Shown here piece after piece: positions 1-64,000 of a stretch of DNA of 64,000 nucleotides. The translations under genes were made by a program, and so were the position numbers. The notes below the pieces were generated by a model. It did no database searches. It was not told the DNA's origin and saw nothing but the letters and a program-made list of their open reading frames with translations. The DNA is from Maylandia zebra. Its lineage: Eukaryota; Chordata; Actinopteri; Cichliformes; Cichlidae. Numbering within the stretch: the first letter of the stretch is position 1; the number at the start of each line of letters is the position of its first letter. The stretch is from the NCBI RefSeq assembly GCF_041146795.1, contig NC_135185.1, forward strand, positions 13,117,529 to 13,181,528, in the 5' to 3' direction.

Positions 1-96
1 GGATGTAGCGGTTGAGACCTATGTTTTATTCTGTGTTTACTTCTGGAATCAAATATCTGCATTGTCCTCCTTCACCCTTTTAGGAGGCTAGCCTAC

Positions 97-3000
97 CTGT
101 CCATTGGCTGTCAGCTGTGTCAGGAATTCATCCACATTTTTTAGAACATTGCCCTCTTCAAGTTTTTCAAACACAAGATCAATAAAATCTGTGTTATTTG
201 AGGCTCCAGAGCTCAGTAGCAGCTGTGCCACCTCAGAGGGATTGAGCGTTGACAACAATCCAGCCTACAACAGGGAATCAACATAATATCAGACAACAGT
301 AATGACCAATGCTGTGGGTAAAGGAATAGTGTTTGCAACCAAAGAAAGTGTGCTCTATGATTTGCTTGTATTTTTGATATGGCAAAATAAACTCCTGTGT
401 TTGTCTTCTTAAGTCTACAATTTTGTTTTCCTGTTCTTAAGGGAGGACTAGAAGTGCAATGTAGGGCTTACCGTAGAGATGTTGAAGTCTTTGAGGTCAG
501 AGTATGATGTATATTGGACGAATGGACCCAGATTTGCTTTAACCCATTGGGCATCACTCTCATTTTGTTGCCTGCAAGCTAAGGCATGCAGACAAAAGTT
601 AGGATGTGCTCAATTTAGCAAGGTTTGTGACTGATAGACATGAAAGAATTTAAGTTTTTTGTCTGAGTGCTTTTCAAGACATTTCACACTGGAAAACACA
701 TAACGCACCCTATGTCTGCCCTACCTGGCTCATTGATGGCATTTTCAGCATTTCTTAGGTAGCCCAGCAGACCATGTGTGATCTCTTGCCGTCTGTACAG
801 TGGCATCTCCTGGATAACTATAGCCAACCCACTCACACTGCAACAGTTGAAAGAAAACATTCTCATGCTGTTTTTTGTCACTATTGTCATTTTCATTTGC
901 AACAAAATCTTGATTGCTCCAAGAAAACTACTCACATGACTTGGTAATTCATGCAGCTGATGTTTGTGGTTGTGTTTATGAGCATTTCTGGAGTAAAACT
1001 GGCAAGGATAGGAATCAGTTTCACATGGAACCAAAGTTCATAGTCGTTTGTCGTGAAAGTGGAGAAATGTGGACTGATGACGATGAAGGTCGTATTCATG
1101 ATCCGATCTCTCACAACAGGCTGGAAATGTGGGGTCTGTCATATTAAAGTGGAAAAAGACATAAGCAAAGGTGAGATTGCATGTTGGAAGTACACCCATA
1201 CAACATGGTACAAAGGCTGTAACCATTTGTTTTCTAAGATACAATAGCCAACAATGGATGTAGCGGTTGAGACCGATGTCTTATTCTGTGTTTACTTCTA
1301 GAATCAAATATCCGCATTGTCCTCCTTCACCCTTTTAGGAGGCTAGCCTACCTGTCCATTGGCTGTCAGCTGTGTCAGGAATTCATCCACATTTTTTAGA
1401 GCGTTGCCCTCTTCAAGTTGTTTAAGCACAAGATCAATAAAATCTGTGTTATTTGAGGCTCCAGAGCTCAGTAGCAGCTGTGCCACCTCAGAGGGATTGA
1501 GCGTTGACAACAATCCAGCCTACAACAGGGAATCAACATAATATCAGACAGCAGTAATGACCAATGCTATGGGTAAATGAATAGAGTTTGCAACCAAAGA
1601 AAGTGTGCTCTATGATTTGCTTGTATTTTTGATATGGCAAAATAAACTCCTGTGTTTGTCTTCTTAAGTCTACAATTTTGTTTTCCTGTTCTTAAGGGAG
1701 GACTAGAAGTGCAATGTAGGGCTTACCGTAGAGATGTTGAAGTCTTTGAGGTCAGAGTACGCTGTATATTGGACGAATGGACCCAGATTTGCTTTAACCC
1801 ATTGGGCATCACTCTCATTTTGTTGCCTGCAAGCTAAGGCATGCAGACAAAAGTTAGGATGTGCTCAATTTAGGAAGGTTTGTGACTGGTAGACATGAAA
1901 GAATTTAAGTTTTTTGTCTGAGTGCTTTTCAAGACATTTCACACTGGAAAACACATAATGCACCCTATGTCTGCTCTACCTGGCTCATTGATGGCATTTT
2001 CAGCATTTCTTAGGTAGCCCAGCAGACCATGTGTGATCTCTTGCCGTCTGTACAGTGGCATCTCCTGGATAACTGAAACCAACCCACTCACACTGCAACA
2101 GTTGAAAGAAAACATTCTCATGCTGTTCTTTGTCTCTATTGTCATTTTCATTTGCAACAAAATCTTGATTGCTCCAAGAAAACTACTCACATGACTTGGT
2201 AGTTCATGCAGCTGATGTTTGTGGTTGTGTTTATGAGCATTTCTGGAGTAAAACTGGCAAGGATAGGAATCAGTTTCACATGGAACCAAAGTTCATAGTC
2301 GTTTGTCGTGAAAGTGGAGAAATGTGGACTGATGACGATGAAGGTCGCATTCATGATCCGATCTCTCACAACAGGCTGGAAAATTGGCATCTGTGAAATT
2401 GAGGTGGAAAAGAAGCTAAGCAATACAGAGACTGCATGTTGTAAATGTACTCATACAACATGTCACAAAGGTTGCAAACAAGTCTTCTCTATGATAGACT
2501 CCTTGAAGAGTTGTGTAGCGGTTTAGCAAATGTCTTATTCTGTCTTATCCTGCTGGAATAAAACACCAGGATTGTCCTCCTTCACCCTTTTAGAAGCCTA
2601 GCATACCTGTCCATTGGCTGTCAGTTGTGTGAGGAATCCATCCACATTTTCTAGAGCGTTGCCCTCTTGCAGTCGCTCAAACACACGATCAATCAAATCT
2701 GTGTTATTGGAGGCTCCCAAACTCAGTACCAGCTGTGCCACCTGAGAAGGACTGAGGACTGACAACAATTCAGCCTACAAAAGAGAACCAGCATAATATC
2801 AGACAGCAGTCATGGAAATGTTCTGGGTAAAAGAATTCCGTTTACAGGAAGATGTACATCTGCAGTTGGCACTCACAGCGGACAAATTAGGATTGAAGGC
2901 TTCCAAGTCCTGCACAGTTGCAAAATCAGAGAAGTCGCCAAGGTTTGCCTTTAGCCACGCTTGGCTCCCCGTGATAGATGAGACACAGCCAGGATCTGCA

Positions 3001-3487
3001 GAAAAAGCAAGAAAGTTATTGACAGGGTAATATACCACATGTTGTCATGGAAAAACCAAAGTGAGCTTGAGTTTCTCCTTTTACCTGTTGAGTCATTTCT
3101 TGACAAGAACGGTTTGATGAAGTGAGTGAAGACTGCTTGCTGTGTGTCTCTGTCCATGGATGCCTTTTGGCTTCCAAATGCCTGAATGCTACATTTGAGA
3201 GAAAGCTTTCAACATCTAAACTTCTAGTCAACTGCACATTTGCAGAACAGAGCTATATGTCTCATATTTACTTACACAGTCTGGTATGTCTGGCAGCTGA
3301 AGTTTTTGGAGCTAAGGCAAAATAGGAAGTTGAAAGATGGAACGGCCAGAAACGGACGGATCTTTGTCTTGAACCAGCTGGTAATGAACTCCTCACTCTG
3401 TAGTTGTGCCTGGCTGAAGTTGTCAATTCTCACTTCTCCAAGAGCCTCGAGCACATTTGACGAGGTCGGGTAGGTGTTGTTGACGGC
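97..3487 (-). CDS. Giant gene unit U8, cut by the window edge
   Basis: First twelve exons of the next unit: alpha1 3,276-3,487; beta 3,085-3,188; gamma 2,877-2,995; delta 2,607-2,774; module a 2,191-2,375, 1,980-2,092, 1,727-1,833, 1,352-1,519; module b 936-1,120, 725-837, 472-578, 97-264. All are intact and in phase, 583 codons. The sequence at positions 1-96 is the intron that precedes the next alpha2 exon. The array therefore continues to the left, and neither the number of remaining units nor the C-terminus can be seen. Confidence 0.78.
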
Positions 3488-6400
3488 CTTGAATTGGCAG
3501 AAAAATAATTGTAGCTGGACCCAAACTTCACGCAGGGAAATGGCAATATTGTGAAAATGTGATTTTGTACTTACCATGTTAGCAAATGTCTCAAGGGCCT
3601 GGTCCAGTACAGCAGAGGCTTTTTGGAAGAAAAGCTTCCAGACTTCTACTGGGTATATGTTTTGGCTTTTCAGTGTGCAGTTCAGCAGTGTGACCAAGTT
3701 GCTGGATGTGAGATAGGGAGCCTTGAAAAAGAAAATTGACAAAGAATACAGCCATTTTGTCAGAGCTCATGGAGATTTGTCTCAGGACCATAATGGGCAA
3801 AATCCATGTTCTGTTTTTGGAGTTTAAAAAGGAATCTTACAGAGGAACAGGCATGTTCTGTGATGGTGAAATTGCACAGGGCTGCCGAGGAATTGCCAGC
3901 TGACAGGATTTGCTCAAGTTTTGAACTGTGGAAAAAACACAATAAATTGAAATCCAATGTCCCCTTAATTACACTGTTAACAAATTTTACCTAGACAGAA
4001 TCAACATTGAACAAAACGGCATTTCACCCACCCATCAACTCCATTACAAATGAGATTCACTGTGAAAAGAGAATGGTTGTGTGTCAGATAATAGTCCTTC
4101 AGAATGCATTTATATCCTTAGAGTTGAAATGTGTACTTCTAGACAGACTTACCATGAACTGGGGTCACCTTGCACTGAAGACAAAGAGAATATGAGTGTT
4201 AGTATAGTGGAAACATCTTCTTCAAGTGTAAATACCTTGACTTTGTCACAGTTGGCCCAATTAGTGTGCCAAACCTGGATCAAATATTGGATAACCCATG
4301 TAAGACACCCCCCACACCCACCCACCCACCCCCCAAAAAACTAATCTTACCACAAAGGAAGCTGGAACTGAGCAGCCTGTTTGAGAAGAAAAAGAAAGGA
4401 AACAAATCAATGGAGTAGTCATTACAGTGCTGGTACTGGGCTTTTGGGAAAAGTTTAGTCAGGAAAGCCCATTTGCCACATACGTGGGAATGTGTCCTGG
4501 AGGTACTGCTTGCTTGATCTCACGCCCTGTGAAAGGTCCAGTGGCAATGCTGCCAAACTCTGCGCAAGACCATCGTATCTAAAGGAAGAAAAGAATTCAT
4601 TGTGACTTGTCAGGAGCCTCAGCTTGGCATTGTGCACACCCAAATGTCTAACTGTGGATATCAGAAATATCTTACACAGCCTGGTAGGATTCACAGGTGA
4701 TGTTACTGGGGATCACCCGCAAGCTGCTAGGAAGGATGCTCGCCATCACAGGAACCAAATAAACCTGGAACCACTGTTGATAGTCTTCTGGCTGAAAGTC
4801 TTTAAGCTGAGGAGCAAGGGCTGTCAAGGTCAGGCTCAAAATGGTGTCTCGCACATCTGGATTTTGGATGAGGGTGACATTTCTCTGAAAAGAGAAGGGG
4901 ATCATAATAAGGTCAGAGAGGAAGTTCTGAAGTCTTTGTGGAAATGCGGAGATGAGGGGGAGCTTATCTAAACTAAATCTTTGTACTTCTGTACAGCAGG
5001 GATGCCTCAAGGCATGAAGCATATCAGAAATGGATCATTTTCAGTTAAACACTTGAGCAGGTTTATGAAAGAACACTGTTAACATTTGTTGATGTTTGCG
5101 CTGAGGTAAGGTTACCAATGAGAATTCACCTGCTTGTTGATGTTTGCAAAAGCCTGGAAGAATTGGTTGAGCTGCTCATAATCACTGGTCTCTGTCAAGC
5201 TTGTCAACACCTCCCTTACAACATGTGCATCGTTTAAAGCACCACTGTTTGGATCTAGGATTAGATCAGCCTTTTGCGATGGTGAAAGAACGTCCAGAAC
5301 TGCCAGCTATGGATACAAAAAAGTAGAATTCATGAAATGCATGTCTTTTGTATAATTTCCAGAATTTTGCTTTGCTATTCTCAAGAAAGACAGGAAGAGT
5401 AATAAGAGTAAAGCTTACCGTAGAGATGTTGAAGTCTTTGAGGTCAGAGTATGATGTATATTGGACGAATGGACCCAGATTTGCTTTAACCCATTGGGCA
5501 TCACTCTCATTTTGTTGCCTGCAAGCTAAGGCATACAAACAAAAGTTAGGATGTGCCAAATTTAGGAAGGTTTTTGACAGGTAGACATGAAAGAATATGT
5601 GGGCAAGTTTTTTGTCTGAGTGCTTTTCAAGACATTTCACACTGGAAAGCACATAACGCACCCTATGTCTGCCCTACCTGGCTCATTGATGGCATTTTCA
5701 GCATTTCTTAGGTAGCCCAGCAGACCATGTGTGATCTCTTGCCGTCTGTACAGTGGCATCTCCTGGATAACTGAAGCCAACCCACTCACACTGCAACAGT
5801 TGAAAGAAAACGTTCTCATGCTGTTCTTTGTCAGTATTGTCATTTTCATTTGCAACAAAATCTTGATTGCTCCAAGAAAACCACTCACATGACTTGGTAA
5901 TTCATGCAGCTGATGTTTGTGGTTGTGTTTATGAGCATTTCTGGAGTAAAACTGGCAAGGATAGGAATCAGTTTCACATGGAACCAAAGTTCATAGTCGT
6001 TTGTCGTGAAAGTGGAGAAATGTGGACTGATGATGATGAAGGTCGTATTCATGATCCGATCTCTCACAACAGGCTGGAAATGTGGGGTCTGTCATATTAA
6101 AGTGGAAAAAGACATAAGCAAAGGTGAGATTGCATGTTGGAAGTACACCCATACAACATGGTACAAAAGCTGTAACCATTTGTTTTCTAAGATACAATAG
6201 CCAACAATGGATGTAGCGGTTGAGACCTATGTTTTATTCTGTGTTTACTTCTGGAATCAAATATCTGCATTGTCCTCCTTCACCCTTTTAGGAGGCTAGC
6301 CTACCTGTCCATTGGCTGTCAGCTGTGTCAGGAATTCATCCACATTTTTTAGAACATTGCCCTCTTCAAGTTTTTCAAACACAAGATCAATAAAATCTGT

Positions 6401-9400
6401 GTTATTTGAGGCTCCAGAGCTCAGTAGCAGCTGTGCCACCTCAGAGGGATTGAGCGTTGACAACAATCCAGCCTACAACAGGGAATCAACATAATATCAG
6501 ACAACAGTAATGACCAATGCTGTGGGTAAAGGATTAGTGTTTGCAACCAAAGAAAGTGTGCTCTATGATTTGCTTGTATTTTTGATATGGCAAAATAAAC
6601 TCCTGTGTTTGTCTTCTTAAGTCTACAATTTTGTTTTCCTGTTCTTAAGGGAGGACTAGAAGTGCAATGTAGGGCTTACCGTAGAGATGTTGAAGTCTTT
6701 GAGGTCAGAGTATGATGTATATTGCACGAATGGACCCAGATTTGCTTTAACCCATTGGGCATCACTCTCATTTTGTTGCCTGCAAGCTAAGGCATACAAA
6801 CAAAAGTTAGGATGTGCCAAATTTAGGAAGGTTTTTGACAGGTAGACATGAAAGAATTTGTGGGCAAGTTTTTTGTCTGAGTGCTTTTCAAGACATTTCA
6901 CACTGGAAAACACATAACGCACCCTATGTCTGCCCTACCTGGCTCATTGATGGCATTTTCAGCATTTCTTAGGTAGCCCAGCAGACCATGTGTGATCTCT
7001 TGCCGTCTGTACAGTGGCATCTCCTGGATAACTATAGCCAACCCACTCACACTGCAACAGTTGAAAGAAAACATTCTCATGCTGTTTTTTGTCACTATTG
7101 TCATTTTCATTTGCAACAAAATCTTGATTGCTCCAAGAAAACTACTCACATGACTTGGTAATTCATGCAGCTGATGTTTGTGGTTGTGTTTATGAGCATT
7201 TCTGGAGTAAAACTGGCAAGGATAGGAATCAGTTTCACATGGAACCAAAGTTCATAGTCGTTTGTCGTGAAAGTGGAGAAATGTGGACTGATGACGATGA
7301 AGGTCGTATTCATGATCCGATCTCTCACAACAGGCTGGAAATGTGGGGTCTGTCATATTAAAGTGGAAAAAGACATAAGCAAAGGTGAGATTGCATGTTG
7401 GAAGTACACCCATACAACATGGTACAAAGGCTGTAACCATTTGTTTTCTAAGATACAATAGCCAACAATGGATGTAGCGGTTGAGACCGATGTCTTATTC
7501 TGTGTTTACTTCTAGAATCAAATATCCGCATTGTCCTCCTTCACCCTTTTAGGAGGCTAGCCTACCTGTCCATTGGCTGTCAGCTGTGTCAGGAATTCAT
7601 CCACATTTTTTAGAGCGTTGCCCTCTTCAAGTTGTTTAAGCACAAGATCAATAAAATCTGTGTTATTTGAGGCTCCAGAGCTCAGTAGCAGCTGTGCCAC
7701 CTCAGAGGGATTGAGCGTTGACAACAATCCAGCCTACAACAGGGAATCAACATAATATCAGACAGCAGTAATGACCAATGCTATGGGTAAATGAATAGAG
7801 TTTGCAACCAAAGAAAGTGTGCTCTATGATTTGCTTGTATTTTTGATATGGCAAAATAAACTCCTGTGTTTGTCTTCTTAAGTCTACAATTTTGTTTTCC
7901 TGTTCTTAAGGGAGGACTAGAAGTGCAATGTAGGGCTTACCGTAGAGATGTTGAAGTCTTTGAGGTCAGAGTACGCTGTATATTGGACGAATGGACCCAG
8001 ATTTGCTTTAACCCATTGGGCATCACTCTCATTTTGTTGCCTGCAAGCTAAGGCATGCAGACAAAAGTTAGGATGTGCTCAATTTAGGAAGGTTTGTGAC
8101 TGGTAGACATGAAAGAATTTAAGTTTTTTGTCTGAGTGCTTTTCAAGACATTTCACACTGGAAAACACATAATGCACCCTATGTCTGCTCTACCTGGCTC
8201 ATTGATGGCATTTTCAGCATTTCTTAGGTAGCCCAGCAGACCATGTGTGATCTCTTGCCGTCTGTACAGTGGCATCTCCTGGATAACTGAAACCAACCCA
8301 CTCACACTGCAACAGTTGAAAGAAAACATTCTCATGCTGTTCTTTGTCTCTATTGTCATTTTCATTTGCAACAAAATCTTGATTGCTCCAAGAAAACTAC
8401 TCACATGACTTGGTAGTTCATGCAGCTGATGTTTGTGATTGTGTTTATGAGCATTTCTGGAGTAAAACTGGCAAGGATAGGAATCAGTTTCACATGGAAC
8501 CAAAGTTCATAGTCGTTTGTCGTGAAAGTGGAGAAATGTGGACTGATGACGATGAAGGTCGCATTCATGATCCGATCTCTCACAACAGGCTGGAAAATTG
8601 GCATCTGTGAAATTGAGGTGGAAAAGAAGCTAAGCAATACAGAGACTGCATGTTGTAAATGTACTCATACAACATGTCACAAAGGTTGCAAACAAGTCTT
8701 CTCTATGATAGACTCCTTGAAGAGTTGTGTAGCGGTTTAGCAAATGTCTTATTCTGTCTTATCCTGCTGGAATAAAACACCAGGATTGTCCTCCTTCACC
8801 CTTTTAGAAGCCTAGCATACCTGTCCATTGGCTGTCAGTTGTGTGAGGAATCCATCCACATTTTCTAGAGCGTTGCCCTCTTGCAGTCGCTCAAACACAC
8901 GATCAATCAAATCTGTGTTATTGGAGGCTCCCAAACTCAGTACCAGCTGTGCCACCTGAGAAGGACTGAGGACTGACAACAATTCAGCCTACAAAAGAGA
9001 ACCAGCATAATATCAGACAGCAGTCATGGAAATGTTCTGGGTAAAAGAATTCCGTTTACAGGAAGATGTACATCTGCAGTTGGCACTCACAGCGGACAAA
9101 TTAGGATTGAAGGCTTCCAAGTCCTGCACAGTTGCAAAATCAGAGAAGTCGCCAAGGTTTGCCTTTAGCCACGCTTGGCTCCCCGTGATAGATGAGACAC
9201 AGCCAGGATCTGCAGAAAAAGCAAGAAAGTTATTGACAGGGTAATATACCACATGTTGTCATGGAAAAACCAAAGTGAGCTTGAGTTTCTCCTTTTACCT
9301 GTTGAGTCATTTCTTGACAAGAACGGTTTGATGAAGTGAGTGAAGACTGCTTGCTGTGTGTCTCTGTCCATGGATGCCTTTTGGCTTCCAAATGCCTGAA

Positions 9401-12400
9401 TGCTACATTTGAGAGAAAGCTTTCAACATCTAAACTTCTAGTCAACTGCACATTTGCAGAACAGAGCTATATGTCTCATATTTACTTACACAGTCTGGTA
9501 TGTCTGGCAGCTGAAGTTTTTGGAGCTAAGGCAAAATAGGAAGTTGAAAGATGGAACGGCCAGAAACGGACGGATCTTTGTCTTGAACCAGCTGGTAATG
9601 AACTCCTCACTCTGTAGTTGTGCCTGGCTGAAGTTGTCAATTCTCACTTCTCCAAGAGCCTCGAGCACATTTGACGAGGTCGGGTAGGTGTTGTTGACGG
9701 CCTTGAATTGGCAGAAAAATAATTGTAGCTGGACCCAAACTTCACGCAGGGAAATGGCAATATTGTGAAAATGTGATTTTGTACTTACCATGTTAGCAAA
9801 TGTCTCAAGGGCCTGGTCCAGTACAGCAGAGGCTTTTTGGAAGAAAAGCTTCCAGACTTCTACTGGGTATATGTTTTGGCTTTTCAGTGTGCAGTTCAGC
9901 AGTGTGACCAAGTTGCTGGATGTGAGATAGGGAGCCTTGAAAAAGAAAATTGACAAAGAATACAGCCATTTTGTCAGAGCTCATGGAGATTTGTCTCAGG
10001 ACCATAATGGGGCAAAATCCATGTTCTGTTTTTGGAGTTTAAAAAGGAATCTTACAGAGGAACAGGCATGTTCTGTGATGGTGAAATTGCACAGGGCTGC
10101 CGAGGAATTGCCAGCTGACAGGATTTGCTCAAGTTTTGAACTGTGGAAAAAACACAATAAATTGAAATCCAATGTCCCCTTAATTACACTGTGTTAACAA
10201 ATTTTACCTAGACAGAATCAACATTGAACAAAATGGCATTTCACCCACCCATCAACTCCATTACAAATGAGATTCACTGTGAAAAGAGAATGGTTGTGTG
10301 TCAGATAATAGTCCTTCAGAATGCATTTATATCCTTAGAGTTGAAATGTGTACTTCTAGACAGACTTACCATGAACTGGGGTCACCTTGCACTGAAGACA
10401 AAGAAAATATGAGTGTTAGTATAGTGGAAACATCTTCTTCAAGTGTAAATACCTTGACTTTGTCACAGTTGGCCCAATTAGTGTGCCAAACCTGGATCAA
10501 ATATTGGATAACCCATGTAAGACACCCCCCACACCCACCCACCCACCCCCCAAAAAACTAATCTTACCACAAAGGAAGCTGGAACTGAGCAGCCTGTTTG
10601 AGAAGAAAAAGAAAGGAAACAAATCAATGGAGTAGTCATTACAGTGCTGGTACTGGGCTTTTGGGAAAAGTTTAGTCAGGAAAGCCCATTTGCCACATAC
10701 GTGGGAATGTGTCCTGGAGGTACTGCTTGCTTGATCTCACGCCCTGTGAAAGGTCCAGTGGCAATGCTGCCAAACTCTGCGCAAGACCATCGTATCTAAA
10801 GGAAGAAAAGAATTCATTGTGACTTGTCAGGAGCCTCAGCTTGGCATTGTGCACACCCAAATGTCTAACTGTGGATATCAGAAATATCTTACACAGCCTG
10901 GTAGGATTCACAGGTGATGTTACTGGGGATCACCCGCAAGCTGCTAGGAAGGATGCTCGCCATCACAGGAACCAAATAAACCTGGAACCACTGTTGATAG
11001 TCTTCTGGCTGAAAGTCTTTAAGCTGAGGAGCAAGGGCTGTCAAGGTCAGGCTCAAAATGGTGTCTCGCACATCTGGATTTTGGATGAGGGTGACATTTC
11101 TCTGAAAAGAGAAGGGGATCATAATAAGGTCAGAGAGGAAGTTCTGAAGTCTTTGTGGAAATGCGGAGATGAGGGGGAGCTTATCTAAACTAAATCTTTG
11201 TACTTCTGTACAGCAGGGATGCCTCAAGGCATGAAGCATATCAGAAATGGATCATTTTCAGTTAAACACTTGAGCAGGTTTATGAAAGAACACTGTTAAC
11301 ATTTGTTGATGTTTGCGCTGAGGTAAGGTTACCAATGAGAATTCACCTGCTTGTTGATGTTTGCAAAAGCCTGGAAGAATTGGTTGAGCTGCTCATAATC
11401 ACTGGTCTCTGTCAAGCTTGTCAACACCTCCCTTACAACATGTGCATCGTTTAAAGCACCACTGTTTGGATCTAGGATTAGATCAGCCTTTTGCGATGGT
11501 GAAAGAACGTCCAGAACTGCCAGCTATGGATACAAAAAAGTAGAATTCATGAAATGCATGTCTTTTGTATAATTTCCAGAATTTTGCTTTGCTATTCTCA
11601 AGAAAGACAGGAAGAGTAATAAGAGTAAAGCTTACCGTAGAGATGTTGAAGTCTTTGAGGTCAGAGTATGATGTATATTGGACGAATGGACCCAGATTTG
11701 CTTTAACCCATTGGGCATCACTCTCATTTTGTTGCCTGCAAGCTAAGGCATACAAACAAAAGTTAGGATGTGCCAAATTTAGGAAGGTTTTTGACAGGTA
11801 GACATGAAAGAATATGTGGGCAAGTTTTTTGTCTGAGTGCTTTTCAAGACATTTCACACTGGAAAGCACATAACGCACCCTATGTCTGCCCTACCTGGCT
11901 CATTGATGGCATTTTCAGCATTTCTTAGGTAGCCCAGCAGACCATGTGTGATCTCTTGCCGTCTGTACAGTGGCATCTCCTGGATAACTGAAGCCAACCC
12001 ACTCACACTGCAACAGTTGAAAGAAAACGTTCTCATGCTGTTCTTTGTCAGTATTGTCATTTTCATTTGCAACAAAATCTTGATTGCTCCAAGAAAACCA
12101 CTCACATGACTTGGTAATTCATGCAGCTGATGTTTGTGGTTGTGTTTATGAGCATTTCTGGAGTAAAACTGGCAAGGATAGGAATCAGTTTCACATGGAA
12201 CCAAAGTTCATAGTCGTTTGTCGTGAAAGTGGAGAAATGTGGACTGATGATGATGAAGGTCGTATTCATGATCCGATCTCTCACAACAGGCTGGAAATGT
12301 GGGGTCTGTCATATTAAAGTGGAAAAAGACATAAGCAAAGGTGAGATTGCATGTTGGAAGTACACCCATACAACATGGTACAAAAGCTGTAACCATTTGT

Positions 12401-15400
12401 TTTCTAAGATACAATAGCCAACAATGGATGTAGCGGTTGAGACCTATGTTTTATTCTGTGTTTACTTCTGGAATCAAATATCTGCATTGTCCTCCTTCAC
12501 CCTTTTAGGAGGCTAGCCTACCTGTCCATTGGCTGTCAGCTGTGTCAGGAATTCATCCACATTTTTTAGAACATTGCCCTCTTCAAGTTTTTCAAACACA
12601 AGATCAATAAAATCTGTGTTATTTGAGGCTCCAGAGCTCAGTAGCAGCTGTGCCACCTCAGAGGGATTGAGCGTTGACAACAATCCAGCCTACAACAGGG
12701 AATCAACATAATATCAGACAACAGTAATGACCAATGCTGTGGGTAAAGGATTAGTGTTTGCAACCAAAGAAAGTGTGCTCTATGATTTGCTTGTATTTTT
12801 GATATGGCAAAATAAACTCCTGTGTTTGTCTTCTTAAGTCTACAATTTTGTTTTCCTGTTCTTAAGGGAGGACTAGAAGTGCAATGTAGGGCTTACCGTA
12901 GAGATGTTGAAGTCTTTGAGGTCAGAGTATGATGTATATTGCACGAATGGACCCAGATTTGCTTTAACCCATTGGGCATCACTCTCATTTTGTTGCCTGC
13001 AAGCTACAAACAAAAGTTAGGATGTGCCAAATTTAGGAAGGTTTTTGACAGGTAGACATGAAAGAATTTGTGGGCAAGTTTTTTGTCTGAGTGCTTTTCA
13101 AGACATTTCACACTGGAAAACACATAACGCACCCTATGTCTGCCCTACCTGGCTCATTGATGGCATTTTCAGCATTTCTTAGGTAGCCCAGCAGACCATG
13201 TGTGATCTCTTGCCGTCTGTACAGTGGCATCTCCTGGATAACTATAGCCAACCCACTCACACTGCAACAGTTGAAAGAAAACATTCTCATGCTGTTTTTT
13301 GTCACTATTGTCATTTTCATTTGCAACAAAATCTTGATTGCTCCAAGAAAACTACTCACATGACTTGGTAATTCATGCAGCTGATGTTTGTGGTTGTGTT
13401 TATGAGCATTTCTGGAGTAAAACTGGCAAGGATAGGAATCAGTTTCACATGGAACCAAAGTTCATAGTCGTTTGTCGTGAAAGTGGAGAAATGTGGACTG
13501 ATGACGATGAAGGTCGTATTCATGATCCGATCTCTCACAACAGGCTGGAAATGTGGGGTCTGTCATATTAAAGTGGAAAAAGACATAAGCAAAGGTGAGA
13601 TTGCATGTTGGAAGTACACCCATACAACATGGTACAAAGGCTGTAACCATTTGTTTTCTAAGATACAATAGCCAACAATGGATGTAGCGGTTGAGACCGA
13701 TGTCTTATTCTGTGTTTACTTCTAGAATCAAATATCCGCATTGTCCTCCTTCACCCTTTTAGGAGGCTAGCCTACCTGTCCATTGGCTGTCAGCTGTGTC
13801 AGGAATTCATCCACATTTTTTAGAGCGTTGCCCTCTTCAAGTTGTTTAAGCACAAGATCAATAAAATCTGTGTTATTTGAGGCTCCAGAGCTCAGTAGCA
13901 GCTGTGCCACCTCAGAGGGATTGAGCGTTGACAACAATCCAGCCTACAACAGGGAATCAACATAATATCAGACAGCAGTAATGACCAATGCTATGGGTAA
14001 ATGAATAGAGTTTGCAACCAAAGAAAGTGTGCTCTATGATTTGCTTGTATTTTTGATATGGCAAAATAAACTCCTGTGTTTGTCTTCTTAAGTCTACAAT
14101 TTTGTTTTCCTGTTCTTAAGGGAGGACTAGAAGTGCAATGTAGGGCTTACCGTAGAGATGTTGAAGTCTTTGAGGTCAGAGTACGCTGTATATTGGACGA
14201 ATGGACCCAGATTTGCTTTAACCCATTGGGCATCACTCTCATTTTGTTGCCTGCAAGCTAAGGCATGCAGACAAAAGTTAGGATGTGCTCAATTTAGGAA
14301 GGTTTGTGACTGGTAGACATGAAAGAATTTAAGTTTTTTGTCTGAGTGCTTTTCAAGACATTTCACACTGGAAAACACATAATGCACCCTATGTCTGCTC
14401 TACCTGGCTCATTGATGGCATTTTCAGCATTTCTTAGGTAGCCCAGCAGACCATGTGTGATCTCTTGCCGTCTGTACAGTGGCATCTCCTGGATAACTGA
14501 AACCAACCCACTCACACTGCAACAGTTGAAAGAAAACATTCTCATGCTGTTCTTTGTCTCTATTGTCATTTTCATTTGCAACAAAATCTTGATTGCTCCA
14601 AGAAAACTACTCACATGACTTGGTAGTTCATGCAGCTGATGTTTGTGATTGTGTTTATGAGCATTTCTGGAGTAAAACTGGCAAGGATAGGAATCAGTTT
14701 CACATGGAACCAAAGTTCATAGTCGTTTGTCGTGAAAGTGGAGAAATGTGGACTGATGACGATGAAGGTCGCATTCATGATCCGATCTCTCACAACAGGC
14801 TGGAAAATTGGCATCTGTGAAATTGAGGTGGAAAAGAAGCTAAGCAATACAGAGACTGCATGTTGTAAATGTACTCATACAACATGTCACAAAGGTTGCA
14901 AACAAGTCTTCTCTATGATAGACTCCTTGAAGAGTTGTGTAGCGGTTTAGCAAATGTCTTATTCTGTCTTATCCTGCTGGAATAAAACACCAGGATTGTC
15001 CTCCTTCACCCTTTTAGAAGCCTAGCATACCTGTCCATTGGCTGTCAGTTGTGTGAGGAATCCATCCACATTTTCTAGAGCGTTGCCCTCTTGCAGTCGC
15101 TCAAACACACGATCAATCAAATCTGTGTTATTGGAGGCTCCCAAACTCAGTACCAGCTGTGCCACCTGAGAAGGACTGAGGACTGACAACAATTCAGCCT
15201 ACAAAAGAGAACCAGCATAATATCAGACAGCAGTCATGGAAATGTTCTGGGTAAAAGAATTCCGTTTACAGGAAGATGTACATCTGCAGTTGGCACTCAC
15301 AGCGGACAAATTAGGATTGAAGGCTTCCAAGTCCTGCACAGTTGCAAAATCAGAGAAGTCGCCAAGGTTTGCCTTTAGCCACGCTTGGCTCCCCGTGATA

Positions 15401-18400
15401 GATGAGACACAGCCAGGATCTGCAGAAAAAGCAAGAAAGTTATTGACAGGGTAATATACCACATGTTGTCATGGAAAAACCAAAGTGAGCTTGAGTTTCT
15501 CCTTTTACCTGTTGAGTCATTTCTTGACAAGAACGGTTTGATGAAGTGAGTGAAGACTGCTTGCTGTGTGTCTCTGTCCATGGATGCCTTTTGGCTTCCA
15601 AATGCCTGAATGCTACATTTGAGAGAAAGCTTTCAACATCTAAACTTCTAGTCAACTGCACATTTGCAGAACAGAGCTATATGTCTCATATTTACTTACA
15701 CAGTCTGGTATGTCTGGCAGCTGAAGTTTTTGGAGCTAAGGCAAAATAGGAAGTTGAAAGATGGAACGGCCAGAAACGGACGGATCTTTGTCTTGAACCA
15801 GCTGGTAATGAACTCCTCACTCTGTAGTTGTGCCTGGCTGAAGTTGTCAATTCTCACTTCTCCAAGAGCCTCGAGCACATTTGACGAGGTCGGGTAGGTG
15901 TTGTTGACGGCCTTGAATTGGCAGAAAAATAATTGTAGCTGGACCCAAACTTCACGCAGGGAAATGGCAATATTGTGAAAATGTGATTTTGTACTTACCA
16001 TGTTAGCAAATGTCTCAAGGGCCTGGTCCAGTACAGCAGAGGCTTTTTGGAAGAAAAGCTTCCAGACTTCTACTGGGTATATGTTTTGGCTTTTCAGTGT
16101 GCAGTTCAGCAGTGTGACCAAGTTGCTGGATGTGAGATAGGGAGCCTTGAAAAAGAAAATTGACAAAGAATACAGCCATTTTGTCAGAGCTCATGGAGAT
16201 TTGTCTCAGGACCATAATGGGCAAAATCCATGTTCTGTTTTTGGAGTTTAAAAAGGAATCTTACAGAGGAACAGGCATGTTCTGTGATGGTGAAATTGCA
16301 CAGGGCTGCCGAGGAATTGCCAGCTGACAGGATTTGCTCAAGTTTTGAACTGTGGAAAAAACACAATAAATTGAAATCCAATGTCCCCTTAATTACACTG
16401 TTAACAAATTTTACCTAGACAGAATCAACATTGAACAAAACGGCATTTCACCCACCCATCAACTCCATTACAAATGAGATTCACTGTGAAAAGAGAATGG
16501 TTGTGTGTCAGATAATAGTCCTTCAGAATGCATTTATATCCTTAGAGTTGAAATGTGTACTTCTAGACAGACTTACCATGAACTGGGGTCACCTTGCACT
16601 GAAGACAAAGAGAATATGAGTGTTAGTATAGTGGAAACATCTTCTTCAAGTGTAAATACCTTGACTTTGTCACAGTTGGCCCAATTAGTGTGCCAAACCT
16701 GGATCAAATATTGGATAACCCATGTAAGACACCCCCCACACCCACCCACCCACCCCCCAAAAAACTAATCTTACCACAAAGGAAGCTGGAACTGAGCAGC
16801 CTGTTTGAGAAGAAAAAGAAAGGAAACAAATCAATGGAGTAGTCATTACAGTGCTGGTACTGGGCTTTTGGGAAAAGTTTAGTCAGGAAAGCCCATTTGC
16901 CACATACGTGGGAATGTGTCCTGGAGGTACTGCTTGCTTGATCTCACGCCCTGTGAAAGGTCCAGTGGCAATGCTGCCAAACTCTGCGCAAGACCATCGT
17001 ATCTAAAGGAAGAAAAGAATTCATTGTGACTTGTCAGGAGCCTCAGCTTGGCATTGTGCACACCCAAATGTCTAACTGTGGATATCAGAAATATCTTACA
17101 CAGCCTGGTAGGATTCACAGGTGATGTTACTGGGGATCACCCGCAAGCTGCTAGGAAGGATGCTCGCCATCACAGGAACCAAATAAACCTGGAACCACTG
17201 TTGATAGTCTTCTGGCTGAAAGTCTTTAAGCTGAGGAGCAAGGGCTGTCAAGGTCAGGCTCAAAATGGTGTCTCGCACATCTGGATTTTGGATGAGGGTG
17301 ACATTTCTCTGAAAAGAGAAGGGGATCATAATAAGGTCAGAGAGGAAGTTCTGAAGTCTTTGTGGAAATGCGGAGATGAGGGGGAGCTTATCTAAACTAA
17401 ATCTTTGTACTTCTGTACAGCAGGGATGCCTCAAGGCATGAAGCATATCAGAAATGGATCATTTTCAGTTAAACACTTGAGCAGGTTTATGAAAGAACAC
17501 TGTTAACATTTGTTGATGTTTGCGCTGAGGTAAGGTTACCAATGAGAATTCACCTGCTTGTTGATGTTTGCAAAAGCCTGGAAGAATTGGTTGAGCTGCT
17601 CATAATCACTGGTCTCTGTCAAGCTTGTCAACACCTCCCTTACAACATGTGCATCGTTTAAAGCACCACTGTTTGGATCTAGGATTAGATCAGCCTTTTG
17701 CGATGGTGAAAGAACGTCCAGAACTGCCAGCTATGGATACAAAAAAGTAGAATTCATGAAATGCATGTCTTTTGTATAATTTCCAGAATTTTGCTTTGCT
17801 ATTCTCAAGAAAGACAGGAAGAGTAATAAGAGTAAAGCTTACCGTAGAGATGTTGAAGTCTTTGAGGTCAGAGTATGATGTATATTGGACGAATGGACCC
17901 AGATTTGCTTTAACCCATTGGGCATCACTCTCATTTTGTTGCCTGCAAGCTAAGGCATACAAACAAAAGTTAGGATGTGCCAAATTTAGGAAGGTTTTTG
18001 ACAGGTAGACATGAAAGAATATGTGGGCAAGTTTTTTGTCTGAGTGCTTTTCAAGACATTTCACACTGGAAAGCACATAACGCACCCTATGTCTGCCCTA
18101 CCTGGCTCATTGATGGCATTTTCAGCATTTCTTAGGTAGCCCAGCAGACCATGTGTGATCTCTTGCCGTCTGTACAGTGGCATCTCCTGGATAACTGAAG
18201 CCAACCCACTCACACTGCAACAGTTGAAAGAAAACGTTCTCATGCTGTTCTTTGTCAGTATTGTCATTTTCATTTGCAACAAAATCTTGATTGCTCCAAG
18301 AAAACTACTCACATGACTTGGTAATTCATGCAGCTGATGTTTGTGGTTGTGTTTATGAGCATTTCTGGAGTAAAACTGGCAAGGATAGGAATCAGTTTCA

Positions 18401-21400
18401 CATGGAACCAAAGTTCATAGTCGTTTGTCGTGAAAGTGGAGAAATGTGGACTGATGATGATGAAGGTCGTATTCATGATCCGATCTCTCACAACAGGCTG
18501 GAAATGTGGGCTCTGTCATATTAAAGTGGAAAAAGACATAAGCAAAGGTGAGATTGCATGTTGGAAGTACACCCATACAACATGGTACAAAAGCTGTAAC
18601 CATTTGTTTTCTAAGATACAATAGCCAACAATGGATGTAGCGGTTGAGACCTATGTTTTATTCTGTGTTTACTTCTGGAATCAAATATCTGCATTGTCCT
18701 CCTTCACCCTTTTAGGAGGCTAGCCTACCTGTCCATTGGCTGTCAGCTGTGTCAGGAATTCATCCACATTTTTTAGAACATTGCCCTCTTCAAGTTTTTC
18801 AAACACAAGATCAATAAAATCTGTGTTATTTGAGGCTCCAGAGCTCAGTAGCAGCTGTGCCACCTCAGAGGGATTGAGCGTTGACAACAATCCAGCCTAC
18901 AACAGGGAATCAACATAATATTAGACAACAGTAATGACCAATGCTGTGGGTAAAGGATTAGCGTTTGCAACCAAAGAAAGTGTGCTCTATGATTTGCTTG
19001 TATTTTTGATATGGCAAAATAAACTCCTGTGTTTGTCTTCTTAAGTCTACAATTTTGTTTTCCTGTTCTTAAGGGAGGACTAGAAGTGCAATGTAGGGCT
19101 TACCGTAGAGATGTTGAAGTCTTTGAGGTCAGAGTATGATGTATATTGGACGAATGGACCCAGATTTGCTTTAACCCATTGGGCATCACTCTCATTTTGT
19201 TGCCTGCAAGCTAAGGCATACAAACAAAAGTTAGGATGTGCCAAATTTAGGAAGGTTTTTGACAGGTAGACATGAAAGAATTTGTGGGCAAGTTTTTTGT
19301 CTGAGTGCTTTTCAAGACATTTCACACTGGAAAACACATAACGCACCCTATGTCTGCCCTACCTGGCTCATTGATGGCATTTTCAGCATTTCTTAGGTAG
19401 CCCAGCAGACCATGTGTGATCTCTTGCCGTCTGTACAGTGGCATCTCCTGGATAACTGAAGCCAACCCACTCACACTGCAACAGTTGAAAGAAAACATTC
19501 TCATGCTGTTTTTTGTCACTATTGTCATTTTCATTTGCAACAAAATCTTGATTGCTCCAAGAAAACTACTCACATGACTTGGTAATTCATGCAGCTGATG
19601 TTTGTGGTTGTGTTTATGAGCATTTCTGGAGTAAAACTGGCAAGGATAGGAATCAGTTTCACATGGAACCAAAGTTCATAGTCGTTTGTCGTGAAAGTGG
19701 AGAAATGTGGACTGATGACGATGAAGGTCGTATTCATGATCCGATCTCTCACAACAGGCTGGAAATGTGGGGTCTGTCATATTAAAGTGGAAAAAGACAT
19801 AAGCAAAGGTGAGATTGCATGTTGGAAGTACACCCATACAACATGGTACAAAGGCTGTAACCATTTGTTTTCTAAGATACAATAGCCAACAATGGATGTA
19901 GCGGTTGAGACCGATGTCTTATTCTGTGTTTACTTCTAGAATCAAATATCCGCATTGTCCTCCTTCACCCTTTTAAGAGGCTAGCCTACCTGTCCATTGG
20001 CTGTCAGCTGTGTCAGGAATTCATCCACATTTTTTAGAGCGTTGCCCTCTTCAAGTTGTTTAAACACAAGATCAATAAAATCTGTGTTATTTGAGGCTCC
20101 AGAGCTCAGTAGCAGCTGTGCCACCTCAGAGGGATTGAGCGTTGACAACAATCCAGCCTACAACAGGGAATCAACATAATATCAGACAACAGTAATGACC
20201 AATGCTGTGGGTAAATGAATAGAGTTTGCAACCAAAGAAAGTGTGCTCTATGATTTGCTTGTATTTTTGATATGGCAAAATAAACTCCTGTGTTTGTCTT
20301 CTTAAGTCTACAATTTTGTTTTCCTGTTCTTAAGGGAGGACTAGAAGTGCAATGTAGGGCTTACCGTAGAGATGTTGAAGTCTTTGAGGTCAGAGTACGC
20401 TGTATATTGGACGAATGGACCCAGATTTGCTTTAACCCATTGGGCATCACTCTCATTTTGTTGCCTGCAAGCTAAGGCATGCAGACAAAAGTTAGGATGT
20501 GCTCAATTTAGGAAGGTTTGTGACTGGTAGACATGAAAGAATTTAAGTTTTTTGTCTGAGTGCTTTTCAAGACATTTCACACTGGAAAACACATAATGCA
20601 CCCTATGTCTGCTCTACCTGGCTCATTGATGGCATTTTCAGCATTTCTTAGGTAGCCCAGCAGACCATGTGTGATCTCTTGCCGTCTGTACAGTGGCATC
20701 TCCTGGATAACTGAAACCAACCCACTCACACTGCAACAGTTGAAAGAAAACATTCTCATGCTGTTCTTTGTCTCTATTGTCATTTTCATTTGCAACAAAA
20801 TCTTGATTGCTCCAAGAAAACTACTCACATGACTTGGTAGTTCATGCAGCTGATGTTTGTGATTGTGTTTATGAGCATTTCTGGAGTAAAACTGGCAAGG
20901 ATAGGAATCAGTTTCACATGGAACCAAAGTTCATAGTCGTTTGTCGTGAAAGTGGAGAAATGTGGACTGATGACGATGAAGGTCGCATTCATGATCCGAT
21001 CTCTCACAACAGGCTGGAAAATTGGCATCTGTGAAATTGAGGTGGAAAAGAAGCTAAGCAATACAGAGACTGCATGTTGTAAATGTACTCATACAACATG
21101 TCACAAAGGTTGCAAACAAGTCTTCTCTATGATAGACTCCTTGAAGAGTTGTGTAGCGGTTTAGCAAATGTCTTATTCTGTCTTATCCTGCTGGAATAAA
21201 ACACCAGGATTGTCCTCCTTCACCCTTTTAGAAGCCTAGCATACCTGTCCATTGGCTGTCAGTTGTGTGAGGAATCCATCCACATTTTCTAGAGCGTTGC
21301 CCTCTTGCAGTCGCTCAAACACACGATCAATCAAATCTGTGTTATTGGAGGCTCCCAAACTCAGTACCAGCTGTGCCACCTGAGAAGGACTGAGGACTGA

Positions 21401-24400
21401 CAACAATTCAGCCTACAAAAGAGAACCAGCATAATATCAGACAGCAGTCATGGAAATGTTCTGGGTAAAAGAATTCCGTTTACAGGAAGATGTACATCTG
21501 CAGTTGGCACTCACAGCGGACAAATTAGGATTGAAGGCTTCCAAGTCCTGCACAGTTGCAAAATCAGAGAAGTCGCCAAGGTTTGCCTTTAGCCACGCTT
21601 GGCTCCCCGTGATAGATGAGACACAGCCAGGATCTGCAGAAAAAGCAAGAAAGTTATTGACAGGGTAATATACCACATGTTGTCATGGAAAAACCAAAGT
21701 GAGCTTGAGTTTCTCCTTTTACCTGTTGAGTCATTTCTTGACAAGAACGGTTTGATGAAGTGAGTGAAGACTGCTTGCTGTGTGTCTCTGTCCATGGATG
21801 CCTTTTGGCTTCCAAATGCCTGAATGCTACATTTGAGAGAAAGCTTTCAACATCTAAACTTCTAGTCAACTGCACATTTGCAGAACAGAGCTATATGTCT
21901 CATATTTACTTACACAGTCTGGTATGTCTGGCAGCTGAAGTTTTTGGAGCTAAGGCAAAATAGGAAGTTGAAAGATGGAACGGCCAGAAACGGACGGATC
22001 TTTGTCTTGAACCAGCTGGTAATGAACTCCTCACTCTGTAGTTGTGCCTGGCTGAAGTTGTCAATTCTCACTTCTCCAAGAGCCTCGAGCACATTTGACG
22101 AGGTCGGGTAGGTGTTGTTGACGGCCTTGAATTGGCAGAAAAATAATTGTAGCTGGACCCAAACTTCACGCAGGGAAATGGCAATATTGTGAAAATGTGA
22201 TTTTGTACTTACCATGTTAGCAAATGTCTCAAGGGCCTGGTCCAGTACAGCAGAGGCTTTTTGGAAGAAAAGCTTCCAGACTTCTACTGGGTATATGTTT
22301 TGGCTTTTCAGTGTGCAGTTCAGCAGTGTGACCAAGTTGCTGGATGTGAGATAGGGAGCCTTGAAAAAGAAAATTGACAAAGAATACAGCCATTTTGTCA
22401 GAGCTCATGGAGATTTGTCTCAGGACCATAATGGGGCAAAATCCATGTTCTGTTTTTGGAGTTTAAAAAGGAATCTTACAGAGGAACAGGCATGTTCTGT
22501 GATGGTGAAATTGCACAGGGCTGCCGAGGAATTGCCAGCTGACAGGATTTGCTCAAGTTTTGAACTGTGGAAAAAACACAATAAATTGAAATCCAATGTC
22601 CCCTTAATTACACTGTGTTAACAAATTTTACCTAGACAGAATCAACATTGAACAAAACGGCATTTCACCCACCCATCAACTCCATTACAAATGAGATTCA
22701 CTGTGAAAAGAGAATGGTTGTGTGTCAGATAATAGTCCTTCAGAATGCATTTATATCCTTAGAGTTGAAATGTGTACTTCTAGACAGACTTACCATGAAC
22801 TGGGGTCACCTTGCACTGAAGACAAAGAGAATATGAGTGTTAGTATAGTGGAAACATCTTCTTCAAGTGTAAATACCTTGACTTTGTCACAGTTGGCCCA
22901 ATTAGTGTGCCAAACCTGGATCAAATATTGGATAACCCATGTAAGACACCCCCCACACCCACCCACCCACCCCCCAAAAAACTAATCTTACCACAAAGGA
23001 AGCTGGAACTGAGCAGCCTGTTTGAGAAGAAAAAGAAAGGAAACAAATCAATGGAGTAGTCATTACAGTGCTGGTACTGGGCTTTTGGGAAAAGTTTAGT
23101 CAGGAAAGCCCATTTGCCACATACGTGGGAATGTGTCCTGGAGGTACTGCTTGCTTGATCTCACGCCCTGTGAAAGGTCCAGTGGCAATGCTGCCAAACT
23201 CTGCGCAAGACCATCGTATCTAAAGGAAGAAAAGAATTCATTGTGACTTGTCAGGAGCCTCAGCTTGGCATTGTGCACACCCAAATGTCTAACTGTGGAT
23301 ATCAGAAATATCTTACACAGCCTGGTAGGATTCACAGGTGATGTTACTGGGGATCACCCGCAAGCTGCTAGGAAGGATGCTCGCCATCACAGGAACCAAA
23401 TAAACCTGGAACCACTGTTGATAGTCTTCTGGCTGAAAGTCTTTAAGCTGAGGAGCAAGGGCTGTCAAGGTCAGGCTCAAAATGGTGTCTCGCACATCTG
23501 GATTTTGGATGAGGGTGACATTTCTCTGAAAAGAGAAGGGGATCATAATAAGGTCAGAGAGGAAGTTCTGAAGTCTTTGTGGAAATGCGGAGATGAGGGG
23601 GAGCTTATCTAAACTAAATCTTTGTACTTCTGTACAGCAGGGATGCCTCAAGGCATGAAGCATATCAGAAATGGATCATTTTCAGTTAAACACTTGAGCA
23701 GGTTTATGAAAGAACACTGTTAACATTTGTTGATGTTTGCGCTGAGGTAAGGTTACCAATGAGAATTCACCTGCTTGTTGATGTTTGCAAAAGCCTGGAA
23801 GAATTGGTTGAGCTGCTCATAATCACTGGTCTCTGTCAAGCTTGTCAACACCTCCCTTACAACATGTGCATCGTTTAAAGCACCACTGTTTGGATCTAGG
23901 ATTAGATCAGCCTTTTGCGATGGTGAAAGAACGTCCAGAACTGCCAGCTATGGATACAAAAAAGTAGAATTCATGAAATGCATGTCTTTTGTATAATTTC
24001 CAGAATTTTGCTTTGCTATTCTCAAGAAAGACAGGAAGAGTAATAAGAGTAAAGCTTACCGTAGAGATGTTGAAGTCTTTGAGGTCAGAGTATGATGTAT
24101 ATTGGACGAATGGACCCAGATTTGCTTTAACCCATTGGGCATCACTCTCATTTTGTTGCCTGCAAGCTAAGGCATACAAACAAAAGTTAGGATGTGCCAA
24201 ATTTAGGAAGGTTTTTGACAGGTAGACATGAAAGAATATGTGGGCAAGTTTTTTGTCTGAGTGCTTTTCAAGACATTTCACACTGGAAAGCACATAACGC
24301 ACCCTATGTCTGCCCTACCTGGCTCATTGATGGCATTTTCAGCATTTCTTAGGTAGCCCAGCAGACCATGTGTGATCTCTTGCCGTCTGTACAGTGGCAT

Positions 24401-27400
24401 CTCCTGGATAACTGAAGCCAACCCACTCACACTGCAACAGTTGAAAGAAAACGTTCTCATGCTGTTCTTTGTCAGTATTGTCATTTTCATTTGCAACAAA
24501 ATCTTGATTGCTCCAAGAAAACCACTCACATGACTTGGTAATTCATGCAGCTGATGTTTGTGGTTGTGTTTATGAGCATTTCTGGAGTAAAACTGGCAAG
24601 GATAGGAATCAGTTTCACATGGAACCAAAGTTCATAGTCGTTTGTCGTGAAAGTGGAGAAATGTGGACTGATGATGATGAAGGTCGTATTCATGATCCGA
24701 TCTCTCACAACAGGCTGGAAATGTGGGCTCTGTCATATTAAAGTGGAAAAAGACATAAGCAAAGGTGAGATTGCATGTTGGAAGTACACCCATACAACAT
24801 GGTACAAAAGCTGTAACCATTTGTTTTCTAAGATACAATAGCCAACAATGGATGTAGCGGTTGAGACCTATGTTTTATTCTGTGTTTACTTCTGGAATCA
24901 AATATCTGCATTGTCCTCCTTCACCCTTTTAGGAGGCTAGCCTACCTGTCCATTGGCTGTCAGCTGTGTCAGGAATTCATCCACATTTTTTAGAACATTG
25001 CCCTCTTCAAGTTTTTCAAACACAAGATCAATAAAATCTGTGTTATTTGAGGCTCCAGAGCTCAGTAGCAGCTGTGCCACCTCAGAGGGATTGAGCGTTG
25101 ACAACAATCCAGCCTACAACAGGGAATCAACATAATATTAGACAACAGTAATGACCAATGCTGTGGGTAAAGGATTAGCGTTTGCAACCAAAGAAAGTGT
25201 GCTCTATGATTTGCTTGTATTTTTGATATGGCAAAATAAACTCCTGTGTTTGTCTTCTTAAGTCTACAATTTTGTTTTCCTGTTCTTAAGGGAGGACTAG
25301 AAGTGCAATGTAGGGCTTACCGTAGAGATGTTGAAGTCTTTGAGGTCAGAGTATGATGTATATTGGACGAATGGACCCAGATTTGCTTTAACCCATTGGG
25401 CATCACTCTCATTTTGTTGCCTGCAAGCTAAGGCATACAAACAAAAGTTAGGATGTGCCAAATTTAGGAAGGTTTTTGACAGGTAGACATGAAAGAATTT
25501 GTGGGCAAGTTTTTTGTCTGAGTGCTTTTCAAGACATTTCACACTGGAAAACACATAACGCACCCTATGTCTGCCCTACCTGGCTCATTGATGGCATTTT
25601 CAGCATTTCTTAGGTAGCCCAGCAGACCATGTGTGATCTCTTGCCGTCTGTACAGTGGCATCTCCTGGATAACTGAAGCCAACCCACTCACACTGCAACA
25701 GTTGAAAGAAAACATTCTCATGCTGTTTTTTGTCACTATTGTCATTTTCATTTGCAACAAAATCTTGATTGCTCCAAGAAAACTACTCACATGACTTGGT
25801 AATTCATGCAGCTGATGTTTGTGGTTGTGTTTATGAGCATTTCTGGAGTAAAACTGGCAAGGATAGGAATCAGTTTCACATGGAACCAAAGTTCATAGTC
25901 GTTTGTCGTGAAAGTGGAGAAATGTGGACTGATGACGATGAAGGTCGTATTCATGATCCGATCTCTCACAACAGGCTGGAAATGTGGGGTCTGTCATATT
26001 AAAGTGGAAAAAGACATAAGCAAAGGTGAGATTGCATGTTGGAAGTACACCCATACAACATGGTACAAAGGCTGTAACCATTTGTTTTCTAAGATACAAT
26101 AGCCAACAATGGATGTAGCGGTTGAGACCGATGTCTTATTCTGTGTTTACTTCTAGAATCAAATATCCGCATTGTCCTCCTTCACCCTTTTAGGAGGCTA
26201 GCCTACCTGTCCATTGGCTGTCAGCTGTGTCAGGAATTCATCCACATTTTTTAGAGCGTTGCCCTCTTCAAGTTGTTTAAGCACAAGATCAATAAAATCT
26301 GTGTTATTTGAGGCTCCAGAGCTCAGTAGCAGCTGTGCCACCTCAGAGGGATTGAGCGTTGACAACAATCCAGCCTACAACAGGGAATCAACATAATATC
26401 AGACAGCAGTAATGACCAATGCTATGGGTAAATGAATAGAGTTTGCAACCAAAGAAAGTGTGCTCTATGATTTGCTTGTATTTTTGATATGGCAAAATAA
26501 ACTCCTGTGTTTGTCTTCTTAAGTCTACAATTTTGTTTTCCTGTTCTTAAGGGAGGACTAGAAGTGCAATGTAGGGCTTACCGTAGAGATGTTGAAGTCT
26601 TTGAGGTCAGAGTATGATGTATATTGGACGAATGGACCCAGATTTGCTTTAACCCATTGGGCATCACTCTCATTTTGTTGCCTGCAAGCTAAGGCATGCA
26701 GACAAAAGTTAGGATGTGCTCAATTTAGGAAGGTTTGTGACTGGTAGACATGAAAGAATTTAAGTTTTTTGTCTGAGTGCTTTTCAAGACATTTCACACT
26801 GGAAAACACATAATGCACCCTATGTCTGCTCTACCTGGCTCATTGATGGCATTTTCAGCATTTCTTAGGTAGCCCAGCAGACCATGTGTGATCTCTTGCC
26901 GTCTGTACAGTGGCATCTCCTGGATAACTGAAACCAACCCACTCACACTGCAACAGTTGAAAGAAAACATTCTCATGCTGTTCTTTGTCTCTATTGTCAT
27001 TTTCATTTGCAACAAAATCTTGATTGCTCCAAGAAAACTACTCACATGACTTGGTAGTTCATGCAGCTGATGTTTGTGATTGTGTTTATGAGCATTTCTG
27101 GAGTAAAACTGGCAAGGATAGGAATCAGTTTCACATGGAACCAAAGTTCATAGTCGTTTGTCGTGAAAGTGGAGAAATGCGGACTGATGACGATGAAGGT
27201 CGCATTCATGATCCGATCTCTCACAACAGGCTGGAAAATTGGCATCTGTGAAATTGAGGTGGAAAAGAAGCTAAGCAATACAGAGACTGCATGTTGTATA
27301 TGTACTCATACAACATGTCACAAAGGTTGCAAACAAGTCTTCTCTATGATAGACTCCTTGAAGAGTTGTGTAGCGGTTTAGCAAATGTCTTATTCTGTCT

Positions 27401-30400
27401 TATCCTGCTGGAATAAAACACCAGGATTGTCCTCCTTCACCCTTTTAGAAGCCTAGCATACCTGTCCATTGGCTGTCAGTTGTGTGAGGAATCCATCCAC
27501 ATTTTCTAGAGCGTTGCCCTCTTGCAGTCGCTCAAACACACGATCAATCAAATCTGTGTTATTGGAGGCTCCCAAACTCAGTACCAGCTGTGCCACCTGA
27601 GAAGGACTGAGGACTGACAACAATTCAGCCTACAAAAGAGAACCAGCATAATATCAGACAGCAGTCATGGAAATGTTCTGGGTAAAAGAATTCCGTTTAC
27701 AGGAAGATGTACATCTGCAGTTGGCACTCACAGCGGACAAATTAGGATTGAAGGCTTCCAAGTCCTGCACAGTTGCAAAATCAGAGAAGTCGCCAAGGTT
27801 TGCCTTTAGCCACGCTTGGCTCCCCGTGATAGATGAGACACAGCCAGGATCTGCAGAAAAAGCAAGAAAGTTATTGACAGGGTAATATACCACATGTTGT
27901 CATGGAAAAACCAAAGTGAGCTTGAGTTTCTCCTTTTACCTGTTGAGTCATTTCTTGACAAGAACGGTTTGATGAAGTGAGTGAAGACTGCTTGCTGTGT
28001 GTCTCTGTCCATGGATGCCTTTTGGCTTCCAAATGCCTGAATGCTACATTTGAGAGAAAGCTTTCAACATCTAAACTTCTAGTCAACTGCACATTTGCAG
28101 AACAGAGCTATATGTCTCATATTTACTTACACAGTCTGGTATGTCTGGCAGCTGAAGTTTTTGGAGCTAAGGCAAAATAGGAAGTTGAAAGATGGAACGG
28201 CCAGAAACGGACGGATCTTTGTCTTGAACCAGCTGGTAATGAACTCCTCACTCTGTAGTTGTGCCTGGCTGAAGTTGTCAATTCTCACTTCTCCAAGAGC
28301 CTCGAGCACATTTGACGAGGTCGGGTAGGTGTTGTTGACGGCCTTGAATTGGCAGAAAAATAATTGTAGCTGGACCCAAACTTCACGCAGGGAAATGGCA
28401 ATATTGTGAAAATGTGATTTTGTACTTACCATGTTAGCAAATGTCTCAAGGGCCTGGTCCAGTACAGCAGAGGCTTTTTGGAAGAAAAGCTTCCAGACTT
28501 CTACTGGGTATATGTTTTGGCTTTTCAGTGTGCAGTTCAGCAGTGTGACCAAGTTGCTGGATGTGAGATAGGGAGCCTTGAAAAAGAAAATTGACAAAGA
28601 ATACAGCCATTTTGTCAGAGCTCATGGAGATTTGTCTCAGGACCATAATGGGGCAAAATCCATGTTCTGTTTTTGGAGTTTAAAAAGGAATCTTACAGAG
28701 GAACAGGCATGTTCTGTGATGGTGAAATTGCACAGGGCTGCCGAGGAATTGCCAGCTGACAGGATTTGCTCAAGTTTTGAACTGTGGAAAAAACACAATA
28801 AATTGAAATCCAATGTCCCCTTAATTACACTGTGTTAACAAATTTTACCTAGACAGAATCAACATTGAACAAAACGGCATTTCACCCACCCATCAACTCC
28901 ATTACAAATGAGATTCACTGTGAAAAGAGAATGGTTGTGTGTCAGATAATAGTCCTTCAGAATGCATTTATATCCTTAGAGTTGAAATGTGTACTTCTAG
29001 ACAGACTTACCATGAACTGGGGTCACCTTGCACTGAAGACAAAGAGAATATGAGTGTTAGTATAGTGGAAACATCTTCTTCAAGTGTAAATACCTTGACT
29101 TTGTCACAGTTGGCCCAATTAGTGTGCCAAACCTGGATCAAATATTGGATAACCCATGTAAGACACCCCCCACACCCACCCACCCACCCCCCAAAAAACT
29201 AATCTTACCACAAAGGAAGCTGGAACTGAGCAGCCTGTTTGAGAAGAAAAAGAAAGGAAACAAATCAATGGAGTAGTCATTACAGTGCTGGTACTGGGCT
29301 TTTGGGAAAAGTTTAGTCAGGAAAGCCCATTTGCCACATACGTGGGAATGTGTCCTGGAGGTACTGCTTGCTTGATCTCACGCCCTGTGAAAGGTCCAGT
29401 GGCAATGCTGCCAAACTCTGCGCAAGACCATCGTATCTAAAGGAAGAAAAGAATTCATTGTGACTTGTCAGGAGCCTCAGCTTGGCATTGTGCACACCCA
29501 AATGTCTAACTGTGGATATCAGAAATATCTTACACAGCCTGGTAGGATTCACAGGTGATGTTACTGGGGATCACCCGCAAGCTGCTAGGAAGGATGCTCG
29601 CCATCACAGGAACCAAATAAACCTGGAACCACTGTTGATAGTCTTCTGGCTGAAAGTCTTTAAGCTGAGGAGCAAGGGCTGTCAAGGTCAGGCTCAAAAT
29701 GGTGTCTCGCACATCTGGATTTTGGATGAGGGTGACATTTCTCTGAAAAGAGAAGGGGATCATAATAAGGTCAGAGAGGAAGTTCTGAAGTCTTTGTGGA
29801 AATGCGGAGATGAGGGGGAGCTTATCTAAACTAAATCTTTGTACTTCTGTACAGCAGGGATGCCTCAAGGCATGAAGCATATCAGAAATGGATCATTTTC
29901 AGTTAAACACTTGAGCAGGTTTATGAAAGAACACTGTTAACATTTGTTGATGTTTGCGCTGAGGTAAGGTTACCAATGAGAATTCACCTGCTTGTTGATG
30001 TTTGCAAAAGCCTGGAAGAATTGGTTGAGCTGCTCATAATCACTGGTCTCTGTCAAGCTTGTCAACACCTCCCTTACAACATGTGCATCGTTTAAAGCAC
30101 CACTGTTTGGATCTAGGATTAGATCAGCCTTTTGCGATGGTAAAAGAACGTCCAGAACTGCCAGCTATGGATACAAAAAAGTAGAATTCATGAAATGCAT
30201 GTCTTTTGTATAATTTCCAGAATTTTGCTTTGCTATTCTCAAGAAAGACAGGAAGAGTAATAAGAGTAAAGCTTACCGTAGAGATGTTGAAGTCTTTGAG
30301 GTCAGAGTATGATGTATATTGGACGAATGGACCCAGATTTGCTTTAACCCATTGGGCATCACTCTCATTTTGTTGCCTGCAAGCTAAGGCATACAAACAA

Positions 30401-33400
30401 AAGTTAGGATGTGCCAAATTTAGGAAGGTTTTTGACAGGTAGACATGAAAGAATATGTGGGCAAGTTTTTTGTCTGAGTGCTTTTCAAGACATTTCACAC
30501 TGGAAAGCACATAACGCACCCTATGTCTGCCCTACCTGGCTCATTGATGGCATTTTCAGCATTTCTTAGGTAGCCCAGCAGACCATGTGTGATCTCTTGC
30601 CGTCTGTACAGTGGCATCTCCTGGATAACTGAAGCCAACCCACTCACACTGCAACAGTTGAAAGAAAACATTCTCATGCTGTTCTTTGTCAGTATTGTCA
30701 TTTTCATTTGCAACAAAATCTTGATTGCTCCAAGAAAACTACTCACATGACTTGGTAATTCATGCAGCTGATGTTTGTGGTTGTGTTTATGAGCATTTCT
30801 GGAGTAAAACTGGCAAGGATAGGAATCAGTTTCACATGGAACCAAAGTTCATAGTCGTTTGTCGTGAAAGTGGAGAAATGTGGACTGATGATGATGAAGG
30901 TCATATTCATGATCCGATCTCTCACAACAGGCTGGAAATGTGGGCTCTGTCATATTAAAGTGGAAAAAGACATAAGCAAAGGTGAGATTGCATGTTGGAA
31001 GTACACCCATACAACATGGTACAAAAGCTGTAACCATTTGTTTTCTAAGATACAATAGCCAACAATGGATGTAGCGGTTGAGACCTATGTTTTATTCTGT
31101 GTTTACTTCTGGAATCAAATATCTGCATTGTCCTCCTTCACCCTTTTAGGAGGCTAGCCTACCTGTCCATTGGCTGTCAGCTGTGTCAGGAATTCATCGA
31201 CATTTTTTAGAACATTGCCCTCTTCAAGTTTTTCAAACACAAGATCAATAAAATCTGTGTTATTTGAGGCTCCAGAGCTCAGTAGCAGCTGTGCCACCTC
31301 AGAGGGATTGAGCGTTGACAACAATCCAGCCTACAACAGGGAATCAACATAATATTAGACAACAGTAATGACCAATGCTGTGGGTAAAGGATTAGCGTTT
31401 GCAACCAAAGAAAGTGTGCTCTATGATTTGCTTGTATTTTTGATATGGCAAAATAAACTCCTGTGTTTGTCTTCTTAAGTCTACAATTTTGTTTTCCTGT
31501 TCTTAAGGGAGGACTAGAAGTGCAATGTAGGGCTTACCGTAGAGATGTTGAAGTCTTTGAGGTCAGAGTATGATGTATATTGGACGAATGGACCCAGATT
31601 TGCTTTAACCCATTGGGCATCACTCTCATTTTGTTGCCTGCAAGCTAAGGCATACAAACAAAAGTTAGGATGTGCCAAATTTAGGAAGGTTTTTGACAGG
31701 TAGACATGAAAGAATTTGTGGGCAAGTTTTTTGTCTGAGTGCTTTTCAAGACATTTCACACTGGAAAACACATAACGCACCCTATGTCTGCCCTACCTGG
31801 CTCATTGATGGCATTTTCAGCATTTCTTAGGTAGCCCAGCAGACCATGTGTGATCTCTTGCCGTCTGTACAGTGGCATCTCCTGGATAACTGAAGCCAAC
31901 CCACTCACACTGCAACAGTTGAAAGAAAACATTCTCATGCTGTTTTTTGTCACTATTGTCATTTTCATTTGCAACAAAATCTTGATTGCTCCAAGAAAAC
32001 TACTCACATGACTTGGTAATTCATGCAGCTGATGTTTGTGGTTGTGTTTATGAGCATTTCTGGAGTAAAACTGGCAAGGATAGGAATCAGTTTCACATGG
32101 AACCAAAGTTCATAGTCGTTTGTCGTGAAAGTGGAGAAATGTGCACTGATGACGATGAAGGTCGTATTCATGATCCGATCTCTCACAACAGGCTGGAAAT
32201 GTGGGGTCTGTCATATTAAAGTGGAAAAAGACATAAGCAAAGGTGAGATTGCATGTTGGAAGTACACCCATACAACATGGTACAAAGGCTGTAACCATTT
32301 GTTTTCTAAGATACAATAGCCAACAATGGATGTAGCGGTTGAGACCGATGTCTTATTCTGTGTTTACTTCTAGAATCAAATATCCGCATTGTCCTCCTTC
32401 ACCCTTTTAAGAGGCTAGCCTACCTGTCCATTGGCTGTCAGCTGTGTCAGGAATTCATCCACATTTTTTAGAGCGTTGCCCTCTTCAAGTTGTTTAAACA
32501 CAAGATCAATAAAATCTGTGTTATTTGAGGCTCCAGAGCTCAGTAGCAGCTGTGCCACCTCAGAGGGATTGAGCGTTGACAACAATCCAGCCTACAACAG
32601 GGAATCAACATAATATCAGACAGCAGTAATGACCAATGCTGTGGGTAAATGAATAGAGTTTGCAACCAAAGAAAGTGTGCTCTATGATTTGCTTGTATTT
32701 TTGATATGGCAAAATAAACTCCTGTGTTTGTCTTCTTAAGTCTACAATTTTGTTTTCCTGTTCTTAAGGGAGGACTAGAAGTGCAATGTAGGGCTTACCG
32801 TAGAGATGTTGAAGTCTTTGAGGTCAGAGTACGCTGTATATTGGACGAATGGACCCAGATTTGCTTTAACCCATTGGGCATCACTCTCATTTTGTTGCCT
32901 GCAAGCTAAGGCATACAAACAAAAGTTAGGATGTGCTCAATTTAGGAAGGTTTGTGACTGGTAGACATGAAAGAATTTAAGTTTTTTGTCTGAGTGCTTT
33001 TCAAGACATTTCACACTGGAAAACACATAATGCACCCTATGTCTGCTCTACCTGGCTCATTGATGGCATTTTCAGCATTTCTTAGGTAGCCCAGCAGACC
33101 ATGTGTGATCTCTTGCCGTCTGTACAGTGGCATCTCCTGGATAACTGAAACCAACCCACTCACACTGCAACAGTTGAAAGAAAACATTCTCATGCTGTTC
33201 TTTGTCTCTATTGTCATTTTCATTTGCAACAAAATCTTGATTGCTCCAAGAAAACTACTCACATGACTTGGTAGTTCATGCAGCTGATGTTTGTGATTGT
33301 GTTTATGAGCATTTCTGGAGTAAAACTGGCAAGGATAGGAATCAGTTTCACATGGAACCAAAGTTCATAGTCGTTTGTCGTGAAAGTGGAGAAATGCGGA

Positions 33401-36400
33401 CTGATGACGATGAAGGTCGCATTCATGATCCGATCTCTCACAACAGGCTGGAAAATTGGCATCTGTGAAATTGAGGTGGAAAAGAAGCTAAGCAATACAG
33501 AGACTGCATGTTGTATATGTACTCATACAACATGTCACAAAGGTTGCAAACAAGTCTTCTCTATGATAGACTCCTTGAAGAGTTGTGTAGCGGTTTAGCA
33601 AATGTCTTATTCTGTCTTATCCTGCTGGAATAAAACACCAGGATTGTCCTCCTTCACCCTTTTAGAAGCCTAGCATACCTGTCCATTGGCTGTCAGTTGT
33701 GTGAGGAATCCATCCACATTTTCTAGAGCGTTGCCCTCTTGCAGTCGCTCAAACACACGATCAATCAAATCTGTGTTATTGGAGGCTCCCAAACTCAGTA
33801 CCAGCTGTGCCACCTGAGAAGGACTGAGGACTGACAACAATTCAGCCTACAAAAGAGAACCAGCATAATATCAGACAGCAGTCATGGAAATGTTCTGGGT
33901 AAAAGAATTCCGTTTACAGGAAGATGTACATCTGCAGTTGGCACTCACAGCGGACAAATTAGGATTGAAGGCTTCCAAGTCCTGCACAGTTGCAAAATCA
34001 GAGAAGTCGCCAAGGTTTGCCTTTAGCCACGCTTGGCTCCCCGTGATAGATGAGACACAGCCAGGATCTGCAGAAAAAGCAAGAAAGTTATTGACAGGGT
34101 AATATACCACATGTTGTCATGGAAAAACCAAAGTGAGCTTGAGTTTCTCCTTTTACCTGTTGAGTCATTTCTTGACAAGAACGGTTTGATGAAGTGAGTG
34201 AAGACTGCTTGCTGTGTGTCTCTGTCCATGGATGCCTTTTGGCTTCCAAATGCCTGAATGCTACATTTGAGAGAAAGCTTTCAACATCTAAACTTCTAGT
34301 CAACTGCACATTTGCAGAACAGAGCTATATGTCTCATATTTACTTACACAGTCTGGTATGTCTGGCAGCTGAAGTTTTTGGAGCTAAGGCAAAATAGGAA
34401 GTTGAAAGATGGAACGGCCAGAAACGGACGGATCTTTGTCTTGAACCAGCTGGTAATGAACTCCTCACTCTGTAGTTGTGCCTGGCTGAAGTTGTCAATT
34501 CTCACTTCTCCAAGAGCCTCGAGCACATTTGACGAGGTCGGGTAGGTGTTGTTGACGGCCTTGAATTGGCAGAAAAATAATTGTAGCTGGACCCAAACTT
34601 CACGCAGGGAAATGGCAATATTGTGAAAATGTGATTTTGTACTTACCATGTTAGCAAATGTCTCAAGGGCCTGGTCCAGTACAGCAGAGGCTTTTTGGAA
34701 GAAAAGCTTCCAGACTTCTACTGGGTATATGTTTTGGCTTTTCAGTGTGCAGTTCAGCAGTGTGACCAAGTTGCTGGATGTGAGATAGGGAGCCTTGAAA
34801 AAGAAAATTGACAAAGAATACAGCCATTTTGTCAGAACTCATGGAGATTTGTCTCAGGACCATAATGGGCAAAATCCATGTTCTGTTTTTGGAGTTTAAA
34901 AAGGAATCTTACAGAGGAACAGGCATGTTCTGTGATGGTGAAATTGCACAGGGCTGCCGAGGAATTGCCAGCTGACAGGATTTGCTCAAGTTTTGAACTG
35001 TGGAAAAAACACAATAAATTGAAATCCAATGTCCCCTTAATTACACTGTGTTAACAAATTTTACCTAGACAGAATCAACATTGAACAAAACGGCATTTCA
35101 CCCACCCATCAACTCCATTACAAATGAGATTCACTGTGAAAAGAGAATGGTTGTGTGTCAGATAATAGTCCTTCAGAATGCATTTATATCCTTAGAGTTG
35201 AAATGTGTACTTCTAGACAGACTTACCATGAACTGGGGTCACCTTGCACTGAAGACAAAGAGAATATGAGTGTTAGTATAGTGGAAACATCTTCTTCAAG
35301 TGTAAATACCTTGACTTTGTCACAGTTGGCCCAATTAGTGTGCCAAACCTGGATCAAATATTGGATAACCCATGTAAGACACCCCCCACACCCACCCACC
35401 CACCCCCCAAAAAACTAATCTTACCACAAAGGAAGCTGGAACTGAGCAGCCTGTTTGAGAAGAAAAAGAAAGGAAACAAATCAATGGAGTAGTCATTACA
35501 GTGCTGGTACTGGGCTTTTGGGAAAAGTTTAGTCAGGAAAGCCCATTTGCCACATACGTGGGAATGTGTCCTGGAGGTACTGCTTGCTTGATCTCACGCC
35601 CTGTGAAAGGTCCAGTGGCAATGCTGCCAAACTCTGCGCAAGACCATCGTATCTAAAGGAAGAAAAGAATTCATTGTGACTTGTCAGGAGCCTCAGCTTG
35701 GCATTGTGCACACCCAAATGTCTAACTGTGGATATCAGAAATATCTTACACAGCCTGGTAGGATTCACAGGTGATGTTACTGGGGATCACCCGCAAGCTG
35801 CTAGGAAGGATGCTCGCCATCACAGGAACCAAATAAACCTGGAACCACTGTTGATAGTCTTCTGGCTGAAAGTCTTTAAGCTGAGGAGCAAGGGCTGTCA
35901 AGGTCAGGCTCAAAATGGTGTCTCGCACATCTGGATTTTGGATGAGGGTGACATTTCTCTGAAAAGAGAAGGGGATCATAATAAGGTCAGAGAGGAAGTT
36001 CTGAAGTCTTTGTGGAAATGCGGAGATGAGGGGGAGCTTATCTAAACTAAATCTTTGTACTTCTGTACAGCAGGGATGCCTCAAGGCATGAAGCATATCA
36101 GAAATGGATCATTTTCAGTTAAACACTTGAGCAGGTTTATGAAAGAACACTGTTAACATTTGTTGATGTTTGCGCTGAGGTAAGGTTACCAATGAGAATT
36201 CACCTGCTTGTTGATGTTTGCAAAAGCCTGGAAGAATTGGTTGAGCTGCTCATAATCACTGGTCTCTGTCAAGCTTGTCAACACCTCCCTTACAACATGT
36301 GCATCGTTTAAAGCACCACTGTTTGGATCTAGGATTAGATCAGCCTTTTGCGATGGTAAAAGAACGTCCAGAACTGCCAGCTATGGATACAAAAAAGTAG

Positions 36401-39400
36401 AATTCATGAAATGCATGTCTTTTGTATAATTTCCAGAATTTTGCTTTGCTATTCTCAAGAAAGACAGGAAGAGTAATAAGAGTAAAGCTTACCGTAGAGA
36501 TGTTGAAGTCTTTGAGGTCAGAGTATGATGTATATTGGACGAATGGACCCAGATTTGCTTTAACCCATTGGGCATCACTCTCATTTTGTTGCCTGCAAGC
36601 TAAGGCATACAAACAAAAGTTAGGATGTGCCAAATTTAGGAAGGTTTTTGACAGGTAGACATGAAAGAATATGTGGGCAAGTTTTTTGTCTGAGTGCTTT
36701 TCAAGACATTTCACACTGGAAAGCACATAACGCACCCTATGTCTGCCCTACCTGGCTCATTGATGGCATTTTCAGCATTTCTTAGGTAGCCCAGCAGACC
36801 ATGTGTGATCTCTTGCCGTCTGTACAGTGGCATCTCCTGGATAACTGAAGCCAACCCACTCACACTGCAACAGTTGAAAGAAAACATTCTCATGCTTTTC
36901 TTTGTCAGTATTGTCATTTTCATTTGCAACAAAATCTTGATTGCTCCAAGAAAACTACTCACATGACTTGGTAATTCATGCAGCTGATGTTTGTGGTTGT
37001 GTTTATGAGCATTTCTGGAGTAAAACTGGCAAGGATAGGAATCAGTTTCACATGGAACCAAAGTTCATAGTCGTTTGTCGTGAAAGTGGAGAAATGTGGA
37101 CTGATGATGATGAAGGTCATATTCATGATCCGATCTCTCACAACAGGCTGGAAATGTGGGCTCTGTCATATTAAAGTGGAAAAAGACATAAGCAAAGGTG
37201 AGATTGCATGTTGGAAGTACACCCATACAACATGGTACAAAAGCTGTAACCATTTGTTTTCTAAGATACAATAGCCAACAATGGATGTAGCGGTTGAGAC
37301 CTATGTTTTATTCTGTGTTTACTTCTGGAATCAAATATCTGCATTGTCCTCCTTCACCCTTTTAGGAGGCTAGCCTACCTGTCCATTGGCTGTCAGCTGT
37401 GTCAGGAATTCATCGACATTTTTTAGAACATTGCCCTCTTCAAGTTTTTCAAACACAAGATCAATAAAATCTGTGTTATTTGAGGCTCCAGAGCTCAGTA
37501 GCAGCTGTGCCACCTCAGAGGGATTGAGCGTTGACAACAATCCAGCCTACAACAGGGAATCAACATAATATTAGACAACAGTAATGACCAATGCTGTGGG
37601 TAAAGGATTAGCGTTTGCAACCAAAGAAAGTGTGCTCTATGATTTGCTTGTATTTTTGATATGGCAAAATAAACTCCTGTGTTTGTCTTCTTAAGTCTAC
37701 AATTTTGTTTTCCTGTTCTTAAGGGAGGACTAGAAGTGCAATGTAGGGCTTACCGTAGAGATGTTGAAGTCTTTGAGGTCAGAGTATGATGTATATTGGA
37801 CGAATGGACCCAGATTTGCTTTAACCCATTGGGCATCACTCTCATTTTGTTGCCTGCAAGCTAAGGCATACAAACAAAAGTTAGGATGTGCCAAATTTAG
37901 GAAGGTTTTTGACAGGTAGACATGAAAGAATTTGTGGGCAAGTTTTTTGTCTGAGTGCTTTTCAAGACATTTCACACTGGAAAACACATAACGCACCCTA
38001 TGTCTGCCCTACCTGGCTCATTGATGGCATTTTCAGCATTTCTTAGGTAGCCCAGCAGACCATGTGTGATCTCTTGCCGTCTGTACAGTGGCATCTCCTG
38101 GATAACTGAAGCCAACCCACTCACACTGCAACAGTTGAAAGAAAACATTCTCATGCTGTTTTTTGTCACTATTGTCATTTTCATTTGCAACAAAATCTTG
38201 ATTGCTCCAAGAAAACTACTCACATGACTTGGTAATTCATGCAGCTGATGTTTGTGGTTGTGTTTATGAGCATTTCTGGAGTAAAACTGGCAAGGATAGG
38301 AATCAGTTTCACATGGAACCAAAGTTCATAGTCGTTTGTCGTGAAAGTGGAGAAATGTGCACTGATGACGATGAAGGTCGTATTCATGATCCGATCTCTC
38401 ACAACAGGCTGGAAATGTGGGGTCTGTCATATTAAAGTGGAAAAAGACATAAGCAAAGGTGAGATTGCATGTTGGAAGTACACCCATACAACATGGTACA
38501 AAGGCTGTAACCATTTGTTTTCTAAGATACAATAGCCAACAATGGATGTAGCGGTTGAGACCGATGTCTTATTCTGTGTTTACTTCTAGAATCAAATATC
38601 CGCATTGTCCTCCTTCACCCTTTTAAGAGGCTAGCCTACCTGTCCATTGGCTGTCAGCTGTGTCAGGAATTCATCCACATTTTTTAGAGCGTTGCCCTCT
38701 TCAAGTTGTTTAAACACAAGATCAATAAAATCTGTGTTATTTGAGGCTCCAGAGCTCAGTAGCAGCTGTGCCACCTCAGAGGGATTGAGCGTTGACAACA
38801 ATCCAGCCTACAACAGGGAATCAACATAATATCAGACAGCAGTAATGACCAATGCTGTGGGTAAATGAATAGAGTTTGCAACCAAAGAAAGTGTGCTCTA
38901 TGATTTGCTTGTATTTTTGATATGGCAAAATAAACTCCTGTGTTTGTCTTCTTAAGTCTACAATTTTGTTTTCCTGTTCTTAAGGGAGGACTAGAAGTGC
39001 AATGTAGGGCTTACCGTAGAGATGTTGAAGTCTTTGAGGTCAGAGTACGCTGTATATTGGACGAATGGACCCAGATTTGCTTTAACCCATTGGGCATCAC
39101 TCTCATTTTGTTGCCTGCAAGCTAAGGCATGCAGACAAAAGTTAGGATGTGCTCAATTTAGCAAGGTTTGTGACTGGTAGACATGAAAGAATTTAAGTTT
39201 TTTGTCTGAGTGCTTTTCAAGACATTTCACACTGGAAAACACATAATGCACCCTATGTCTGCCCTACCTGGCTCATTGATGGCATTTTCAGCATTTCTTA
39301 GGTAGCCCAGCAGACCATGTGTGATCTCTTGCCGTCTGTACAGTGGCATCTCCTGGATAACTGAAACCAACCCACTCACACTGCAACAGTTGAAAGAAAA

Positions 39401-42400
39401 CATTCTCATGCTGTTCTTTGTCTCTATTGTCATTTTCATTTGCAACAAAATCTTGATTGCTCCAAGAAAACTACTCACATGACTTGGTAGTTCATGCAGC
39501 TGATGTTTGTGATTGTGTTTATGAGCATTTCTGGAGTAAAACTGGCAAGGATAGGAATCAGTTTCACATGGAACCAAAGTTCATAGTCGTTTGTCGTGAA
39601 AGTGGAGAAATGTGGACTGATGACGATGAAGGTCGCATTCATGATCCGATCTCTCACAACAGGCTGGAAAATTGGCATCTGTGAAATTGAGGTGGAAAAG
39701 AAGCTAAGCAATACAGAGACTGCATGTTGTAAATGTACTCATACAACATGTCACAAAGGTTGCAAACAAGTCTTCTCTATGATAGACTCCTTGAAGAGTT
39801 GTGTAGCGGTTTAGCAAATGTCTTATTCTGTCTTATCCTGCTGGAATAAAACACCAGGATTGTCCTCCTTCACCCTTTTAGAAGCCTAGCATACCTGTCC
39901 ATTGGCTGTCAGTTGTGTGAGGAATCCATCCACATTTTCTAGAGCGTTGCCCTCTTGCAGTCGCTCAAACACACGATCAATCAAATCTGTGTTATTGGAG
40001 GCTCCCAAACTCAGTACCAGCTGTGCCACCTGAGAAGGACTGAGGACTGACAACAATCCAGCCTACAAAAGAGAACCAGCATAATATCAGACAGCAGTCA
40101 TGGAAATGTTCTGGGTAAAAGAATTCCGTTTACAGGAAGATGTACATCTGCAGTTGGCACTCACAGCGGACAAATTAGGATTGAAGGCTTCCAAGTCCTG
40201 CACAGTTGCAAAATCAGAGAAGTCGCCAAGGTTTGCCTTTAGCCACGCTTGGCTCCCCGTGATAGATGAGACACAGCCAGGATCTGCAGAAAAAGCAAGA
40301 AAGTTATTGACAGGGTAATATACCACATGTTGTCATGGAAAAACCAAAGTGAGCTTGAGTTTCTCCTTTTACCTGTTGAGTCATTTCTTGACAAGAACGG
40401 TTTGATGAAGTGAGTGAAGACTGCTTGCTGTGTGTCTCTGTCCATGGATGCCTTTTGGCTTCCAAATGCCTGAATGCTACATTTGAGAGAAAGCTTTCAA
40501 CATCTAAACTTCTAGTCAACTGCACATTTGCAGAACAGAGCTATATGTCTCATATTTACTTACACAGTCTGGTATGTCTGGCAGCTGAAGTTTTTGGAGC
40601 TAAGGCAAAATAGGAAGTTGAAAGATGGAACGGCCAGAAACGGACGGATCTTTGTCTTGAACCAGCTGGTAATGAACTCCTCACTCTGTAGTTGTGCCTG
40701 GCTGAAGTTGTCAATTCTCACTTCTCCAAGAGCCTCGAGCACATTTGACGAGGTCGGGTAGGTGTTGTTGACGGCCTTGAATTGGCAGAAAAATAATTGT
40801 AGCTGGACCCAAACTTCACGCAGGGAAATGGCAATATTGTGAAAATGTGATTTTGTACTTACCATGTTAGCAAATGTCTCAAGGGCCTGGTCCAGTACAG
40901 CAGAGGCTTTTTGGAAGAAAAGCTTCCAGACTTCTACTGGGTATATGTTTTGGCTTTTCAGTGTGCAGTTCAGCAGTGTGACCAAGTTGCTGGATGTGAG
41001 ATAGGGAGCCTTGAAAAAGAAAATTGACAAAGAATACAGCCATTTTGTCAGAGCTCATGGAGATTTGTCTCAGGACCATAATGGGGCAAAATCCATGTTC
41101 TGTTTTTGAAGTTTAAAAAGGAATCTTACAGAGGAACAGGCATGTTCTGTGATGGTGAAATTGCACAGGGCTGCCGAGGAATTGCCAGCTGACAGGATTT
41201 GCTCAAGTTTTGAACTGTGGAAAAAACACAATAAATTGAAATCCAATGTCCCCTTAATTACACTGTGTTAACAAATTTTACCTAGACAGAATCAACATTG
41301 AACAAAACGGCATTTCACCCACCCATCAACTCCATTACAAATGAGATTCACTGTGAAAAGAGAATGGTTGTGTGTCAGATAATAGTCCTTCAGAATGCAT
41401 TTATATCCTTAGAGTTGAAATGTGTACTTCTAGACAGACTTACCATGAACTGGGGTCACCTTGCACTGAAGACAAAGAGAATATGAGTGTTAGTATAGTG
41501 GAAACATCTTCTTCAAGTGTAAATACCTTGACTTTGTCACAGTTGGCCCAATTAGTGTGCCAAACCTGGATCAAATATTGGATAACCCATGTAAGACACC
41601 CACCCCCCCCCACACCCACCCACCCACCCCCCAAAAAACTAATCTTACCACAAAGGAAGCTGGAACTGAGCAGCCTGTTTGAGAAGAAAAAGAAAGGAAA
41701 CAAATCAATGGAGTAGTCATTACAGTGCTGGTACTGGGCTTTTGGGAAAAGTTTAGTCAGGAAAGCCCATTTGCCACATACGTGGGAATGTGTCCTGGAG
41801 GTACTGCTTGCTTGATCTCACGCCCTGTGAAAGGTCCAGTGGCAATGCTGCCAAACTCTGCGCAAGACCATCGTATCTAAAGGAAGAAAAGAATTCATTG
41901 TGACTTGTCAGGAGCCTCAGCTTGGCATTGTGCACACCCAAATGTCTAACTGTGGATATCAGAAATATCTTACACAGCCTGGTAGGATTCACAGGTGATG
42001 TTACTGGGGATCACCCGCAAGCTGCTAGGAAGGATGCTCGCCATCACAGGAACCAAATAAACCTGGAACCACTGTTGATAGTCTTCTGGCTGAAAGTCTT
42101 TAAGCTGAGGAGCAAGGGCTGTCAAGGTCAGGCTCAAAATGGTGTCTCGCACATCTGGATTTTGGATGAGGGTGACATTTCTCTGAAAAGAGAAGGGGAT
42201 CATAATAAGGTCAGAGAGGAAGTTCTGAAGTCTTTGTGGAAATGTGGAGATGAGGGGGAGCTTATCTAAACTAAATCTTTGTACTTCTGTACAGCAGGGA
42301 TGCCTCAAGGCATGAAGCATATCAGAAATGGATCATTTTCAGTTAAACACTTGAGCAGGTTTATGAAAGAACACTGTTAACCTTTGTTGATGTTTGCGCT

Positions 42401-45400
42401 GAGGTAAGGTTACCAATGAGAATTCACCTGCTTGTTGATGTTTGCAAAAGCCTGGAAGAATTGGTTGAGCTGCTCATAATCACTGGTCTCTGTCAAGCTT
42501 GTCAACACCTCCCTTACAACATGTGCATCGTTTAAAGCACCACTGTTTGGATCAAGGATTAGATCAGCCTTTTGCGATGGTGAAAGAACGTCCAGAACTG
42601 CCAGCTATGGATACAAAAAAGTAGAATTCATGAAATGCATGTCTTTTGTATAATTTCCAGAATTTTGCTTTGCTATTCTCAAGAAAGACAGGAAGAGTAA
42701 TAAGAGTAAAGCTTACCGTAGAGATGTTGAAGTCTTTGAGGTCAGAGTATGATGTATATTGGACGAATGGACCCAGATTTGCTTTAACCCATTGGGCATC
42801 ACTCTCATTTTGTTGCCTGCAAGCTAAGGCATGCAGACAAAAGTTAGGATGTGCTCAATTTAGCAAGGTTTGTGACTGGTAGACATGAAAGAATTTAAGT
42901 TTTTTGTCTGAGTGCTTTTCAAGACATTTCACACTGGAAAGCACATAACGCACCCTATGTCTGCCCTACCTGGCTCATTGATGGCATTTTCAGCATTTCT
43001 TAGGTAGCCCAGCAGACCATGTGTGATCTCTTGCCGTCTGTACAGTGGCATCCCCTGGATAACTAAAGCCAACCCACTCACACTGCAACAGTTGAAAGAA
43101 AACATTCTCATGCTGTTCTTTGTCACTATTGTCATTTTCATTTGCAACAAAATCTTGATTGCTCCAAGAAAACTACTCACATGACTTGGTAGTTTGTGCA
43201 GCTGATGTTTGTGGTTGTGTTTATGAGCATTTCTGGAGTAAAACTGGCAAGGATAGGAATCAGTTTCACATGGAACCAAAGTTCATAGTCGTTTGTCGTG
43301 AAAGTGGAGAAATGTGGACTGATGACGATGAAGGTCGTATTCATGATCCGATCTCTCACAACAGGCTGGAAATGTGGGGTCTGTCATATTAAAGTGGAAA
43401 AAGACATAAGCAAAGGTGAGATTGCATGTTGGAAGTACACCCATACAACATGGTACAAAGGCTGTAACCATTTGTTTTCTAAGATACAATAGCCAACAAT
43501 GGATGTAGCGGTTGAGACCGATGTTTTATTCTGTGTTTACTTCTGGAATCAAATATCCACATTGTCCTCCTTCACCCTTTTAGGAGGCTAGCCTACCTGT
43601 CCATTGGCTGTCAGCTGTGTCAGGAATTCATCCACATTTTTTAGAGCATTGCCCTCTTCAAGTTTTTCAAACACAAGATCAATAAAATCTGTGTTATTGG
43701 AGGCTCCAGAGCTCAGTAGCAGCTGTGCCACCTCAGAGGGATTGAGCGTTGACAACAATCCAGCCTACAACAGGGAATCAACATAATATCAGACAGCAGT
43801 AATGACCAATGCTGTGGGTAAATGAATAGAGTTTGCAACCAAAGAAAGTGTGCTCTATGATTTTCTTGTATTTTTGATATGGCAAAATAAACTCCTGTGT
43901 TTGTTTTCTTAAGTCTACAATTTTGTTTTCCTGTTCTTAAGGGAGGACTAGAAGTGCAATGTAGGGCTTACCGTAGAGATGTTGAAGTCTTTGAGGTCAG
44001 AGTATGATGTATATTGGACGAATGGACCCAGATTTGCTTTAACCCATTGGGCATCACTCTCATTTTGTTGCCTGCAAGCTAAGGCATACAAACAAAAGTT
44101 AGGATGTGCTCAATTTAGCAAGGTTTGTGACTGGTAGACATGAAAGAATTTAAGTTTTTTGTCTGAGTGCTTTTCAAGACATTTCACACTGGAAAGCACA
44201 TAACGCACCCTATGTCTGCCCTACCTGGCTCATTGATGGCATTTTCAGCATTTCTTAGATAGCCCAGCAGACCATGTGTGATCTCTTGCCGTCTGTACAG
44301 TGGCATCTCCTGGATAACTAAAGCCAACCCACTCACACTGCAACAGTTGAAAGAAAACGTTCTCATGCTGTTCTTTGTCAGTATTGTCATTTTCATTTGC
44401 AACAAAATGTTGATTGCTCCAAGAAAACTACTCACATGACTTGGTAGTTCGTGCAGCTGATGTTTGTGGTTGTGTTTATGAGCATTTCTGGAGTAAAACT
44501 GGCAAGGATAGGAATCAGTTTCACATGGAACCAAAGTTCATAGTCGTTTGTCGTGAAAGTGGAGAAATGTGGACTGATGATAATGAAGGTCGTATTCATG
44601 ATCCGATCTCTCACAACAGGCTGGAAAATTGTCATCTGTGAAATTGAAGTGGAAAAGAAGCTAAGCAATACAGATACTGCATGTTGTAAATGTACTCATA
44701 CAACATGGTAAATGGTAAATGGCCTGTATTTATATAGCGCTTTACTAGTCCCTAAGAACCTCAAAGCGCTTTACATATCCAGTCATCCACCCATTCACGC
44801 ACACATTCACACACTGGTGATGGTAAGCTACATTGTAGCCACAGCCACTCTGGGGCGCACTGACAGATGGTACAAACGCTGCAAGCAATTCTTTTCTATG
44901 ATAGACTCCTTGAAGAGTTGTGTAGCGGTTTAGCAAATGTCTTATTCTGTCTTATCCTGCTGGAATAAAACACCAGGATTGTCCTCCTTCACCCTTTTAG
45001 AAGCCTAGCATACCTGTCCATTGGCTGTCAGTTGTGTGAGGAATCCATCCACATTTTTTAGAGCTTTGCCCTCTTGCAGTCGCTCAAACACACGATCAAT
45101 CAAATCTGTGTTATTGGAGGCTCCCAAACTCAGTACCAGCTGTGCCACCTGAGAAGGACTGAGGACTGACAACAATTCAGCCTACAAAAGAGAACCAGCA
45201 TAATATCAGACAGCAGTCATGGAAATGTTCTGGGTAAAAGAATTCCGTTTACAGGAAGATGTACATCTGCAGTTGGCACTCACAGCGGACAAATTAGGAT
45301 TGAAGGCTTCCAAGTCCTGCACAGTTGCAAAATCAGAGAAGTCGCCAAGGTTTGCCTTTAGCCACGCTTGGCTCCCCGTGATAGATGAGACACAGCCAGG

Positions 45401-47573
45401 ATCTGCAGAAAAAGCAAGAAAGTTATTGACAGGGTAATATACCACATGTTGTCATGGAAAAACCAAAGTGAGCTTGAGTTTCTCCTTTTACCTGTTGAGT
45501 CATTTCTTGACAAGAACGGTTTGATGAAGTGAGTGAAGACTGCTTGCTGTGTGTCTCTGTTCATGGATGCCTTTTGCCTTCCAAATGCCTGAATGCTACA
45601 TTTGAGAGAAAGCTTTCAATAAATAACATATTCAAAATTCAACATAATTCAACATAATTCAATCACAACCATTTCAAACTTAAATCCCATTGATATTTTA
45701 AAACATTGTAATCAACGAATTGGTACATTTTGTCACAACCTCTTCTACACAGAATAAGACCTATATTTCTTTCGTTTATTCATCCACATTTTCATTTCCT
45801 TTCATAATTTGATCATTTCATATGGTATTCTAATATGGGATAGTGAACTCTTTTAACCTCAGTCTTTTCATGTCTGGAAAAGTTTCCAACCGCGTTTTAC
45901 ATCGTGGGTAGCAATTTTCAGTTGAAATTCTCCTTTTGACTTATTTTCAATTACATAATTTCTGAATCATTATATAACATTCTTATTTTAAAGAAACACC
46001 TTCACAAACGACCACCTTATATTAAGGTGTATGCCTCTTTTACAACAGCTGGGTCACACAGTCATAACTTGTTTGGTCTGACTTGTAATTTAACAATTAT
46101 GTGATACGCATTTTTCTTTCTTCCTTTTTTTAGTGATTTCAGTGGACTTTGGGACCCTGACATCAACATTCAATGCAATACACAGTGAGAAATGTGTTAC
46201 ATGTTAGAATATTCAATTAAAATTGTTTATGTCTTTAATGATTTCCATAAGCAGTTAACAGCAGTCACCAGCAATAATTGGTAAAATGGAATTTATTCAC
46301 TTACATCTCTTGGAAAGAGGTGCAGCTGAAGTTCCACTTGCTGAGCTGGTTTAGGAAGTTTCCATTGACATAAGGCAAAAGAGGAATCATCTTCACAGAG
46401 AACCACAGCCTGATGAATTCGGGGTCACTGTCATTACCCAAACGAAGGCTGTCCAGGACTCCAAATACATCCAGAACATCAAATCCAGGGACATTGTTGT
46501 TCTGTTACAAGACAAATTTGCCATTTACCATTCTTAAAAGCTGTTACATGTTTTACACCTACACTATACTGAAGTAAAGCATTAGCTCATTTACCAGGTC
46601 AAAGAACACTTGTAAAGTCGACTCTACAATCTGCCTGAGATTTTGTTCCACCATCCTCGACTTTTCATCTGTTAAGCTTGCATTTTTACCCCTTTTACAG
46701 GATAACTCGCCTGTCAGTTTGTCCACTGCAGCAGAGCTCTAAGAACACATAGAGCAGGTGAAAGCACTGGGTTACTGTCAGTAACTTAGCACAAGGGGGA
46801 GTCATTTATCAACAATGCTTTGTGGGGACATTTAACAATTTAAGGTTTAACGATGAATTTATCATTTTTTACTCAAATTAATTCCAAAAGGCTTACTCTT
46901 TGAGTGGCATCTTGTAGATTTGCTGCATGGCAAGTTTCCTGGAAACCGTTGGTATGAGTGGTGGCTTTGCTTAAATAAGAAAAAACACGGTAACAGAAAT
47001 TAATAATAAAGTCATCTTTAACTAAAATAACATCCCTGGAATGTATTAGGTCTACAAACTGTTATTTGAGTTTGCATGCCTACCTGTTTTCAGATAAACC
47101 TGGTCCTATAAAATGCAAAAAAGAAAATGAATGAACACATGTATTAACATTTTCAAATTAATAATTAATGGAACATGGATAAGAATTATGTTAATGGATT
47201 AACTTTTAAAAGAAGAAAAAGGTGACATTTTATTTTATATTCATATAAAATTGCATATGGTTTATATGTATAAAAAAACTTACCTTGTGTTGTGTTGGAC
47301 TGTAATGTAAATTTATAAAAGAACATGTTAATTCATGTATTTCATTGTATTTCATTGTTTTTGATTTAATTATTTAATCTTGAAAAAAAAAACACTTACA
47401 GTTGCAGAGACCAGTCCTGACATACATACTATAGATTTTTTTTTTTATAAAAAAGAAAAGTGTTAGATAAGGATATATATTCTATTAAATGACTAATTGA
47501 ATGTTCAGAGATACTTACCAATGCCAATAGATGACAGTAGCAGAACTTGCACTGACATTCTTATGCCACCCAT
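97..47573 (-). CDS. Giant secreted repeat protein gene, 3' end outside window
   Basis: One minus-strand gene covers this span. It opens with a signal peptide (ATG at 47,573) and continues through six small N-terminal exons, seven complete 24-exon units and half of an eighth. Coding length in the window is about 7,458 codons: 113 N-terminal, 798 in U1, 6 x 994 in U2-U7 and 583 in U8. All exons have GT donors and AG acceptors, and phases match throughout: alpha 0 to 2, beta 2 to 1, gamma 1 to 0, delta 0 to 0. The modules are helical-looking, with NxS/NxT sites and a conserved NxSC-x-x-YQ end on alpha exons. I see no membrane segment or stop here, so the C-terminal anchor is unknown. Secretion and glycosylation are inferred. 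The family is not recognised; a likeness to mesothelin/stereocilin superhelices is only an impression. A run of separate genes is less likely because no internal promoter or signal-peptide exon is seen. Confidence 0.8.
3575..9701 (-). CDS. Giant gene unit U7 (reference unit for the exon model)
   Basis: Complete unit used to define the exons. alpha1 9,490-9,701 (ends NFSCQTYQTV); beta 9,299-9,402; gamma 9,091-9,209; delta 8,821-8,988; module a 8,405-8,589, 8,194-8,306, 7,941-8,047, 7,566-7,733; module b 7,150-7,334, 6,939-7,051, 6,680-6,786, 6,305-6,472; module c 5,889-6,073, 5,678-5,790, 5,419-5,525, delta' 5,130-5,306; alpha3 4,676-4,884 (ends NITCESYQAV); beta' 4,484-4,578; linker 4,351-4,376, 4,236-4,274, 4,153-4,174, 4,032-4,059, 3,841-3,925, 3,575-3,721. 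Exon lengths are 212, 104, 119, 168; three times 185, 113, 107, 168 (last delta 177); 209, 95, 26, 39, 22, 28, 85, 147. They total 2,982 bases, or 994 codons. The 28-base linker exon uses a GG|gtgggt donor, chosen because only this length joins its neighbours in frame. Confidence 0.8.
4307..4334 (-). repeat. G-rich intronic tract on the sense strand, once per unit
   Basis: A run of C-blocks on the plus strand, so G-blocks (six, three, three, three, six) in the pre-mRNA, sits in the short intron between the first two linker exons. It recurs at about 10,524-10,551, 16,731-16,758, 22,948-22,975, 29,165-29,192, 35,381-35,408 and, expanded, 41,599-41,632. Four or more G-runs with one-base loops fit the usual G-quadruplex pattern. 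Any role in splicing or recombination is a guess. Confidence 0.75.
9789..15911 (-). CDS. Giant gene unit U6
   Basis: Complete unit, 994 codons. Exons: alpha1 15,700-15,911; beta 15,509-15,612; gamma 15,301-15,419; delta 15,031-15,198; module a 14,615-14,799, 14,404-14,516, 14,151-14,257, 13,776-13,943; module b 13,360-13,544, 13,149-13,261, 12,897-13,003, 12,522-12,689; module c 12,106-12,290, 11,895-12,007, 11,636-11,742, delta' 11,347-11,523; alpha3 10,893-11,101; beta' 10,701-10,795; linker 10,568-10,593, 10,453-10,491, 10,370-10,391, 10,249-10,276, 10,056-10,140, 9,789-9,935. A short intron deletion abuts the module b gamma exon at 13,004-13,010. The acceptor AG survives and the reading frame is unaffected. 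Its linker variants match U4. Confidence 0.78.
15999..22125 (-). CDS. Giant gene unit U5
   Basis: Complete unit, 994 codons. Exons: alpha1 21,914-22,125; beta 21,723-21,826; gamma 21,515-21,633; delta 21,245-21,412; module a 20,829-21,013, 20,618-20,730, 20,365-20,471, 19,990-20,157; module b 19,574-19,758, 19,363-19,475, 19,104-19,210, 18,729-18,896; module c 18,313-18,497, 18,102-18,214, 17,843-17,949, delta' 17,554-17,730; alpha3 17,100-17,308; beta' 16,908-17,002; linker 16,775-16,800, 16,660-16,698, 16,577-16,598, 16,456-16,483, 16,265-16,349, 15,999-16,145. Two small length variants in the linker introns (near 16,218 and 16,399) are shared with U7 but not with U6, which lies between them. 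This points to a two-unit, 12.4 kb duplication. Confidence 0.78.
22213..28342 (-). CDS. Giant gene unit U4
   Basis: Complete unit, 994 codons. Exons: alpha1 28,131-28,342; beta 27,940-28,043; gamma 27,732-27,850; delta 27,462-27,629; module a 27,046-27,230, 26,835-26,947, 26,582-26,688, 26,207-26,374; module b 25,791-25,975, 25,580-25,692, 25,321-25,427, 24,946-25,113; module c 24,530-24,714, 24,319-24,431, 24,060-24,166, delta' 23,771-23,947; alpha3 23,317-23,525; beta' 23,125-23,219; linker 22,992-23,017, 22,877-22,915, 22,794-22,815, 22,673-22,700, 22,480-22,564, 22,213-22,359. Its module a gamma exon carries the 'tatgat' form found in modules b and c, where other units have 'tacgct', so a patch seems to have moved between modules. 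Linker intron variants match U6 rather than U5. Confidence 0.78.
28430..34559 (-). CDS. Giant gene unit U3
   Basis: Complete unit, 994 codons. Exons: alpha1 34,348-34,559; beta 34,157-34,260; gamma 33,949-34,067; delta 33,679-33,846; module a 33,263-33,447, 33,052-33,164, 32,799-32,905, 32,424-32,591; module b 32,008-32,192, 31,797-31,909, 31,538-31,644, 31,163-31,330; module c 30,747-30,931, 30,536-30,648, 30,277-30,383, delta' 29,988-30,164; alpha3 29,534-29,742; beta' 29,342-29,436; linker 29,209-29,234, 29,094-29,132, 29,011-29,032, 28,890-28,917, 28,697-28,781, 28,430-28,576. Module a shares variants with U4 (near 33,396 and 33,515), while module b shares variants with U2. A single unit is thus a patchwork of its two neighbours, as unequal exchange or conversion would produce. 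Confidence 0.78.
34647..40775 (-). CDS. Giant gene unit U2
   Basis: Complete 24-exon unit, 994 codons. Exons in gene order: alpha1 40,564-40,775; beta 40,373-40,476; gamma 40,165-40,283; delta 39,895-40,062; module a 39,479-39,663, 39,268-39,380, 39,015-39,121, 38,640-38,807; module b 38,224-38,408, 38,013-38,125, 37,754-37,860, 37,379-37,546; module c 36,963-37,147, 36,752-36,864, 36,493-36,599, delta' 36,204-36,380; alpha3 35,750-35,958; beta' 35,558-35,652; linker 35,425-35,450, 35,310-35,348, 35,227-35,248, 35,106-35,133, 34,913-34,997, 34,647-34,793. It shares with U3 a base change in the module b alpha exon (Pro to Ala in ISPHFS) and another in the module b delta exon, so U2 and U3 are close relatives there. 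Module c has its own change in the intron between alpha2 and beta (near 36,897). Confidence 0.78.
40863..46501 (-). CDS. Giant gene unit U1 (23% shorter at protein level than later units are alike; one central module fewer)
   Basis: First repeat unit, 798 codons instead of 994 because it has two central modules where later units have three. Exons in gene order: alpha1 46,305-46,501; beta 45,492-45,595; gamma 45,284-45,402; delta 45,014-45,181; alpha2 44,436-44,620; beta 44,225-44,337; gamma 43,972-44,078; delta 43,597-43,764; alpha2 43,181-43,365; beta 42,970-43,082; gamma 42,717-42,823; delta' 42,428-42,604; alpha3 41,974-42,182; beta' 41,782-41,876; linker 41,649-41,674, 41,527-41,565, 41,444-41,465, 41,323-41,350, 41,130-41,214 and 40,863-41,009. 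Its alpha1 is clearly diverged (ends NFSCTSFQEM, 197 bases against 212). The 700-base intron after alpha1 has no match in the array. A fish dispersed repeat sits in the delta-alpha2 intron. U1 is therefore the least homogenised unit. Confidence 0.75.
44711..44866 (+). repeat. Dispersed fish repeat ('tatatagcgc' type) in a U1 intron
   Basis: An insertion with the motifs 'tttatatagcgcttt', 'caaagcgctttac' and 'tggggcgcactgacag' interrupts the intron between delta and alpha2 of U1. A six-base repeat (atggta) stands at each side, at 44,705-44,710 and 44,867-44,872. The other units have the uninterrupted intron. A relative lies at 63,341-63,530. The family is a common non-autonomous teleost repeat; its class is not certain from sequence alone. 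Confidence 0.7.
45611..46304 (-). other. AT-rich intron between U1 alpha1 and beta, unique
   Basis: About 700 bases of AT-rich sequence with no similarity to the array and no exon-like open frame. Left of 45,615 it merges with array intron sequence. A short direct repeat (attcaacata) occurs near 45,636-45,660. It is the largest intron seen in this gene. Confidence 0.6.
46595..47573 (-). CDS. N-terminal exons of the giant gene: signal peptide and leader
   Basis: Six coding exons in gene order: 47,519-47,573, 47,400-47,428, 47,284-47,299, 47,084-47,105, 46,897-46,969 and 46,595-46,738. Exons 1 and 2 together code for a signal peptide: a short N-terminus with one Arg (MGGIRMS), a core rich in V, L, I and S, and a likely cleavage site near VSA-T. 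Two micro-exons of 16 and 22 bases follow. Phases run 0-1, 1-0, 0-1, 1-2, 2-0, 0-0 without a break. The fifth and sixth exons match in size class, phase and pattern the last two linker exons found in every downstream unit (85 and 147 bases). The array unit therefore seems to contain a copy of this leader without its signal peptide. The acceptor of the 29-base exon has a poor pyrimidine tract, which is the weakest point of the model. Confidence 0.7.
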
Positions 47574-47954
47574 CGTGAGAACTCAGTTCTCACTTTTTTT
47601 TTTTTGCCCCTCAGTTGATTTTCAGATTATTTAATTTTTATTTTAGATAAAGATGTAAAGTGATACTGGAAAAGAAAAATGAAGTGATAAAAGGGCATTT
47701 TAATTATTGCACTGCATTAGATCTAAGAATTTTTGATACAGAAACTCAATAGTAAAGAACATAAAAGTATGACGTTTGAATGACATGTTATACATACACA
47801 ATGCATACATTTTCTTTTTAATCCCTCCAAAGCTAAAAGCAAGATTAAATAGTATGGATTATTTCTTACTTCTGTACAGTGATTATAAATTAATAACAGA
47901 GTATATCAGAAAGCGAGATAAGCCATAGAAAGATGTTTAACTGGTTGAACTCAC

Positions 47955-47988
47955 CTCTCGAACTCCTTCACTCTGTGAGAGAAGACTG
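47955..47988 (-). other. Probable 5' untranslated exon
   Basis: Minus-strand sequence from about 30 bases below the TATA box to a GTGAGT donor whose GT lies at 47,953-47,954. It has no ATG in frame with the signal-peptide exon. The exon that follows must carry an acceptor just before the ATG at 47,573; several AGs lie within 45 bases upstream of it, so the exact acceptor is open. The right edge here is a guess from TATA spacing. Confidence 0.4.
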
Positions 47989-48014
47989 AAGATCGCTGTT
48001 AGTGGTGAAGCAGG

Positions 48015-48020
48015 TATATA
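48015..48020 (-). promoter_or_regulatory. TATA box of the giant gene
   Basis: TATATA lies on the minus strand. It sits about 30 bases upstream of a short pyrimidine-rich stretch, which is followed by a clean GT donor at 47,953-47,954. That spacing fits a TATA promoter driving the giant gene, whose ATG lies about 440 bases further on. The promoter role is inferred from position; a transcript end would settle it. Confidence 0.5.
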
Positions 48021-48968
48021 CTGGGTGGGGTAAAAGAAAATTAGAGCAGATGAAGCAAAACATGCTGAGAATGTTCTAAAAGATTCCATTGGGTAAACAC
48101 ATTGCCAAACACTGTGCACAAACAGTATGGACTACACTTTGGATAGATGATCATTATTCAGTCAACAGAACATGGAATTTGCGAAATATGATTAAGGACT
48201 GTTGATATGTAAATGCTTTGGTTATAACTACCTACAACGGGGTTAAAGGAAATGTTATGATTTTGGATAAAGTTTGGCAAAATCAATGTTTATGGCTAAA
48301 AAGAAAACAAAGAGGATATGATTTTGGGTTACCTAGACCTCCTTTTTTCCACCTCAGTCTCACATTACTCAGCAACTGCTGAGTAATAAAATTGTTACCC
48401 CTTATGAAGGCAGTCCATCGTTACCTTTTAGAGTTTACATATACTGTAGTGGTACTGGCAATAATTTGGATGCAAGCATGAACTTTGAAGACCAAATCAG
48501 GGAATACAATCTAGCCTCCATTGCTTTTCACTTCCTTCACCTAGGCACCTAGGCAAATCTCATGCATCTCAAATAATAATCTCGTTACCTGAAAACATCC
48601 TCATTTCTGTGTCCTTATCACTGACATTTCCCAGATTTGGTACCTTATATGCTTTTAGTCTAGCATAAATCTCTGTTCTGTAATTGGCATGAAAATTCTG
48701 GACTATCTGCTTGAATGCTTCCTAAGCTTTTAATTCAGCTGGCTTTTTCTTTTGAACTCTTCATTAAGCATTAGTTCATGGACTTTAGGAGAAGATTTCA
48801 AAAACACCTTCCTTAATTTTGGCTTTACTTTTCTTGAGACCAAACATACTCCTTAAAAGCTGAAACACATCACTGTTTCTGCCCAGTCACTGTAGTTGTT
48901 TAGTAGTAGTTGGAAGATCGTAAAGAATTTGCTTCTGGGCTCAACAAACACTAGTACAACCGGGTTGA
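48021..48968. other. Upstream intergenic DNA, no gene seen
   Basis: AT-rich sequence upstream of the TATA box. Frames are short on both strands, with no recognised repeat, coding exon or RNA gene. It could hold enhancers of the giant gene, but nothing in the sequence shows this. Confidence 0.5.
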
Positions 48969-48976
48969 TGAGTTTC

Positions 48977-50661
48977 CAGAGGTGTGGACTCGAGTCACAT
49001 GACTTGGACTCGAGTCAGACTCGAGTCATTAATTTTATGACTTTAGACTTGACTTGAAAAAATGTTCTAAGACTTGTGACTTGACTTGGACTTTTACACC
49101 AATGACTTGGGACTTGAATTGGACTTGAACCGGTTTACTTGAAAAGACTTGATATTTTACCCCAAATATAAAATTTAACATGCATATTATATAGAGATTG
49201 AAAATGTGACGTCATTCACGGGTAGAACCGCAAAGGATTCTGGGAACTCGTGGCAAGCGGTACTAGCGCACGCAGGCTTTCAATTAAAATCAGTTATACA
49301 GCGATAAAAAGAAACACAAAAATGTCAAGAAGCCGTTTTATTATTAACTGCAATAGCCGGTCGCATGACAGCCACTGGAAGCCGACGGGTAAAGAGATCG
49401 GTTGTTATCGGATTACGTCGTTGAAGAGAAATTGTTCAAGCCATGTTTCCGAAGTAACAAAGACGCGACGGATGGCCTGGATTGCAGCCATTCAAAGATC
49501 AAATATAACGTCCCAGAACACTCCAGCTCACAGGTTAGTCTGCTCCAAGCATTTACACGAAGGTCAGTGTTTTTTAGTAGTTAATACGTCATTTTTCATA
49601 ACATAATTGGTGATATAGGTTACAAGCAAGTCTGGCGCTGAACAGAAATTGTCACGCTATGCTCCTTTGTTTATTGTGCATAAACAGTGAATTGTCCTGA
49701 CACAATATTGCGTTTCGCCTCTGTTATTATGGTACATTGACAAAAACATATACTTTTATTCACAGGATAAAACAGGTTTTTTGTATCACTAATTGCCCAG
49801 TACGATTACAGCATACAGTATTATTGTCACTGCTACATTTCTGTAACGCATACCAGAAATTATTTCCACTACTAATTAATTACCGTTGAGCTCAAAGATC
49901 CTATTAATAAACGGTTAAGGAATGTGTATTTATGACGACAGTTTGTGAGACTGGTAAACTTATGATACGTACGATGGTCTTTCGTTCTACACGGTGCATT
50001 TCAAGGTCCTGCACCCATCCGTCGGTAAACTGTACCTGGGCTTGTTGCAGTGACCTGAAGTTACTAAACTTCATGAGTGTATGCACTCACTCCAAGAACC
50101 GTATGATTATAAATATACATATAAATATGCTACGATGAGATAGCTGACTTCATCTAACTAGCAAATGTTGTCCAGGCTACGTTGGTGATGCAGTTTTTTT
50201 TAATATGTATGATATTTTTGTCATGCGATTTTAAAGCCGGTCCTATAACCGCATCCAAGAATAACATGCAGCTTATCTCAGAACTGTCGGTGAAAATTAT
50301 TCTTGGAGCTAGGTTTAATTGAGCTGCATTTTAAAGAGGTGCAATTTCACAATTTGTGTATATTTTCTAAGTTCACTATTTTGTCATGTGTTGAGAAAAA
50401 CACAGATTTTAAAATTACATGGTCTAATATTTACATTTAGCATATAACTGCAACATTATTTTTTCATTTTTTTTTTTTAAAGACTCGAAAGGACTTGAAA
50501 TTCAAAGTTTCAGACTTGTGACTTGACTCGGACTTTTACACCAGTGACTTGAGACTCGACTCTGACTTGCCTGACATTACTTGAGACTTGACTTGAGACT
50601 TGAGGATAAAGACTTGAGACTTACTTGAGACTTGCAAAACAATGACTTGGTCCCACCTCTG
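48977..50661 (+). mobile_element. hAT-type DNA transposon, non-autonomous, with THAP-like exon
   Basis: Ends are cagaggtgtgg on the left and cccacctctg on the right, an imperfect terminal inverted repeat of the CAGAGGTG kind used by fish hAT elements. The eight bases TGAGTTTC stand on both sides (48,969-48,976 and 50,662-50,669), a perfect hAT-length target duplication. Both ends also carry arrays of 'gacttg/gactcg' motifs, probably subterminal transposase-binding repeats. The 1,685-base body has no hAT transposase, so it would need help in trans. One THAP-like exon lies inside. Confidence 0.9.
49322..49562 (+). CDS. THAP-like zinc-finger exon inside the hAT element
   Basis: An open stretch from an ATG at 49,322 to a gt donor at 49,563 codes for about 80 residues with the look of a THAP DNA-binding domain: an N-terminal NCNSRSHDS segment, GKEIGCYR, TRRMAWIAAIQRSNIT and a terminal VCSKH (the C-x2-H half of the C2CH zinc site). 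Only one cysteine is visible in the first half of the site, so zinc binding may be lost. THAP domains of this form are common at the N-terminus of fish DNA-transposon proteins. The rest of that protein is absent from this copy. The frame is open back to 49,250, but the inner ATG starts where the domain starts. Host function is unlikely. Confidence 0.6.
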
Positions 50662-50669
50662 TGAGTTTC

Positions 50670-50898
50670 AATGTTATGCAAAATCTACGTAGGTTACATC
50701 AGTGTCGTTTGGACCTGTTGTTGACATTGTTATATTTTTGACTATAAAACTGGTCAGAAAGTTATACTGATACATCCCAACAAAACCATTCACAAAATTT
50801 ACAATAAAACAGTAACATCGTCAAGTTTTGGTTTTACAACCGAAAGTAAAGTGAAGCTGTGCAATTACTGTTGTGTCATTACTAAATTATTAAAACTG
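50670..50898. other. Short spacer, nothing recognised
   Basis: AT-rich DNA between the hAT target duplication and the LINE fragment. No frame, repeat or RNA gene that I can support. Confidence 0.4.
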
Positions 50899-51414
50899 TT
50901 ACTCCTTTCGATGTGGAGGAAGCAGCAGCTTTACTCTGAGCCCCTCTTGGATGACTGAACTTCTCACCTTATCTCTAAGGGAGAGGCCAGCCACCCTTTG
51001 GAGAAAGCCCATTTCCGCTGCTTGCATCCGCGATCTCTTTTTTTCGGTTAGTACCCACAGCTCGTGACCATAGGTGAGGGTAGTGTCATAGATTGACTGG
51101 TAAATTGAGAGCTTCGCTTTTACACTGAGCTCCCTCTTCACCACAACAGACCGGTGCAGTGTCTACTGCGGCTGCAGCACCAATCCGTCTGTCGATCTCC
51201 TGCTCCCTTCTCCCGTCACTCGCGAACAAGACCCGGAGATACTTAAACTCCTCCACTTGGGGCAGGAACTTGTCCTGGACCTGGAGTGGGCACTCCACCC
51301 TTTTCCGTCTGAGGACCATGGCCTCAGATTTGGAGGTGCTGAGTCTCATTCCCACTGCTTTACACTCGGCTGCAAACCGTTCCAGTGCGAGCTGGAGGCC
51401 ATCATGAAGCCAAC
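50899..51414 (-). pseudogene. LINE (non-LTR retrotransposon) reverse-transcriptase fragment
   Basis: Reading the minus strand, the pieces TSKSEAMVLRRKRVECPLQV, LPQVEEFKYLRVLF, EQEIDRRIGAAAA, KAKLSIYQSIYDTTLTYGHE, RSRMQAAEMGFLQRVAGLSL and RDKVRSSVIQEGL follow in order. This is the end of the reverse-transcriptase region of a very common fish LINE, of the Rex/L2-like kind as far as I can tell. The copy is 5'-truncated, has one frameshift near 51,140 and stops before the element's 3' tail. It is a dead fragment. Confidence 0.8.
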
Positions 51415-51444
51415 AGAACCAGAAAAGCAGAGATGAGATTCTGA

Positions 51445-52200
51445 GACCAAAGTGCTTTTCAAGACACTCAAAGACACCTTACAAGCAATTAAATACCTAA
51501 AGAAGTCACTGTGATGAGTAATGAAATGTTTATCCCACTGAAAACTGTCACGGTCCTGGGTCTCCTGACCCAGCGTTTTTAGTTCTTTGTGATGTTTGTA
51601 TTATTGTACTTGTGTGAGTTATTCTATGGTTTCTAGTTTCGATCCCTTGCCCTTCATGTTTCTCTGTGTCCCCTCTGTTCTGTGTAAGTCTGTGTCTGCA
51701 TGTTTGATTTCCCCTCTGTGTCTTTCGGTTCTTAGAGTCCTCTGCCTTATGGTTTATGTCTCTGTGTTTCTTAATTGCTGTCTCCACTGTGTCAAGTTCG
51801 CGTCTCTGTGTGATCCTTCCTGTTTTACTTTGAAGGTCCGTGTCTTATGTGAATGTGTCCTGCTTTGCTTGTCTCATCAGTCCTGATTTCTCCCAGCTGT
51901 GCCCTCCTTCTGTGTCTCATTCCCCTCGTTACTCCCCAGTGTATTTAAAGTCAGTGTCGTGTCGTGTCATCCCTCATGCTGTGTGTTTCTACCTGTAGCT
52001 CCCTGTGTGTTTTGTTAGAGTTTTTCCAGTTTAGATTTTGTAGAGTTTTTGTGTTCAGCAATAAAAGCTGTCATTTTGAGTTCAGTCCTGTCTCCATTGA
52101 GTTTGCGTTTGGGTCCAATTCCTGCCGGCACACAGCCGAACTATGACAAAAACACTACTTCCAGATGAACAGAATCAACTTTTGGGGAAATAAATACAAA
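51445..52200. repeat. Older dispersed repeat split by a solo LTR
   Basis: The flanks of the LTR at 51,546-52,148 join into a sequence ('gaagtcactgtgatgagtaa', 'cccactgaaaac', 'ccagatgaacagaatcaact') that also occurs, less decayed, at 53,811-53,925. The LTR therefore landed inside an older copy of this fish repeat. I cannot name the family with confidence. Confidence 0.6.
51546..52148 (+). mobile_element. Solo LTR of an LTR retrotransposon (fossil)
   Basis: 603 bases beginning TGTCACGG and ending ATGACA, with the five-base target duplication AAAAC on both sides (51,541-51,545 and 52,149-52,153). A TATA-like tatttaaag near 51,938 and a polyadenylation signal AATAAA near 52,061 lie in the order expected for a plus-strand LTR. 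No internal retroviral-type region is present, so this looks like the product of recombination between two LTRs. The end pattern is Gypsy-like. It is probably fairly young, since both ends and the duplication are intact. Confidence 0.85.
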
Positions 52201-52699
52201 AATCACAATATTCCAGAGGCTCCAACAGTTGGAAAACATCATATAATTAAAAAGTCAGCAATACAGAATGAAAGAGAATAGGAACGCTTCATAAGATGTG
52301 TTTTAACACTGGCTTTGGAGATAGGGGGTCAATAATGCAAATGTGGTGTGAAAGAGTTCCAGATATGAGGCACCACTTGGCTGAAAGCTCATAGTTCAGA
52401 TAGTCAGGCGAGCAGGGAATATAACAAGAGCAACCGAAAAGGAAAATCTCAGAGTACAAGAACGAGTGGCCATGTGCAGAAGATCAGAGATATATGGAGG
52501 TGCGAGATCATGGAGAGATTTGAAAGTAAGAAACAGAATCTTAACATTTATGCAATATTTTTACAGGAAGCCTGTGAACCTGTTGAAAGACAGTATTAAT
52601 ATTTTCTATAGAAAGGTCTGGTAATACGATGAGCACCTGCATTTTACACCAGTTGATGTCTATAGAGACGTTTGGAAGGATAGAATTGTAATAATCAAT
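52154..52699. repeat. Old dispersed repeat remnant
   Basis: About 500 bases without a usable frame. Stretches such as 'gagagatttgaaagtaagaa' and 'gatgagcacctgcattttac' resemble decayed copies of a family widespread in fish. The second solo LTR is inserted at its right end. The assignment is from pattern only. Confidence 0.4.
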
Positions 52700-52704
52700 C
52701 TGAC

Positions 52705-53321
52705 TGTCACGGTATGGCATGGCACACCGTGGAAGGAGTGGGGAAGGAGGACCCAGGCGCGGTGCTCTATGTACAAACAGTGTTTATTTACAGAGTGAAA
52801 ACAACGTAACAATAAATCCCCGTGTTCTCCCAGACTCCCGTGTCGTGTCTCCCGTGAATAGTCCGTGTGCTCTCTGCTCCCGTGTCAGCACCCCCCGGTG
52901 CTCGCTGCTCTCCGTGCCTTCCACGCCCTTCCTGCGGGAAACAATAGCGCAGCTGTCAGGACACTCAGAAATGGCAGGCATACACTTTCTGACTAAACTT
53001 AGACAGTGTGACTAACGTGGAGTCTCATGCAATGATCCCGCGTCGGTGGGAGCTCCAAGACTCTCTTAAGTAGCTCCCCCGACGAGGCCTGATCAGCAGC
53101 AGGTGTGTGGCTTCGGGTGTGGCCAGTCCCCTTGCAGGGCCACACCCTCCAGGCCTGACGCCGCCTATAAACAAGTGCTCAGCCACCCACACACACATAT
53201 ACACAAGCACAGGGAAGGGGGAGCAACACCAAAATACACAACAATAATAATAATAATAATAATATAATACAATACATGACTGCTCAGGGATCCTGGGTCG
53301 CCCAGTCCCAGGGCCCTGACA
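52705..53321 (-). mobile_element. Second solo LTR, opposite orientation (fossil)
   Basis: 617 bases with TGTCACGG at the left and CCTGACA at the right, flanked by the five-base duplication CTGAC (52,700-52,704 and 53,322-53,326). On the minus strand an AATAAA signal lies about 80 bases before the LTR end, the same layout as the LTR at 51,546. The two share style but not close sequence, so they are different LTR families or subfamilies. An AAT microsatellite (about 53,243-53,263) lies inside. No internal region remains. Confidence 0.85.
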
Positions 53322-53326
53322 CTGAC

Positions 53327-53810
53327 ACGTGACCAGAGCATGTACAGAAAATGCAGCGTTGTATTATGTGGTGACAAAATGTGACACCATTTCAGATATA
53401 TTCACCTATTAACATTCCAACGTAGCACTTATTCTTTGATGCCAGTAACTGTAATGTGTTAAAATAGGACACGCCTAAAAAGCAAAACCACAGTTAAACT
53501 TGTTTTTTCAGGTGCAATTACTGTTGTGTCATTGCTAAATTATTGAAAGTGTTACTGTTCTTCACCCCCGTGACACATTTTCACATATTGTCTAAAAAGA
53601 AGTAGTTAAAAGGGGTAGTATAATCTTTGGAACCCAGAATTGTAAACGTCATATTGTGACGTTATTGTTGATCAATGGTTATGACAATTTGCATATTAAT
53701 GATCAAGAATCTGACCTCACTGCCCATGTTTCATTCAGTGGTGCTAGTTTCAGTCATTTTGCAAAGGTACTGTTTATAAGGTTGGGGAAACCTCGAGTGA
53801 GCTAAGACTC
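53327..53810. other. Intergenic DNA, nothing recognised
   Basis: No gene, RNA or clear repeat that I can support. A short stretch ('ttactgttgtgtcatt..taaattatt') occurs also near 50,860, so part may belong to an old repeat also present there. Confidence 0.4.
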
Positions 53811-53925
53811 AAGAAGTAACTTGGAGGAGTGAAGAAACGTTTCTCCCGCTGAAAACGTTACGTCTAGATGAACAGAATTAATGTTTTTGGGATTTCCTCA
53901 CCTGGATGATTGAGCATGCATCAAG
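53811..53925. repeat. Copy of the older dispersed fish repeat
   Basis: Matches the repeat interrupted at 51,445-52,200: a 'gaaacgtttctcccgctgaa' core, then 'tagatgaacagaatt' and 'cacctggatgattgagcatg'. This form is familiar from many teleost genomes. The family is not named with confidence. Confidence 0.6.
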
Positions 53926-53928
53926 ACA

Positions 53929-54222
53929 TTGAAAATTTGGTACATTCTAGAAAAACAAATTTTGCATTGCCATCGCTTATTAATATCGTATAGTTATCAG
54001 ATGTTCAGTGATAACGTTTGTTGCCCAGGAGATGCAAAGAGTTGTGAAAATTTTGAGAGGGTTTTGATGTTTATGTTATATCTATTGTGCAGAACCTTCA
54101 GGAATAGCGTTACAAAAGACTACATTTTTCAAATGCTCACTGAAATGCACACTGAAAGACTGCACAAAGCTAAGGAGAAGCTATCACAATCTTCAAAGCA
54201 CAAGCCGGTCATTGGTAAGGTA
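53929..54222 (+). other. Open frame of unknown meaning next to the Tc1 insertion
   Basis: A 99-codon open frame ends a few bases before the Tc1 element. Its second half (from about 54,090) is rich in K, E, T and H, looks helical, and is followed by gtaagg at about 54,218, which could be a donor. A possible acceptor lies before an ATG near 54,000. It matches no protein I recognise, so it may be chance or a decayed exon. Confidence 0.2.
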
Positions 54223-54239
54223 AGATAAGATAATATCTA

Positions 54240-55791
54240 CAGGGAGTGCAGAATTATTAGGCAAGTTGTATTTTTGAGGAATAATTTTATTATTGAACAA
54301 CAACCATGTTCTCAATGAACCCAAAAAACTCATTAATATCAAAGCTGAATGTTTTTGGAAGTAGTTTTTAGTTTGTTTTTAGTTTTAGCTATTTTAGGGG
54401 GATATCTGTGTGTGCAGGTGACTATTACTGTGCATAATTATTAGGCAACTTAACAAAAAACAAATATATACCCATTTCAATTATTTATTTTTACCAGTGA
54501 AACCAATATAACATCTCCACATTCACAAATATACATTTCTGACATTCAAAAACAAAACAAAAACAAATCAGCGACCAATATAGCCACCTTTCTTTGCAAG
54601 GACACTCAAAAGCCTGCCATCCATGGATTCTGTCAGTGTTTTGATCTGTTCACCATCAACATTGCGTGCAGCAGCAACCACAGCCTCCCAGACACTGTTC
54701 AGAGAGGTGTACTGTTTTCCCTCCTTGTAAATCTCACATTTGATGATGGACCACAGGTTCTCAGTGGGGTTCAGATCAGGTGAACAAGGAGGCCATGTCA
54801 TTAGTTTTTCTTCTTTTATACCCTTTCTTGCCAGCCACGCTGTGGAGTACTTGGACGCGTGTGATGGAGCATTGTCCTGCATGAAAATCATGTTTTTCTT
54901 GAAGGATGCAGACTTCTTCCTGTACCACTGCTTGAAGAAGGTGTCTTCCAGAAACTGGCAGTAGGACTGGGAGTTGAGCTTGACTCCATCCTCAACCCGA
55001 AAAGGCCCCACAAGCTCATCTTTGATGATACCAGCCCAAACCAGTACTCCACCTCCACCTTGCTGGCGTCTGAGCTCTCTGCCCTTTACCAATCCAGCGA
55101 CGGGCCCATCCATCTGGCCCATCAAGACTCACTCTCATTTCATCAGTCCATAAAACCTTAGAAAAACCAGTCTTGAGATATTTCTTGGCCCAGTCTTGAC
55201 GTTTCAGCTTGTGTGTCTTGTTCAGTGGTGGTCGTCTTTCAGCCTTTCTTACCTTGGCCATGTCTCTGAGTATTGCACACCTTGTGCTTTTGGGCACTCC
55301 AGTGATGTTGCAGCTCTGAAATATGGCCAAACTGGTGGCAAGTGGCATCTTGGCAGCTGCACGCTTGACTTTTCTCAGTTCATGGGCAGTTATTTTGCAC
55401 CTTGGTTTTTCCACACGCTTCTTGCGACCCTGTTGACTATTTTGAATGAAACGCTTGATTGTTCGATGATCACGCTTCAGAAGCTTTGCAATTTTGAGAC
55501 TGCTGCATCCCTCTGCAAGATATCTCACTATTTTTGACTTTTCTGAGCCTGTCAAGTCCTTCTTTTGACCCATTTTGCCAAAGGAAAGGACGTTGCCTAA
55601 TAATTATGCACACCTGATATAGGGTGTTGATGTCATTAGACCACACCCCTTCTCATTACAGAGACGCACATCACCTAATATGCTTAATTGGTAGTAGGCT
55701 TTCGAGCCTATACAGCTTGGAGTAAGACAACATGCATGAAGAGGACGATGTGGACAAAATACTCATTTGCCTAATAATTCTGCACTCCCTG
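54240..55791 (-). mobile_element. Tc1/mariner transposon, DD37E type, nearly intact
   Basis: 1,552 bases with perfect 25-base terminal inverted repeats (cagggagtgcagaattatta and five more bases) and TA on both sides (54,238-54,239; 55,792-55,793). Second, slightly different copies of the repeat lie about 190 bases inside each end (near 54,429 and 55,615). This gives the IR/DR layout in which each end has two transposase sites. The transposase reads leftwards. The family is abundant in fish. The clean ends and single frameshift suggest a recent insertion. Confidence 0.95.
54568..55573 (-). pseudogene. Tc1-like transposase with one frameshift
   Basis: The coding frame starts at an ATG at 55,573 (MGQKKDLT) and ends at 54,568, about 335 residues, a normal Tc1 length. 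The N-terminus has two helix-turn-helix segments (about residues 8-60 and 70-115) for binding the inverted repeats. The catalytic triad is visible: Asp in LWTDEMRV, Asp in MQDNAPSHAS and Glu in PDLNPTENLW. The last two are separated by 37 residues, so this is DD37E, not the usual DD34E of Sleeping Beauty-type elements; fish TRT elements are DD37E. A single frameshift near 55,085-55,100, just after DGPDGW, splits the frame. The C-terminal half is otherwise open to its stop, so the copy is dead for transposase but its ends could still be mobilised. Confidence 0.9.
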
Positions 55792-55793
55792 TA

Positions 55794-56077
55794 TGGCCAA
55801 TGTTGGGAAATTACTGTTTTGTGTGTTGTGTATATATTGTGTTGTGAAAAATATGAAAAACAAAATTGCTCAGTAAATGAAATACAATATTGTATGGAAC
55901 ATTATGATACAATAAAATATGATACAATAAGGAGCTTAAATCTAAAGTTACTGCTGGTGCTATGAGAGGTTAAAGATTTCCTGTATTTTTCCATCTTTCT
56001 GGCAGTGGCACTCAACTGTGTTCAAGTGCTCAGCTACATGAGCATGCATCAGAGTAGGTAAAGGATTTAGATGAATT
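55794..56077. other. Spacer, nothing recognised
   Basis: AT-rich DNA with short simple repeats (atgatacaata). No gene or RNA feature seen. Confidence 0.4.
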
Positions 56078-56340
56078 TTCAATTCAATTCAATTCAATTC
56101 AATTTTATTTTATTTATATAGCGCCAAATCACAACAAAAGTTGCCTCAAGGCGCTTTATATTGTACAGTAGATACAGAGAAAAACCCAACAATCATATGA
56201 CCCCCTATGAGCAAGCACTTTGGCGACAGTGGGAAGGAAAAACTCCCTTTTAACAGGAAGAAACCTCCGACAGAACCAGGCTCAGGGAGGGGCGTCCAGT
56301 GATTAATAACAGATATGATTCAATGCAGAGAGGTATTTTA
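56078..56340 (+). repeat. Dispersed fish repeat ('agcgccaaatcacaac' type)
   Basis: Starts with five tandem 'attca' pentamers, then 'ttatatagcgccaaatcaca', 'gcctcaaggcgctttatatt', 'gagcaagcactttggcgaca' and 'gaaggaaaaactccctttta'. This is one of the commonest non-autonomous repeats of percomorph fish. It has no coding capacity. Confidence 0.8.
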
Positions 56341-57183
56341 ACACATAGTGAGTGAGAAAGGTGACTGGAAAGGAAAATTTAAAAAAAAAAACATCTATTT
56401 AAAACAATCTATTTAAAATGAGAGCAAGCCTTTCACTATAGATATCTAAATAATATCCTGCGTGAACTCTACCTAGATTTCATATAATAACTTCTATAAG
56501 TTCTAGAAAAAGGTACGTCTTTACCAGTTAGTTGCAATCTGCAGTGGACTGTTTTAGTCAGTAAACTCTCGATGGATAATAACTGACACCTATTCATACT
56601 TACAGCATGAAGGTGGAAACATCTTCCATCTTTTGCTTTCTTGAAAGCATGTCATATAAACTCCAAATGGGATTATGTGCATGCTCATATGACTGACTGA
56701 TGTGAGTATTTACTACATATGTGAGATATTTTTTTCATCACTGATTCATTAGTTTGGGAAAACAAAGCAGGTCCATGAAACTAATCATTGACTTTAATGC
56801 TGAGTGAGGGAATGAGGTTTGATGCTAAAACTTAAGAAAGTCATGAACTGATTAAAGCAGAACTACAGCTTTATTAAGGCTAGAGATTGCATTGGCCACT
56901 GCACACTGTTCTGTATTCAGTGTTAAGCAACAATGATGCATTGTGGGTAATGTGACAAAACCAGTTGTGCCATGCAGAAAAGTGAGACGGCTGCAAGGAG
57001 TTTTTGTAATACTGCCTACTGGAGCAGTGTTATACTCTAGCTACAGTCATATGAATAAATTGAATGGATATCATTGACTTTCCCAACATACCTGTACAAG
57101 TAAAAGCTTGTTTTTCTTTGAAATACTTATATATATATATATATAACCCAACAAGAATAATTTCATCAAAGTGATATAAGATT
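56341..57183. other. Intergenic DNA, nothing recognised
   Basis: No supported gene. A short AT dinucleotide run lies at about 57,128-57,145. Confidence 0.4.
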
Positions 57184-57245
57184 TGACTAAGCTATCCTGC
57201 AACTGTCTACCATCTACAAATAGACAGTTGTAGGATAGCTTAGTC
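57184..57245. repeat. Hairpin-forming inverted repeat
   Basis: Two 25-base arms (gactaagctatcctgcaact and partner) pair with one mismatch around a 12-base loop. The right arm ends exactly where the hAT MITE begins, and its last eight bases are the target site that was duplicated. It could be a tiny palindromic MITE or the foldback of an older repeat; no RNA gene is claimed. Confidence 0.7.
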
Positions 57246-57564
57246 CAGCGGTCCCAACTCCCGGGCCTCGGACCGGTACCGGTCCGTGAGTCGTTTGGTA
57301 CCGGGCCGCGAGAGTTGAGGCTCAGGTGTGAAATGTATGGTTTTCAGGGTTTTTATCGGTTTTCAGCATTAGTTTGTTATCGTTTTTATCGTTAACTCGG
57401 TTTTCCTGGGTCTTTTCACGTGTGTTATGAATAAATCTTCTTTTTTTCGGTACCGGTACTAGTTTTATTTTGTTGTATTTATCCGCGACACCTTAAAGGC
57501 CGGTCCGTGAAAATATTGTCGGGCATAAACCGGTCCGTGGCGCAAAAAAGGTTGGGGACCGCTG
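57246..57564. mobile_element. Small hAT MITE with 8-bp target duplication
   Basis: 319 bases with cagcggtccc at the left and gggaccgctg at the right as inverted ends, and GCTTAGTC repeated on both sides (57,238-57,245 and 57,565-57,572). The inside is rich in 'ccggtccgtg' and 'accggtac' motifs and has no coding frame. The layout is that of a non-autonomous hAT family common in fish and other vertebrates. Confidence 0.9.
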
Positions 57565-57572
57565 GCTTAGTC

Positions 57573-58790
57573 CACTCTTACATCATCAGTCACACAATTC
57601 TAGAGAATAGTCAACAACTTCCTGTTAAAGTTTTTGGTTTTCAGAGAAACAGCCCATGCATCTTTGTGAACAGTTTCCCACCTGTGAATGCCAGCAACCT
57701 CCTGCAACCATTTGCCAACCAGTAAGGAAATTCATACTTTATATTCTTTAGACTAATAAAGGATAGAGGGTCGCTGACTGGTCTCTAGGTCTGTGTAACT
57801 GAGGCCTGCCATGACTGGACCAAAGAGTATGAATATTTTCTAGCAGCTGATGGGTTTGATCTTTATTTAGGATTAGTAGAATCTATAAGTTTTTACTGAT
57901 TGAATAATTACTTAGAAACCTGCAGACATATTACTATAAAAGAATGTGCGGGGGCAGCTGAAGGCACGATAACTGGCGCCTGGTACCGGTCACGGCCACC
58001 TCCCATAGCTCAGTGCCTGCAAAGCAAGTAGCTTCTCCTCATCGGTTTTAACTGATCAGATAGATGCAAATTCTCATATAAAAATCTGTGAATTGAGGTT
58101 ATTCTCTTCTGGAAAGATTGACTCCAGCTAACTCTTTTACAGCCTAACAAATTTCTAAACAGAAGAGATCCATGTACATGATAATTTTTAATTGTTCAGT
58201 GCTTTAATAAATAATAATCATAATAAAGTGTTTCAACTGGTGATTCCTCAAGGTGGATAAACAAACACGTTAGCACAACAGGTGGTTACCTGGGAGTCAT
58301 TGACCTGTCTTGAGACTTAGTTACTATTTTAGCAATCGATTTCACAGTGACTGTCAAACAACCAGCTGCAACCAGCTGTGGAATAAATATTTTTCCCACC
58401 CAACCACTCATTGCTACAAGTGACTAGAGTATCTTCTTTTTGACATCCTAAACAAATATTTATATGTTTTCCTCTTATCTAGCTCATTTAGGTTTGTTAA
58501 GCTTTTTTGTGCATTGGGCCAGTGTTGAATATATTAGCATGTCATTTCATGCCACATTTCTATTGGTTAGTGGTTAGATTTGTATTGTGGAAGCATCATT
58601 CATGGTAATTCTATGTAAGATCCATTACCTAAAATGCCACATTTTCCATAGAGGATACATATTTCTACACTTATCAGTGTTACACTGTATCATTTACTTA
58701 ACAAAAAATGTCTCAAAATGAAGGAGCAAAAGAAGGTACTTCCCATCACTCAACAGTGTGTTTTATGGCCTTCAGCAGCAAAATAACTTT
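57573..58790. other. Intergenic DNA, nothing recognised
   Basis: Short frames only, no clear repeat boundaries, no RNA gene seen. Confidence 0.4.
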
Positions 58791-58799
58791 GTTAGTTCC

Positions 58800-59440
58800 T
58801 CATGTTCTTGTAGAAGACTTTTGGGTCACTCTTCTTTAAAATGCTGTTCATTAAAGTTTGAAGGCATTTGTTTATCCACATCTCTCCTAAGACCCTCCTA
58901 CAGCATGTGAATCCGGTTGAGGTCTGGACAGTTTCTGGATAATTACGACACCTTGGGATCATTTTGCTATTGCATGATAGAATTTCAGCCAAGCTTTAGA
59001 TGGCCTCAAATTTGACTCTAGATCACTTTGGTACAGTATACATAGGAGTTCTTGGTCTACTTTATGACTGTACAGGTCCTGTGACTACAAAACAGACATT
59101 CCACCACCATGTTTTACAGACAGTATGGGATGTTTGTTTTTCTCCAAACATCTCAGCTATCCAGACAAAATTTTTACAGAGGTCTTGTGGTTTATCAACT
59201 TTAGAAACTTAAATCCTCCTTTCTCCTGGCGAGCCTTCCGATACTTGCTCAGGCTTTTTTCTGATTGTACTGTCATGAACTCAAACATTTATCATGCTAA
59301 CTGAGGAAAGTACAGTCTTGAACTTACGTATTATCTGCACTCTGCATGGTCTGACCTTGGGAAGAATTTGCTGAGATAAAAACTTCTAGGAGGATTGAAT
59401 GTTCTTGAATGTTTTTTGGTTGCGCTGTACTTTCTTTTTA
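58800..59440 (-). mobile_element. Decayed Tc1-like transposon relic
   Basis: The plus strand reads 'ccaccaccatgttttacaga', 'gtcttgtggtttatcaactt', 'ttctgattgtactgtcatga' and 'gcatggtctgaccttgggaa', in the order seen in the antisense of a common fish Tc1-like transposase gene. It has many stops and indels and no ends that I can place. Older than the copy at 54,240. Confidence 0.55.
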
Positions 59441-60275
59441 ACATGACAGCAACGACAGAAAAAAAAATCACTCATTTTACTTTAGAATTTACTTTTTTAG
59501 AAAATACCAGAGGAATGTAGATATTCTTACAGCAACATTGCTATTTAGACAAAGGCACTATATTTCACACTTGGTGTCAGAAAATAAGACTTATATAAAT
59601 CAGTAAGAAAGATGTATCACGGAGGTTTCCTACTGCACATTTGACCTGTTTGTAGTTATAATTTCGCAGAATAATTCCACCAGTGTTTAAGTGTTTATTT
59701 TTAGACCAGTGTTTTAGTTCCCACACACACCCAGCACATTTTTTTACTCTGATTGTTTAATGAAGTCAGCGAATGAAGTTGAATGAAGTTGTGTTGTTTC
59801 TTTACTTACTGATGTTAGGAATTCTAAATTGAAACCCTGCCTTGATGGGGCTGAACAAGATGACTCATATAGCAGCCTCAGGAAAGTTTTAAATACCTAC
59901 ATTAGGAGTACACCAGAACTTATAACACAAACAAAAATGGTCACATAAGACAGGAGGAGTCCACAAAAGTTCGCCACCTCTTTAGAAATGATAAGGATTG
60001 TTTCACAAGGTCTCTCATTTTTTATTGCATATTCCCCAAAAGAGTAATCTCTGAAACTCTGCTGTCTAACACAATCAATAGATTTGATTGGTGGTCTTGA
60101 AGTATTTCTCTGGCATCTGTCTATACTATGTGTCTGTAGCCATGAAAGTCAGAAAGCAGAGCAGTAGGCAAAAGTGTCCAAAATACCTTATCTGAGAGAA
60201 GGGATTTTGCCTGATGAACTGTTGTGAAAAAGTCTATCAGTGTTACCACTAGTAATGTCAAAGTATTAATATCTA
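59441..60275. other. Intergenic DNA, nothing recognised
   Basis: AT-rich sequence with no supported gene, RNA or repeat. Confidence 0.4.
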
Positions 60276-60450
60276 TATCCTTTATTTATTCAGGTAGGTC
60301 TCACTGAGATTAATAATTTGTGAAGACAGTTATGGCCTAGTGGGCTTTGAGATCTACAACTTAATATACTAAAAAGCTTTGTGTAAAGCTTTTCAAAATA
60401 TAGTTACAAAGTTGCTTACAGAATAATAAAATAGAGCTCCAAGAAGGATA
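60276..60450. repeat. Possible decayed fish repeat
   Basis: 'tttatttattcaggtaggtc' followed by 'tcactgagatta' resembles the start of a dispersed teleost repeat. The remainder is too diverged to bound. Confidence 0.3.
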
Positions 60451-61089
60451 CAATGGTTATAACAGCAACAAATATTGAAATAATATAACTGTTCACTGAC
60501 CATGAGATCCCTCAGATATCAGGTGTGAGGTGTAGACGAAGCTAAGAATATTTCATAGAGGCTGCAAGGTAACTGAATATAGACAGCTCCTGTATTGTTA
60601 TCAGTAAGACTTGCCTGTAACTTCATTACCTGAAAAGGGCAAATTATGTGCCAATTATTTTATTCCCACTTTCGTGACCACTTATTCTTGAAGTTGTGGG
60701 AGAGTCTGAAAGGCATCACATGTAACGCAATGTGATAGGTGGAGTACACACTGGGCAGGTTGCCAGTTAGTCACAAGGCCATAATAGAGAGACAGAGATG
60801 CGCACTCGAATCTGCACATATGGGCAATTTAGAAAGGGCAGTTAGCCTAACGTCTTGATGCAAGCTCATTGTGTTATCAGGACATTGCCACACAGAACTA
60901 ACACCATCCCAACAGACACAGCAGCCATGGAAGAGAAAATGCAGTGTTGGTGTTAAGTGCCAAGAAAATCGCTGTGAATTATACATTGTTGAAACTAGCT
61001 AAGCTAATGGCACAAAAGTGTCACCTTGTGCTACTTTTATATACAGAGGGATTTTGGTCAACTCAATGACTGCGAGGTGATGCCCAGGT
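60451..61089. other. Intergenic DNA, nothing recognised
   Basis: Short frames only; no gene or RNA supported. Confidence 0.4.
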
Positions 61090-61380
61090 CCAAATCATTA
61101 CTTCTCCACGCACTGTGCTGACAGTTGGCATGGTGTTTGGCTTTCTCCAAATGTGGTGCTGTGTATTATGACCAAACATCCTCAATTTGGTGTCATCTGT
61201 AAAAAAAGATTACTCTTCAAGTCTTGTGGTTTTATCAAATGTTGCTTTACAAACCTAAGCAGTGCTGCCATGTTTATTGTATCAGAGAAGCTTTCTCATG
61301 ACAACCCTCCCAACCGAGCTGTGCTTGTTCAGTGTTTTTCCTTCTTGTGCTGTCATTAATTTTAACATTTGAACATTCAT
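61090..61380 (-). mobile_element. Second decayed Tc1-like relic
   Basis: Same order of antisense blocks as at 58,800-59,440: 'gttggcatggtgtttggctt', 'caagtcttgtggttttatca', 'aacctaagcagtgctgccat', 'cttgtgctgtcatta'. On the minus strand it contains the remains of an 'aacatggcagca' (NMAA) segment of Tc1 transposase. It is fully degraded, and its ends are not visible. Confidence 0.55.
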
Positions 61381-62929
61381 TCATACAATCCTTATCTGTT
61401 GGGGACTTAAATGTAGTTTAATACTAGTAATATTATAAAAAACAAAAACATCAGCGCCTTTGTTCTTGCCATGTGAATGGGCCAACTCTTTTTTAAAAAT
61501 AACTGTAAGAAATACTTGATTAAAACAAAACAAAACTTAAATACATATGTCTGAAGTCATAGTTAATGATTCTTGATCATGTGAAGGATAAACTGTCATT
61601 AAAGTAAAATGCCACTCAGATAATTCCTGGCATGTTCTTCATAGTGCAGATGTCTGCACTATGCTGTGCTCAGCAGGCTTTTTGTTACATAAAAGAAAAA
61701 AATAAAATATATAGTAAATGTTTATATTATACAGGACGTCTTTGTCTTTTGCTTAAACTGTGGGTGTTTTTCTGGTGCAACATATTTAGTTGAACTTACT
61801 ACATTTTAACCAGATATCAGTCAAAATTCCAATATTGGTTACTTTCTATAAATGTAGAAGACTTTTCTGTGCATGTTGGATGAGGTCGCGATGAAGAGAG
61901 TTACAGAAAGAATAATAAAACTTTTCACAGCTTTGTTTCTTGCACTTCTAGGTAGCATGCAAAGGGTTTTCTGTGTTGAGTGGCATCACACAATAAGGCA
62001 GACCGGCGCAACCAACACGTTTTTGGCACTCAGTACGTGAAACAGGTGGCTTGTATGAGTCATTTGGACAGATTTCAGAAAAGGATCGTATTTTATTCCC
62101 CATTACGGGAAAAGGCTGTTTTGCATCCACTGTGTTAGCAGTGTTGCTCAGGATTCTGCTGCGAGACTTCTTTTAAATACTCACATGTCACACTCCAGCT
62201 GCACTGGGTCTTCTTTAAATTCAGACTCCACTTTTGGAATTGGATTTTGGCCTTTAGAGTGCTGCATGGTCATCAGGGCCCTACTGGCTATGCATCACAC
62301 CGAAGGAGACAAAGCTTTTGCAACACTGGCACTCTCTCCCTCTGAGCGAAAAACTCATCTTTATGAACTTGCTTTAGTTTTTACATTCTAGCAGTTTGTT
62401 TTGAAGCACTTTGTAATGTTTCTTGAAAGGTGCTTGGGAGAGTGTGTTCAGGGTGTGGTGTCAGGAGAGGGAGGCTGACTCACACATATCTGAATTCTTC
62501 CCTTTCAAGTATGCCGCCGGGACCTGAATAGAGATCTGTGTGTGGTATGAGGGCAACTGAAAATCTGCTGCAGAAATAGACTGCAAATTGAAAAAAACAC
62601 CACAGGTGTAACGCTGTGTGCGTGGACGTTTATTATCACAGAGCTATACAAGAATTTACTTTTTTTCTTACCTTTTGTGAAATAAAAATTAAAAATCACA
62701 TGCGTGAAGAGAAATGTTTACATATATAAGTACATAAATATTAGTATTTTTTTCCAAAGTTAAATGTTGCAGATAATAAAATCAAAGAAAAATCATGTGA
62801 ACTTGATTATAAACTCATGTAGCATTTCCCATTCTGTTGCATCGCTAACATCTTAGGGCTGATTCCCTGTAAAGGAAAACAAAAACATGGTGTTATTTTT
62901 ATTGTCTCACAGAATAATACTGAAACCAA
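61381..62929. other. Intergenic DNA, nothing recognised
   Basis: Several frames of about 60-70 codons on both strands, none with domains or good splice context. No gene supported. Confidence 0.4.
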
Positions 62930-63154
62930 GGCCCTGTGCTTCGTACGTCGCTTACTACATCCAAGATTAAATGAAACATCCAAGATCAAATCATCGCGCT
63001 AACTCTGAGCTCGCTATTCCGGTTCCCCGAACACACCTGTTGTTGACGATTAGTATAGCTGGATGAAGTAATGTGAGATCACTGGGTGGCCCAACAGGGG
63101 CTACGCATCGATAGTAGAAACATTGATCGGCAACCCTTTGATTGGTCGGCGAAA

Positions 63155-63841
63155 ATGTCGAAGGAGCGCGCTCGGTATTTTTCGGCAGCAGAGCAAGAAC
63201 TCTTGAGTGAGGGATTTCAGGAGTTTCAGAGTTTAATTAAAACGCAAGGGAACACTGCAAAGGCTGCAAAAGCAAGGAGAGAGGGCTGGCAGAAAGTTGC
63301 TGACAAATCAAACTCGTAAGTAATTCAATAATAACAATAATAATGGAGTGGATTTATATAGCGCTTTTCAAGGCACCCAAAGCGCTTTACAATGCCACTA
63401 TTCATTCACTCTCACATTCACACACTGGTGGAGGCAGCTACGGTTGTAGCCACAGCTGCCCTGGGGCAGACTGACAGAAGCCAGGCTGCCATATTGCGCC
63501 ATCGGCCCCTCTGGCCAACACCAGTAGGCGGTAGGGTAGATTTATCATATCACACCATATTATCCAATATTATATTACATTATATTATATTATAATATGT
63601 TATATTATATCCCCTTTCACATTAGAGCCACAACAGGACCCACTAGAACATGGGAACAAGTAAAAGTGAAATATAAGAATATTCTACAGAATGGTAATAT
63701 TTATCACTTATATTGCTTGTCGTCTCTTGGACAGAGACCCTGAAATAATCTGTTTGTTTGTTCATAACAGCAACCAAGAAAAGGGCAGGGCAAAAAAAGA
63801 CAGGTGGTGGTCCTGCACCCCCTCGTCAACAAGTTGGTTAA
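63155..63841 (+). CDS. Harbinger Myb/SANT-like DNA-binding gene, probably shortened
   Basis: Three exons fit in phase: 63,155-63,315, 63,626-63,693 and 63,771-63,841, coding for 99 residues. The ATG at 63,155 (MSKERARYF) is preferred over one in frame at 63,086 because the domain starts there and its context is better. The domain has the tryptophans and basic helices of a Myb/SANT fold: EQELLSEGFQEF, ARREGWQKVADKSN, TRTWEQVKVKYKNIL. A basic, glycine- and proline-rich tail follows and ends early in a stop. In PIF/Harbinger elements this protein binds the ends and helps carry the transposase into the nucleus. The repeat in intron 1 does not break the exons. Confidence 0.7.
63341..63530 (+). repeat. 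Dispersed fish repeat in the Harbinger intron
   Basis: 'tttatatagcgcttttcaag', 'cccaaagcgctttacaatgc' and 'ccctggggcagactgacaga' match the insertion at 44,711-44,866, but this copy is longer at its right end. It lies in the first intron of the Myb-like gene, so it arrived after the Harbinger element. Tandem AT-rich 'tatattata' sequence follows to 63,610. Confidence 0.7.
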
Positions 63842-63958
63842 GTGAATAATACCCTCACGGGAAAATCGATATCTCTCTATGAGCACACTGTCGCGCTGAG
63901 CTAAAGGATCCTGTCTGTCCCGCAATATACGCTGAATTCTGAGGACTCTCCTTATCAA
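63820..63958 (-). pseudogene. Harbinger transposase N-terminal fragment
   Basis: Minus-strand reading from 63,958 gives RRVLRIQRILRDRQDPLAQR, then LIERYRFSREGIIHLTNLL, the usual N-terminal region of fish Harbinger (DDE_Tnp_4 class) transposases. Similarity stops near 63,830, where the frame runs into the antisense of the Myb-like gene's last exon. The catalytic DDE domain is absent, so this copy cannot move itself. More upstream sequence may lie beyond the window. Confidence 0.7.
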
Positions 63959-64000
63959 TCTTGCACCTTCCGCAATGGGTGGCTCGCGTAAACGGACAGG

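Follow-up and report, generated by a model that had tools for sequence, protein, structure and literature searches.

A giant gene on C19

The analysed window is a 64,000-nucleotide stretch of the Maylandia zebra genome (C19:13117529-13181528, contig NC_135185.1; the genome searched comprises 962 Mb in 63 contigs), in which the first ~45.6 kb show strong self-repetition at main spacings of 6207-6224 bp and secondary spacings near 1255-1261 bp and 4956 bp. The exons of the first repeat unit were traced on the minus strand via splice anchors picked by eye and then used as queries for the other copies. The resulting gene (gene 1) has a single start at 47573 and is composed of the following features, given in window positions except for the last.

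47519..47573, minus strand: exon 1 (e1), with the start codon and a signal-peptide-like start (MGGIRMSVQVLLLSSIGI..., recognised by eye); copies of e1-e7 also head both sister genes on C19
46305..47428, minus strand: exons e2-e7, rest of the signal peptide and N-terminal cap region; AG/GT splice sites, continuous phases, copies in the sister genes
40564..45595, minus strand: unit 1, 19 exons, 800 codons, four modules (A, B, D, E)
34348..40476, minus strand: unit 2, the first standard unit, 23 exons, 996 codons; modules A 40476-39479, B 39380-38224, B 38125-36963, D 36864-35750, E 35652-34348
28131..34260, minus strand: unit 3, 23 exons
21914..28043, minus strand: unit 4, 23 exons
15700..21826, minus strand: unit 5, 23 exons
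9490..15612, minus strand: unit 6, 23 exons, with an intronic 7-bp deletion immediately upstream of exon 13003-12897
3276..9402, minus strand: unit 7, 23 exons
97..3188, minus strand: unit 8, whose first 11 exons (of 23) are inside the window and the others left of it
C19:13110279-13094663, minus strand: mesothelin-like 3' end, traced as exons X1-X26

Together, the 5' exons e1-e7 (47573-46305) and 168 repeat exons reaching down to position 97, all of the latter with an AG acceptor and a GT donor, bring the part of gene 1 inside the window to 175 exons and 7,477 codons, in line with an earlier note on this DNA that had predicted more than 7,400 residues behind one signal peptide. That note had described seven complete units plus a partial one, each of 24 exons and 994 codons. 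The repeat unit itself and the partial copy (the 11 exons of unit 8) stand, whereas the counts do not: complete 23-exon units number six (units 2 to 7), the seventh being the shorter unit 1, and the standard unit has 996 codons. Left of the window come the rest of unit 8, 14 exons of an incomplete unit 9 and then the 3' end, so that the stop lies outside the window, as had been supposed.

No stop codon interrupts the joined 5' part and array (201 exons, 8,613 codons), which excludes a chance open frame and bears out the earlier description of the repeats as intact and phase-compatible within and across units. Furthermore, the refined exon table contains no exon of deviating length. A candidate broken exon at 12996 (12996-12897, 7 nt short) was rejected because the deletion is intronic, a TAG acceptor stays in place and the 107-nt exon 13003-12897 is intact.

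A Tc1-like transposase lies at 54568-55603 (minus strand) in two overlapping open frames, with a DDE_3 match above the cut-off and an HTH_38 match just under it (26.4 versus 27 bits), and an open frame at 49229-49606 (plus strand) has a THAP match slightly under the curated cut-off (21.8 versus 23.9 bits). Sequence resembling the latter frame, as judged by eye, recurs near C19:13109000, behind the array. An Rfam search of the right flank gave no matches.

Organisation of units and modules

The standard unit comprises 23 exons with 2988 nt (996 codons) over 6121-6130 bp, to which an 87-bp border intron is added, while the opening unit in each of three genes (gene 1 and two sister genes) has 19 exons, 800 codons and four modules rather than five. 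These modules, of about 200 residues and usually encoded by four exons with phases 2-1-0-0, had been overlooked in the earlier reading. The standard unit reads A, B, B, D, E, and the array is thus a higher-order repeat in which ~200-residue modules are nested in five-module units. By exon count gene 1 contains 9 A, 17 B, 8 D and 8 E modules, and modules C and F precede the MPF part, giving about 44 modules in all.

Identity in the aligned parts of the modules amounts to 70% for A/B, 57% for B/D and 33% for A/D. The E module, the middle of which is broken into short exons of 26, 22 and 28 nt (41323-41674 and copies) that are unchanged in length in the exon tables of all three genes, was counted as a module by its length, its outer exon phases and a last exon with a few invariant positions common to the others. 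Its sequence appears only weakly tied to the other modules, the match to A or B covering only ~33 residues (E about 0.04) and the comparison with the module profile giving a probability of 27.

Database searches with the 5' part and unit 1 yielded four Pfam rows, all under their cut-offs (979 residues, E up to 10; best E=0.0061), and a single chance-level row among solved structures (E=0.33). Comparison of the modules with the mesothelin domain (hhalign) detected no similarity (probability 0.5, score 17.3, with 1 of 30 column shuffles scoring higher at 17.8), and none of the N-terminal, E, F and G pieces gave a significant hhalign match to mesothelin. Homology of the array modules to the mesothelin domain, not being detectable by sequence, was set aside.

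The mesothelin-like 3' end

The full model of gene 1 spans 70,439 bp and contains 227 exons with 29,724 coding nucleotides including the stop, encoding 9,907 residues with one terminal stop. The 26 3' exons were hand-picked, by eye, for their agreement with splice sites and phase, and their AG acceptors (26/26), GT donors (25/25) and phases, continuous until the stop, therefore demonstrate consistency and are no independent test. In addition to these rules, 16 of the 26 exons have a match in a relative on contig C6 (weak for X1, E=0.011, and X19, E=0.18), and X8 gained one in a separate search; the remaining nine are placed by splice sites, phase and, mostly, position inside a single Pfam stretch. 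A search with pieces of the C6 relative located homologous exons at C19:13103306-13094852, behind gene 1. X1 and X2 are separated by 6,790 bp of sequence that is transposon-like by eye, and the phases agree across this gap (0 to 0). A gene end immediately after X1, where a short hydrophobic tail and a stop were seen by eye, was considered and dropped once the mesothelin exons were found to lie in phase.

Judged by its sequence, the C-terminus of gene 1 is mesothelin. The C-terminal 1,295 residues match Pfam PF06060 with 264.4 bits (cut-off 25.8; E=2.4e-78) in one stretch covering profile positions 33-580 of 624, and a search of solved structures with an 855-residue part returned five distinct sequences (up to E=10), all five of them mesothelin (E=6e-38 to 1.9e-16). 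The earlier statement that no described family with this layout is known is not supported. In the genome as a whole (9 of 9 candidates scored), four PF06060 matches were listed, all above the cut-off, two of them on C6 and two in the 3' end of gene 1; among the control genomes, 0 of 14 gave a match.

The conserved disulfide pairs of mesothelin are described as C302/C326 and C442/C468 (PMC10035497). Three of these four cysteines fall in the aligned part, each opposite a cysteine of gene 1, the residue numbering having been mapped by our own reading; for the first, gene 1 has a cysteine at a similar distance, outside the aligned part. Directly before the mesothelin part stands RTTKR, with KR present in the C6 relative too, which is short of the full furin consensus, R-X-K/R-R. 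The protein ends in a hydrophobic tail (MMLGALLTAVLQMLLQPA) followed by the stop, which by eye is GPI-signal-like, and a Ser/Thr-rich stretch, also noted by eye, lies between this tail and the mesothelin domain. Within this stalk the last exon (C19:13095142-13094663) contains a short in-frame minisatellite of GSNSTTTAP repeats. The whole protein has 266 N-glycosylation sequons and 157 cysteines and a mass of ~1,100 kDa before glycans. Given the mesothelin end, GPI anchoring is predicted unless the protein is cleaved. Of the 'giant secreted protein' proposed earlier, one giant product destined for the secretory pathway is supported.

Sister genes on C19 and relatives on C6

Genome searches with four pieces of gene 1 (best candidates scored) led to C19, to places on C6 and to one weak row with a stop on C5 (E=5.2); the C6 rows from one of these searches are by themselves weak (E=2.3). 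On C19, two sister genes lie on the same chromosome as gene 1 at a distance of 4 Mb.

Near C19:17087 to 17122 kb, plus strand: sister gene 2, with its own e1-e7; 129 exons, 5,485 codons
Near C19:17178 to 17208 kb, plus strand: sister gene 3, with its own e1-e7; 110 exons, 4,685 codons

In both sister genes e2 is 6 nt shorter than in gene 1, with the frame kept, and in both the protein ends in ...LAKRGC, the stop falling inside a shortened D-module exon. A search of C19:17060001-17220000 revealed no mesothelin exons behind them. Their predicted proteins look freely secreted. Genes 2 and 3 share 99.35% identity across 31 kb, the 1.4 kb upstream of the gene 1 start codon match the sister genes at 94-96%, and more upstream blocks, to ~16 kb, match at 89-97% (two short rows at 79%), some of them between or away from genes 2 and 3. 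From this mutual identity and the matching upstream blocks, genes 2 and 3 seem to be segmental duplicates, copied either from the gene 1 5' part or from a shared source. At C19:17126140-17126430, downstream of gene 2 by a few kb, there is an exon-like frame which by eye we take to resemble the ligand-binding portion of class C receptors.

The C6 relatives are considerably more diverged. Compared with the 5' part and unit 1, the C6 stretch shows 21 to 49% identity (best E=4e-13), and its order is that of gene 1: modules, an X1-like exon, the exons that follow and, last, a mesothelin end that has both a Ser/Thr-rich stretch and a hydrophobic tail. The X1-like exon directly precedes the X2 homologue; this order is clear, although the sequence match of X1 is weak (E=0.011; 2.3). 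The C6 end protein, joined by eye, matches Pfam Mesothelin (E=3.4e-34) and mesothelin chains (E=1.6e-17), and the mesothelin exons of gene 1 and the C6 relative share 35-56% identity. The C6 module stretch matched neither Pfam families nor solved structures, and the C6 MPF-like piece matched no Pfam family and one chance-level chain among solved structures (E=0.035). The region C6:13872-13923 kb holds a cluster of diverged array-gene relatives with mesothelin ends, which was read outside 13889001-13902000 and up to 13922000. The two C6 mesothelin-end matches lie ~16 kb apart, suggesting a putative tandem duplication; one C6 match, at 13922.9 kb, is on the opposite strand.

Homogenisation and selection

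Fourteen standard 23-exon units from the three genes were compared in 91 pairs. In the unit tree, a branch of length 0.024 with support 1.000 sets the gene 1 units apart from those of genes 2 and 3, which are intermixed. In a second tree, built from 73 A, B and D modules with neither E nor the N-terminal cap included, A and D make up one clade each, both divided into gene 1 versus genes 2 and 3; the B modules of genes 2 and 3 form one group, while those of gene 1 form a second-position and a third-position group, with the B module of its first unit standing apart and the A clade branching among the gene 1 B modules. The repeat copies are homogenised by locus, as is characteristic of concerted evolution, and the clustering of units by locus upholds what the earlier note had proposed about their uniformity. 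The gene 1 units are 99.7-99.8% identical. Its seven 23-exon units differ pairwise by 0-10 nt of 2985, and u6 and u7 have identical coding sequences.

Exon indels are absent from all 91 unit pairs, in every group. Introns carry on average 1.71, 2.00 and 1.00 indels per pair within genes 1, 2 and 3, respectively, 8.29 between gene 1 and either gene 2 or gene 3, and 1.42 between genes 2 and 3, and this difference indicates constraint on the reading frame. In comparisons of gene 1 with genes 2/3, substitutions affect 2.26% of exon positions and 3.03-3.13% of intron positions (3.13% for gene 2).

Amino-acid replacement follows a different course. Pairwise dN/dS is 0.73 for gene 1 versus 2, 0.85 versus 3 and 0.56 for gene 2 versus 3, with values of 0.76, 0.48 and 1.66 within the genes, where changes are few. 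Consensus units, which omit unit-private changes, differ between genes 1 and 2 by 48 nonsynonymous changes on 2310 sites and 14 synonymous ones on 675, and between genes 1 and 3 by 52 and 15, giving in both cases a ratio of 1.0 (Fisher p = 1). In a simulation that placed the same base changes of the gene 1 versus 2 comparison at random, 42.2 nonsynonymous changes, 18.1 synonymous changes and 1.7 stops were expected, and 16.6% of runs had zero stops, so that this sample bears no sign of protein-level constraint. Coding changes as frequent as silent ones, which the earlier note had named as one half of an outcome speaking against its proposal, are thus found between the consensus of gene 1 and those of genes 2/3, yet the frame is kept in every one of the pairs. 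In the N-terminal exons e5-e7, gene 1 and its sisters are separated by 5-6 nonsynonymous and 2 synonymous changes. Among older exon pairs, four have dN/dS of 0.57, 0.19, 0.33 and 0.59, and four others are saturated. Our reading of these data is that the modules would have been under long-term constraint, that recent amino-acid change may have been fast or relaxed, and that the frame has apparently been intact throughout.

Interpretation of the locus

Gene 1 is very probably a mesothelin-family gene whose N-terminal region has grown into a higher-order array of ~44 modules, in units of five, between the signal peptide and the mesothelin precursor, and whose product is likely to be a long glycosylated rod. 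The gene model, array, mesothelin end and sister genes on which this assignment rests can be read from the DNA itself. The array might instead be non-functional, a decaying or neutral tandem duplication in a mesothelin-like gene with frames that are open because the copies are young and homogenised, and the consensus dN/dS of about 1, the small number of differences among the gene 1 units, and the sister genes, which end in a shortened module with no mesothelin exons found behind them, would all suit such an origin. We consider it unlikely, however, since indels are frequent in introns (1.0-8.3 per pair) and absent from exons, exons have diverged less than introns between gene 1 and genes 2/3, no premature stop occurs in models of 9,907, 5,485 and 4,685 codons, the four unsaturated older exon pairs have dN/dS of 0.19-0.59, and mesothelin exons only 35-56% identical to those of the C6 relative have stayed open in gene 1.

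A division into two genes, one ending soon after the array and a separate mesothelin gene lying behind an insert, draws on the transposon-like 6,790 bp that part X1 from X2, on the stop soon met when reading beyond X1, and on the sister genes, which terminate where their arrays do. It is nonetheless improbable, as the phase continues from 0 to 0 across the gap and an X1-like exon directly precedes the X2 homologue in the C6 relative, albeit with a weak sequence match. The tandem arrangement and near-identity of the units could also reflect separate genes with a transcript each, but there is practically no chance of this: the border introns between units are 87 bp in 17 of 17 cases in the three genes, with splice sites in phase, and leave no room for separate promoters and 3' ends, and each array has one set of e1-e7. 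One gene per unit was rejected on these introns. Finally, an assembly artefact, with the copy number inflated or collapsed by the assembler, would be in keeping with the 99.7-99.8% identity of the gene 1 units and the coding identity of u6 and u7. It is very improbable, because the other units have distinguishing substitutions and intron indels and the architecture is common to three loci with different copy numbers, although the exact copy number may be wrong.

For the array-bearing mesothelin gene thus preferred, we infer expression, processing, anchoring, glycosylation, rod shape and ligand as follows. The array probably grew by repeated unequal exchange. The predicted C-terminal order is an MPF-like part, a dibasic KR site, the mesothelin domain, a Ser/Thr-rich stalk and a GPI-signal-like tail, and the array would form a long, heavily N-glycosylated extracellular rod shown at the cell surface. 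Were the KR site (RTTKR) cleaved like that of the mammalian precursor, the array would be set free as MPF is, and soluble proteins of a similar kind would come straight from the sister genes. The rod might bind mucin-type or matrix glycoproteins multivalently. This proposal extends what has been described for mesothelin, a GPI-anchored product of a furin-cut precursor whose helices form a right-handed spiral (PMC10035497) and which has CA-125 as its binding partner (PMC10035497, PMC2628672), and the suggestion that the mesothelin superfamily are superhelical lectins (PMC2628672). Carried further, a megadalton mesothelin would be a length-adjustable, multivalent glycan- or mucin-binding rod, its copy number shifting by unequal exchange and the rod matching the tandem-repeat mucins bound by mesothelins, with gene 1 providing a surface-held form and the sisters soluble ones, and with fast change at an intact frame marking an arms race in mucosal or reproductive fluid; we offer this extension as a speculation that is possible but rather doubtful. 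Mesothelin-like proteins are listed in proteome tables of shark semen and quail seminal fluid, as far as the accessible parts of those sources go, a faint hint at fluids in which such proteins occur.

Mesothelin is a cell-surface protein, a tumour marker in people and a much-used tumour target. Its normal role was called little known in 2009 (PMC2628672), and a family member with ~44 modules would be a natural experiment on what may precede a mesothelin precursor. The locus also illustrates cleanly how concerted evolution can affect entire multi-exon units within one gene and, with other copy numbers, in two sister genes. In the open-access literature searched, as far as its texts were available, no report of a fish mesothelin array was found, and an unnamed annotation may exist among predicted fish proteins. 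The family is already known, and what appears to be new is a mesothelin gene that stands out by its size, its nested array and its concerted evolution.

Comparison with known systems

The last ~870 residues of gene 1 resemble the mesothelin precursor in their profile and crystal-chain matches, aligned cysteines, MPF-mesothelin order with a basic site between, and GPI-signal-like tail. In contrast, the human precursor is given as 68 kDa (PMC10035497), compared with ~1,100 kDa before glycans for gene 1, a size that results from the module array. Stereocilin and otoancorin are, like gene 1, extracellular members of the mesothelin superfamily, likened here by description. We know of no tandem high-identity array in either of them. 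For both, glycoproteins of the tectorial membrane, which is an acellular gel, have been suggested as binding partners (PMC2628672).

A long extracellular tandem array under concerted evolution, which in gene 1 is seen in the grouping of units by locus, is a likeness shared with VERL and the spidroins. VERL, of the abalone egg coat, is a long tandem array kept uniform by concerted evolution. A zona pellucida domain is the mark of VERL-like egg coat proteins, and no zona pellucida family was found by Pfam in the 5' part and unit 1 (E up to 10) or in the C-terminal 1,295 residues (E up to 0.1). Spidroins likewise are described as long tandem extracellular arrays kept uniform by concerted evolution (PMC2704960, PMC3933166). 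Unlike the repeats of VERL and spidroins, those of gene 1 are multi-exon with conserved introns. MUC16/CA125 is also of giant size, with a domain type that differs from that of gene 1. Like the predicted gene 1 product it is a giant tandem-repeat glycoprotein, and it has been described as the partner of mesothelin (PMC2628672).
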